Shown: positions 1-64,000 of the stretch, piece after piece
Layout: each line of letters starts with the position of its first letter
Numbering within the stretch: position 1 is the stretch's first letter
Source: Sipunculus nudus
Lineage: Eukaryota > Annelida > Sipuncula > Golfingiida > Sipunculidae
Assembly (NCBI GenBank): GCA_026874595.1
Contig: CM049313.1
Coordinates: forward strand, 36,344,159 to 36,408,158
Length of the DNA stretch: 64,000 bases
Reading direction: 5' to 3'
Notes under the pieces: generated by a model
Told to the model about the DNA's origin: nothing
The model's input: the letters and a program-made list of their open reading frames with translations, nothing else
The model's database searches: none
Made by a program: the position numbers and the translations under genes

Positions 1-3000
1 ACTACCTTTATCCCATCTTTGCATCACTACCTTTATCCCATCTTTGCCTCACTACCTTTATCCCATCTTTGCCTCACTACCTTTATCCCATCATTGCCTC
101 ACTACCTTTATCCCATCTTTGTCTCATAACTTTTTTCCCATCGTTGTCTCACTACCTTTATCCCATCTTTGTCTCACTACCTTTTTCCATCTTTGTCTCA
201 CTACCTTTATCCCATCTCTGCCTCAATATCCATCTCCCATCTTTGCCTCACTACCTTTTTTCCATCTTTGTCTCACTACATTTATCCCATCTTTGCCTCA
301 CTACCTTTATCCCATCTTTGCCTGACTACCTTTATCCCATCTTTGCCTGACTACCTTTATCCCATCTTTGCCTGACTACCTTTATCCCATCTTTGCCTGA
401 CTACCTTTTTCCCATCTTTGCCTGACTACCTTTATCCCATCTTTGCCTGACTACCTTTATCCCATCTTTGTCTCACTACCTTTATCCCATCTCTGCCTCA
501 ATATCCATCTCCCATCTTTGCCTGACTACCTTTATCCCATCTTTGTCTCACTACCTTTATCTCATCATTGCCTCACTACTTTATCCCATCTTTGTCTCAT
601 TACCTTTTTCCCATCGTTGTCTCACTACCTTTATCCCACCTTTGTCTCACTACCTTTTTCCATCTTTGTCTCACTACCTTTATCCCATCTCTGCCTCAAT
701 ATCCATCTCCCATCTTAACCTCACTACCTTTTTTCCATATTTGTCTCACTACCTTTATCCCATCTTTGCCTCACTACCTTTATCCAATCTTTGTCTCACT
801 ACCTTTATTCCATCTTTGCCTCACTACCTTTATCCCATCTTTGCTTCACTACCTTTATCCCATCTTTGCCTCACTACCTTTATCCCATCTTTGTCTCACT
901 ACCTTTATCCCATCTTTGCCTCACTACCTTTATCCCATCTTTGCCTCACTACCTTTATCCTATCTTTGTCTCACTACCTTTATCCCATCTTTGCCATACT
1001 ACCTTTATCCCATCTTTGCCTCACTACCTTTATCCCATCTTTGTCTCACTACCATTATCCCATCTTTGCCTGACTACCTTTATCCCATCTTTGCCTCACT
1101 ACCTTTATCCCATCTTTGTCTCACTACCTTTATCCCATCTCTGCCTCAATATCCATCTCCCATCTTTGCCTCATTACCTTTTTTCCATCTTTGTCTCACT
1201 ACCTTTATCCAATCTTTGTCTCACTACCTTTATCCTATCTTTGCCACACTACCATTATCCCATCTTTGCCTCACTACCTTTATCCCATCTTTGTCTCACT
1301 ACTTTTATCCCATCTTTATCTCACTACAATTATCCCATCTTTGTCTCACTACCTTTATCCCATCTTTGTCTCACTACTTTTATCCCATCTTTGCCTCACT
1401 AACTTTATCCAATCTTTGTCTCAAAACCTTTATCCCATCTTTGCCTCACTACCTTTATCCCATCTTTGCCTCACTACCTTTATCTAATCTTTGTCTCACT
1501 ACCTTTATCCTATCTTTGTCTCACTACCATTATCCCATCTTTGTCTCACTACAATTATCCCATCTCTGTCTCACTACCTTTATCCCATATTTGTCTCACT
1601 ACTTTTATCCCATCTTTGCCACACTAACTTTATCCCATCTTTGCTTCACTTCCTTTCTCCTATATTTGCTTCATTAACTTGTTCCTATCTTTGCCTCAAT
1701 GCCAATATCCCATCTTTGCCTCATTCCCTTTTTCCCATCTTTGCCTAACTAAATTTATCCCATCTTTGTCTTACTACATTTCTTCTATCTTTGCCTCACT
1801 ACCTTTATCCCATCTTTGTCTCACTACCTTTATCCCATCTTTGCCTCACTACCTTTATCCAATCTTTGTCTCACTTCCTTTATCCCATCTTTGCCTCACT
1901 ACCTTTATCCAATCTTTGTCCCACTACCTTTATCCCAACTTTGCCTCACTACCTTTATCCAATCTTTGTCTCACTACTTTTATCCCATCTTTGCCTCACT
2001 ACCTTTATCCCATCTTTGTCTCACTACCTTTATCCCATCTTTGCCTCACTACCTTTATCCTATTTTTGTCTCACTACCTTTTTCCCATCTTTGCCACACT
2101 ACCTTTATCCCATCTTTGCCTGATTACCTTTATCCCATCTTTGTCTCACTACCATTATCCCATCTTTGCCTGACTACCTTTATCCCATCTTTGCCTCACT
2201 ACCTTTATCCCATCTTTGTCTCACTACCTTTATCCCATCTCTGCCTCAATATCCATCTCCCATCTTTGCCTCATTACCTTTTTTCCATCTTTGTCTCACT
2301 ACCTTTATCCAATCTTTGTCCCACTACCTTTATCCTATCTTTGCCACACTACCATTATCCCATCTTTGCCTCACTACCTTTATCCCATCTTTGTCTCACT
2401 ACTTTTATCCCATCTTTATCTCACTACAATTATCCCATCTTTGTCTCACTACCTTTATCCCATCTTTGTCTCACTACTTTTATCCCATCTTTGCCTCACT
2501 ACCTTTATCCAATCTTTGTCTCAAAACCTTTATCCCATCTTTGCCTCACTACCTTTATCCCATCTTTGCCTCACTACCTTTATCTAATCTTTGTCTCACT
2601 ACCTTTATCCTATCTTTGTCTCACTACCATTATCCCATCTTTGTCTCACTACAATTATCCCATCTCTGTCTCACTACCTTTATCCCATATTTGTCTCACT
2701 ACTTTTATCCCGTCTTTGCCACACTAACTTTATCCCATCTTTGCTTCACTTCCTTTCTCCTATATTTGCTTCATTAACTTGTTTCTATCTTTGCCTCAAT
2801 GCCAATATCCCATCTTTGCCTCATTCCCTTTCTCCCATCTTTGCCTCACTACCTTTATCCAATCTTTGTCTCAAAACCTTTATCCCATCTTTGCCTCACT
2901 ACCTTTATCCCATCTTTGCCTCACTACCTTTATCCTATCTTTGTCTCACTACCTTTATCCCATCTTTGCCATACTACCTTTATCTAATCTTTGTCTCACT

Positions 3001-4000
3001 ACCTTTATCCTATCTTTGCCACACTACCATTATCCAATCTTTGTCTCACTACAATTATCCCATCTCTGTCTCACTACCTTTATCCCAACTTTGCCTCACT
3101 ACCATTATCCCATTTTTGTCTCACTACAATTATCCAATCTTTTCTCACTACCTTTATCCCATCTTTGTCTCACTACTTTTATCCCATCTTTGCCTCACTT
3201 CCTTTCTCCTATATTTGCTTCATTAACTTGTTCCCATCTTTGCCTCAATACCAATATCCCATCTTTGCTTCACTCCCTTTCCCCCATCTTTGCCTCACTA
3301 AATTTATCCCATCTTTGCCTTACTACATTTCTTCTATCTTTGCCTCATTAAAATTTTCTCATCTTTGGCTCAGTACCCATCTCCCATCTTTGCTTCAATA
3401 ACTTTTTCCTATCTTTGCCTCACTACCTTTCTCCCATTTTACTTCACCACCTTTATCCAATCCTTCCCTCACTACATATTTCCTATCTTTGTCTCAATAC
3501 CCATCTCCCACCTTTGCTTCATAAACTTTTTCCCATCTTTGCCTCAATACCGATATTGCATCTTTGTCTCACTAACTTTCTCCTATCTTTGCATTAATAC
3601 CCATAACCCATCTTTGCTTCACTACTGATTTCATATCTTTGTGTCACTACCATATCACATCTTTGCCTCACAACCTATCTCCCATCTTTGCCTCACTACC
3701 AATCTCTCATCTTTGAGTCACCAGCTTTCTCCCATCTTTGCCTCACTATCTATCTCCCTTCTTTGACTCTCTACCTATCTCACATCTTTGTGTCACTACC
3801 TATCTCACATCTTTGTGTCAGTACCTATCTCCCATCCTTGCATCACTACCTATCTCCCATTTTGCCTCACTACCTATCTCCCATCTTTGCATCACTATAC
3901 CGATCTCCCATCTTTGCATCACTTCTTATCTCCCATCTTATTTGCTTCACTACCTATCATAATCTTTGTCTCAATACCCTCTTATCTCACCCTACTGCCT
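1..4000. repeat. 25-bp satellite array, about 160 monomers, truncated by the window edge
   Basis: Head-to-tail copies of a 25-bp pyrimidine-rich monomer, typified by ACCTTTATCCCATCTTTG plus CCTCACT. Position variants (GTCTCAC, CCATTATCC, CAATATCCATCTCCC) recur in blocks. The block at about 1030-1740 recurs at about 2130-2840, an offset of 1,100 bp or 44 monomers, so the array has higher-order structure. From about 3370 to 4000 the monomers drift to a CTACCTATCTCCCATC form and spacing decays, as expected at a satellite edge. All three frames of the plus strand stay open for long stretches because 25 is not a multiple of 3 and the monomer lacks stops in all of them; these are not genes. Confidence 0.97.
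1030..2840. repeat. Higher-order repeat inside the 25-bp satellite (1,100-bp spacing)
   Basis: The same succession of monomer variants is seen from about 1030 to 1740 and again from about 2130 to 2840, including the double-variant block near 1140/2240 and the rare variants near 1680/2780. The spacing is 1,100 bp, exactly 44 monomers. This indicates amplification of a multi-monomer segment by unequal exchange or replication slippage rather than monomer-by-monomer growth. Confidence 0.8.
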
Positions 4001-4019
4001 CATCAACTGAACTAATAAG

Positions 4020-6860
4020 CAGAATTGACCATGTATCTCTGGCTCCTGGTGCAATGCACACTCAAATTTAAAATCCTCAATCTGTTGAATAAACATCTGC
4101 TTCACTCATGCAATTATTTGCATGTTTAGACACATGAACACAGATAATTAAGATGAGAGTAACACAATGAGTTATAAGTTCAGTCATGTTCTGCACTTCT
4201 GTCAAAACTTTGTTTCATTAATTACCAATTTCTGGGTCTATTGAGTAACATGGTAACAATAAATATTTCTTTATATGTTAAAGAAAGATACTTAACAATT
4301 TAGTAAACTTCAAGTGAACATAATTTCCCTAAACAGTTTGTTCACAATTTTGTAAATAATCCCCAGGTACAAAATACAAGAATGAGTTTTTTTCTTGCTA
4401 TCCAAAAACAAACTAGTTTTACTGCATCAGCCAAATGAACAAGCAGAGGCAGTGACTAAAATTCGGCATGATACCAAGCTAGTTAGAGCACTGAAAAAAC
4501 TGCAACACCTAAATTCATTAAAGATTAACACAAAGTCATTTGTGTCTTATAATGTGCAAATATAGATCAGGTTCTCCCTACAGAAATCACAAATGCCCTC
4601 TTTACCAGCCTATATCATGCCTGACCGCAGTTTTACCAATCGGACAATCAATCATGAAAGACTGCATGAGGCAGCCCTGTTCTGGTTACAATACAGTGGT
4701 CTGATGCAGCCCCACCCTCCTGATATGGACCCGTTAAGGACGTGCACTGATCAATTTGGACATGCATCATTCATTTGTTCATTAACACCAGGTAATCATC
4801 AATCACACACCTTGTAGATTTGTAATATCAGGATAACAAGCTTCAACATGTTAACGTGAAGTACCTTACAGAATACCATTTCCTGGATTATTCCCTATTC
4901 ATACCATTCTGCACCAGTTCAAAGACAAAATGTTCAACTACTAAATGTACAGGGGCAAAAATGAGTGTGAACACAATGTCTAGAGCATCTGGGGTTATAG
5001 GAGTTGAATACCCCATAGAGTCATAGACTGGTACTTTACCACTGATTCAGGAATAAATTGTGCATGCTGAAATAACAGGACATGCTAGTATATCAAGGGA
5101 ACATTGTATCCATTCAGTGTATGGGGGTTAAAATGTAAAAAAAAATGTTCATGTACAAAAAAAGAGAATTTAATATCCAAAACACAAATAACTGATGAAC
5201 ATACAATTTCCAAGGAGCGTATGAAGTGAAAAGTCCATTAAAAAGCAGCCATTTTTTGTCAGTCCTTTTCCTGTCAACTTTCTGGTATTTTCCAGTAAAT
5301 TCAGAAAATTACATCTATAACACATAATAAAGATATTAAAGGCATTAACAAGATGGCATACAATGCACACAGCGGAGTTTTTGTTTCAGTACTATTCCAT
5401 TAGATTCATGAGACTCGTGCTGGTGGAAGGGCAAACACAATATAATATGCTGATGACATGTAAGCAAGTCCTCAAAATAGTCTTTAAATTTTATAATTTC
5501 TTTCATCATTAAGGTAATAATTTTGTGTTATCTCATGTTTCATAAACATCTGTGTTAAATGAGTGTCAGCCAATATATTAAAGATATTTTTCCATTAAAA
5601 TATCAATTCTGTGTTGTATCTGTAAAACACAAATTTATTGTTAAAATTTGGCAGCACATATCTTTTTGACTGATAGCCCAATTTATAGAGTACAGAATTT
5701 GATCTTAATAAATTAAGTTAATATTTCATGACTCTCTGAAGATCCCCCTCTCATGTGGTTTTGGCCTCATGTGAACTTGCATGCAGAGCCTTCTTCATTT
5801 CAGGAGCTGACGAGTTTTTACGCAATCAACTCCAAATTAAAATCAGTTGTACGCATTCATTTTGCATGCGACTCCTGTCCTTGACAGCTTTCAGTGAATT
5901 CAACATGCCATGAAAAGTGAGACTTCCAAGATTAAATATGTAACTGAAATTTCCTGGAAGGAAAGTTTTCTGTCCCATGTTGTTAATTACATGGTTGACT
6001 CAGTTTTCTATTGTGCTTTATTTTTTTCATGGTTCATACAAAATAAATGATAATAATTAATGAACTTTTTATATTTTTTTGCATCCTGTAAAAATTATGG
6101 ACTTTACCTGATACAGTGATCCAATGCCAAGACAACAGAGAAATAGAGTTATCCATGACTATTGACTATCAACACTTATTTAACAGAATTAACAAAAAAT
6201 ATTCAGGGTTACGACATTGGTTCATTTCAGTTTTACTATAAAATCGATAAAATATAGTGTGAAATTAAGTTCTGATTCTGCATACATTACAGTTATTACA
6301 CTTTTATTGATAAAATGTCAAAAATTAAATTTTCTTAAATTTCTCTGACTTTTTTAAGATTTTTAAAAGTCCATGGTTTTTAAGTACTTAGGTTTCATAT
6401 TTTAAATCTATAACCATTTTAAAGACTACCGTTATAACTATAATTTCAATATGCAGCCTCTGACACATGGTTTTAAGTGTGTATGCAACATTGCCGCCTC
6501 CATGAGTGATTTCAAGAAACTTGGACAGATAAACCTGTCAGGGTTTGATAAGGGTATGGAGATGCGACACGAAAGTACTCCAAGGTCAGTGTCCAGTCGA
6601 AAATTTATCTGCGATGAGTGTTTGCAGGCAAGGGGATGTTTGTTGACAAAGTTTAGAGTGGAATAATGCTTTCCTGGGACCAAACCGAAATTCTGAAATT
6701 ATAGTAGGGTTTTAGGTGTACCATTTCCACCAACCTTGTTGTTGAGTCATTAATGAACAAGGCCTACAGGCCTAATGCGTACCTGTGCAATGAGATATAC
6801 ATCAGGTATAATGCTTCCATGATAACATGCTTGACTGTTATTTTTCAAGTACATGTGTGA
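4020..6860. other. AT-rich sequence with no recognised gene
   Basis: About 2.8 kb follow the satellite edge with low-complexity AT tracts and no long ORF, RNA gene or repeat that I recognise. Two short ORFs (4593-4817 plus, 6451-6666 plus) have no splice context or family signature and I do not call them. The sequence could be intergenic or intronic. Confidence 0.6.
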
Positions 6861-6949
6861 CAGACATGTAATGTACAATGCAAATACTAAACATGTTGAA
6901 CCAGCGTATAAGCACCAATTATACAAATGTCTACCCTGAAATACTGGCA

Positions 6950-7325
6950 TTGCTGTACACAACACAAAAACAATTGCAGGTGGTGCCACAAGTCTTGTAT
7001 ACAACAAAACTATCCAAGATGTATGGACATGCACAATTTCATGCTGATTTGTCAAATCACTCCTGATAAATAAGCAGGGACATACACTGTGTAAAATTAT
7101 TGTAGGTGGCACCACCAGTCTTGTATACAAAGAAGCCATCTGATTTGTATAGATATGCACAATGTCAGACAGATATATCAAATCCCTCTTAAGAAATAAG
7201 CAGGGACAAACACTGCAAAAGTCATTGAAGTTGGCGACACCAGCCATGTGCATGAGAAAGCAATCAAAGATGCATGGACAGGCCAAAATTTCAGATCGAA
7301 ACATCAAACTTCTCTTGAGTCAGGT
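6950..7325 (+). repeat. Diverged copies of the ~140-bp GGTGGCGCCACC-type repeat
   Basis: Two to three degenerate units carry the landmarks of the family: GGTGGCACCACCAGTCTTG, then a segment like AAGATGTATGGACATGCAC, AATTTCA, a TCAAA..CTC segment and a final AGATA/AAATAAG. They run in the same orientation as the copies at 8.1-9.3 kb and 13.05-13.75 kb. No coding potential. Confidence 0.65.
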
Positions 7326-7419
7326 GCACTGGGCTGAACAAACTCAGCTGAGGAAGGCAGTTGCCCTAAGTCAAGCAAGGCAAATTGGCAGGTGCAGCTT
7401 CAGCACTGAATGAACACTT

Positions 7420-8090
7420 GACCTGTACCTGGTTGCACTAAGTGAACTCTTGACATTTTGCAAGATCTGTTACTGATGGCTGTCTGCCAAAGCTATAAAT
7501 AGATCCAGATTGAAACATGGTCTGTTGCCAAGTCTGCAACAGTTGGCAGTCTGCCATGCTATTTATGTATACAAATAAAATATTTACATGTTGCCAAATC
7601 TGTTAATACATACTGAAAGAGTTGGCTACAATGCTTTTTTCAAGCTGCATATTCATGAGATTTTTTTTTTATCAAAATTTTAAGAATAATAATGGATGCC
7701 TATGAAAGCTCAATAAGAATAATGATATATTTTATTCATAGATTTATCTTACACAACAGCTGGATATGGACACCAATTATTTATGTTGCTGCCTGTACAG
7801 CTCTGCTTACAAGCCCAAAGAGCTCTGATTGTTAATACAATAAAATTACTAGCTTTGTTTACCAAAGTATCTCACAGTCATTTAATTGTAAAAGTCCAAT
7901 AATTCCTCCAAAAATCATTTAAGTAAACTTGTACAAAGGCCACCAAATGATAATTTTTGTGCAATTTAGAGAAGTTGATGGCCACAAGACCACTTCAGCT
8001 TTCTATGACTCTACCAAAAATCAACTAAAATACAGGTATTCAACAAGCGACTACGTGTATCTGCCAAAATCAGAGTAGGACGGGTGAAGT
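7420..8090. other. AT-rich sequence, nothing recognised
   Basis: Simple AT-rich sequence without long ORFs, splice-flanked exons or a recognisable repeat family. Confidence 0.55.
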
Positions 8091-8099
8091 GAGGCATGG

Positions 8100-9330
8100 A
8101 TTGAGTGGCAAGGGGAAACAGAGTTAGATGTGTCACATATTAGCATGGATGTCTGCCACGTAAACATGACTGTAAGTGGCACCACTTGATATTTGAACAA
8201 GAAACTATCTAAGATGTATACACATGCAAAATTTCAGGTGGAAAAGTCAAACCACTGCTGAGATATGAGTGATTTTATCCTACAGCAGACAAACTGTCAG
8301 ACACTGTGCAAAAATGATTGCCGGTGGCGCCACCAGTTTTGTGTATGATAAAGAGCTATGTGAGATCCAAACACATGCAAAACTTCAGGAAGATACTTCA
8401 AACCAGTCCGGAGATATTAGCATGGCTATCTGAAGCATAAACGTGAATGAAGGTGGCGCCACCTGTCATAAAATCAAGAAAGCTATCCAGGATGTATATG
8501 CATGCCAAATTTCAGGTGAATAAGTCAAACTATTGCTGAGATATGACTTATTTTTTACCCTAGTCAAACGAACAGATGGACACTGTGCAAAAATAATTTT
8601 GCAGGTGTGGCCACCAGTTTTGTGTATGATAAAGAGCTATGTGAGATCTAAACACATGCAAATTTTCAGGAAGATACATCAAACCAGTCCTGAGATATAT
8701 GCATGGATGTCTGCAGTATGAACGTGAATGTAGGTGGCACCCCCTATCATAAAATCAAGAAAGCTATCCAGGATGTATACGCATGCCAAATTTCAGGTGA
8801 ATAAGTCAAACCATTGCTGAGATATGAGTGATTTTAGCCAAAGTCAAACAAATAGATAGACGCTGTGCACAAATGGATGCAGGTGGTGCCACCAGTTTCT
8901 TGTATGATAAAGAGCTATGTGAGATCAAAACACATGCAAATTTTCAGGAAGATACAACAAACTAGTCCTGAGATATATGCATGGATGTCTGCAGCGTGAA
9001 TGAGAATGTAGGTGGCATCTCATGTCATAAAATCAAGAAAGCTATCCAGGATGAACACGCATGCCAAATGTAAATTAGTCAAACCACTGCAGAGATATGA
9101 GTGATTTTAACTCAAGGCAGACGAACAGATGGATGCTGTTCAAAAATGGTTGCAGGTGGTGCCCCCATTTTTGTATATGTTATAAAGCTATCCAAGGGCT
9201 ACATTTGTACAAAATCTTTTTCCTGATTGGTCAAATGAGTCTGAAGATATGTGGGTTAATGTGTCAAAACAGATGCACAGATGGACACACTGAAGAGAAG
9301 AAAGGTCAGTGGTTAAAGCTGAATGGTAAG
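8100..9330 (+). repeat. Tandem ~280-bp repeat (paired ~140-bp half-units) with palindromic GGTGGCGCCACC
   Basis: About four tandem units. The marker AAATCAAGAAAGCTATCC occurs at 8471, 8752 and 9030, giving spacings of 281 and 278 bp. Each unit contains two related halves; each half starts near a GGTGGCRCCACC palindrome (for example 8333-8344 and 8452-8463) and ends in a segment like TCAAACCA..TGAGATATGAG. The first half carries TTGTGTATGATAAAGAGC, the second AAGAAAGCTATCCAGGATG. The halves are related to single copies elsewhere in the window. Confidence 0.85.
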
Positions 9331-9439
9331 GTAATTGGTGTAAGTTTTGGAAAAATCAGTCAAGTAGTCTCAGAGGAGTTCTCCAAAAACAAAAACGGTG
9401 GAGAGGTCAGCGGCAGCAGAACAAAAACATAGCATCCGC

Positions 9440-10440
9440 AAAACTTTGTTTCAACGGCTACAATGAACCTAAACTATTTTTATACAATTGAGAGAACCCT
9501 ACCCTAGAATAATTCTTGTGAAAAATCAAACCATTCAGCTTGAGAATGTCATCATAAAACATTTTTACGCTGCAAGAGACTAAAATTATCAGGTTTTTAC
9601 CTGTAAAAAAAGGCTGATGGTGGCACCACAAAACCTTGGTGATGCTCCTGTTGTTTCTGAGATTGTTATGTTAGTAGGCTTACTTGGTCATATGAGGACG
9701 TCAGATTCCTGTAACTTGGCCAAAATTCATGGAACATAAACCATTTGAACAAACCTGAGAGAGATCTGTGTTCATTTTTTAGAAATATTGAACTATTTAG
9801 CTGAATGATTTTGGAGAAGAAGATTTTCAATGGTTTTTAGCTTTTATCCCGATAAAATAGAAGCTGATGCAGATGGTGCCACAAAAAGCTCCATTCCACA
9901 ATATTTAACATGTGAAGATAAATTATGGGTTAATGTATTGATGCCCCCCCCCCTTTCAAAAAAGGTCAATGCAAATGGTGCCACCAATACCTCAGTTTCA
10001 AATACAACTCATGTGACCAATATTTGCATAAAATTTGGTGATGATAGCTCCAGCCGTGTCTGAGATTGTAAATTTAGTATGCTTTTGCAAAAATGACTAA
10101 TTTGAACTTCCTGTAACTTGGCCAAAATCAATGAACTAAAAATATTTGAACAAACTTGAGATAAGGTAGTTTCAGGGATTATTTCTGTGAAATATTGAAC
10201 AATTTGGCTGGATGATTTTGAAGAAGATTTTTTAAGGTTTTTAGCTTTTCCCTAAAAAAATATGTCAATGCAGATAGCAAAAAAAAGCAAAATTTGATAA
10301 TTTTTTAGATGACTGAATTTTTACATAAAATTTGGTGGTGCAAGCTCCTGCCATTTTTGAGATAGTATGGGTTAAAGTGAGGACAAGGGATGAAGTAGAA
10401 AGGGTGATGCTGTGCCATTGCATAAGGTCACAGGTCACTA
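9440..10440 (+). repeat. Degenerate tandem repeat of about 400 bp, at least two copies
   Basis: The marker CCTGTAACTTGGCCAAAAT occurs at 9708 and 10110 (402-bp spacing), each time followed by TTTGAACAAAC, AATATTGAAC, TTTTAGCTTTT and a stretch with a GGTGCCACC-like core. A less complete copy precedes them from about 9440. The embedded GGTGCCACC/GGTGGCACCAC cores suggest a relation to the neighbouring 280-bp array. Confidence 0.7.
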
Positions 10441-10459
10441 AAAAATTAAATACAGTCAT

Positions 10460-11370
10460 GACACTCAGCTGATGAGTACACCTGTGACACTATGGCATAA
10501 AATCAACCTAAGTAAATGGGTGACGTTGAAACAGACATTTTTTTTAGAAATTGGTAATCCTACATATTTCAAAACTTTAAACATAACTGGGATATATGTG
10601 TCTGAACATTATTTCCACTTACAAATCCATCGCAAAATATCAGAGTGTCTTTAATCATTTATCAGCTAATCAACATGTGCAAAATTAAGGCTCTGTATCT
10701 GCTGTCAATGAAACTATAAAAGACATACTCAAAATGAACCATCATAGCAAGTTCAAGGGCAATCCAACTGGTGATTATTATGAATTTCAAAACTGTTGTA
10801 TTATTGGTTACATAATTGGCTTTATAACAGTATAAGTATAAGTACGTTAATTATATTACCTTGGTGCATGCACTACAATGAATCAATGTAATCCAAATAT
10901 ATTAAATGTATAAGTATTATAGGTATTTCATATATAAAATTTCTCTTGGTACAGGCATTTCTTTCCTATTTAAATGAATTTTTGTAGGACTTCTTTACCA
11001 CACATCTCAAGTTGATTTTGTTGACAAAAACTGGTAAAGCCAGTGAAGGAGGTGACTATTGTTATTGATATTAATCTGACCACAGATACAACCATAGAAC
11101 ATGTCCGATAAAAAAATGGAAAAGATAGTACTGACACTGACCAATAGAGGGCAGCAACAAACAGCAAACCAAATCACTATTTATATGCAACATATTATGT
11201 GTTCTGATATGTATTTATCCACAATATTCATGATCTAGAGAATGCATATTAAACTTCAGATTTTCAGATGCAATTTACTATGAGTTTACAATGACATTAT
11301 TTCAATCATATCAAGTTTACTATTTTCCATCAAAACATAACTATCGATAACATAATTTAATAAAAATTGA
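10460..11370. other. AT-rich sequence, no recognised gene
   Basis: No splice-bounded ORF or RNA gene seen. The one landmark is a CTCF-like motif at 11141-11155, listed separately. Confidence 0.55.
11141..11155 (+). promoter_or_regulatory. CTCF-like motif
   Basis: CCAATAGAGGGCAGC matches the core consensus of the bilaterian insulator protein CTCF (CCANNAGRKGGCRS) at nearly all positions. Occupancy cannot be judged from sequence. Confidence 0.4.
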
Positions 11371-11374
11371 TCAC

Positions 11375-11522
11375 ATATCAATTATTCTAAATATAACAAT
11401 TAATAGATGTGATTATACTAAATAACATATAAATATGTAAAGATATATATATATATATAAATTATTCTAAATATAAGAAATTAATAGATGTGATTATACT
11501 AAATAACATATAAAATATGTAA

Positions 11523-11576
<54 letters not shown>

Positions 11577-11652
11577 AAAATTGATCACATAGCAATTATT
11601 CTTAATATAACATTTAATAGATGTGATTTTACTTAATAACATATAAAATATG

Positions 11653-11692
<40 letters not shown>
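11375..11692. repeat. Three tandem ~100-bp units, each ending in a (TA)n tract
   Basis: A block with ATTATTCTAAATATAA, ATAGATGTGATT and TAACATATAAA is repeated three times (about 11378, 11461 and 11590), and each copy runs into a TA tract (11442-11458, 11525-11572, 11657-11691). The tracts increase from the first to the middle unit. The unit has no coding potential. Confidence 0.85.
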
Positions 11693-11862
11693 GGCCCAGA
11701 TCGCCCTGGACTGCAATCACAATTTTGGCTTGACAGATCTAAGATCCATCCAGCCCAGACTGAGATCACAGTTTAGTCCAGCCCATAATGTGATCTTGTC
11801 TTTTTGCTTCAGGATCGCAATTTGGGCTGGAAAGATTGCATATTGCAATCCATGCTTTTACT
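11692..11862. repeat. Cluster of short direct and inverted GATC/CCAGCCCA motifs
   Basis: This 170-bp stretch contains CCAGCCCA twice on the plus strand and TTGGGCTGG once in opposite orientation, several AGATC/GATCGC cores and the near-palindrome GATTGCATATTGCAATC. Such clusters are typical of subterminal regions of non-autonomous DNA transposons, but I found no clear terminal inverted repeat. Confidence 0.4.
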
Positions 11863-11869
11863 CTCACAG

Positions 11870-13050
11870 GAGTAAAACATCAGATGTTTTACCAACTCAT
11901 TTGGTATTGCATGGTACCATTTCCCCATAATAAATACATATTCATAAAAAAAAGAAGTCATTTTAAATCAAAATTCCCTTTATTATACTTATAAAGTTAT
12001 GAAGTTATGAAAATTGCACTATTTATTTCATGGTCTTTCAATGGAAGAGTCACACAGGAGGCATTTTTTTTGTCTGGTCCAGAGAAACTTTTCACATAGT
12101 GATAGTGAAAGTGATATTGTGAAAGTGATTCACAATCTCCAAGGAAGTTTTGGTTTCAGTTTCACAAAAAACAATACACAGGCACAACAGAAAAGAATTT
12201 TTATTTGGGGGTGGGGGTTGGGTTGCAGATTGTGTTGTAATGAGAGAGAAAAAATATTAATTTTGTTTACTCCATGTTAACAATGAAACATTTATACAAA
12301 TTAAAATAAACAAATGTTATAATTGCAGGAATTGAAATAAGACCATAAGTTAGCTCAGGCATGGATGTTTATTTATATTTTCATTCATAACATATTTGGT
12401 TTATTTGGATTGTTCTACATGATCTGTCAGCTGAAACCAAAATCATTCAGTTATAAAAGCCAAGAGAAACCTCCAAAAATCAGGTTTTACTAAACCACAA
12501 CACTATCAGGTTTCATAAGGGTCTCAGAAACCTTATCTTTCAAACATAAACCTGGGTCTCTTTAAAAGTCATGAGGGAGATAGAGAGAGAAAATAGAGTG
12601 TGATACAAACAGAGAAAAGGTATAAAAAGAGATGAATGGGTTGTATCATGAGAAATGATTCTGAAGAGCAACTCAAATATCTCTAAATAGTTTAGGTTGG
12701 TGTCACTAGATGGCAGCAAACCACAGAGACCACAGATGTCCTGAATACCTCCCCAGTGGAATGCACAAGGAGGAAAACCTAAAGAGTCAGGCTGTAACAA
12801 TGCACCAAATAAACTATAGCTTTTTTGGCATTGCAGGTGCCATTGTATCCCCAGACAACTGATCAACCCCCCCCCCCACCCCCCCCCCCACCCTTCCTTT
12901 AGGAACAGGCCCCCCATCTTCAGCAGCATATACTGACACTTGTCAAGCGACCATGGTTTCTTCCTTCTATCAATTTGAGAAACAATATTTTGCACAAATT
13001 TTTTGGAGCCAATATGGTGAATCACACAAGGGAAAAGGGGATCAATCTAT
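11870..13050. other. Mostly unassigned sequence with a C-rich run
   Basis: No gene recognised. Contains a G-rich stretch near 12208, a run of about 27 mostly C bases at 12869-12895 and a CTCF-like motif at 12704-12717. A 161-codon minus-strand ORF (12540-13025) spans the C-run and shows no family signature, so it is not called. Confidence 0.5.
12704..12717 (+). promoter_or_regulatory. CTCF-like motif
   Basis: CACTAGATGGCAGC is a strong match to the CTCF core. A very similar site lies at 19731-19746. Confidence 0.4.
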
Positions 13051-13054
13051 GCTA

Positions 13055-13760
13055 TAAAAATGGTCAGGTAGGTGGCGCCACTTCTCTGTTTGACGAGAAA
13101 ATTATCCATGATGAATGTACATGCCAAATTGCCGACCAACACATTAAACGACTCTTCAGATATGAGAAATTTTTAACTTAAAACAAATGTACGGATGGAT
13201 GCCGCACAAACACTTGCAGATGGCACCACAAGTCCTGAGTAAAAGATGGAGGAGTCTAAGATCTATGGACATGAACAATTAAAGATCAATACAGCACACC
13301 ACTCCTTAGAAAAGAGCATTAATTTGTACTACAAAAATGAGAAGGTAGGTGGCACCACCTGTCTAGTTTAAGACTAAATTTTCCAAGATAGATGGACGTG
13401 CCAAATTTAAGACCAATACTTTGAACCATTCCGGAGATATGAGTAATTTTCACCAAAGGCACATGTACAGATGGATGCCACAGGAAAATGATTGCACATG
13501 GCACCACAAGTCTTGATTACAAGGTGGAGTAGTCTGAGATCTATGGATATGCACAATTTCAGGCCAATAGGGCAAATCACACGTGAGAAAAGGGCATTAA
13601 CTAATACACTCAGGAGATATGAGCAATTTTTAACTAAAGCACGTGTATGGATGGAAGCCACACAAAATGGATTGTAGATGGCACCACCAGTCTTATATAT
13701 AAGATGGAGGTATCCAAGATCAATAAACATGTTCAATTTCAGCCCCAATCTGTTTTATTT
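13055..13760 (+). repeat. Diverged tandem copies of the ~140-bp GGTGGCGCCAC repeat
   Basis: About five degenerate half-units with landmarks GGTGGCGCCACT (about 13070), GGTGGCACCACCTGTC (about 13350), GGCACCACAAGTCTTG, AAGAT-YATGGACATG-ACAATT and GAGATATGAG. Orientation matches 8.1-9.3 kb; copies at 48-52 kb are opposite. Confidence 0.8.
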
Positions 13761-13769
13761 ATAATGCAC

Positions 13770-14269
13770 TTAGTACTGTCAAGTGGCAGTGATTCGGTAT
13801 TAAAAAGCACAAAAACAAGAAAAGGACAGAAGGTTAGGCCACATGTCTTCCACAGCTATCTTGAGTCATTTCGATTTTTGGCCAAATCCATGCATCCCAT
13901 ATTGAGATATTTATGATTTTTTGTGATTTTCACCATATATGGCAATATTCAAGGTTAAGGCCACTCTCATAGGAAAGGTCACAACCCCAATTTAAATATA
14001 TATCATCCCATAACCCATGTCTACATATATGCGGCACGGCCATACTTAAACCACAGTATCCATACTTTGTCTAGGAATACATTTATCTAATCAGAAGAAA
14101 AAAAAAATTGTTATGAGAAATTTTTCTTTTTCATAACAAGAAAACTTTTCTTGCCACTCCCAAGAAAATTTCTTATCACAAGATATTATTTCATAAAGTA
14201 AGAAATTGTAGGTAGTGGGGCAAGAATTTTTTTCTAATTAGTTTTGGCAGTGTACCCCATTCCACTAAC
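13770..14269. other. Unassigned AT-rich sequence
   Basis: No gene or clear repeat family. A short self-complementary AAGAAA/TTTCTT-rich part lies at 14095-14250. Confidence 0.5.
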
Positions 14270-14584
14270 CCTGTCAACCTCTTTTTTGTGATAATTTTAA
14301 TTAAATGCACTTAAGCTTACCTTGATTTACCTAAAAGGAAAATTTGACAAATTTGGCCATTAACCATCAGCAAAAAAATACTCTCCCATGCATGGATTCC
14401 ACATGAATAAACCGGAAAGAACTACGACAGAACAAATGTACAGTCTGGTGACTCATTTGTGACAATCTAAACAATCAATCTTAAACTACATCCATAGGAT
14501 GATTCATGTATATGACGTCACATTTGTTTTTGTACGTCACACCTTTGTTACGTCACATGTATACTTCCTTCCTACACTATATGG
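14270..14584 (+). repeat. Repeat P, left part (split by element E1)
   Basis: Aligns along its length with 20590-20885: both contain GCACTTAAGCTTACCT, CCATG(C/T)ATG, an AAACTACATCCAT segment and end in AATATGGA or TATATGGA. The homology breaks at 14584, resumes at about 16498 and is continuous in the other copy, so the material between is an insertion. Confidence 0.75.
14513..14556 (+). promoter_or_regulatory. Cluster of three CRE-like TACGTCAC/TGACGTCA sites
   Basis: TATGACGTCACAT, TGTACGTCACACC and GTTACGTCACATG occur within 45 bp, spaced about 17-20 bp. TGACGTCA is the full CREB/ATF site; the other two carry the ACGTCA half-site. The paralogous repeat at about 20840 lacks them, so they are specific to this copy. 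Confidence 0.4.
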
Positions 14585-14699
14585 AACCAAGGGACCCATG
14601 GGTCACAGCGCTCGGCTGAAGTTTGAAATTTTTGCAAATGCAAAATATTCTACTGTAATGTTTTCCATTTATACAAGCATATGAGAAGCTAAGAGGCCC

Positions 14700-15825
14700 T
14701 CCTACTTTGTTATAGCAAAGTTTTAAATATATGATTGCAAAACTAATACTCTGACAAGACTGTCATGAAGAAAAACAGTAAACATTTTGAGATACTGTGA
14801 TGCATATGAAAAATTTACAGATGGCCAGGCAAGTGGACAGAATGGACTAATACCTTTATTTCACGTTCAAGGGAATAAGACATTAAGTTTATATTTAAAC
14901 CTATTTTTTTAGCATATCCACTTTTTCAATTAACAGTTTTTATCAGATTCATTTTTTATTTATTTACAAGTTTTATAAATTTATAATAAAAAAAATCTGA
15001 AAATATAAGTTAAAATATCAGAATTCTAAGTTGCAATCATTATTTATTTATCCAGAGTGTAGCTCATATTGGGTCATATTATGCATACACATATATTTGA
15101 TCATTTTTAAATCACAAATGTTTAAAGTGAATTTAAAAGAAAATAATGCCACAACATGGCATCTTCAAGCTTATTCCTTGAATCACCTTTGAAAAGTTTT
15201 GTACATTGGAGATTTCAGTATATGCTTAATTTTATTCACCAAAATAAAAGATTCAGTAAATCTGATAAAATAAAACCATCTTTTCAAATAAAGTATACAC
15301 ACTGTTAGTTGAATGAGGGACAAACATCATCACTGTGCTAATTACTATCTCAGCTATAATTATTTACTGGAATTAATAGTCAATTTCACACCTGGGGAAG
15401 TTTTTACTCTTTTGAAGTTAAGAATTACTTATCTGATGAACATCCACACTTTCATATAGCAATGCACCACTTTGTGGACACAATTAAATGTGCACTTTAT
15501 CACTGTAACCCTGGTGGTACAATACAAAATCTACAATGTAGCACAGCCTAGAATAAGAATGAATCAAATACAGAAAATTATAACATTCATCTAGTTTATG
15601 CACCAGCTGGGGGAGGGGGGGGGGGGAGTGCAGGGCAGAGGGGAAGCTTGCTAGTAGTGGCCAAGCTGAGCCAAGGCAAGCTGCATGGAGAGGGTTACAT
15701 AATACAAGTGAAGGCTGTACTACTAGTTGGGCCTTATGTAAACAACACTTGACATGGTATATGGAAACTTGAATAAAAGCTTCTCTTTTCAAACAATTCC
15801 TTTGAAATTACAGATTTTAAAAGAT
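14700..15825. other. Interior of E1 without recognised coding content
   Basis: AT-rich interior with an almost pure 24-bp G-rich run at 15609-15632. The section 15640-15790 aligns loosely with the linker between modules in E2 and E3 (TGTAAACAA...CATGGT...GAAACTTGAATAAA). Confidence 0.5.
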
Positions 15826-16465
15826 TAAATCCTTATGTATATATGCTGCGAAAATAAAATCAATAGTGCTTACAGGGGAAAAACGTGCCAAAGCCAAAGC
15901 TGGTCAAAATTTAAGGTATTGATTTTTTATTTATGCTAATAACTTAAAAAAATTGAAAAATTCAGACCTAATTTTGGGTTAACAATTGATGCTTGATTTA
16001 ATAAAGTTATATCCCTGAAAAAAAGTCTCCAGCTTCAGCAATTCTCATGTTAAGTGAGTAAATATATTTCCTGATTTTTAAAAAATTGCATTATATTTGG
16101 ACCTATAACTTCAAAACAATATTCAATACTGACCTAATTTTTGGTATTTTAATAGAAAATGTATGGAAGAATATGAATACTAAATATACACAAAAACAGA
16201 CCAGTGGTTTTGATTTTAAGCAGCCTTGAAGTGTAACAATTGCTTTTTTATGAAAAATTGAGGTTTTTCCTTAATGTTTCGTAGGAATGAAATCCTAGTG
16301 ACCCAATTTTTGGTATGGTAGGAGATTCTGGGGACATCTAACTGTATGTAAAGTTTTGGATTCATAGGTCTAATGGTTTCAAAACATGCCCTGTTAAAGG
16401 ACAGATGGCCGGACGGCTGGACAGCTGGATGGACGGACGGACGATGGACAAAGGACCACGACTAT

Positions 16466-16494
16466 AGCTCAGATGACTTATAGTCAGCTGAGCT
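16466..16494 (+). repeat. Terminal hairpin of E1 (module A)
   Basis: AGCTCAGATGACT and AGTCAGCTGAGCT flank a TAT loop, a 13-bp stem with one mismatch. It is followed by AAAAAA. Confidence 0.85.
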
Positions 16495-16497
16495 AAA

Positions 16498-16565
16498 AAA
16501 GAAATGGCCATTTGAAATGTCATCATGATTTTGGAAGCTCTTTCTGGACAGGTTAACACTGTCCT
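16498..16565 (+). repeat. Repeat P, right part
   Basis: AAATGGCCA..TGAAATG, then TCATGATTTTGGAAGC and CTTTCTGGACAG, align with 20890-20945 (ACATGGCCACTATAAATG, CCATTGTTTTTGCAGC, CTTTCTTCTAAACAG), restoring the homology broken at 14584. Confidence 0.65.
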
Positions 16566-16582
16566 GGGGTCGCAAAGAAAAA

Positions 16583-19383
16583 TACAGTAGAACCAAATTA
16601 CAGACACTGATGAGTCCAGACATGTTACCTGCAATACAGAGGTACCCTTAGTAGGAAGGTTTTAGATTTTGGGACCTACTTTCAAAGGACTGCCCATGGG
16701 TGGCTGTAAATAGGAGGTGCCCTTAGCAGGAAGGATTTAGATTTTGAGACCTACTTTCAAAGGACTGCCCATGGGTGGCTGTAAATAGGATGTGCCCTTA
16801 GTAGGAAGGTTTTAGATTTTGGGACCTACTTTCAAAGGACTGCCCATGGGTGGCTGTAAATAGGAGGTGCCCTTTGCAGAAAGGTTTTAGATTTTGGGAC
16901 CTACTTTCAAAGGACTGCCCATGGGTGGCTGTAAATAGGAGGTGCCCTTAGTAGGAAGGTTTTAGATTTTGGGACCTACTTTCAAAGGACTGCCCATGGG
17001 TGGCTGTAAATAGGAGGTGCCCTTAGCAGGAAGGTTTTAGATTTTGGGACCTACTTTCAAAGGACTGCCCATGGGTCGCTGTAAATAGGAGGTGCCCTTA
17101 GCAGGAAGGTTTTAGATTTTGGGACCTACTTTTAAAGGACTGCCCATGGGTGGCTGTAAATAGGAGGTGCCCTTAGCAGGAAGGTTTTAGATTTTGGGAC
17201 CTACTTTCAAAGGACTGCCCATGGGTCGCTGTAAATAGGAGGTGCCCTTAGAAGGAAGGTTTTACATTTTGGGACCTACTTTCAAAGGACTGCCCATGGG
17301 TGGCTGTAAATAGGAGGTGCCCTTAGTAGGAAGGTTTTAGATTTTGGGACCTACTTTCAAAGGACTGCCCATGGGTGGCTGTAAATAGGAGGTGCCCTTA
17401 GTAGGAAGGTTTTAGATTTTGGGACCTACTTTCAAAGGACTGTCCATGGGTGGCTGTAAATAGGAGGTGCCCTTAGCAGGAAATTTTTAGATTTTGGGAC
17501 CTACTTTCAAAGGACTGCCCATGGGTGGCTGAAATAGGAGGTGCCCTTAGTAGGAAGGCTTTAGATTTTGAGACCTACTTTCAAAGGACTTCCCATGCGT
17601 GGCTGTAAATAGGAGGTGCCCTTAGTAGGAAGGTTTTAGATTTTGGGACCTACTTTCAAAGGACTGCCCATGGGTGGCTGTAAATAGGAGGTGCCCTTAG
17701 CAGGAAGGTTTAAGATTTTGGGACCTACTTTCAAAGGACTGCCCATGGGTGGCTGTAAATAGGAGGTGCCCTTAGTAGGAAGGTTTTAGATTTTGGGACC
17801 TACTTTCAAAGGACTGCCCATGGGTGGCTGTAAATAGGAGGTGCCCTTAGTAGGAAGGTTTTAGATTTTGGGACCTACTTTCAAAGGACTGCCCATGGGT
17901 GGCTGTAAATAGGAGGTGCCCTTAGCAGGAAGGTTTAAGATTTTGGGACCTACTTTCAAAGGACTGCCAATGGGTGGCTGTAAATAGGAGGTGCCCTTAG
18001 TAGGAAGGTTTTAGATTTTGGGACCTACTTTCAAAGGACTGCCCATGGGTGGCTGTAAATAGGAGGTGCCCTTAGTAGGAAGGTTTTAGATTTTGGGACC
18101 TACTTTCAAAGGACTGCCCATTGGTGGCTGTAAATAGGAGGTGCCCTTAGAAGGAAGGTTTTAGATTTTGGGACCTACTTTCAAAGGACTGCCCATGGGT
18201 GGCTGTAAATAGGAGGTGCCCTTAGCAGGAAGGTTTAAGATTTTGGGACCTACTTTCAAAGGACTGCCCATGGGTGGCTGTAAATAGGAGGTGCCCTTAG
18301 CAGGAAGGTTTTAGATTTTGGGACCTACTTTCAAAGGACTGCCCATGGGTGGCTGTAAATAGGAGGTGCCCTTAGCAGGAAGGTTTTAGATTTTGGGACC
18401 TACTTTCAAAGGACTGCCCATTGGTCGCTGTAAATAGGAGGTGCCCTTAGTAGGAAGGTTTTACATTTTGGGACCTACTTTCAAAGGACTGCCCATGGGT
18501 GGCTGTAAATAGGAGGTGCCCTTAGTAGGAAGGTTTTACATTTTGGGACCTACTTTCAAAGGACTGCCCATGGGTGGCTGTAAATAGGAGGTGCCCTTTG
18601 TAGGAAGGTTTTAGATTTTGGGACCTACTTTCAAAGGACTGTCAATGGGTGGCTGTAAATAGGAGGTGCCCTTAGCAGGAAGGTTTTAGATTTTGGGACC
18701 TACTTTCAAAGGACTGCCCATGGGTGGCTGAAATAGGAGGTGCCCTTAGTAGGAAGGTTTTAGATTTTGAGACCTACTTTCAAAGGACTTCCCATGCGTG
18801 GCTGTAAATAGGAGGTGCCCTTAGTAGGAAGGTTTTAGATTTTGGGACCTACTTTCAAAGGACTGCCCATGGGTGGCTGTAAATAGGAGGTGCCCTTAGC
18901 AGGAAGGTTTAAGATTTTGGGACCTACTTTCAAAGGACTGCCCATGGGTGGCTGTAAATAGGAGGTGCCCTTAGTAGGAAGGTTTTAGATTTTGGGACCT
19001 ACTTTCAAAGGACTGCCCATGGATGGCTGTAAATAGGAGGTGCCCTTAGTAGGAAGGTTTTAGATTTTGAGAACTTCTTTCAAAGGACTGCCCATGGGTG
19101 GCTGTAAATAGGAGGTGCCCTTAGTAGGAGGGTTTTAGATTTTAAGACCTACTTTCAAAGGACTGCCCATGGGTGGCTGTAAATAAGAGGTGCCCTTAGT
19201 AGGAAGGTTTTAGATTTTGGGACCTACTTTCAAAGGACTTCCCATGCGTGGCTGTAAATAGGAGGTGCCCTTAGTAGGAAGGTTTTAGATTTTGAGACCT
19301 ACTTTCAAAGGACTGCCCATGGGTGGCTGTAAATAATAGGTGCCCTTAGTACAGAGGTGGCCACGAGGAGAGGTTCCACTATA
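16583..19383. mobile_element. Terminal-inverted-repeat element carrying a 36-copy, 75-bp array
   Basis: The left end TACAGTAGAACC (16583-16594) is mirrored at the right end by GGTTCCACTATA (19372-19383), reverse complement TATAGTGGAACC, with 10 of 12 positions identical. Next to both ends lies an ACAGAGGT box (about 16635 and 19361). The interior is a tandem array. No transposase is present. This resembles the known class of non-autonomous DNA elements with internal tandem repeats described in bivalves and other invertebrates. A TA target duplication is possible but cannot be told from the flanking TA repeats. Confidence 0.7.
16641..19338 (+). repeat. 75-bp tandem array, exactly 36 monomers
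   Basis: Monomer landmarks in order: GGTGCCCTTAGTAGGAAGG, TTTTAGATTTTGGGACC, TACTTTCAAAGGACTGCCC and ATGGGTGGCTGTAAATAGGA. The span is 2,698 bp, that is 36 x 75 minus 2, matching two 1-bp deletions in GGCTGAAATAGG variants at about 17530 and 18729. These two variants are 1,199 bp apart (16 monomers) and each is followed one monomer later by the rare TTCCCATGCGTGG form, so a 16-monomer higher-order duplication exists. Monomers are very similar, implying recent homogenisation. Confidence 0.95.
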
Positions 19384-19389
19384 TATATA

Positions 19390-20585
19390 TTATACTTATT
19401 TACATCATTTAAAATTACCAAGTTTCTTCCTTTGATAAAAGCTAATTTGTAGTGAAGAACAAAATTAATATGAAAGAAATTTCACCAAAAATTAGGTGGA
19501 CAAGGGTGTTGGAACTGAGTAAAACTGTACCTGAAATCAGCAGAGCTTTGTGTTAGTTCTTGATAATTAATATCAACACACTGACTTGTAAATCTCATAT
19601 GCTGATAAAAAAATACTGCACCTTTCATGAAACAGAGAATGCCTCATACACAGGATTGGGTGGATAATTGCAAATGTTATAATAATTGCAGATGTTTTGG
19701 CCACAAACAAATCAAAAAGTTTTTATTTTACACACTAGATGGCAGCATCATACAGACTGTATTTTGGCCAGGGTACCATGTTTGATAAGTCCAACAAGCC
19801 AACTGCACTCGCCTACACTTAAAAGTCTCTGTAGAGAGAGCAACCATATTAAATAACTCCTAATACAAAATAGTGAAAATTCTGTCTGCCAAATCTCAGG
19901 AACAGATTACATGATCATATCTTAAAGCTAGCAGATAAAATCATCTAGACAAACATCTTGGGTTGGCAGGAGCATGTTCTCCAAGTCCTCTCTTGGTAGG
20001 CCTGTCCCCTGTATCTGCCACTGTCTCTAGAATGAATATGCAGTAAACCAATATGACAAGAATAATTTCATGATTAAGCCTCCTGGGTTTCTGGTTGAAA
20101 GGTATATAGTGAAGGCAATAAGTGAGCTGTATACTGAATGTCCGGACAAGGGTCTTCCTTATGTACCCACTATGGAATTTCCTAATTCAATGTTAAATGT
20201 AGTGGAGCTGGGATATGCGCCTTTCCACACATTTCTAACCTGAGCCTCTTGTCCCATTGCAGACTTTAAGGTCATGTACACCCTCTTAGCTGTAGATTGA
20301 GGAGATTAATATGTTTTTTTTTATACTAAGATACTGCATGAGATGTGAAACCAGAACAGTCATGGATGACAAAATAGGCTCCTTTTTCCATGTTGACTGC
20401 CAGGAGGATGGAGTTTTTGCATTTTTCCTTTACAAAAATTTTTCAGTTGACCTGACTGAAATTGGCTATCATCTTCTTTACACATAAGTGTAAAGTGAAC
20501 TGCAGTTAAATCTCTGTCTATAAGTTTTGAAAAAAAGGTAGATTTGAAATAGGGCAATAGTTCTTCAAGCATTCACTATCCCTGT
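19390..20585. other. Unassigned sequence
   Basis: No exon, RNA gene or clear repeat recognised. A CTCF-like motif at 19731-19746 is listed separately. A 70-codon minus-strand ORF at 20360-20572 lacks any family signature. Confidence 0.5.
19731..19746 (+). promoter_or_regulatory. CTCF-like motif
   Basis: CACACTAGATGGCAGC matches the CTCF core except for the first C; it is almost identical to 12704-12717. Confidence 0.4.
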
Positions 20586-20589
20586 CCAC

Positions 20590-20950
20590 CTGGTTTTTTT
20601 TTTATAATCTTTTTTAAATTGCACTTAAGCTTACCTGTATTAACCTCAGAGGCAAATCTGACAGATGTATTGGGATTATCTAACAGCAGAATAATACACT
20701 GCCATGTATGAATTTCATATTATTAAATCAGAAAGAAAATTGACTGTAACATATGTACGGTCTTGCTATGTAGCAGTGACAAGCTAAGCTGACAATCATA
20801 AACTACATCCATTTAACAACTCACAGTGGTATATGTATGTGGCACTTTTGTTGCATCACATACACTTCCCTCCAACATAATATGGATAAACATGGCCACT
20901 ATAAATGACGCCATTGTTTTTGCAGCCCTTTCTTCTAAACAGATCAATAA
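20590..20950 (+). repeat. Repeat P, uninterrupted copy (empty site for E1)
   Basis: Aligns to 14270-14584 and 16498-16560 without the 1.9 kb between them. The junction is at about 20883-20890 (AATATGGATAAACATGGCC). Confidence 0.7.
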
Positions 20951-21080
20951 TTTCTTTACTTACAAAGAAACTATGTTTATTTCATACTTTTTTAAATGAT
21001 CAACTATTGCCAATTGACTTTCTCAAAACAGGGGATAATAAGACAGAATATAATAATTTATACATAATGAAGAAACCAAC

Positions 21081-21287
21081 CTGTTACAGCAACAGAATGA
21101 CTGGCACCACAAGCAATCAGTTTGACTGATTTTCCCTCAAATGCCTCTAGTTGTCCATCTGCCAGAGTGATATCATCCTTCACCCCGTGACCATGCTGTC
21201 CAAACTCCCCACACCCCCAGCAATACAACACCTGATCACAGCTCCCCCTGGTGGGCTGGCTAACAACATCCTCTGGGGAAGTCATAC
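21081..21287 (-). CDS. Internal exon of an RCC1-repeat protein
   Basis: On the minus strand an AG acceptor (TTTGTCATAG) precedes 207 bp of open reading frame that ends at a CAG|GTTGGT donor. The exon holds 68 whole codons with two bases before and one after, so both introns are phase 1. The peptide contains CWGCGEFGQHGHG and, about 25 residues later, IACGASHSVAVT, the paired signatures of an RCC1 beta-propeller blade (WGxGxxGQLGxG and xACGxxHxxAxT). RCC1-family propellers act as nucleotide-exchange factors or scaffolds; which member this is cannot be decided from one blade. GQHGHG in place of the usual GQLGLG is slightly unusual. The ATG near the exon start is probably an internal methionine. 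No further exon of the gene was identified; a weak candidate lies at about 26.1 kb. Confidence 0.8.
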
Positions 21288-21289
21288 CT

Positions 21290-22280
21290 ATGACAAATAA
21301 ACATGGAAATGGTCAATATAACAATATCATGATCATTGTTGATCAGTCTAAGAAACTGTACTTAAATTTGGTACAACAAAATTTAAAGGCACAATGTTAA
21401 GAGGACAAGCAGCTGAAGACCCTAATCATAAATGAACTTTGCTTTTATTGATTCAAATACAAGAGTACTCATACTATATGGTAATTCAACTGGCTTGTTC
21501 CATGCTGGAAAGGAAATCAACCAATAATTTCATTATCCAAAATGGGACACTGTAAATGACACAGCAGAAGATCCATCAGCATGCCTGCCGGTTTATATTT
21601 GTTTCCTATTGAACAAACATGTTTTGATTGTGACAAACGTTCCCCATGTTCACATCTATAGATCCATTGTGCATTGAGGGAAGTAGTAAGAGTATAATAA
21701 CTTAGTCATTTAACTGACACATCAATGTGATGTTTGTTATAAAAGTTCATGATATATTGATGTCAGCAGCAGTGTTTGATGTCAAGGTAGGATATCAAAA
21801 ACTGAAGGTGTGCTGTGTTGGCCTCCTGAAATAATAGTTATTGTTATCTGGTGTCTTGGTTTCAATTAGCCTAGACTGGGAAAACATTTTCCAAAATGTT
21901 TCAACAAAGCAACAAATTAAATACACAGGTGGTTGTTATGTTATAAATGGGTACAGGAGAGACACCTGGTGATGGACTCAGTCATAAGCCAAGATGGCTC
22001 CATTATGCTTGTTGTAACTGAGAAAGTTAACAGTAGTGAAGCTGATCATGCAAAATCTGTCTGAATCATATCTGCACATCTTGAGCAAGTCGAGGCCAAA
22101 TCTAATAAACAACAGCCTTACATAAAACAGTAGTATACTCTTAAGTTTGACATAAAAACTGTGACATTAATGTTTTAGTCTTGTTAAGGATTGCAGCATG
22201 TAAACATTTTTTTAAATGCTATCAAGGAATGAATTGGTCAGGGTTTGTTAAGGACATGGAAATATAACATGAAGAAATGA
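21290..22280. other. Probable intron upstream of the RCC1 exon
   Basis: Noncoding AT-rich sequence directly upstream, on the minus strand, of the RCC1 exon acceptor. No exon recognised. Confidence 0.5.
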
Positions 22281-22389
22281 TTACAGTCCCAAGATGGGAG
22301 TCTGTCTGCGGACAGGGTTAGTCAGCAATTGGACCCATTGGGGCTTAGAAGTAGCCAGAATACTGTGGTTGTCTTTCTTTTGCCAAAGT

Positions 22390-22665
22390 TTCAAATTCAT
22401 GATGTTGGCAAAGGGGCAATTCTTGAAAAATGATCTTGCTCCATGTGACTTTTCTCTTTTCCCCAAGGCCTGTTTCTGTTTTGAAGGCCTGGAAGCCATT
22501 TGGAGGGCTGAAATGACAGAGCTGAGGAGCTTCCCAAAGCCACCTTCCAGCAGTGCTTACAATTGTGGAAGAGAAGGATGGAGAAGTGCATCAGACTCCA
22601 GAGGGATCACTTTGAAGGGGAAATCATGGTGTTTGGCATTGGATTAAATGTGACACCAGTCAAGT
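22390..22665 (+). pseudogene. Mariner-family transposase C-terminal fragment, frameshifted
   Basis: The frame at 22432 reads DLAPCDFSLFPK, the block around the third catalytic aspartate of mariner transposases, followed by FEGLEAIWRAEMTELRS. A one-base shift near 22531 moves the frame to PKATFQQCLQLWKRRMEKCI and then HFEG, the usual mariner C-terminus. Upstream catalytic blocks (first two aspartates) and terminal inverted repeats were not found. It is a dead fragment, on the strand opposite to the RCC1 exon and therefore in antisense orientation if it lies in that gene's intron. Confidence 0.85.
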
Positions 22666-22669
22666 TATT

Positions 22670-23410
22670 TTTCAGACACATCTCATATTTTACTCTACAT
22701 GTAACTCACAGATAGACATGATATATAATATCATGTCTTTAATATTATATTCCCAAAGGGGTAAAGAATTTCTGCTAGTCGTTGGGTCTCTTCAAATTGT
22801 TAAGATTTAGTGCAAACATTAAATGATAAAAGTGATAATGGATAAACTATGTGTAGGTTACTGCATGGTAACATAGTGAAAATGGAACCCTTGCAAAACA
22901 GTAAAAATCACAAAAATTTAGCCTTGTGAATATGAAGCCAATCAAAGTAACACTTCTGGGTAACCACATCCACATCGAAGAATTATGGTAGGCTTTGAGA
23001 TTAAAATATTTGAATAATGTGTAATAATGACTGTAGGGATTACAGGTATATTAATTCAGCTGAAAAGTCAATTGACCAGGATTCACTAATATGAAGCTCA
23101 CTGTCATGGATTACATGTAATGTTATAGTTTGTATGACATCATCAGCTACATGAGTTGTGCCCATCATAGAGTTCAAGTTCTTTAATTCTGCTTTTACTT
23201 CATAATATGGTTAAAAAATTAATGTAATACAGGGCTTCACATTATCTTTTTAAAGTACTTGCCCAGTAGGTTAAGTAACATTTAGCTTATACTTGCCCTA
23301 CATGAAATTGTACTTGTCTAACAAAAATCAGTTATAGCATCCATAAACACAATAAGGGTGTTTCACATGATTAATTTGCAACAATAAACATGTTCAAATG
23401 TCAGTTTGTT
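22670..23410. other. Unassigned sequence
   Basis: AT-rich sequence without recognised coding or RNA content. Confidence 0.45.
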
Positions 23411-23419
23411 AACAATACA

Positions 23420-24835
23420 CTTCTTTTTAGTGTTTGCACAGATAAACTCTGAGCTATAGGGCTCTGAAGTACCCCCCAGAATAACTGAAATTTGATACAA
23501 AAGCTCAAGTATCTGAACAACTATAGCATTGATCTCCATGATTCTTTGCATGGAGATTGTTCATGGAATGTTTCATCAGTTTCTGCAGTCTGGTGGCGCC
23601 ACCTGTATTTTTTTCAATTTTTATGAATATTTTTCTCTATTTTTGAGACCTCATAAGATGCGGTCATCAGTTAACAGGGCACAAATAGTAACGACTTGAC
23701 ATAGGCCCAAGAAAAGTCTCCTTGGAAACCTGAAATTAGGTCTCTTTTACCCATTAACTTTGAGCTATGGGGCTCCAAAGTACCCCTCCCCCCTCAGAAT
23801 TATGGAAAATTTTATACAAAAGGTCAAGTATCTGAACAACTATTGCATTGATCACAATGATCCTTTGCATGCATATTGATCATGGAGTGTTTCTTCAGTT
23901 CCTGATGACTGCGGGTGCCACCTGGATTTTTAATAGAAAATTTACAAATTTTTTCTCAATTTTTGAGACCTTCAAAGATATGGTTGTCTGTTAGCAGGGC
24001 ACAAATGGTTAAATTTGGACCTAGAATCTTCTTTCTTGACATCCAAGGAGGTCCATGAAAAATCTCCATGGAAACTTGAAATTAGGTCTCTGTTACTCAT
24101 ATCCTCTGAGCTATGGAGCTCAGAATTACTCCCCCCCCCCCCCCCCAGAATAATTAAAAATTTGTTACAAAAGCTCCAGTATCTGGACAACTGATGCATT
24201 GATCACCGTGATTCTTTGCATGCATATTCATCAAGGACTGTTTCATCAGTTCCTGCAGACTGGTTGTGCCAAGGGGATTTTTTTTTTTAATTTTTATGCA
24301 TTTTTTCTCTATTTTTTAGACCTTCAAAGATGCAGTGGTCTGTTAACAGGGTACAAATCATAACCATTCAACCTAGAATCTTCTAATTAAAAATGCAGAG
24401 ACATCAATGAAAAATCTCCTTGGAAATCTGAAATTAGGTCTCTGTTACCCATATCATTTGAGCTATTGGGCTTGTAAGTACCCTTCAGTAAAATTAAACA
24501 TTTTATATAAAACCTCAAGTATCTGAACAACTATAAAATTGATCACCATGATTTTTTGCATGCACATTCATAATGGAGTGCTCTACCAGTTCTTGCAGTC
24601 TGGTGGTATCACCTGAATTTTTTCAGATTTTTACGCATTTTCTTGAGACCTTCAAAGATGTGGTTGTCTGTTAACAGAGCATGAAATGTTCCATTGAACC
24701 TTGAATCTTCTAACTTGACATCCAGGGAGGTCCATGAAAATATCCTTGGAAACCTGAAATTAGGTCTCTGTTACCCATATCCTCTGAGCTATGCTTACGT
24801 TGAATGGGGATACCACCTACAGAATTTGGCATTGA
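23420..24835 (-). repeat. Degenerate ~310-350-bp tandem repeat (E5 interior)
   Basis: The marker GAGCTATRGGGCT recurs at about 23452, 23763, 24109, 24460 and, truncated, at 24786 (spacings 311, 346, 351, 326). Each unit also contains TGATCACNATGATTCTTTGC, a GACCTTCAAAGATG segment, TCTGTTAACAGGGCACAAAT and GAAACCTGAAATTAGGTCTC. A C-rich run expands to about 18 bases at 24130-24148 in one unit. Units resemble the element at 61.45-62.28 kb. Confidence 0.85.
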
Positions 24836-24905
24836 TAAAATTCCTTTTCTGAATGTGTTCCTAGTCAGCTGAGCCTCATGACCCCTGGGTCATTTGTTTC
24901 TTTAC
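24836..24905 (-). mobile_element. Terminal module B of element E5
   Basis: GGGGATACCACCTACAGAAT, then TAGTCAGCTGAGCCTCATG and ACCCCTGGGTCATTTGT. Reverse-complemented, the end reads ACAAATGACCCAGGGGTCA..GGCTCAGCTG, matching the left end of E1-E3. The far end (module A) was not found, so E5 is truncated or more diverged. Confidence 0.65.
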
Positions 24906-24909
24906 TTTC

Positions 24910-26845
24910 TAAAATTACTGTAAAGTGCCTTAAAGAATATGCATATTATTTTAGGATAATGTCATTATGGGAAGTTGTTTGCTTTATGAAATTAACCTTA
25001 TTTTCTTAAATACCAATCTAATTTCTATATAAATGGCTAAAAATGGATTTTAAAACCTTTTTTACAGTGGAAAACATTGTTCAATGAGAAAGTTGTAAAA
25101 TATATCCTCATGTAGTTCATCACCACTGACCAATTTAATAACATATCGCTTTACACGTCATCTGATTTTGGTAAGCATATCAGCGTTAGTCTTTTATACA
25201 GCAACAAGGTGGCAATACACTAGCAGCTACAACCACTACTTTTGGTAGCAATTTCCATTCATTAGCATTAGCTAAACAGGGCACATTGAGAAAGAATACC
25301 TCAATTTAAATATCCATTTTAAATGCCCCACTGGATGTCCCAAGGCTTGGCACACATACTCTGGTGCTCTTCAGAATATCTGATAGGGGACATGAATAGT
25401 TATACAGGTAAAACATAGCAATAAAGATGTACATATATGCATTTTTATATGGTTTAAAAAAATGACTATGGACACTGATGCTTTCAAGTCAGGTGCCGGG
25501 TGGCAGGAAAAATTGCCTGGTGCATCTGCTTTCCACAGCCCGGCTGGAACACATCCCCTGCCATTGTATCACCAGATCATTCATCAGTATGCTGAATGTT
25601 TTGTAAAGCTTATAAAACAAGTAATTATTGTTTGTTGCATGTAAATACATGGCAAACTTAAATTTTAAGGTGAATTCTATTGCATAAGGTAGGAGTTTGG
25701 GGAGGGTTTCAGCTAAATTTGGGTGTGTATTCTGTAAGGGACTTAAGTGGAGGTAATACGTGTGCACAAATTGGTAAACATTCTGAGCAAAAACAGGGTG
25801 CATATTCTAATGAGGCAGCATATTTTGTCAGGCACTTTACGGTAACCAACATACACTGAGGTAAATATTTGCTCTTTTTTTTAATTAAATTTAATTGATT
25901 CGTGAATCAAATCTAAGGTTAAGAATTGATTACTTGAATTGATTCACAATTCAAAGACCTTATATGATATATAGCTCTTTAACAAGTCCTAATTATCCAA
26001 CATAAGAATTTTACCATCCATTTCCACTGAAAGCACTGGAATAGTCTAGCTCCTTAGACCCCTCTCTAACTCTATTCAAGTATGTCAATAAACATAAACA
26101 GCTGTCATATTTACCCAGACATACAGCACCACCACTCCCAATACAAGCAAATATGGTTCCTATAAACTGCACAGTAAAGAGACGTACAGCAAACAGTACA
26201 TTGCTAATCTAAAGTAATACCAAAGCTTAATGTATAAGCACTCAAACAAATCTGAAACTGTACAGCCTGATCAACTAAGGATAAAATAACAATAGCATGA
26301 GGCTTATTTACCAATTCTCAAATGAAATATCCTTGTTGGTTTAATGCAATGATTTAATAAGAGCAATGGTTTAATAAGAGTTCACATGTGGAGCTGAAAT
26401 AGCTAGTAAAGTCAACAGCTAGTGAGTAGTGTAACTATTTACTTATACATAAAATACAGTCATATAATGATTTCTGAACTCCCACATACATGTCAATACC
26501 CACAGCACACACGACCATAAGTGCTAGGACTGTGCACATGAAGTAGCTAGGCAGGCCTAGCTCAGTTGTAACTCTTGTACTTATGATATACAAGTTAAAT
26601 CCTTACACACACAGCACTCAACCAGTATTTGCTCACCTGTCTTTCAGTTTTACAGTTATTCTTCATTAAATTCTTTGTGCCACTACTGATTACCACAAAA
26701 TTACTTAAAAAGTCTTAAATCAAATACTACCATGCATATATGTATTATAATAACCAATACAAATGCAGATATTTGACTTGGTATTGGAACTATAACACAC
26801 TACCAAGTACTGCCCTGATATGTCATAACACAAAGTCAGGTGCCG
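24910..26845. other. Unassigned sequence with one weak exon candidate
   Basis: No confident gene. At 25895-25955 short inverted repeats of GAATTGATTC/GAATCAA occur. On the minus strand near 26105-26160 a TTTACTGTGCAG acceptor and a CTGG|GTAAAT donor bracket about 50 bp that translate to FIGTIFACIGSGGAVCL; I cannot assign it. Confidence 0.4.
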
Positions 26846-26854
26846 GTACCATAC

Positions 26855-27058
26855 CAGAAGTGGATCAAGGGAAAGTGGGGGGGGGGGAAGTGTTCTGAAT
26901 CCCCCTTTCACAGATGCCTCAATCTTTTTTTAAGGATCTCAGACCAATGTTTGCAACCTGAACCCACTTTTCAGGGCCTGGGGACCTTTTTTTAGGCCTT
27001 GTCATTCGTCCTCCTGGGTTAGATCCCCCCCTTTTCCTAAATCCTGGATCTACCCCTG
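26855..27058. mobile_element. Small CAG...CTG element, 204 bp (hAT-like MITE)
   Basis: Starts CAGAAGTGGATCAAGG and ends TCCTGGATCTACCCCTG, imperfect terminal inverted repeats (CAGGGGTAGATCCAGGA on the other strand). The interior has a GGGGGGGGGGGG run and TTTTAGGCC. Flanks are CATAC and TATAT, 5 bp that differ only by two C/T transitions, consistent with an old 5-bp target duplication. Two relatives in the window have identical 5-bp flanks. Confidence 0.65.
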
Positions 27059-27692
27059 TATATCATCAGATGCCCCTGTACCAAAACATTATTGACATTT
27101 CAATTTTGATCAAGCAATGGAAATAAATGATTAACATTTAGTAATATATAGTCTTTCAGTGGCATGTATAATTAGGAGTTAGGTAAGGTGAAACATCTTT
27201 ACCTGTAATCAAAAACTACATCTGACAGGCCAATCACTGAATGGTGAAACCAACATAGGTTTAAAAACAGAGACAGAATCAATGGGACAAAAAACAAGTG
27301 ACCTATGGGTCACGGCGCTCAACTGTTATATATGATAAAAAAAAATGATTTTAAAATGAGGCACATGCTGGTTTTGTGTGGTAATAAATATAAGCTTTAT
27401 TATGAGTTGTTGGTGTTTAGCTTATGTATGATTTTGATAGTATCTTTGGAGACAGGGAAGAGGATTGATTTCATTTATTTTATTAACAAATGGAGTACTA
27501 TACTGTCACACAGATTTTGACTTGGCAATATAACTTATAAGCAGAACATATAATATAAGAGTTTAACTATTTATTAAAAAAATTACAAATATTGTCCCAA
27601 ATATGATTTTAATTAAAAATAATAAGAGAATCATATGATTTTAAAAAATTAAATATAACTGAAATGATCATTAAAATAATATTAAAGAATAT

Positions 27693-27714
27693 ATTCATGA
27701 ATGCATTCATGAAT
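27693..27714. repeat. Perfect 22-bp palindrome in E2
   Basis: ATTCATGAATG followed by its own reverse complement. The equivalent site in E3 (about 36352) has a substitution that breaks symmetry. Confidence 0.85.
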
Positions 27715-30066
27715 ACATTTTGAAAGTATTTGCACTGGTATTCATATACTTTCATTTTTACCTGAATTCCCATTCTTTATGCAAAAAATTTTATAATGGA
27801 GTACATATTCATATTCGTATTTAAATACAATTGCAAAGTATTCACACCATGTCTGGTATTTATTCAGTTTTCACCAAACAGTGATGTTGAGAATCCAGAA
27901 TATACAAAATTCACACATTTAAATAATGATCATAAGTATCTGGTTTTATGGCTTTTATTTATATTAAAAAAAAAATAAATGTAATATATTCATTTTGGAC
28001 TAAGTTCACATCAATGTACACACTAGACACAGTAGGAATCTAGATTAATATTATCAACTGCATCTTTGTCTATCATTAATTTCCTTCATATGATCCCTAA
28101 TGATTAGTAATGAATAATATGATTTACTTTTTTATCATTAAAATTGAACTGAAAAAATACCATAGGTGACTGCATGGTGATATTTGGAATATGTGACATT
28201 CTATCCATTGATACAAGATTCTTATATCATCCACCGCCGATTCTCAGGTGATCTTCTCTCCTGCAATATTCTAAATTGACATATTTTACATATAATAATT
28301 AACACACTGAGAAAAATAATTATTTTTTCCTGTACGAATTCAAGTAGACATTACGGTATGTGACATTCTATCCATCAATACCAGATTCTTATATCATCAG
28401 TAACTGCAAGTTAATTTCCTGTTATTATAAACTAACAAATTCCTTTTCTATTTTATCTTTAATTTGTTATTAAAAACCAATAAATTTATTAATTTATTGT
28501 TTATTGTTATTTTGTTGGTCAAAACTACTAGATGAGTTGGGTTGGACACCTGGATCAACTGTGGCTGTCCATAAGCTGCCTGGCTGCCCTAGTGTATGTC
28601 TCGCCTCAAGCATGCATAATTTGCTGAGAGTTCAACAATGTCAACATACAGGTGACTCAAGAGGAGCTGGAGAGAGCCAAGGTCTGACATGGTATCATAA
28701 AAACATTAATAAAAGCTAAAATTTTTGGCCAATTTCTTTCAGCTTTCTAAACTACAAAGCTGAAATCCTTATGTGTGCATGATATGAAAATTATATCAAC
28801 AGTGCTCACAGGAAACAAACGTGCAATGGTCAAAGTTGGGCAAAATTTAAGGTACTAATTTTATATTTATACTAATAACTTATAAAATTTGAAAAATTCA
28901 GAACTAATTTTGGGTATTCAATTGAATCTTGATTAAATAATGTTACATCCCTCACAAAAAATCTCTAGCTTCAGCAATCCCCTTGTTAAGGGAGTAAATA
29001 TATTTCTTGATTTTGTGTATTATGTTAGGGCCCATAACTAAAAACAGTTATGCAATACTGACATAATTTTTGGCATGTGCATAGAGAATGTATAGAAAAA
29101 ATATGTATATTTTATATGATTAAAGTCAGATCAGTGGTTTTCATATTAGGCAGTCTTGAAGTGTAACAATGGGTTTTTAATGGAAAAATGAAGTTTTTCA
29201 TTAATATCTCGAAGGTATTAAGTCCTAGTGACCAAATTCTTGGCATGGTAGGGGATTTTGGAAACATCTAATTGTATACCAAATTTTAGGAACTGAGAGA
29301 TGAAGCTGGGGAGCTGAGCTCTTGCAAACTGCATAACACTAGCTTGATGTAAACAATATAATACATGGTGCTTGAAAACTTAAATAAAATCTACAGTTTT
29401 TGATAAACTGGTTTCAAATTTTTGGTGTTAACAGACAAAATGCTAACAAAAACATGCTGTGAAAATTAAATCCACAGTACTTTCAGGAAAAAAACGTGCC
29501 ATGGTCAAAGTTGGGCAAAATTTAAGGTACCCATTTTTTATTTTTGTTAATATTTAAAAATTTTTTTAAAATTTTGATCTTAGTTTGTGTATACAATTTA
29601 ATTTTGATTAATTAAAGTTATATTACTAGAAAAAAAGTCCATAGCTTTAACACGTTTTGTGTTAAGTGATCAAATATCTTTCCTGATTTTTTACAAAATG
29701 CATTATGTTTGGGCCCATAACTTTTTTAAATTATATAATACAGACATAATTTCTGGCATGTATATAGGAAATATATAGAGGAATATTTATGGTAAATATG
29801 AGGAAAAACAGATGAGTGGTTTTGATATGAGGCCGTCCTGAAGTGTGGAAATAGGTTTTAAATAAAAAATTGAGGTTTTTCCTTAATTTCTCATAGGAAC
29901 GAAGTCGCAAAGACCTAGTTTTCGGCTTGGTAGGAGATCTTGGGGACATCTAACATTATGCCGAATTTTGGATTCCTAGGTCTTACGGTTTCAAAATGTG
30001 CCACATCTATGGACGGACTGACTGACAGACGGACGGACGGACAGACGGACAATGAACCACGACTAT

Positions 30067-30095
30067 AGCTCAGATGACTTATAGTCAGCTGAGCT
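30067..30095 (+). repeat. Terminal hairpin of E2 (module A)
   Basis: AGCTCAGATGACT-TAT-AGTCAGCTGAGCT, a 13-bp stem with one mismatch, identical to that of E1. Confidence 0.85.
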
Positions 30096-30104
30096 AAAAA
30101 TACA

Positions 30105-30785
30105 CCAATAAGTTGCAAGCCCAGTACTCAAACCATTACCTTACACCAGCCCCACCAAGGATGGGTAAAATCCAGGTTTTAAGCATAAAGCCCAGGGTTT
30201 CTGGGTAAACCCGGGTTTTATTGGTTTTACCGGTTTGATGGGCAATATATAGTATAAATTTGAAATTGAACATAATTATATACAGTGAAAAATAAAGTGA
30301 TTTATATACAGCAATATATATATATATATCTGTATCACGGGCTATGTCTGATATATAATACTTAACACAGCAAATGATTTGATACACTTATCTAAAAATG
30401 TAGCAGGTTATCTATGCTGAATGGGACAGCAATGCAAATTAAAGTTAAACACACTGACTGGGTCAAAGAAGGCTTGCAAGTTGATGTTTCCCATAGGGCT
30501 CTGATAAGGAACTCTGACATGGGAGAATATATATGACACTACTAATCTAAATCCACTTGTATGCACAGTTATTGACTTGATTCTTTACAATTCAATCCCA
30601 TGTAAACAGTATTGATGAAAATTTATAACAGGATATGCTACATTACACCACTTTATACTTTGGAATGTACAGATAAACACTAAAAGTTTTCAGAAAAGTC
30701 CATATTATATTCTTATTGTCCATAAACCAGGGTATTACCCACCAAGGTTTACCCAGCCTGGTACTGCCCACCCAACTTGGATCCC
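30105..30785. other. Unassigned sequence between E2 and a hAT-like element
   Basis: The left part (30160-30240) repeats GGGTAAA/GGGTTT words (GGGTAAACCCGGGTTTT) and the right part (30725-30780) repeats ACCCACC/TTTACCCAG words in opposite sense, which suggests subterminal repeats of another DNA element; a convincing terminal inverted repeat with target duplication was not found. (TA)n at about 30306-30329. Confidence 0.4.
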
Positions 30786-30791
30786 TATAAA

Positions 30792-31270
30792 CAGGGTTGG
30801 GTTCAAATACGTATTTGTATTTGTATTTAAATACAGTCAAAGTATGTACTTGTCTTTATTTTTGTATTTGTGTTGTGCAAAATGATGATATTTGTATTTG
30901 TATTTGATCTCAATGTTTGAAGTATTTGATCAAATACTGTACAAATACATATGTATAAATACATATTCATATCTGCCATAAATTTAAAACTACTACTTAA
31001 CTTCAGAACAACCCAAAAGACAGCATCAAGTCAAGAGTTTCACTTCTCCCTTAGACATTATGAATATTTAAGTTGCTTGAAATTAATAAATATTTTGTAT
31101 AACCTACATTTGCATAATTTGTAATTGTATTTGTATTTGGTGTTCTGTATTTGTATTTGAATTTTTATTTATCTTCAGTCACTCGTATTTTTATTTGTAT
31201 ATGGAAGAGACAAGCTATCACATTTATATTTGTATTTGTATTTGGCACACTGTATTTGACCCCAACCCTG
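30792..31270. mobile_element. hAT-like non-autonomous element, 479 bp, TATTTG subterminal repeats
   Basis: Terminal inverted repeats: left CAGGGTTGGGTTCAAATAC, right end reverse complement CAGGGTTGGGGTCAAATAC (18 of 19). Flanks are CCTATAAA (30784-30791) and CCCACAAA (31271-31278), an 8-bp target duplication with two T/C transitions, the length typical of hAT transposons. Both ends are filled with TATTTG units (GTATTTGTATTTGTATTT), inverted relative to each other. No transposase. Confidence 0.85.
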
Positions 31271-31297
31271 CCCACAAACCACAAGTTATGTACAAAG

Positions 31298-31457
31298 CAG
31301 AATCGGATCCAGGGGGGTCCAGGGACTTTTTTAAGGGTTTCAGACCAAATTTTACAGCCTGCCCCCCCTTATTTCCAGAACTCGAGACCTTTTTCAGGGT
31401 TTATTGAGTCTTCCTGGGTTGGACCCATCCTTTTCCTAAATCCTTGATCTGCCCCTG
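31298..31457. mobile_element. Small CAG...CTG element, 160 bp, 5-bp target duplication
   Basis: Starts CAGAATCGGATCCAGG and ends CCTTGATCTGCCCCTG. Exact 5-bp duplication CAAAG on both sides (31293-31297, 31458-31462). Interior resembles the element at 26855 (TTTTTAAGG..TCAGACCAA, CTTCCTGGGTT, TTTTCCTAAATCC). Non-coding. Confidence 0.75.
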
Positions 31458-31462
31458 CAAAG

Positions 31463-32785
31463 TGAATCTGCAACCATATATACAGTGTTTGGACTAGCAA
31501 CACAAGATCACAGCAAATGAGCTTATTGTGAAGTGAAAAAATGTGTGTCTTTCATTACTTTAGAATTTTCGATTCAAATTATGGAAAAGAATGATAAAAT
31601 AGACACATAACATCAAGTGAAACCGGGTGAATAAAAAATAAAAAGATTAAAAAGATTAAAACTGCAGTGCAGTAATTAAGGCCTACCGGTACCCTTCATT
31701 TGTATCCAGTTCACTCAGCATCCATTCCTCAGCTAATGAAAGCTTATGCTTGAACAGGTATAAGTTATTACAGCCCAGAGGAGGGTTGGCAGTTTTGTCT
31801 GCAGCTGGCTTGATCCATTGGATTAATGCGGATCTGATAGCTTGGTCATGTGGTACTTTTGTCATTCATATCTGATCTGATGCTGATCTTTCTTTACTAA
31901 TTCAATAAAATTTAACCACTTTAAGAAGATATATAGCTCAAGATGGTGAGACACCCAATACCGAATTACATAGCTGTCAATTGATTTTTCAACTCTCAAG
32001 GCAAGCCATAATACAGCAATATTTATATGAGTTACCAGTGATAGAGAAATAATCCAATAACCCACCTAGGGCTGAAGGATCAGATGAAATATGAATTATC
32101 AACCAGAAAGCATGCCAAGGAATTGGCCACAAGGCTGCTTGGTATAATGTAAAAGGACTGCTAGTCCCTTGTACTTAAAACTAAGTTTCATGCACTGCAC
32201 AGGCTGGTCAGTGGAGTACATAGTATATTACGGGACAGGTATGGTAAATCTGGGTTAGCCACAAAAATGTCACCCAGACTAATCTGAAAACTCTGATATA
32301 TTACTGGTAGTGCAGGAAATTCAAAGAATATTATTAAGGAAAAATATGGAATAGAAATAAGTTTATGACTCATAGGATTTGAGTCATGCAAATGTATTCC
32401 AGTTTTCATTCAATTATTTGAAATATACAGATTTTGCAAAAACTTCCAAAGTTCCCAGGCATAAAATGATTTTAACCTATCTGTCCACAAATAAGTCCTG
32501 GTTATTTGATTTGTTAAGGAGCTATCAGCTCTTCCACATTTATTTGTGAGATGACAAGAATGTTTAAATCTCAATATAACTTAGTAATGCAGCCAGTGTG
32601 AGTACAACATTTCCAGAAAATATTAAAAACAACATGAATATTTAGATTTCAGTCATTTCTAAACACAGTCCATGACGTGTCACTTGCCCTATCCCATTAA
32701 ATCCCTGCCCTGTCTCTGTTTTCAGCTGAAATCTTCTTCCTTTAAAAGGACCCCTTCTGATATCTGTTTTCTATCAACTAAGGAT
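31463..32785. other. Unassigned sequence
   Basis: No exon, RNA gene or repeat recognised. Short ORFs at 31683, 31862 and 32188 (minus) have no signature. Confidence 0.5.
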
Positions 32786-32789
32786 GATC

Positions 32790-33350
32790 CCTTGAACTTT
32801 TATAAAAGAAAAACATAGGCTAGAAAACACTGATCCAACTGCACAAAGGCTGTTTGTTTGTAGTATATCCAAGTGTTTATAACATGGGGGACCCACCAAA
32901 ATAATCCAAACACATTCAAAAAGGACATCTAGTGGCAAGTCAGGTAAACTGCAGTTTTGCAAAGGAATTTTTGCAACTAGTGGCTAATAAAATTCTGCAC
33001 ATAAGCAGCAAACCACCTTAGGTTACGTGTTTTTTCTGTTTGTCAACACTGGCACATGTACTGTGTTACTAACAGCCTGCAGGTAAACAAGCTCATACAT
33101 CTGTCAAAGAGGCGTTAAATAAGAACTTTTCTGAACAAGGACTTCCTGCAGCTCATTAATATGTACACAAAGTAGGCCAGAAATCACATCAATTCTAGAG
33201 AAAAGGTAAGTGAACAGCTGAATTAAATAAATACCACAAATATTACACCATAATGGTTTCAACCATTGTCCAGAGACTCCAGACACATGGCTTTTTACCA
33301 TTGGAGGAAATGCAAGATAATATATCACTTATCAGTGGGTACACTTTAAA
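32790..33350 (-). repeat. Repeat Q, copy 1
   Basis: Aligns with 38990-39480: shared landmarks include TGTTTATAAC, GGGGGACCCACCAAA/GGGGGCCCTGCCAAA, CACATTCAA-AAGGACATCT, GTTTTGCAAAGG, ACCTTAGGTTAC and AATCACAT-AATTCTA. Function unknown. Confidence 0.7.
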
Positions 33351-33354
33351 ATCC

Positions 33355-34136
33355 CTCCCTCAATGGTACCTAGTTCTGTGACTAGTAGTCCTGTTGCATT
33401 GAAGAAAACTGCCTCTTGCGGGACCTTGGCTCAGGTATAATTTATTGAAGTGCTGATCCCTGTGTGACCCTTGTCCAGCACACCATGATCCCCTCTGGCC
33501 ATTCACTCTGTACTGAACACAAATTATACACTCACTTTGCCAGGTCATGGACACAATTACACAACCTGCTGGTCATTATTGACCATTTTAAGCATGCTAT
33601 ACACACCAGTCTTGGAACAGCACCAAGATCACCTAGTGGCTAAACCCTGAATTATACATGGTAGAACCTTGGCAGACAGACACCCTTCTCTGACTACCTG
33701 TTTTGTTAATGTTAATAAGTGGTCCATGGGTCATGGCATTAGGTGGAATATCATGTGTCAAATATTGTGGATACCATCTGTTTGGTATTTAAATATTTAT
33801 TTTTGCTAGCAAACACTGACTCTGAACACTGATTTCATCTTCCCAGTGTATTTTACATTATACAACTGTGTAAATATACATAAATGTATGTGATAAAACT
33901 AATTCCACAAACTGCATGAAGATAATTCTACAAAGTGGATAAAGATTTGCAAGGTTATCTTGCACAGCACATTTCATGGAGGCTTATGCTATGAGAGTGG
34001 GATGTAGTTTGGTGATGGTTTTTCTCGGGTCTCTGGTTTCCTTCACCCCTACACTCTACTGAACGCCATCATCTGAGCCAAGGAGAGGGCCTTGACTAGT
34101 TATAATAACTATTTGTACAATTCATGTAAATAAATA

Positions 34137-34192
<56 letters not shown>

Positions 34193-35945
34193 ATTATCAA
34201 TAAGAAAGTGGGGTTTTTGTGTGTTTATAGATTTAAAGACAAATGAGTTATACTGGAAATTTATGAATGTGCCATTATGAAGCATTGGTTTTCCCCATTT
34301 ATCCTTAAACTTCACATAAAGTCTGACTGAAGAGAAATTTTAGTGATCAAAAGCAAATTTTATATTAACTCAACAACCTTGAACACAATAATTAGACAAA
34401 CCTCTGAGGGTGGGATCAAATAAGGGACCTTCTTCTATAAATTAAGTCCAAATTCTTCTAAATTTGGCTATAGCCACCCCAATGAGTCAAAGCACTCCAG
34501 TCTTTTGAGCCTCATAACTTGCAGAATACAGGTCACATTGACCTGTAAAATATTAAAACAAAATCACACTCAGCATAATCAATACTAGAGGTGCCAAGGA
34601 CAGGAAAATGTGCCTAATGAATCCATCCTTTATCTCTGATCTGCACTAAATCTATGGTAGTCTTGCCTGGCCTATCTAATTCACACTCCTCACTCTGATT
34701 CCACCTCCAGGGCTGGTACAGGGCAAAGAATTGTAATCAGACCAATGAGAGCATGGTATCACCTTGTGCATCCAGCTCCAATTTTTTAAACTAATGACAA
34801 CTTACCCTGGTTGGTCTGACTTTTGGCCCCGTGCTAGCCCTGGTGTTGAAACCCTGAGCATCTTGCTATTCAAAGTAGTGATTAAAGTGAAGGAGACAGA
34901 ATGAGAGAGTGTATAATCACTGTGAGTGCAATGTAATCAGAATTACTGGATGGGCCAGGGAAGATTAACATAGATTAGGTGCACTTCAGTTTAAAAAGTA
35001 AAACAGATCTGGAAGGACTGCAATATTTAACTACTGCATACGGAGTGTACACCTACCATCCCTCAACAAAAACAAGACAGACAAACAGACACACATGAAC
35101 ACATAACCATCTCAGTGGAGGTAAATTAATAGTACTAAATATCAAACCTATCAAAAGATTAATTAATGTGGGGGGGGGGGGGGTTAAATGGTTTTCAAGG
35201 CCTTGCTACAATGTTACAGGTTTTATAAAAATCAAATTATATTTAAATGCAGTCTGACACTCCTTGAACACAGGTTTGGCACAATCTGTCGAGAGGGAAG
35301 GGAACAGAAGAAATTTTTAATTTCTTCCCACAATTTCTTCCCAGGGAAGAAAACAGTCAGTTGCAACATAAAAGTCAGTGTTGTTTGTCAAATGAAATTT
35401 TGGCCTTTCAAATTAGTTCAAATCAGAAGGATAAGGATTGTTTTAAAACCTTTATTATGTAAATGAGGGTGAAAACAAACTCTCTTGGTGTCTGTGAAAC
35501 CATTTGTGGTGTTCCAGAGGTGAAATCTGGACTGCAGGGCTCCCTGAGGTTGTCTTTAGTTGAGCAATAAAGATGGACATGGGTCCACACAGTCAAGGGG
35601 TATGAGTTGTGCTGGAGTCTTGTCTAAAGCTGAAAAATTTAAATGAACTAAAGAGTTCACATGGTCAAAGGGGTGGAATGTGGTTTGTTTAGTTTGTACA
35701 GTCTTCAGTTGAGTATCAAAGATCATGAATCTAAACTACAGTACATACACCCAAGATGTGATTTGTACAGTAGGGCTAGCCTGAAGCTGAGTAATTATAA
35801 TTTAAATTGAATACTTCAAATAAAAATTGGTTGGGTTAAGAAGGTGCATACACTGTTGTGCAGATTGCTCCTTTATATGTCCAGTAATGAGCAAATCTAG
35901 GCTGTTCATAGCAATCACTAGTCTTCCCAAAATGTCTACACTTCA
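33355..35945. other. Unassigned sequence
   Basis: About 2.6 kb with no recognised gene. Contains a TA tract (34141-34189) and a G run (35170-35182). Several tiny ORFs lack any signature. Confidence 0.5.
34141..34189. repeat. (TA)n microsatellite
   Basis: Uninterrupted alternating TA, about 24 repeats. Confidence 0.97.
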
Positions 35946-35952
35946 TCTTCAA

Positions 35953-38519
35953 ACAAGGGACCTATGGGTCACGGCGCTCAGCTGTTATATATGATAAAAA
36001 ATATGATTTAGAAATGAGGCACATGCTGGTTTTATGTGGTAAAAAAATAAGCTGTATTATGAGTTGTTGTTGTTTAGCTTATGTATGATTTTAAAAGTAG
36101 CTTTGGAGACAGGGCAGAGGATTGATTTCACTTATTTTATTAACAAATGGAGTGCTATTGTCATACAAATTTGGACTTGGCCATATAACTTATAAGCAGA
36201 ACATATAATATAAGAGTTTAACTATTTATTAAAAAAAATTACAAATATTGTCCCAAATATAATTTTTATTAAAAATAATAAGAGAATCGTATGATTTTTA
36301 AAAATAAAATATAACTGAAATGATTATTAAAATAATATTAATGAATATATTCATGAATGCATTCATTAATACATTTGGAAAGTATTTGCACTGGTATTCA
36401 TATACTTTCATTTTTACCTGAATTCCCATTCTTATGAAAGAAATTTTATCATGGAGTACATATTCATATTTGTATTTAAATACAGTTGCAAAGTATTCGC
36501 ACCATGTCTGGTATTTATTCAGTTTTCATCAAACAATGATGTTGACAATCCAGAATATACAAAATTCACACATTTAAATAATGATCATAAGTACCTGGTT
36601 TTATGGCTTTTATTTATATTAAAAAAAATAAATGTAATATATTCATTTTTGACTAAGTTCACATCAATGTACACACTAGACACAGTAGGAATCTAGATTA
36701 ATATTATCAACTGCATCTTTGTCTATCATTAATTTCCTTCATATGATCCCTAATGATAAGTAATGAATAATATGATTTACTTTTTTATCATTAAAATTTA
36801 TCTGATATTACCATAGGTGACTGCATGGTGTTATTTGGAATACATGACATTCTATCCATCGATACAAGATTCTTATATCATCAGTAACTGCAAGTTAATT
36901 TCCTGTTATTATCAACTAACAAATTCCTTTTCTATTTTTCTTTAATTTGTTTTAAAAATCAATAAAAATTTATTAATTTATTGTTTATTGTTATGTTGTT
37001 GGTTAAAACTACTAGATGAGTTGGGTTGGATACCTGGATCAACTGTGGCTGGCCATAAGCATCCTGGCTGCCCCAGTTTATGCCTCGCCTCAAGCATGCA
37101 TAATTTGCTGAAAGTTCAACAAGGTCAACATACAGGTGACTCAAGAGGGGCTAGAGAGAGCCAAGGTCTGACATGGTCTCATAAAAACATTAATAAAAGC
37201 TACAATCTTATGTGTGCATGATATGAAAATTATATCAACAGTGCTCACAGGAAACAAACGTGCCATGGTCAAAGTTGGGCAAAATTTAAGGTACAAATTT
37301 TATATTTATACTATAACTTGTAAAATTTGAAAAATTCAGAACTAATTTTGGGTATTCAATTGAATCTTGATTAAATAATGTTACATCCCTCACAAAAAAT
37401 CTCTAGCTTCAGCAATCCTCTTGTTAAGGGGGTAAATATATTTCTTGATTTTTTACAAAGTGCACTATGTTTGGGCCCATAACAATTATGCAATACTGAC
37501 ATCATTTCTGGCATTTGCATAGAGAATGTATAGAAAAATATGTATATTATATATGATTAAGGTCAGATCAGTGGTTTTCATATTAGGCAGTCTTGAAGTG
37601 AAACAATGGGTTTTTAGTGGAAAAAATGAAGTTTTTCATTAATATCTTGAAGGTATTAAGTCCTAGTGACCAAATTCTTGGCATGGTAGGGGATTTTTGA
37701 GACATCTAATTGTATGCCCAATTTTAGGATCTGAGAGCTGAAGCTGGGGAGCTAAGCTCTTGCAAACTGCATGAAACTAGCTTGATGTAAACAATGTTAC
37801 ATGGTGCTTGAAAACTTGAATAAAATCAACAGTTTTTGATCAACTGGTTTCAATTTTTTGGTGTTAACAGACAATATGCTAACAAAAACATGCTGTGAAA
37901 ATTAAATCCACAGTACTTACAGGAAAAAAAACGTGCCATGGTCAAAGTTGGGCAAAATTTAAGGTACCAATTTTTTATTTTTGTTAATATTTTAAAAAAA
38001 TTTTAAAGATTTTGATCTTATTTTGGGTATACAATTTAATTTTGATTAATTAAAGTTATATTACTGAAAAAAAGTCCATAGCTTTAACATGTTTTGTGTT
38101 AAGTGATCAAATATCTTTCCTGATTTTTTTCAAAATGCATTATGTTTGGGCCGATAACTTTTTTAAATTATGTAATACAGACATAATTTCTGGCATGTAC
38201 ATAGGAACTATATAGGGGAATATTTATGGTAAATATGAGGAAAAAAAATGAGTGGTTTTGATATTAGGCAGTCCTGAAGTGTAAAAATAGGTTTTTAATA
38301 ACAAATTGAGGTTTTTCCTTAATTTCTCAAAGGAACGAAGTCACAAAGACCCAGTTTTTGGCTTGGTAGGAGATCTTGGGGACATCTAACATTATGCCGA
38401 ATATTGGATTCCTAGGTCTTATGGTTTCAAAACGTGCCACATCTACGGACAGACAGATGGACGACGGACAATGGACCACGACTATAGCTCAGATGACTTA
38501 TAGTCATCTGAGCTAAAAA
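35953..38519 (+). mobile_element. Element E3, 2.6 kb, close relative of E2
   Basis: Begins ACAAGGGACCTATGGGTCAC then GGCGCTCAGCTG and ends with module A. It is collinear with E2: TGAGGCACATGCTGGTTTT, TATTTAAATACA, TGACTGCATGGTG, GGTTGGATACCTGGATCAAC and the double ~675-bp module (TGGTCAAAGTTGGGCAAAAT at about 37265 and 37940). The main indel relative to E2 is loss of about 200 bp. No coding capacity. Confidence 0.82.
38486..38514 (+). repeat. Terminal hairpin of E3, perfect 13-bp stem
   Basis: AGCTCAGATGACT-TAT-AGTCATCTGAGCT pairs without mismatch. The mismatch in E1 and E2 lies at the T/G position of the right arm. Confidence 0.9.
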
Positions 38520-38880
38520 AGTTTGAACGCTGAAAACTGTGACCTGAACTACTCAGTCAGAACTGAAAAAGTTTTACAGGGCAAATAAAGTTCCACCAAA
38601 AACCTTGTAACAGAAAAGAAAGGGTTACAGGGCTGTAGCTGAAGGTAGACAAACATACAGATCTCTGTCTCATTAAGCCTTTTCACCAATATCATTTATT
38701 TGTTAATTAAACCTGAAACCACCCAATTAGAGCTATAAATGCAAAATGACACCTGAGAGAACAGTTTTTCCTGAAACTGAAACTTCCCTGCTTTTGAGTA
38801 TGGCAAAACTAAAAGTAATTAAGTCAAGTGATTAACTACAGCCCTGTAACCCAAAATACTTGAATAACTTTTTTCTTATT
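38520..38880. other. Unassigned sequence
   Basis: No feature recognised. Confidence 0.45.
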
Positions 38881-38881
38881 T

Positions 38882-39001
<120 letters not shown>

Positions 39002-39480
39002 AGACCAGAAAATGCTGATCAAACAGCACATGCACAGGCTGTTCATTTTGTTTAGATACATGTGTTTATAACAAGTGGGGGCCCTGCCAAAAAAAATTGA
39101 TCACATTCAACAAGGACATCTGGAGGCAAGTTTTTGCAAAGGCATTTTGCAACTTATGACCCCTCAGTTTCTACACAAAGGCAACCAATCAACTTATAGC
39201 CTTAGGTTACAAGATTTTTCCATTTGTCAAATATTGCTGTGTTAATGTACAGGTTGAAGATTATAAACCATCCACCATATACATCCATCACAGAGGTCTT
39301 ATATGAACTTTTTTAATCAGAAATGATCTAGATTTCGTTAATTTGTACACAGAGTAAGCAAGAAATCACATAAATTCTATAAAAAAAAGTGTGTGAATAG
39401 CTGGCTATAAAAGTTAGAGCAAAAAAAAGAGGAAATTTACGACAAATACATCTATTTAGATTGTATCCTTTGAGAAAGAA
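39002..39480 (-). repeat. Repeat Q, copy 2
   Basis: Counterpart of 32790-33350, similar over about 480 bp, same orientation. The TA/GA microsatellite marks its left end. Confidence 0.7.
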
Positions 39481-39525
39481 TTAAAAATAAGGCAATTAAA
39501 AGTGAAAAGCCATGTTTTTTTTAAG

Positions 39526-40207
39526 TTAACAACAACAAAGTTTATTGTGGAAAGGCCTCATGGCCCAAAGTACAAATAACTTAAGTAACATATAAATATA
39601 CACAAGTTTGCCATTGCTTTCTGCCAATATGTGTTAAATCATGTTAAAAGATATATATGTCGTAGAAAAGAATAGCACTGATATACACAAATGAAAATAT
39701 ATATGTGTACAATTATCAATTATACATAAAATTACAGTATTCAGTGAATTATTGATTAAAGTACTACTTCATGGAATATTATTTTCTTAAATATTTTTCT
39801 GTCTTACTCTGTTTACCTGAAATATATACACCTAAATCATATTGTATCCTGTGATTCTGTGTTCTCAAAATCTGAATAAGCCCATATTTATTTTGTGGAA
39901 AATTCTGTATAAATGATAAAAATTTATTTCTTAAATCTTTATATCTGGAACACTTGAAAAGAATGTGGGCCTCATCTTCAATTTCATCATTCTTACAAAA
40001 TTTACAGAGTCTCATATTTACTGGAATATTACTTCTTCTGCCTACTTCAATCTCAAAATCATGGTCACTTAGTCGAAATTTTGTTAAAACCTGTCTATAG
40101 ATGTATGGGATATTATTTAAGTATCGTTCTGGTTCAATGCCTGATTTTACTTCACTATATATACTGAGTTTGGATTTTTCCATTATTTCAGATAACATCT
40201 CTTGCTG
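39526..40207 (-). mobile_element. LINE 3' fragment (C-terminal domain and 3' UTR)
   Basis: Minus strand. The ORF (40198-39779, 139 codons) has the C-terminal pattern of invertebrate LINE polyproteins: VLTKFRLSDHDFEIEVGRR, then CKFCKNDEIEDEAHILFKC, a C-x2-C...H-x4-C zinc-knuckle-like motif. About 250 bp of 3' UTR follow, ending with TTTGGGCC-ATGAGGCCTTT, CAATAAA and a short TTG tail. Everything upstream, including reverse transcriptase and endonuclease, is missing (5' truncation). The related LINE at 48.8 kb has the same knuckle and the same 3' signature. Confidence 0.85.
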
Positions 40208-40209
40208 TA

Positions 40210-40228
40210 TTTTTTTTTTTTTTTTTTT
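40210..40228. repeat. Poly-T tract at the 5' boundary of the LINE fragment
   Basis: Nineteen Ts at the point where LINE homology stops. On the minus strand this is a poly-A run, so it may be a retroposon tail, or the T-rich target of the LINE. Confidence 0.7.
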
Positions 40229-40660
40229 AATATGGTGCAGGCCTGTAGTTTCCCAAATTGATCAGTGCTGCCTTGCTTGGAGTTGGAACTTCGAGCCCTG
40301 CCTGTGCCGTCTGATCAGATCACAGAGCGTGAACAGAACAAGTCCAAAGACTCCAAGCGACAACTCTTATCGAGTTGAAGCGGCAAAATCTGATGTCTGT
40401 CTGTCCTTACCTCACGTTGTCCCATGTTCCTGGCAGCTGTACATGTAAGACTGGTCACCTGTCATGCCCACAGCACCTGACCAGCAAGTCTGACGGTGAC
40501 AGTGCTTGTCCAAGCAGCAGCAAGCTACACTGTCGGTGTAAACACACGCACGCGCACCAGACATTAGCGCCACAGACTGGAGGCCTGCTCATAAGGCAAT
40601 AAGCGCTGTGGGGCGTGAATGCTCGGTCTCTTGGGGAAACCGGAAAACGGAACAGCGAAC
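40229..40660 (-). promoter_or_regulatory. CpG-richer segment with a possible non-coding first exon
   Basis: GC and CpG content rise clearly above the surroundings (CACGCACGCGCACC, GGCGTGAATGCTCGG, CCGGAAAACGGAAC). On the minus strand ACAACGTGAG|GTAAGGAC at 40411/40410 is a strong 5' splice site. A GC-rich start plus donor could be a promoter and 5' UTR exon of a minus-strand gene, possibly the RCC1-type one. No TATA box seen. A retroposed sequence is the alternative. Confidence 0.3.
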
Positions 40661-40689
40661 TTGACTGCTTTTGATTAAGATCCTATGCT

Positions 40690-41145
40690 TCTATACAAAT
40701 TATATACCATTAATTATTAGCTTAATTAGATTATAAAAAAGAGTTCCCACAGGAACATAAATTTATAAATTATAAAAAAGCTTGCATGAATAAATTGCTT
40801 TGCGGATTGTTTTGTTCTGAGAAAGTGAAATATTGAATCAGTCAAGAACTTATCATTTTATCTTATATCACATTTTTACACATTTTTTGCGCAATTGCGA
40901 TTGTAACCTTAATATTTGCTATTAAAAAATATAGAGGCCTAAATCCAAGACGAGCCTTTTATTTAAAAATAAAAAAAAATAAACTACCTTTTATAATAGT
41001 TGATTCATTTCAATGTACATATTTTTACAAGTCACATATGCAACTTGTAAAACGGGGAAACGTGATCAGGGGCGCAGTATTTTTTTTTTTTTTTACAATG
41101 TGTATGTATAGGTGGGGGGTGGGGGGGGGGGGGAGGGGTAAAGGT
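40690..41145. other. AT-rich sequence with a poly-G block
   Basis: No gene recognised. T run at 41082-41094 and G-rich block at 41112-41140. Confidence 0.5.
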
Positions 41146-41147
41146 GT

Positions 41148-41570
41148 GTCAATCAATCGATTATATCGATGATCGATGATTGGTCTTTATCTTCATAATA
41201 AATTAAATCAATTGCAATTTTGCATAATCGATCATAAACGATTATGTATGCACGTCCAAGAAGTCATATTATCCCGATAAAATTAATATTCTTATTCTGT
41301 CACAGATGGGGCACTAAACAGGGAATAGCACAGATAACTAACCTTATGCAACGAACCAGTTTCCCCAACCGGACATTACTTTGACCTGTTAGTGTGATGT
41401 TGAAGTTAGACTGAATTTACGCGACTAGTATTTTAGGTATAATTCTTTATAGCACATTTCATGCACGCTAATATAGGTGGTCTATATGAAATAATTGATC
41501 AATAAACGATCATCGGTCTTTTTTTTATAAATTTAATCATCAAATATGATTTTACAAACGATTCCTACCG
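41148..41570. repeat. ATCGAT-word cluster, possible DNA-element remnant
   Basis: Words of the ATCGAT/TGATCGAT type are concentrated near 41150-41190, near 41225-41260 and again near 41495-41520. Such clusters of a short palindromic word at the two ends of a few hundred bp occur in hAT-type elements, but no flanking duplication was found. Confidence 0.35.
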
Positions 41571-41574
41571 CTAC

Positions 41575-42525
41575 TATAGCACTGGGGGTACCCCCCCCCC
41601 CCCCTGAACATACTCCGACCCAACATCCCCCTTCTTCGACACACGCTCTTGCAATAAGGTTTATTAAATTTAACCTACCCTCACGGTTTTTTTAATTAAA
41701 AAATTGCATTAGTGGTGTTATAACACCCAGTTATAAGGGGGGAAGGGAGCAATAAATTTAAGTCAAGCGCGACTGCCGAGGGTGTCTATCGGTTGAAGGG
41801 GTTGGATGAGTGAAGGGGAGACCCTTTCAGGAGGTGTGTGATTATTTTACCGTTCAAAACTTTATTCTTCGAAATTTCAGCAATTTAGGAGCAATTTGGT
41901 ATAAAAATAAATGGAAAAATCTCGCTTCAGAACCTACCAACACGTATGGACCTTTTCCCCATGAAAATCCCTTGGATCTGCCACTAGTTGTTTAATAATT
42001 TAGTTTTGTTCCTAACCCTTAAAACCTCCATGAATTATTTAATTTGTGTGCATGTGTTCCGCGCAATGTTGTGGAAACAGTTGAATCATGTCACATTATC
42101 TGCCTTTTTAGTTTTTAAGTCATTTCTAAAAAAAACTGCAGTTGAGGAAGTTTGACGCATTTTTGCCTATACTAGTATCTTTTTTACAAGTTTTAAGGAT
42201 ATCCTATTTTTGTGGCAAAATGACATTATTTTATTTGCAAAAATACGGGAAGGGATATAAAATAGTAGGTCGCCCAGGTTAAAAGAGTGTGGGTGGAGGG
42301 GGACATGTCCCTTTTGTCCCCCGTCACACATATTGCGCCCATGCATGAACATGTTAGTATATCGTTCTCAGCCAGACATGCGGTGGATAAACAGGAAGTA
42401 GAAATCAGCATTCTAAGGAATGCAAACTTCCGCGAAGTGGGGGGGGGGGGGGGTGTCCTCTATTGTGGGATTGTTCTAAAACCGTGTTTGCTAACACTTA
42501 TTCGACCCATATTTCCAGGTTCATT
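41575..42525. other. Unassigned sequence with G and C runs
   Basis: No gene recognised. C run at 41592-41605, G run at 42439-42454. TTGGATCTGCCACTAG near 41975 resembles the right end of the small CAG...CTG elements, but no left end was found. Confidence 0.45.
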
Positions 42526-42529
42526 CGTG

Positions 42530-42785
42530 CATTAGTGACTGTGCATTTGTGGTATTCGTTGATAACATTTCTGGTTCCGGATCATGTGCGGGATCCCCAC
42601 CAAAATCTAAACGATTACACATTGGCCCATTCCAAAAATGCCCTGAAAATTTCATGAGATTCCGTCCATGATTACGTAAGTTATGCTGCGAACAGCACTC
42701 AAACACACAAACACATATACAAACACACGAACGAGGATGAACGGATACCCCGCTGGCGGGGGTAATCATGTCGGGGTAATCCACA
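42530..42785 (-). repeat. Dispersed repeat with GATTTTGGTGGGGATCC core
   Basis: On the minus strand it runs: GGCGGGGGTATCC-like start with the inverted repeat CCCGC-TGG-CGGGG, TGTTTG/TGTGTTTG tract, AACTTACGTAATCATGGACG, TCTCATGAAATTTTCAGG, GAATGGGCCAATG and AGATTTTGGTGGGGATCC. I recall this order (TGTTTGT tract, TGAACGGATTTTGATGAAAT, GGCCAA, ATTTTGGTGGTGATCC) as a common marine-invertebrate repeat; this is from memory and untested. Confidence 0.5.
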
Positions 42786-42997
42786 GGATGTTCAGACCAG
42801 ACAGACTAGCTTAAGATATATTAGAGTAAGTTTGATTAAAAAAAAACGCAATGTTTTTAATATGGTTTTTGGAGCAACTCTAGGTAATTTAAAAAGATAA
42901 TATGATCTATTTGTTAACATTTTTCATCTGAAAAATAAAATTGCACAACGCGCTGTTCAACACACTTTAGTATATTTATGAGATGAAATTATAAATA

Positions 42998-44331
42998 ATA
43001 ATAAATATAAATTATATGAGACATTCGAAATCCTTCACTTAAAAAAAGTTGTGATTTATTCATGTAATGAAACTAAGACCGTGCGTTGATATTAAACGGT
43101 TAAATCTTTCTTTCTCCCATTTCTTCATCTTATTTTGCTATTCTTTATTTCGTGATGAAACTGATTATCTTTTTAAGTACAATCGTAAAGGAAATTACCA
43201 GAATTCTTGTCGCGCCCTCTAGCTATACAAGTGGAAGAATTATATGTAACACAATGAAACAAAAAGAGAAGCTCATGATTGATTGGTTGCAATATTCGAT
43301 TGTGAAGTGATACACTGGTTGGGGGGGGGGGGGGGGGATAATTATGAGACAATTTTGATCAAGTGCCTTCCATACTTACAAATGCACACTTCGGTGCTAA
43401 AAGATTCCTATTTATTAAAAAATCTCTTTCACACACACACACAAACACACACACACATATATATTGTTGTTTATCAATATGATATTCTGTTTAATAGGTT
43501 CATGTGTATAGTGCAACATGCCCGTGTCAACAAAACTTCTGTAGACCTGGATTTTTATTCCCAGGATATATCATATAAATCTCTACATGTTTATTTCACT
43601 CGTGCTATGTCTTGTATTGTATTTTTTGGTAAACTGTTTAACTATTAAAAAAGGAAAACTCATACACGCACAAAAAAATCAAAGACTTCTCGATAAGATA
43701 AGGACTGACTTATCCACGGTAAGTATATATATAGCTTAGTGTTTGTGGTACGTCCAACAGACACGTGACCTAGCATAATTACTGGTATACAGGTTAAATG
43801 ACATTGTATGCTTCGTATTATTAATATGCATTTTAGTTTATGTCATCTACCTGTATCAGATAAAAATACTTGTATTTTTATTTCACGATTTTTATCGAAA
43901 GGATCTTAGTATTGTGGCAATTTACTTTTTGGGATTACAGTTTGGATTATCTGATCTTTTGTTGTAAGTTTAATTATGTAATTTAAGGAAGATGTGGTGT
44001 GGTGTAGTGAAGTGTGGTGGCTTATATGAAATGAATGAAATTATTTTATTCAGTTACATTATTTACGGTACAAGTATAAAATATATACCACATATCACAG
44101 TACACATTGAACAAATATTTATTAATAGATCACAGTACTTAATGAATAAAACAATTTAAAAAAAATTAAAAGTAACTGAAGTATATATCACATTACATGT
44201 CACACACTATCTAAAAAGAAGATATATATAAATCAAATTACATCACTTGAGCATCATGCAACATTGTACCTGTTAACAATAACATTGAAAATTTAGCACT
44301 AAAAGGTCCTCCCAATAAAAGACTTATTTCC
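42998..44331. repeat. Tandem duplication, copy 1 (1,334 bp)
   Basis: Head-to-tail with copy 2 at 44332-45662, with no spacer. Differences that I could find are homopolymer lengths: 17 versus 13 Gs at 43321/44655 and 8 versus 9 As at 44158/45488. The junctions share the bases ATA. The content includes an ACACAC tract, a CTCF-like word and, at its right end, a copy of the 3' UTR of the neighbouring minus-strand LINE. Confidence 0.97.
43212..43224 (-). promoter_or_regulatory. CTCF-like motif (duplicated at 44546-44558)
   Basis: Reverse complement AGCTAGAGGGCGC fits the 3' part of the CTCF core (TAGAGGGCGC). Weak at its 5' side. Confidence 0.3.
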
Positions 44332-45662
44332 ATAATAAATATAAATTATATGAGACATTCGAAATCCTTCACTTAAAAAAAGTTGTGATTTATTCATGTA
44401 ATGAAACTAAGACCGTGCGTTGATATTAAACGGTTAAATCTTTCTTTCTCCCATTTCTTCATCTTATTTTGCTATTCTTTATTTCGTGATGAAACTGATT
44501 ATCTTTTTAAGTACAATCGTAAAGGAAATTACCAGAATTCTTGTCGCGCCCTCTAGCTATACAAGTGGAAGAATTATATGTAACACAATGAAACAAAAAG
44601 AGAAGCTCATGATTGATTGGTTGCAATATTCGATTGTGAAGTGATACACTGGTTGGGGGGGGGGGGGATAATTATGAGACAATTTTGATCAAGTGCCTTC
44701 CATACTTACAAATGCACACTTCGGTGCTAAAAGATTCCTATTTATTAAAAAATCTCTTTCACACACACACACAAACACACACACACATATATATTGTTGT
44801 TTATCAATATGATATTCTGTTTAATAGGTTCATGTGTATAGTGCAACATGCCCGTGTCAACAAAACTTCTGTAGACCTGGATTTTTATTCCCAGGATATA
44901 TCATATAAATCTCTACATGTTTATTTCACTCGTGCTATGTCTTGTATTGTATTTTTTGGTAAACTGTTTAACTATTAAAAAAGGAAAACTCATACACGCA
45001 CAAAAAAATCAAAGACTTCTCGATAAGATAAGGACTGACTTATCCACGGTAAGTATATATATAGCTTAGTGTTTGTGGTACGTCCAACAGACACGTGACC
45101 TAGCATAATTACTGGTATACAGGTTAAATGACATTGTATGCTTCGTATTATTAATATGCATTTTAGTTTATGTCATCTACCTGTATCAGATAAAAATACT
45201 TGTATTTTTATTTCACGATTTTTATCGAAAGGATCTTAGTATTGTGGCAATTTACTTTTTGGGATTACAGTTTGGATTATCTGATCTTTTGTTGTAAGTT
45301 TAATTATGTAATTTAAGGAAGATGTGGTGTGGTGTAGTGAAGTGTGGTGGCTTATATGAAATGAATGAAATTATTTTATTCAGTTACATTATTTACGGTA
45401 CAAGTATAAAATATATACCACATATCACAGTACACATTGAACAAATATTTATTAATAGATCACAGTACTTAATGAATAAAACAATTTAAAAAAAAATTAA
45501 AAGTAACTGAAGTATATATCACATTACATGTCACACACTATCTAAAAAGAAGATATATATAAATCAAATTACATCACTTGAGCATCATGCAACATTGTAC
45601 CTGTTAACAATAACATTGAAAATTTAGCACTAAAAGGTCCTCCCAATAAAAGACTTATTTCC
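44332..45662. repeat. Tandem duplication, copy 2 (1,331 bp)
   Basis: This copy is contiguous with the LINE body at its right side, so it is probably the original and copy 1 the duplicate, or both came from an unequal exchange. Short ORFs are duplicated with it and show no sign of being genes. Confidence 0.97.
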
Positions 45663-46211
45663 ATAGTGGACCATACTAAGATCACAGTTTACAAGACAGC
45701 GGCTGCACCTGGTATTATCACATTGCTAAGAACCAATACATCAGCCAAAAAATCAGCAATAACCTTCCTACAAATTTTAAACAGTGTATATACACAATAT
45801 TCGAGTTGTTCCATCTGTTGTAAAAGATAATTGTGACATTTTCTTTTAAAAACATTTTACTATTTTCTGTTTCGATGGCCATTGGTAAAGATCATTCCAT
45901 AGTTTAAAACTCCAGTATTTGAAAGTTTTACTGCTTTGAGTTTTAACTTCGGGAACATTATATATGATAAATTTGACCTACGAGTTCTGTAATTATGACT
46001 GACAGAAACAATATCACACAAGCAAGAAGGTGCTTTATTATGAAGAATATTTAACATGAGGTTTAGATTTAGATAGTCTACTCTATACGAGACATCAAGC
46101 CATTTTAACTTTTTTTAAAATCTGAAACTCATTACTGCTGTTTAGGAGTATAATTAAAGATGTACCGAAAAAATCTTGTTTTGAGCTGTGTGACCTATTC
46201 TTAAGCTTCTT

Positions 46212-46221
46212 ATGGAGTCCT
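46212..46221. repeat. Left 10-bp target duplication
   Basis: ATGGAGTCCT, identical to 47355-47364 at the other side of the insertion. Confidence 0.85.
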
Positions 46222-46526
46222 TAGACTGGCCCAGTCAATGAAATGGCTCTGACAGAGATATCAAACGGCTCTCACTGTGTCGCACTTAGCGTCGGTACTG
46301 CTACCAAGCGGCAACTTACATAACTTCTTACAATACTATGACCTCTTATTTCATCGACTGGTAAACTTGGGCCGTACCGGAAAGTCAGCGCCACACATCA
46401 CCGCCTCGCTGAACTAAGGTCTTTCCCAGTGACGTAAGGAGTAATTATAGTGGTCTTTCCCAGAACCTTTTTCTTTTCAAAACCAACATGGTTAATTCAG
46501 TAACCGCCTATTGTGGGCTTCCAGCT

Positions 46527-46606
<80 letters not shown>

Positions 46607-47354
46607 CCATTTTATCAGTCTTAATATGTTTTGGTCCTCGGCTATTTGAGTACGACAAGATTTTTAACACTATATAAAACCCTCAGCCTCAGTGAGTCAG
46701 TGTGTCCCCGTTTATCAGACCATTGCTTATCGCAGCAGGCCGGTTTAAAATGTGTCTCCAGCTCAGCCAATCAGCGTGAGATATTCAGGTCCACACGTGA
46801 CGAACGCAGTCAAACTGTTATTCATTACCCTCCTGACTGAAACGATCACGACGTTTAGCGTGTTGGCAACTCAACAATGGCAAAACTTTCATGTGTAACT
46901 TGAACACTAACAAATACACAGAACAAAATCGATGCGACATTGTCTACAATACACTTAAATTTGCCTATACCGTATGTTCGAACAGCAGAGATATATAATA
47001 GGACACGAAGTTCCATGTATGGACTTTCTAAAAAACATGCATGATTAGTGCGAATATTACCAGGCGGGTTGAGCTGTCTATCGCCTATATATATGTGGGA
47101 TGCTGTTAGCCTCCTAATTGGAACGATGCCATTCACAGGAGGCCAGGCGTCCTGAAATGCAAATGCAAGGGAATCGTCAGGAGCTTTGTGACACCCTAAT
47201 ATGCAAATATCAGGGAGTCGCCATACGGACTTTACAGGGCTTTAGTAATAAGAGCTAGAACTGAGTTACGTCGCGTCTATCGGTACATGAAATCACGTTT
47301 CATGTGAAGCATTTTAGCAGTAAACATCAATACACTAAAGACCAGGCAGGGCTA
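46222..47354. mobile_element. 1,133-bp insertion inside the LINE, 10-bp target duplication
   Basis: Bounded by the duplication ATGGAGTCCT. Removing it with one copy of the duplication restores the LINE reading RGLHKKLKNR, so the ends are fixed to the base. The ends, TAGACTGGCCCAGTC and (reverse complement) TAGCCCTGCCTGGTC, agree at 10 of 15 positions. A 9-10-bp duplication is typical of Mutator-like elements. It is non-coding, CpG-richer than its host and contains a long TA tract, TGACGTAA (46431), TATATAAA (46671) and two ATGCAAAT octamers (about 47158 and 47204). Confidence 0.8.
46529..46604. repeat. (TA)n microsatellite
   Basis: About 38 uninterrupted AT repeats, located inside the 1,133-bp insertion. 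Confidence 0.97.
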
Positions 47355-47364
47355 ATGGAGTCCT
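47355..47364. repeat. Right 10-bp target duplication
   Basis: ATGGAGTCCT, identical to 46212-46221. Confidence 0.85.
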
Positions 47365-47999
47365 CTGTATCAAGAATTTCAGGCATAATCAAATTTTGAC
47401 TGCAGCAAGGCTGAGCTTAACATTTTCTTTTCTTTGATGCCCAGGTACATACCTTTCCTATGAATAAATCTAATTTTAGCATAAACTTTACTAATAATTG
47501 ATATACCCATAGTAGAACATGACATGTTTTGGTCCAAATAGACCCCTAAGTACTTTTCACTTTCCTTGGGTTTAATATCCACATTATGACATTTCAACAA
47601 TAATTGTTTGCACTAACTAAGCTTCTGGTTGGATTTAAACAAAATGCTTTCAGTTTTCTCAAGGTAAAGAGAGTTTATTTTCCTCTAGCCATATGATAAG
47701 AGATTCTAATTCTAATGAAAACATATTTTCGATTTTCTTTGGATCCGGTCCGCTTACCACTAGTGTAGAATCATCAGCACAGGATAAATTCATATTCGGT
47801 AGCTTGTATCATATTATTTACATATAGAGAAAAAAAGAGGGCTTAACATTGATCCCACGGGAACCTCACAAGTAACATTGCCTAAAGAAGATATTAAGAC
47901 CAATTGCTTTCAACTTAAATCCCAGAATAGAATTCTGAACAGTATCGAAAGCTTTTTGTAGGTCAATGAGGACAATCACAAAAATCCAGATTGTGACGT

Positions 48000-48250
48000 C
48001 AGTGACAGGATCTATAAATACACTATACTAAGGCCCAGTTTAAACGAATTATTAATTGAATCACAGGTGTCCGTTTTCTAGCTGCATTACGTATATGTAC
48101 TGCATTCAAATTTATGAAATGTTAGCTTTAATCCGATGTGGGGTTCGTTTCCGTAGAACTCCCCTGATCCCCCTCGGCCGATCTTTCTGAAACCATACAC
48201 AATCATTGACCATAGGTTCACATGTGAACTGGGTGTGATGACGTGTAATA
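48000..48250. other. Unassigned sequence
   Basis: Short unassigned segment between the LINE remnant and the 140-bp repeats. Confidence 0.4.
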
Positions 48251-48279
48251 ACTGATGCGACAATTAACAAAGAGTAGTG

Positions 48280-48794
<515 letters not shown>

Positions 48795-49894
48795 AAATAA
48801 ATCAAATGCACAGTGGTAAATCCCCTGGACCAGATGGACTCCAGGTGGATATTTTAAAATCACTTTTAGAAATTATTTTGCCTTTATTACATACTTTATT
48901 TAATAAGATTTTCAATAAGGGATCATTTCCTGAAGAAGCGAGAAAAGCAATAATATTTCCTTTACACAAGAAGAGTTCTCAGAATGAACCTGGTAATTAT
49001 AGAGGGATATCCTTACTAAATGTTACTGGTAAAATATTTACTTAAGTTTTGAACAATAGACTTTCGCAGTTTGTTGAGGAAATGAATATTTTATCTGAAT
49101 CACAAGCTGGTTACAGGAAAGGATATTCTACAATTGACCAGGCATTTATTTTGTATATGCTTTAGTTCAAAAATAATTGGTTAAAAGAAAAGGTAGGTTT
49201 TACTGTTTATATATTGACTTAGCAAAAGCATTTGATTGTGTACAACATAATTTATTGTGGCATGTTTTATTAAAAAAAAGGCATAAATGGTAAAATATTA
49301 TGTGTTATAAAATCAATGTATTCAAAAATGCAGTCTTGTATATTAACTGAGAGTGGACTTGCAGATTATTTTGCATGTTCGGTATAGGTACCCGGCAAGG
49401 TTGTATGATAAATCCTTTATTATTTTCTTTATTTATAAATGAGTATTGTTACATGTTAGATGGAAGCGATTGTCAAGGGATATATGTAAATGGTAATCTC
49501 TCAAATTTAATGACATCGTTATTTGCAGACGATATGGTTAATTATGGATATACTGTAGGTAGACTTCAGCAACAGATTGATCTCTTACAAAAGTTTTGTG
49601 AAAATTATGGTTTCAAAATTAATACTGATAAAACTAAGATTATGGTTTATAGGAAAGATGGTCCTTTACGAAAAGTAGAAAAATGGTATTTAAAAGGTAA
49701 ACAGAAGTGGTTCCATACTACAAATATCTTGGGATTATTTTCTCCACAAAATTGTCTTGGTAAAAAACACAACAACAGCAGGTTTTACAAGCAGACAAAG
49801 CTGTATGCATGATTAAAACATTCAGCAAAAAGTGTAAATATGTAAGTACAAAACATCTCCTTTATTTGTTTGATTAAATGGTAGTGCCAATACT

Positions 49895-49953
<59 letters not shown>

Positions 49954-51732
49954 TTATTCGTACCAAGGAACACACAAATTGTGTTAATATAAACAGAAAA
50001 GAAGTGCTGTAAATGTACTCACAAATAATATAAATAAAGTAATATCTAAATGACACAAGGAACCATTATCTATGTTACAGCATCGCAAGTAGACAGATAG
50101 TTAATGATTTCCAATAAATCATCAAAAGAGCATCCATCTAACTCCATCTGACCGTCTCGACAATTTATCAGTTCTTTCAGAAACTGAACGTTGTTATTCA
50201 CACGTATAACTTTTATATATAGATTTCAAGTTATTCCTCTCCACATATCTAATATTAGCTCCTATGAATCCAGATCAGTCGTACCGATCTCTGTGCAATA
50301 AAATTTACTACAGAATTCTTTACACAGGACATATTGGCATACATGTTTAAAAACCGTTTTTGGAGTATATCAGCAATTGGTTTAAAGCCGCTAATCCCGT
50401 ACACAATATCTGTATGTGAATTTCTGGGAAGTCCCCATACTCTACTTATAGCCATTCTGTACATTGTGGACATACGTTCTATTGACTTGTTATTAAGACA
50501 CCACGTTTGACATCCGTAAAAGGACCACAAAAATTGTGGATGTGAGTTATGGGTTTTTTAAAATCAGAAACAATAGAGAGAGTACAGTGCAAATTCTGCA
50601 AACACATTTTAAATGTAGGTCAGAATACTCCAAAGCAGCAGCATTAGGAGAATGTGGCAGATTTCCTTTGTTTGTAACTTGCTTATTGCGTTGTATTAAG
50701 TATTGGATTAAACTTTTGCATATGCCAGAACATAGATATCAGAAACAGGTGGACAATATGTTGATGGATTTAGACAACAGTGGTAAATCAAATTGGGTAA
50801 CTCAAGTAAGAACATTGTTGTTCCAGTCTGGTTTTGGATATGTTTGGATGGCACAGTACATTGGAGATGTGAATTATTTTATGAAAGAAGTTGAAATTAG
50901 AATAAAAGATATGGCCATTCAAAATAGGCATGGTGATATTGAATTGTGCAGTAAACTCTACTATAATGGTACTTTTTAATCTATGCTCACTCTAGAAAAA
51001 TATGTTGATTGTATCCCAAATAAACAACACCGTACAGCACTTGCTAAACTTCGATGTTCAAATCATGAATTAGCTATAGAAATGGGCCGCCAAAATAACA
51101 TTTCTCATGAAGAGAGGATCTGTAAATATTGTTTATGCTATGGATTCAATATTGTTGAGGATGAAGCTCACTTTATGCAAGAGTGTAAATTATATCACGA
51201 TTTGAGGTTAAAATATATTAGACAAGACTTGCATTATCCAAGTGAACAAAATTTTATAAAATTATTTAATTTAGATAATCCATTTGAAATAACAAAAGTT
51301 GCTGCATATGTGTTTAATTCGTTTTTGATGAGACGGAAAATGATAGATGGTTGAATTATGTATTTTAAACGGTACTCACTGTTGACAGCAAAATAGATTC
51401 ATTGTGTACTTAGGTGTGCAATAATGTTACATGTGTTTATGGCACGATTGATTAGTCATTTAAAGACTGTTACTTAACATTATATTGTTGTAATTTTTTA
51501 ACTGACTATTTATTGAAATGTAATTATGTTTATACTCACAGATGATGGCAAAACAGATTTATAGTGTATGTAGGTATGCAGTTCTGTTACTTTTGTTAAT
51601 GGCAGTGTTTACTAGAAAATATAAGACTGCTACCTTCCATTGGATTGATGTACTTGTTTAAATTGAATATTTATTGAAATGTTTGGAACTTTGGGCCTGA
51701 GGCCTTTTTCCTGAATAAAGTTCTGTTCTGTT
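48795..51732 (+). mobile_element. 5'-truncated LINE with 9-bp target duplication
   Basis: Inserted in the 140-bp repeats and flanked by CCATGCACT (48786-48794 and 51733-51741). It opens inside the reverse transcriptase: SGKSPGPDGLQVDILK (about 48809), NYRGISLL, YIDLAKAFDCV (about 49210), RQGCMINPLLFSLFINE and FADDMVNYGY (about 49522). After the nested insertion comes the C-terminal region with HRTALAKLRCSNHELAIEMG and the CKYC...EAHFMQEC zinc-knuckle. The 3' end has TTTGGGCCTGAGGCC, GAATAAA and a TTCTG tail. Multiple stops and frameshifts show that it is dead; the missing half includes the endonuclease. Confidence 0.9.
49898..50534 (-). mobile_element. Nested LINE 3' fragment inside the plus-strand LINE
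   Basis: Minus strand. It interrupts the host LINE exactly between MVVPILTY and GCELW. Its ORF (50530-50255) reads SFYGCQTWCLNNKSIERMST and MAISRVWGLPRNSHTDIVYG, a LINE region just downstream of the reverse transcriptase, from a different family than the host. The 3' UTR ends with GAATAAAGA and a TA tail (49898-49951) that has become a microsatellite. Confidence 0.82.
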
Positions 51733-51741
51733 CTGTTCCAT

Positions 51742-52430
51742 GCACTTATCTCAGGAGTTGTTAATTGTATCAGCCTGAAATTTCGCATGTTCATAGAACT
51801 TGGTTTTCTTTATCTTGTGTAGGAGACTGATGGCGCCGTCTGATATCGTTTTTTTAGGCTTCCAGTCGCGGTTTTGCTTGGGGTGAAAATCTCTTTAATC
51901 TCAGGAGTAAGTTGCTATATCGGCTCGATATTTTGCATGTCCATCCATCGTGGATAGCTTTCTCGCACATGACAGGTTGCGCCACCTACAATTATGTATT
52001 TGTAGAATACACCCATGCAGTTATCTGATGATGTATAATGTATCAGCCTGAATGTTTGTATGTTCATAGATTTTGGATACCTTTATCTTGTTAAAGAGAT
52101 AGGTGGTGCCACTGTCAAACAATTTCATATATCGTTCATCTGTAAGTCTTTTATTTTGTTTGAAAATCACAGATATTTCAGGAGTTATTTAATTTATCGG
52201 CTTTTAATTTTGCATATCCATAAATCTAGGATATAGCAGTATCTCTTATGAAAGATAGGTGGCGCCAACTACAACCGTTTGTTGCATGCTGTCCATCTGT
52301 GTGTCTATATTTGGTGAAATAACACATATCTCTGGAGTGGTTTGATATATCATTCTTAAAGTTTGCATGTTCAAGTATCTTTGATAGCTTTATATAGATG
52401 ACTTGCGGCGCCACCTACAATATTTTTTTA
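51742..52430 (-). repeat. ~140-bp GGTGGCGCCACC repeats, opposite orientation, right block
   Basis: Continues the block at 48280-48794. Units include TTATCTCAGGAGTTGTT, ATCAGCCTGAAATTTCGCATG, GGCGCCGTC, TTGCGCCACCTACAATTATG, GGTGGCGCCAACTAC and GGCGCCACCTAC. The palindrome is variably degraded. Confidence 0.8.
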
Positions 52431-52439
52431 GTTTCGTCT

Positions 52440-53340
52440 ATCCGTGCGTCTTGGAGTACTTGAGCAAGTTTGATGCCACACATTTGAAGGGCTGTCACAT
52501 CAGGAGACAATCCATGCCTCAGGTTATCCATGCCCCAGTGATTCGGCGGTACCTATAGTCGCTTGTAAACTGCCCGGGTTGTAGTTATATCCGGAAAACG
52601 GAATATAACCTTAAAAGATCTAAAGTGTCTCTCGTTTTGCACAGACTCTGATCGACTAATGATAAATTTAAAATAAAAATAAAGAGTGATTTTGATGCGT
52701 ATATAACTTTACTGGATGGGAGGGGATTCCGAGGTCGCCACAAACCAAGCTTCGAATCGACTAAGAGATTGAGTAAAAACTTGACATGAGCGATGTCACT
52801 CGAAGATGTACCGCCACGCCATCCACCAGATGGGGAGCCTAGTCAATGTATCCTCAATTGCTTTTTTACAATATAAAATAAGTTATCTTGCGTCGGCTGC
52901 CAGGTCTATAGCCTAGAAGGGCCAGTAGAGCCAGCATACAGCAGCTTTTTTGGATCGCGAGACGTTTTCATGGTCGTTTATAATTTCCTTATTTTCACAC
53001 TTATCTGGTGCGAGAAATGTGGTACTTTGTACTTGCGCTAGTGTTGTTTCATTACTAATGTATTTGCTGCAAAGCGCGGTTTCCTCCGACCTCCGACTGT
53101 GCCGTCCATATGCCCTTAGCATAGTTATTCAGCGCCCAAACTCACTGTTTTCCAATACCTGAGTAAGATGCGCTGATATTTATTGAAGTATGACTTCGAG
53201 TTCACAATATACCAATACGTAAGTACTAGATTTGAACTTCAACAATTATGTCTGTACATGTAAATGTAAGCAATAATGATAATTGTATTATATAATATAT
53301 GGAAAATGAAGAAAAAATTGTGGAAATTTGCGTGTTTCCA
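52440..53340. other. Unassigned sequence upstream of the 53.4-kb promoter candidate
   Basis: Moderate CpG content and no recognised exon. CCACCAGATGGGGAG near 52825 is a partial CTCF-like word. Confidence 0.45.
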
Positions 53341-53388
53341 CTTTCGTTCACCTTAACCACGTATAGCCCGCCAGGAACGTTCCTGATC

Positions 53389-53403
53389 AGCGCCACCTAG
53401 TGG
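53389..53403 (-). promoter_or_regulatory. Full-consensus CTCF-type motif
   Basis: On the minus strand CCACTAGGTGGCGCT, which fits the CTCF core (CCACYAGRKGGCGCY) at every position. A second, weaker site (CCATAGATGGCGCC) follows at about 53419-53432. Confidence 0.6.
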
Positions 53404-53404
53404 T

Positions 53405-53520
53405 TCTTGACGTAAGGTGGCGCCATCTATGGACTGACGTGGAACTATGATAAACCCTCAGGAGCCTAATGAACATGGCGGCTTCCAGTGTCGGAGCCAA
53501 GACCTAGTAAACATCTGGGG
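53405..53520 (+). promoter_or_regulatory. Candidate TATA-less promoter and non-coding first exon
   Basis: AACATGGCGGC at 53472-53482 is a full YY1-type motif, which in animals sits just downstream of many transcription starts in this orientation. The ATG within it opens a 10-codon ORF ending at TAG. A splice donor CTGGGG|GTAAAT follows at 53520/53521. Together these suggest a first exon with a small upstream ORF on the plus strand. A plausible partner is the start-codon exon at 62397, whose 5' end is an acceptor. No transcript evidence is available. Confidence 0.4.
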
Positions 53521-53529
53521 GTAAATATG

Positions 53530-54437
53530 TCGTTTATCACGCTTAATCACCAGTTTGCCTTGTCAGATATTGTCACACGCCAGTTAATTTACTGTGAGGC
53601 TCACAGAAATTCAACTTGCTTGTATAGTTTGGCTATACGACTTAAACCTTGTGACAGCCGTAACTCGGTTACTGAGAGTGTGTGTGTATGTGAAACTGAA
53701 AGTGACACTTTTCCACTGTCTCCCACGGTAGCATTGTTTACGTAACGTCCTGTGTATTGACCGAAGCTGGCTGACCAGTATCCAGTCAGACCACACGGGT
53801 GTCTGTAAATTCACCCAAGGTCACCGCTGGCGGGACGAGAATTGTGCATTCCCACCCACCCACAGAGCCACCGCCCACTTAATGTCAGCCCAATGCCAGA
53901 CAGGTCGCTCAGAAGTTGTTCATTTATATACAGGCATCATTATGTCTCCCTCATATATTTTCTCTGTTCAGTTACATTTCAGCCTACATGGTAATCTGAC
54001 AGACAACCCTTGAAATGTAGGTACAGACCAGTACCACATATATTTTATAAACCGTCATAGTGGACCAGCGTCATAGATTTGTAGTTTCTTCAGAGGAGAT
54101 TGGTCACAAGTTGCCTTAGTGCAAACCTTAGAATTACACATCAGGGAAACTGGAAATCTAATTTTAGTTATGAACCCATAACAAGGTCACAGATGACTAA
54201 ATAAGTTCTGATTAGGATGAAGACTCTACTCTTATTAAATAATCTCATATTACGCTCCCACTTTGTCCCTGCTTCATCAACCTATTATGCTTACACTTTG
54301 CTTACACCCTCACATGGGCCTATGCATACAGGGTGCCAGTGTGCTGTCGGTTTCAACAAAATATAACAACACAGGCTCTAAGACAGTCCTTGCTGGGATG
54401 GTATCGGTTTTACTGGCAATGGGAATGTGGCTATATG
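53530..54437. other. Unassigned sequence, possible intron
   Basis: Nothing recognised; short ORFs without signatures on both strands. Confidence 0.45.
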
Positions 54438-54442
54438 ATAAA

Positions 54443-54624
54443 CAGGGGTGTATCCAGGATTAATGAAAAGGAGGGTCCAACCAATGATGACTAATGACAA
54501 AGACTAGAATAAGTATCCAGGTCTGGAAAAGGCGGGGTTCAGGCTGAAAAAAATTGGTCTGAAACTCTTTAAAAAGGGTTGTGGTGGCTGAAAAAGGGAA
54601 ATTCTAACTCTGAATCCGCTTCTG
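54443..54624. mobile_element. Small CAG...CTG element, 182 bp, 5-bp target duplication
   Basis: Starts CAGGGGTGTATCCAGGATTA and ends GAATCCGCTTCTG; flanked by ATAAA on both sides (54438-54442, 54625-54629). Interior shares GGGTCCAACC, TTGGTCTGAAA and CTTTAAAAAGGG with the two elements at 26.9 and 31.3 kb, in opposite orientation. Non-coding. Confidence 0.72.
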
Positions 54625-54629
54625 ATAAA

Positions 54630-55455
54630 ATAGTCTTATGTTCATAATATGTCAGTGAAGCAGGAATGAAGTGGGAGCATCAAATGACTGATTATTTAAT
54701 AAAAGTAGAAGACTACAAATAAGTGAAGTAACCCTTATATTCTATGAATTATATATACATGTGATGACCTAGTAGAAGTAATATATTTTACCTCCAGACC
54801 AGGATGCAGTTGTCGTGGGCCCGGCCCACCGGTTTTATTCAGCAGACCAGGACATTCTGCTGCTGTAACCATGTACTATTAATCTATATTATTTCAGTTT
54901 GTCAGGATGGCCTAATTAAGGTTAACCCAAAGGATATATTATTTCCTAAGGTATATTGGTATTTAAGGGGATGAATTATAGAATGCTGGGCTTAAATACC
55001 ATTTATTAAAGTTGGGAATTATTTAATCACTCTCACATACATGCCCACACATATTATTATGACACATATACTGGTGTTCGCACAATAATAAAGAAGTCCA
55101 AAGTAAGTTTGAATATTATTAGAAAACTATATACACATTCTCCTCAAAGGAGGATCCAGCAAATGGCTGGAACATGCTTATTCATATTTACATTTAATGT
55201 TATCTAGGTTACCAATAGTTACAGGGACACTAAAATACTCTAAATAAATAACAGTCAGCTGACTAATGGATAATTAAAACCTGTCTGTAATGAATTTACT
55301 AGCCCACTAATCAATCAGTTTTCATCCGAGTACAACTATGCACATATATGGCAGTGTACAGTGACACTACAGTAATAAAGTAATCATTTTTATGTGCACT
55401 ACCAACATGGCTATTTAGTCTGATATCCAATCAGTACCTCAATTCCAGTTTATAA
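54630..55455. other. Unassigned sequence downstream of the valine-rich ORF
   Basis: Nothing recognised. On the minus strand possible polyadenylation signals exist (AATAAA near 55008 and 54833) for a transcript from the ORF at 55730. Confidence 0.4.
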
Positions 55456-55460
55456 TATTA

Positions 55461-55730
55461 TTAGTCAACAGCTAATACTTTTAGGGCTAATTCCCTACCC
55501 ACACCTCGTAGCACAACTTTCCTAGCCACAGGTGTCACAACTACTTTACTGGCTACAACTACCTTACTGGTCACAGGTGGCACAACTACTTTACTGGCCA
55601 CAATTACTTTCCGGGTTACAGGCTGTGGCACACTTCGGGTCACAAGCCGTGGCACAACCTGGGTGACAGGCTGTGGCACAACTTTTTGGGTCACAGGCTG
55701 TGGCCCAACCCCCTGGGTCACAATGGCCAT
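55461..55730 (-). CDS. Candidate small valine-rich repeat protein, 89 aa
   Basis: I do not recognise this protein. It starts at an ATG with G at -3 and +4 (favourable context) and contains about nine imperfect units of 6-9 residues, for example PQPVTQKVVPQPVTQVV, later KVVVPPVTSKVVVASK, then a non-repeat tail ending LALKVLAVD. It is very rich in Val, basic (Lys, Arg) and nearly free of acidic residues until the tail; no signal peptide or membrane segment is evident. At the DNA level it is a diverged 18-27-bp minisatellite kept in one frame. A TATA box and E-box lie about 180-220 bp upstream. The 5' UTR may contain a short intron (CTCAG|GTGAAA near 55852 to TATCCTAG near 55733). It could be a real short gene or a chance ORF. 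Confidence 0.35.
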   Translation of the reverse strand: MAIVTQGVGPQPVTQKVVPQPVTQVVPRLVTRSVPQPVTRKVIVASKVVVPPVTSKVVVASKVVVTPVARKVVLRGVGRELALKVLAVD

Positions 55731-55905
55731 ATCTAGGATATTAATTAGATTTTTGTAATATGCAAACTACACTAGTTAGATGACCAAAGCCCTTTCAGAA
55801 TATCGATTCCCATTCATTTAATGCCAGAATAGTCAGGCTCAGGGTGTTTCACCTGAGTGGTTTACGTCAGGAGCTGACGGAGTCGTCTGCGCTTTGTCTC
55901 GCCTC

Positions 55906-55913
55906 CTTTTATA
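55906..55913 (-). promoter_or_regulatory. TATA box upstream of the valine-rich ORF
   Basis: TATAAAAG on the minus strand, 176 bp before the ATG, in a locally CpG-richer context (GGCGAGACAAAGCGCAGACG downstream). An initiator-like TCAGCT lies about 37 bp downstream. Confidence 0.45.
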
Positions 55914-55946
55914 GGGTCAGGCCTGTGACCAAAACTGTCCACATAC

Positions 55947-55952
55947 CACGTG
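55947..55952. promoter_or_regulatory. E-box CACGTG
   Basis: Perfect CACGTG palindrome (bHLH-ZIP class of factors such as USF, Myc/Max) 34 bp upstream of the TATA box. A TTACGTCA half-CRE lies downstream at 55862. Confidence 0.4.
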
Positions 55953-55959
55953 ATCCTAT

Positions 55960-58142
55960 GGCCAAAAAAGAGGTTGCGTACTATAGTGATTGAAACTTAA
56001 AGAAAGCTATATATTTTACTATTAACCAGTGATAGCCTGTTATTACTAAGTATTTACTATTATAATTAAGAAACATGACAGCATTTAAGCATAAGTCGGG
56101 CCTTACTGAAGTTCAGATACCCCGCCCTGCACCCTGCGGTCAACAGCCAATCACAGAACGCATGGGTAAGCCCGTATCACTACGCTGCAAATAGTTCCTA
56201 AATGTTGTCAAACAAACGCCGGTCAGCTGATCTTGCAACATGGTTTTCCCAGGGATTAAACGGCTATTTAGTGTGCATGACACATATCATATTACCAAAA
56301 GAAATAATCTATGAGGTCTATTTAATGCCTGATCATTAAGGTAAGACCAAAAGAACGATTTTTTTTCCGTGTTATTATACTGAATCCCTCAATATTGGTT
56401 GGGCCACTCGAGCCGTGGAAATACCATGTCCTTACATGAATTTATGCCACCGATCCAAACATTCCTATGTTATACTAATCCGATGTGGTTAAATAATGAT
56501 AATGCAAGAGTTTATTACACTTTAGAATAATTATGATTATGTATAGGATCCCTGTTGATCACAATCCTGACCGTTAAAACACATACAAGTTACCGTTAAA
56601 AGACAACAATGCAACTGACAGATCTTTAACATCCGCCGATGCTGTCACTGTAAATATATATATACTTGTGATTTACACGATTATCAATAGCTGTACCAAT
56701 AAAGCAGCGAAAATGCTCAGATTAACACATATACTGTAACTAGTTATAGTTATACCAATGAACACCCTAAATATATTATTATTTATTATGTTAACACTAG
56801 GAACGGGTTTCAAAAACCGTGACACTGTCCTGGGTTTCTGTTGTTTGTGACATATATGCAAATTATTGAGAGCCACTGTCAGATTGGTTGAAAGATGAAA
56901 AAATTCAGCTATGTAATGGAAAAGAGGTCAATTTCCTGAGAGATATCATGTGAGGAGCTTGATTTGCATGAAATTACTTTGTTGTATTTGCAAGTAGTTT
57001 CATAATTGCTTGAGAGGGATTACTCTACCAATATCTTCAATTCTATTTTGAGAAAGTGATGTGGGCCACCTGGCATGCTGCTTCTAGGATTAGTCAGTGA
57101 CTCATAAAAAAAGTCCCTTAAAAATATGAATGGTGATGTTGGTTGCTGCCCCCACTCCCTTACTCAGGCAGAACTCAATTTCCTACTACTCTTACCACAT
57201 AATTTAAACTGAAAAAAAAAATTTTATGGGGGGGGGGGGGGGGGGAGGCCCAGGGGCATCAACCTCCCTAATTTGTCCACATATGCTTCATATATACCTT
57301 ATACTATAAATTGGTCTTTTTGGGGCTGCCTTGAGGGAGGTACCAGTCTGATGTCCTACTGTCCAGTCCAGGGGCTTAGTTAATTCAGAGGTCAGCATGC
57401 TATTTGAGGTGTGAACCTGATTCAACAAGCAAGGGTTTTAAACACACTGGATAGCCATTAGATCTACTTGAAGAGACTGCCCCTACTTTTCACACAAACA
57501 GTCTTTTTCTCTGGTCCCCAAATGCCCCAAAGCCCTGACTAGGCTTGGGCCAGCCTGATACAAAAAGCAGAGAACCTGGGATCTTTCTAGTTATTTTAAG
57601 ACTGGGTGAGAGTTTGGGATAGGCAGACAGCTGCTGAAGTCAATGTTAGAAACCATATTAGTTGATGTGTCAAGGCAGCCACCCTTTTTACAATGCATGA
57701 AAAAAAAATTCAGTTTACCCACTAATTTGTCATCAGTTTTTCTCAGGCATGTCCTTCTTCATTGTAATTATCTTTTTTTTGTTTTCCCATTCATTAGATG
57801 TGAAATAATAATCTGTTTAGTCTGTCAATATCCAATATTATTATGTCAACACAAATGAGCATAATTGAAGATGCTGATGAAAGGTCTGCAATATCACTAC
57901 GATGATAGAAACCAGATTCAAAAGTAAATATATTACTGAACAACACAAGTAACTACAATATGACTTTTTAGCATTATTGGCTGCACAGATTCTGATAATC
58001 ATAGGCCCAGCCATATTTGTCTTAGCGCCATATTGGCCCTCTTACATCACTACCATATTACTGGCCTGGCAGAGTGCCTTTACATCTAGGTCTGAGGAAC
58101 ACATTATAAGGTCACATGAGGATGCAAATATTTTTGTCATAT
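55960..58142. other. Unassigned sequence
   Basis: About 2.2 kb without recognised exons. Contains a G run at 57230-57246. The ORF at 57977 is hydrophobic and runs into the hAT-like element, so it is not called. Confidence 0.5.
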
Positions 58143-58150
58143 CTGACAAC

Positions 58151-59569
58151 CAGGCTTGGGTCAAGTACATGTACTTGGTACTTGTACTCAAGTACAAAAT
58201 TTTAGTACTTGGCCTGTATTTGTACTTGGTTCTTTTTACCAAGTACAGTACTTGTACTGTACTTGTACTTGCTAAAAATGTACTTGAAAAATCAAGTACA
58301 TTTCATGTACTAGTCAAGTACATGTACTTTTTTTTAATTATTTTGAATACAGAGCCACTTATCTACTTACCATAAACACAGCATTAGGAGATCTCAGTTA
58401 AGACAGAAATCTTAGCACTATGTATGACTGATAGACTCAGACAGAACTGACACTATACTGAATAATTCAACCTGTTTTGTGAGTTGTTCTGATGAACCAA
58501 AACTATATCTCAGTCCTAAACTGCTCAGATCCTCAGGTCTGATTATATGAATGGTCATATGGATGGCTTGTGGAAACACTACCCACCGAGTAGCTCTGCT
58601 GAGCAAGTTTGTCCCAGGTTACATCTGCTCATGCTCCAGGCTAATTAGCCATGGTAACTGAGCAGGTCTGGTTGGTAATGAGTAAATCTGGAATTAAGTT
58701 GTCACAGATGAACTATACACAACCCTCAGGTGGACTGTTGAGCTGATCAGCTGTGAGTTTTACACACCTGACAAGACTAATACAGAGACTAAAGCCACTA
58801 TATAATAAGTGACAGAATTGGCAGATTCAGAATAGTCTGATCCTGAGTAAAGGACAAGTTGTGTATGCATAACTAAATGAAATGTAGATGAAAATGACAA
58901 CTAAATATTATTTTCATCAACTATTCCAAGAGCTGTGAAAGACTGAAAGTCCATCAAGACATCTCCATGGTTTACCTAGAAAATTCAGCAATTCAAGCAT
59001 CAACTGCATCTTTTTTGTGTTCTGATATATGACTGTGTAATAATGTATATAGTATACATATATCTTATAGTATAAGTATTATTTTCATAAACTTTAACCA
59101 GGTGCTGTGAAAGGCCATAAAAACTATCATCCTGGATAAACTGGAATAAAAAAAAAACATTCAGCAAAGTCAAGCAGCAGTTCAGCAATTCAGGCATCAG
59201 ATCACCATTTCTTGTGTACTGATGTATGACTGTGTAATAGTGTATATAAATACTGAAAGGCCATCAAGACTGTCACCCAGGATTACCTAGAATAACAATA
59301 AAAACTTTCAGCAGTTGGAGCATCAACCCACCTTTTTTGTGCACCAGTACTGATATCTGACTGTGTAACAGGGTGTATAATATATGTAATTGTTAAATCA
59401 ATAAATATTCGGAAAATGGCTTTTTTAGTTTTATAATTAAAAGTACTTGTACTTGTACTCAAGTACAGACCCCTGTTCTTGTACTTGTACTCAAGTACAT
59501 TGAAAAATTGTGTACTTGTACTTGTCAAATTCTGAAGTACTTGTACTCCCTGTTCTTGACCCAAGCCTG
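58151..59569. mobile_element. hAT-like non-autonomous element, 1,419 bp, TACTTG subterminal repeats
   Basis: Perfect 15-bp terminal inverted repeats: CAGGCTTGGGTCAAG left and CTTGACCCAAGCCTG right. Flanks are CTGACAAC (58143-58150) and CTGACAAT (59570-59577), an 8-bp target duplication with one transition. Both ends are packed with TACTTG/CAAGTA hexamers (ACTTGTACTCAAGTAC), about 180 bp on the left and 120 bp on the right. The interior holds diverged ~170-bp tandem units (ACTGTGTAATA, AGGCCATCAAGAC) and no transposase. Confidence 0.92.
59000..59400. repeat. Degenerate ~170-bp tandem units inside the hAT-like element
   Basis: ATGACTGTGTAATA-TGTATATA, then AAAGGCCAT and TCA-CCTGG-T-ACC-GAATAA, AGCA-CAACTGCATC-TTTTTTGTG recur three times (about 59025, 59215, 59355). 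Confidence 0.65.
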
Positions 59570-59579
59570 CTGACAATGC

Positions 59580-61440
59580 CTCATGGCCTACAGATACACA
59601 GTCAATTGACATAAACCAAACTAATCATCTGCATTTTTAGTGTACTTTCTAACACTACCAAACATGAAGGAGGAAAGTTCCATTCCAACTCAGCATATTG
59701 GTAAATCCCTCTGCATGTTGAATTTTTTACCTCATGAATACAAGCATGGCTCTCACAGGTTACTGGGTGCAGCCAACTTGTACGCACGTACAGGAAATGA
59801 CTTGTTACCAAAGAGATGGGTTTTCAGTTTCGTTTGTGAGTTCACAAGTATTCTCTTGCATTAATGCATCATTCATAGCATAATGTTAAGATTATGGGCT
59901 CAGGCTGTTTACCACAATATAAAGGCAATATGATAGAAGACCACTGCGATGCATTCCTCGATACTGCTTGTATCATGACTCAAGAAGGCTTACCAGGCCA
60001 ATTATTATTGCCAACTGAGTCAGGTTGTCATGGCTATATTTGTCATAGATGCTTTCTAATTCTTACAAACCACTGTATGGAAGAACTAGGTTTAGCTTGG
60101 GTGTTTCAAATGTCTATATGCTGCACTGTGTTAGAAACCTAGCAGACAGATACATTCTTATCAGTGATAAAATTATGATATTTCAGCTAAAGATTGTAGT
60201 AATTAATCAGACAAAAATTTTTCTTGTACCTTTTCATAATATTTCACTGAAAAGAGTTTCTCCACATTGAAATGTTGTTTGGGGCAGGTATTGTGATTAA
60301 ACAGTGCTAATCGCTACGACCAATATGTCATTATGAGTGTGCCATGGCACTTTCCCCCAAAACCTCATGTAATGCATGCCACCCCGGTCCCCTTCAAATG
60401 TACTGCTGTGTAAGGATTGTTTGGAGCTATACAAAGTCTCACTTGCTTACAGGCCTTACTATTGCACATGCCTTGAAATGTGTGTTTCATTTTCAGGCTA
60501 TGGTTAAATGTTAAAAATGAGTGTTGATTTATTTCTCAACATTTTTGTCATTTTGAAGGGAGGGGGGAATATTATAGATAAAACCTGCTGTGTTGTGGGG
60601 TAATACTGTTGTGTAAGTCATCAAACTATAAAAAATAACAGTTCCTATTTTATATACACTGTTCAGTTTAATCCAGCTTCTTGTAAACTATGAAATCTAC
60701 CTGCAAAATCAAAGATGGCAATTTGCCACCATTATTATAACTTTGTTGCTGGAGTTTCAGTTAGCAAATACAGATTGATTTCTTGTCTTCATTGATACAA
60801 AAACTGTTCTTGAGCTGCTGTCTGTATAATGATTAAACTTGGCTTGTAATATGAAGGCTCCCATTAAATTAGAGTGAATCATCTACTGTACCTAATGCAC
60901 AATCGATACATCAGACCTAGGCTTGTTTCACTCTTTACAACTTCCACAATGCCAGTTTAATTGCACTTTCATTTTATAGATTACCATATAGTTAACCATA
61001 CATTGTTTGGATGCATTTTGGTCATTAGTTTAGTGTGTAAAAGGTTGGTCAGAGTAGTGTGAAGGGGATAAAATGTATGATAAGTACTGTTATTTGCAAA
61101 TATTTTTAGATGAACATGTATTTGCCAAATTTGGTAGGAAAAAATACTTATTAATGTCATGCTTGCTGAGTTACATTTGCCAGAAAAAGAGATTTGTTCA
61201 CAGCCAATACAGAAATAGAGATTTTTTCACAGGCAATAGAAAACTTACTGTGCTTCATATGAAAAATTAAAAAATCATTCAGAATGAGAGACAAGGGAAG
61301 ATGACCTTGACAGGCATATGAATGATAAAGAAATATTCTTGAACTGGTCAAACCAAAGTAATTTTGCCTTTGGGTACAAGATGCATTCTTTTATCACAAT
61401 ATGCACAGCATAACAACTAATAAAACAAATAAAAAATGGT
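59580..61440. other. Unassigned sequence, possibly intronic
   Basis: No exon or repeat family recognised. Lies between the candidate promoter at 53.4 kb and the start-codon exon at 62.4 kb. Confidence 0.45.
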
Positions 61441-61445
61441 ACTGT

Positions 61446-62275
61446 TTAGCACAGCTGATTGAAAGTCATGTGAGCTATAAGGATCACTCCTTGTCTGCCG
61501 TTGGTCAGTCCATCTGTCTGTCTGTTAACAGGGCACAAATTATGACCCCTAGACTTAGAAACTATTAACTGAAAAAAGGTCCATAAAAATCTCCTTGGAA
61601 ACCTGAAATTAAGTCATGGTGACCAATATTCTTTGAACTATGAACCAAAAACATGATTTTAAGCACCCTGAAAATCAGATGGGCACAAATTATATCTGCT
61701 AGCCCTAGAATGTTCCAATGTAATGTACAGGGAACTCTTGAGCAATCTCCATGGAAACCTGAAATAAGGTCATTGTTACCTATAATTTAAATGCTGCCAG
61801 CCAAAAACATCCTTGGTACTCTCTATCAAACCTGAAATAAGGTCAAGGTGACCTATATTTTGCTTGGTACCAGACAAAACATCTTGGGCGATCTCCATCA
61901 AACCTGAAATAAGGTCATGGTGACCTATATTACTGGCCAAAAACATTTTAAGCACCTTGACAGTCAGACAGGGTACAAAACTTTACTGTTGGACCTAGAA
62001 TCCTCTTTCTTGACATCCATGGAGGGAAGTCCTTCAAAAATGTACATGGTAATTTTTAGCTCAGCTGACTGCTTACAAAACGTCTAGATTTCATGGGAAT
62101 GGCTAGACATATCATTAAGAAACTTTTTCTTTTTGTTAATTTTGAAGAACTTTAATATACAGTTAAATGGGGATACTACCTACAAATTTTGGCATTCAGA
62201 AGATAAAATTCCTTTTGTTCATGTCTTTCTAGTCAGCTGAGAGTCAGGACCCATGCCATGGGTCACTCCTTATGT
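61446..62275 (-). mobile_element. Element E4, reverse orientation, related to E1-E3 and E5
   Basis: Left end TTTAGCACAGCTGATTG, AAGTCATGTGAGCTATAAGG and GTCAGTCCATCTGTCTGTC corresponds to the reverse complement of module A. The right end TAGTCAGCTGAGAGTCAGG then CCATGGGTCACTCCTTATG is module B. The interior has about four degenerate ~120-bp units (GGAAACCTGAAAT-AGGTCA-GGTGACC) shared with the repeat at 23.4-24.8 kb. Non-coding. Confidence 0.7.
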
Positions 62276-62396
62276 TTAATATAAATTGCAATAAGCTTCT
62301 TTGTAAACCAGAAGGAATTATTTATGGTTCATTATTCTCAGCTGTGAAAGAACAATGTCAACCACTGGTTTTAAATATCTGTATGTTGTCTTTTAG

Positions 62397-62495
62397 AACT
62401 TATTCAGTGAGCTATGGATCAGAGGGAAGAGAAGCTTCGTGCTTTTGTGAATCGAACAGGGGCAGACCACAAAGTGGCCCGTGACATCCTCCAAG
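62397..62495 (+). CDS. Start-codon exon of a protein with a UBA-like N-terminus
   Basis: An acceptor (TTGTCTTTTAG) is followed by 17 bp of 5' UTR with an in-frame TGA, then ATG at 62414 and 27 codons plus one base up to a CAAG|GTATAG donor (phase 1). The peptide, including RAFVNRTGADHKVARDIL, has the FVxxTGAxxxxARxxL pattern of the first two helices of UBA-like domains found at the N-terminus of OTUD7 (Cezanne) deubiquitinases and, less closely, p47/NSFL1C. The next exon should complete it with a (G/E)xxWDLxxAL-like segment but lies outside the window. OTUD7 would be a cysteine protease that edits ubiquitin chains; the UBA-like part binds ubiquitin. The identity is a proposal from a 27-residue piece. 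Confidence 0.65.
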
Positions 62496-62529
62496 GTATA
62501 GTGTATGCATCAGCTTATACAGCTTACAA

Positions 62530-64000
62530 AATGTGGTATTACAAAAGTTTACACACCTGACACAGTGTTGTAATACACTAGTTTACACACCTTTCACAGT
62601 GTGGTAATGCACAAATTTACACACCTCACACAGTGTGGTAATACACAAGTTTACACACCTCACACAGAGTGGTAATACACAAGTTTACAATCCTAACACT
62701 GTGGTAATACACAAGTTTACACACCTTTCATAGTGTGGTAATACAAAAGTTTACACACCTCAGATAGTGTTGTAATACACAAGTTTACACTCCTAACACA
62801 GTGTGGTAATACACAAGTTTACACACCTTTAATAGTTTGGTAATACACAAGTTTAAACACCTCACACAGTGTTGTAATACACATGTTTTCACACCTTTCA
62901 CAGTGTGGTAATGCACAAATTTACACACCTCACACAGTGTGGTAATACACATGTTTACACACCTCACACAGTGCGGTAATACCCAAGTTTACACACCTCA
63001 CACAGAGTGGTAATACACAAGTTTACACACCTTTCATAGTGTGGTAATACAAAAGTTTACACACCTCAGATAGTGTTGTAATACACAAGTTTACACTCCT
63101 AACACAGTGTGGTAATACACAAGTTTAAACACCTCACACAGTGTTGTAATACACAAGTTTACACACCTTTCACAGTGTGGTAATGCACAAATTTACACAC
63201 CTCACACAGTGTGGTAATACACATGTTTACACACCTCACACAGTGTGGTAATACCCAAGTTTACACACCTCACACAGAGTGGTTATACACAAGTTTACAT
63301 TCCTAACACAGTGTGGTAATACACAGTATAACACACCTCACATAGTAGGGTCATACACAAGTTAAATCACCTCACACAGTGTTGTAGTACACAAGTTTAC
63401 ACACCTTTCACAGTGTAGTAATACACAAGTTTATACACCTCACACAGTGTGGAAATACACCTGTTTACACAACTCACACACTGTTGTAATACAAAAGTTT
63501 ACACACCTTTCACATGTTTACACACCTCACACAGTGTGGTAATACACAATTTTACACACCTCACACAGAGTGGCAATACACAAGTTTCCACACCTCGCAC
63601 AGTGTGGTAATACACAAGCTTACATAACTCGCACAGTGTGGTAATACACAAGTTTTCACACCTCACAAGGTGATGGAATACACACGTTTACACCCTTTCC
63701 TACCGTGTGGTAATTCACAAGTTTACACACGTCACACAGTGTTGGAATACACAAGCCTACATAACTCACACCCTGTTGTTAAACAAAAGTTTACACACCT
63801 TTCACCTTGTGGTAATAAATAAGTTTAAACACATCACACAGTGTGGTAATACACAGTATTACACACCTCACATAGTAGGGTCATACACAAGTTTATACAT
63901 CTCACACAATGTGGCACAGGATAGCTTACATTTCTTACATTGTGGAAATACACAAGTTAACACACCTCATTGAGTGTTGTAATACACAAATTTACACACC
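62530..64000 (+). repeat. 34-bp minisatellite in the first coding intron, runs off the window
   Basis: About 43 monomers of GTGGTAATACACAAGTTTAC followed by ACACCTCACACA and GT. Blocks of variants repeat every 306 bp (9 monomers) and 272 bp (8 monomers): GATAGTGTTG at about 62763 and 63069, TGCACAAATTTACAC at about 62608, 62912 and 63186. The array begins about 35 bp after the donor of the UBA-like exon. The last third (63300-64000) is more degenerate. Confidence 0.95.

Follow-up and report, generated by a model that had tools for sequence, protein, structure and literature searches.

Five elements with related ends and differing interiors are very probably non-autonomous Helentrons

Five elements in the window

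The window, by which we mean the whole stretch of DNA analysed, is 64,000 bases long (35.9% G+C) and contains several satellites and reverse-transcriptase remains, a make-up that points to nuclear DNA, probably of an animal. Five elements with related ends lie within it: E1 (14585..16499), E2 (27292..30100) and E3 (35951..38521) on the minus strand, and E4 (about 23424..24896) and E5 (about 61443..62272) on the plus strand. The first-pass annotation had described their interiors as different, which broadly held. Units of ~670 bp occur once in E1 (a ~600-bp copy, 15736-16348) and twice each in E2 (28778-29287 and 29453-29969) and E3 (37217-37730 and 37889-38409); these are 74–79% alike within E2, within E3, and between E1 and both. 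E4 contains ~352-bp tandem units, and E5 contains ~72-bp units (61736-61931, from the tandem-repeat search) together with pieces resembling those of E4.

The relationship of the ends, also claimed at first pass, was assessed using end profiles that were built each time without the copy under test and then run on the window. All four left-out left ends were re-found (E = 4.3e-27 for E1, 2.1e-29 for E2, 5e-21 for E3 and 1.4e-10 for E5), as were all five right ends (2.4e-6 for E1, 7e-12 for E2, 3.6e-13 for E3, 1.4e-9 for E4 and 1.3e-7 for E5). The control was a set of ten windows simulated by a first-order Markov model with the same dinucleotide steps, and their best matches reached E = 0.094 for the left-end profiles and 0.067 for the right-end profiles. 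Since the left-out ends were re-found far above the best simulated matches, we consider the family to be real; leaving out E2 or E3 is a weak test because these two are closely related. Left-end profiles also matched the opposite strand of the self-complementary left ends, at about 1e-5. The claim that the ends are paired was checked within the window and stood for four of the five copies, which bear both ends, but not clearly for E4; there are also two lone end-like pieces, a left-end-like one at 62053-62071 (profile E 0.023–0.055) and a right-end-like one at 10455-10478 (0.0097–0.061), both weak.

Left ends

In E1, E2 and E3 the left (5') end consists, in order, of a T-run, a subterminal inverted repeat (subTIR), a short spacer, an inverted repeat of the subTIR and a GTCC/GTCY microsatellite. 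The 5' subTIR reads AGCTCAGCTGAC in E1 and E2 and AGCTCAGATGAC in E3, and the inverted repeat reads GTCATCTGAGCTATAG. These parts occupy 16462..16499 in E1 (from sequence, profile and fold), with the microsatellite at 16399..16449 (from the tandem-repeat search and sequence), and 30063..30100 in E2, with the microsatellite at 30011-30050. The E3 end (38482..38519) forms a perfect 14-bp stem and is followed by a GTCY microsatellite. The inverted repeat and a GTCY microsatellite are also present in E5, where the subTIR and its repeat have diverged (61443..61480; profile and sequence), and are absent from E4. The 5' terminus itself is a T-run followed by AGCTC in E1–E3, and TGTTT in E5.

A hairpin in this end module (module A) had been reported for all five elements. 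It is strong in E1, E2 and E3, with folds of −12.2, −10.6 and −14.2 kcal/mol that were equalled by none of 200 shuffles, but not in E5 (−3.0 kcal/mol, 120/200 shuffles as good) or at the left edge of E4 (−4.5 kcal/mol, 24/200). The shared end words that had been listed were likewise present but scarcer than implied: ACCACGACTATAGCTCAG occurs three times (E1–E3), GGACGGACGG twice (E1 and E2), GTGACCTATGGGTCAC once (E2) and GGCGCTCAGCTG once (E3).

The left end of E4 is doubtful. Contrary to the earlier assignment of a module A to this element, the whole-window profile found no clear left module in E4 (E = 0.85). Aligned with the left ends of E5 and E1, its left edge outscored nearly all shuffles when the start of the tandem array was included (0/1000 and 1/1000 shuffles, respectively, matched the score), and lost this distinction when the array start was excluded (84/1000 and 513/1000). 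The module A word of E4, CTATAGCTCAG (23449, minus strand), is at best a worn remnant, as it sits at the start of the array, whose units bear a similar word. We therefore regard E4, with its good right end, at best degenerate left end and no microsatellite, as a weak member of the family, placed there by profiles and alignment.

Right ends

All five right (3') ends have the same order, a subTIR matching the left one and then a short palindrome. In E1 (14591..14619) the subTIR TCAGCCGAGC precedes a palindrome around GACC-CATG-GGTC; in E2 (27298..27325) CAGTTGAGC precedes GTGACC-CATA-GGTCAC; in E3 (35957..35984) CAGCTGAGC precedes a palindrome with a GACC-CATA-GGTC core; in E4 (24862..24893) TAGTCAGCTGAGC precedes ATGACC-CCTG-GGTCAT; and in E5 (62230..62264) TAGTCAGCTGAG precedes GACCCATGCCATGGGTC. 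The outermost pair of the palindrome is altered on both arms between E2 (GTGACC/GGTCAC) and E4 (ATGACC/GGTCAT). Beyond the palindrome, E2–E4 continue with (C/T)TTG and then Ts and E1 with CTTGGTT, while E5 differs and has no (C/T)TTG|TTT. The right-end hairpins are short, and their folds stood out only in E2 (4/200 shuffles as good) and E5 (7/200); those of E1 (62/200), E3 (44/200) and E4 (54/200) were not distinguished from shuffles.

The consensus 5' subTIR matched the 3' ends at 13 of 13 positions in E4 and 12 of 12 in E5 (0/1000 shuffles as good for both), 9 of 9 in E3 (2/1000), 9 of 10 in E1 (22/1000) and 8 of 9 in E2 (113/1000). Compared inside one element, the two subTIRs are imperfect, always with fewer than 11 identical bases, and the number of shuffles per 1000 that did as well was 38 for E1, 141 for E2, 125 for E3, 897 for E4 and 32 for E5. 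Taken as a set, E1–E5 carry subterminal inverted repeats at both ends, with the 3' subTIR about 25–40 bases from the terminus.

Insertion and empty site

E2 and E3 are 90–94% identical across two long aligned parts. In ungapped bins of 20 bases, 19 of 20 positions agree at each terminus and 3–6 of 20 in the five bins outside each end; inward, agreement stays at 14–20 of 20 for two further bins and then drops through small insertions or deletions. Because identity stops at both ends, E2 and E3 appear to be a single unit inserted twice independently, rather than a local duplication. The unit was inserted with fixed ends, and the prediction that ends should coincide at fixed positions was thus upheld for this pair within the window.

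The host flanks of E1 (14258-14584 and 16500-16545), when joined, align in a single alignment with a paralogous plus-strand stretch at 20570..20933 (70.4% over 382 columns, E = 1.6e-42), in which the counterparts of both flanks adjoin. This empty site has just a small gap at the joint and no duplication, and the target is T-rich on the element strand (GGCCATGTTTATCCATA). The right flank alone scored 40 against the site, with shuffles reaching at most 35 (beating 500 of 500). With a single empty site available, and that in a paralogue of 70% similarity, the joint can be placed only to within a few bases. A second candidate near 50906, a 36-column match to the right flank, was rejected (score 61 vs 326, many gaps), and eight flank queries found no empty sites for E2–E5 within the window.

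Coding capacity

E1–E5 have no recognisable coding capacity. The longest stop-to-stop frames are 107 (E1), 81 (E2), 108 (E3), 76 (E4) and 73 (E5) amino acids. Pfam was scanned with the 14 longer ORFs that lie within the elements or overlap them, and 13 of these gave no match up to E = 0.1. The single match, of a 68-amino-acid ORF in E5 to Ketoacyl-synt_C (E 0.01), scored 16.3 bits, below the cut-off of 20.8, and was taken as chance. The six frames of the window held no match to a narrow Rep motif-2-like pattern, and no autonomous partner was seen.

Class assignment and alternatives

Helentron-type elements are described as carrying subTIRs and a 3' palindrome and as entering T-rich targets that are left unmodified (PMC4067079), and on these features E1–E5, whose class had been left unclear at first pass, can be assigned to this type. 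The closest likeness in described layout is to Cg_HINE of the oyster Crassostrea gigas (Vojvoda Zeljko et al. 2020), in which a 5' subTIR, inverted repeat, microsatellite (including GTCY, GTCC and GTCK), central tandem repeats, 3' subTIR and palindrome follow one another (PMC7492417). E1–E5 share with it the order of parts, the GTCY/GTCC microsatellite, the T-rich target and the lack of a target-site duplication, and, as in Cg_HINE group 2, similar flanks surround unrelated central repeats; the oyster account itself allows these repeats to vary between elements with like flanks. This order settles the polarity of the elements, which had been read the other way round with a 3' hairpin in module A. 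That reading leaves the microsatellite and the palindrome of module B unexplained, whereas the reverse strand fits the published order of non-autonomous Helentrons (HINEs), so that the hairpin of module A comprises the 5' subTIR and its inverted repeat, and the 3' palindrome lies in module B.

Further features agree with HINE/DINE-1 elements as described by Thomas et al. (2014; PMC4067079), namely the 3' palindrome, microsatellite or tandem repeats, TT/T-rich target and non-coding interior, along with an inverted repeat near the 5' subTIR as in DINE-1. The subTIRs of E1–E3 are shorter or less perfect than the 12–15 bp given there, and the 3' subTIR is mostly nearer the terminus than the 38–60 bases given for mite HINEs (PMC4067079); the subTIRs of Cg_HINE normally measure 11–12 bp (PMC7492417). 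Central units also differ in size, ~670, ~352 and ~72 bp here compared with 138–181 bp in Cg_HINE, for which the search range was 100–500 bp (PMC7492417). By description, the modular plan with central repeats between conserved parts is shared by bivalve Pearl (CvA), DTC84 and MgE (PMC7492417, PMC5139131), although the repeats of Pearl, at about 160 bp, differ from the unit sizes in E1–E5.

The similarly built Pearl and DTC84 have been named MITEs (PMC5139131), and short inverted repeats at both ends without recognisable coding would suit MITEs moved by a DDE transposase. In E1–E5, however, the repeats are subterminal and the right one is followed by its own palindrome, no target-site duplication is present at the one E1 empty site, and Pearl itself has since been moved to the non-autonomous Helentrons (PMC7492417). 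We consider a MITE origin very unlikely. Less likely still is a non-mobile origin, with dispersed satellite fragments forming arrays whose shared edges were spread by recombination or segmental duplication. Repeat units do occur in all five interiors and other satellites lie nearby, but the ends are defined and enclose different interiors, the flanks of E2 and E3 are unrelated, and E1 has an empty site.

Canonical Helitrons of the Helraiser type have TC...CTRR termini; to our knowledge they have no subTIRs, and we know of no Helentron-type element with such TC...CTRR ends. E1–E5 are non-coding, with a hairpin near one end and no duplication at the single empty site, as expected of canonical Helitrons, yet by this rule E1–E3 begin with T-run|AGCTC and not TC, the 3' ends have no CTRR after the hairpin ((C/T)TTG|TTT in E2–E4), and subTIRs are found at both ends. 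Membership of the canonical group, hinted at in the first-pass annotation, is thus about as improbable as the satellite origin. Non-autonomous Helentrons of the rolling-circle type are by a wide measure the most probable identity of E1–E5. Several single-element subTIR and hairpin scores fall within those of shuffles, so the case is carried by the whole set, the fixed ends and the single E1 empty site. The earlier view of mobile, apparently non-coding relatives of Helitrons, probably mobilised via their ends, fits this assignment, which makes E1–E5 an ordinary case of further copies or subfamilies of an already described animal transposon type.

A 21-base left-end word had no matches in viral contigs. 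Prokaryote contigs gave 15 stretches matching a 16-base word, compared with roughly 120 expected by chance in 257 billion bases; in these, five matches to the left-end profile were found up to E = 0.1, the best at 0.0075, and no match to the right-end profile. We take the prokaryote matches as chance, since they are fewer than expected, left-end matches are expected in stretches chosen by a left-end word, and the right end is absent.

Proposed mobilisation and module swapping

From what is described for the family, the Rep/helicase, which in Helentrons forms a fusion with an endonuclease, would come from an autonomous Helentron at another place in the genome. This enzyme would recognise the left end, and one strand would be peeled off and copied by rolling-circle replication, halting at the palindrome beyond the right subTIR, after which the copy would be joined into a T-rich site. 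As the enzyme would need the ends only, the interior could change freely, with tandem units added or lost. Helraiser also has a hairpin near its 3' end, a terminator that can be bypassed (PMC4778049), and by analogy we infer that Helentron palindromes may behave likewise.

E1 has its left half in common with E2 and E3, but of the right half it shares only some 30 terminal bases. Across the final 60 bases E2 and E3 are 90% alike, the only pair above 80%, and the nine other pairs are 56–66% alike. Thomas et al. draw subfamily limits at 80% for these 60 bases (PMC4067079), which would give four subfamilies among the five copies, an outcome that varies with the chosen end positions; near the right ends, BLAST aligns E4 with E5 over 94 columns at 81%. 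One tentative and rather unlikely reading is that the five copies record module swapping, in which one left end with the shared 670-bp unit acquired two unrelated right halves (E1 vs E2/E3) and related ends came to surround two unrelated kinds of repeat. If so, repeated bypass of the 3' end and re-capture of a right end during Helentron rolling-circle replication is a possible origin, and the elements would keep generating new end combinations and new satellites. No HINE ends were evident by eye at the edges of other tandem or dispersed repeats at 8143-9191, 9636-10311, 13032-13745 and 51738-52429; further repeats of this sort lie at 6973-7319 and 48575-48792.

Implications

Under this assignment a puzzling family of repeats receives a simple name, and its units of about 670 bp suggest that the central units of HINEs can exceed the 100–500 bp range of the oyster survey. 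The main use of the assignment is in annotation, as searches with the two end modules would pick up the family and might also reveal the autonomous partner.

End-like fragments and element interiors

When the left-end and right-end profiles were run over the whole window, two unpaired end-like pieces were returned. A left-end-like fragment, TTTTTAGCTCAGCTGACTGC, lies at 62047-62071 (E = 0.004) within E5, one of the five HINEs (non-autonomous Helentrons), and may be the remnant of an end that was nested there or preceded the present one. The other, at 10455-10478 on the minus strand (E = 0.0093), resembles a right end and reads TCAGCTGAG, then TGTCATGAC; no left end was found to partner this piece, which may be a worn sixth end.

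The interiors of the closely related elements E2 and E3 were also compared. E2 carries at 28190-28398 a direct repeat of 42 bases, the copies of which are separated by ∼125 extra bases, whereas E3 has only one copy of this sequence.

Other repeats in the window

Satellite arrays occur near elements and at both window edges. A 75-bp satellite (16639-19351; 36 copies, 95% matches) begins ∼140 bases past the 5′ end of the HINE E1, and a 34-bp-unit satellite (62532-64000) begins ∼260 bases past the 3′ end of E5 and extends to the window end. A 25-bp-unit satellite (∼158 copies) occupies positions 1-3939. Two head-to-tail copies of a ∼1334-bp sequence lie at 42998-45665 and are 99.6% identical; either this tandem duplication took place very recently or it is an artefact of the assembly.

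Reverse-transcriptase remains matching Pfam RVT_1 (E = 4.3e-12) and a weak zf-RVT match that fell below its cut-off were located at 49351-49809 and 39782-40261, respectively; these segments are probably pieces of non-LTR retrotransposons.

Further tandem or dispersed units were located at 6973-7319, 8143-9191, 9636-10311, 13032-13745, 48575-48792, and 51738-52429. Inspection by eye of the edges of four of these six places revealed no evident HINE ends. Most are related to one another (in the comparison that showed this, 9636-10311 matched itself only), and several contain GGTGGCACCAC-like words, likewise present in the ∼352-bp tandem units of the element E4. Together, the six places possibly represent another, older element family.
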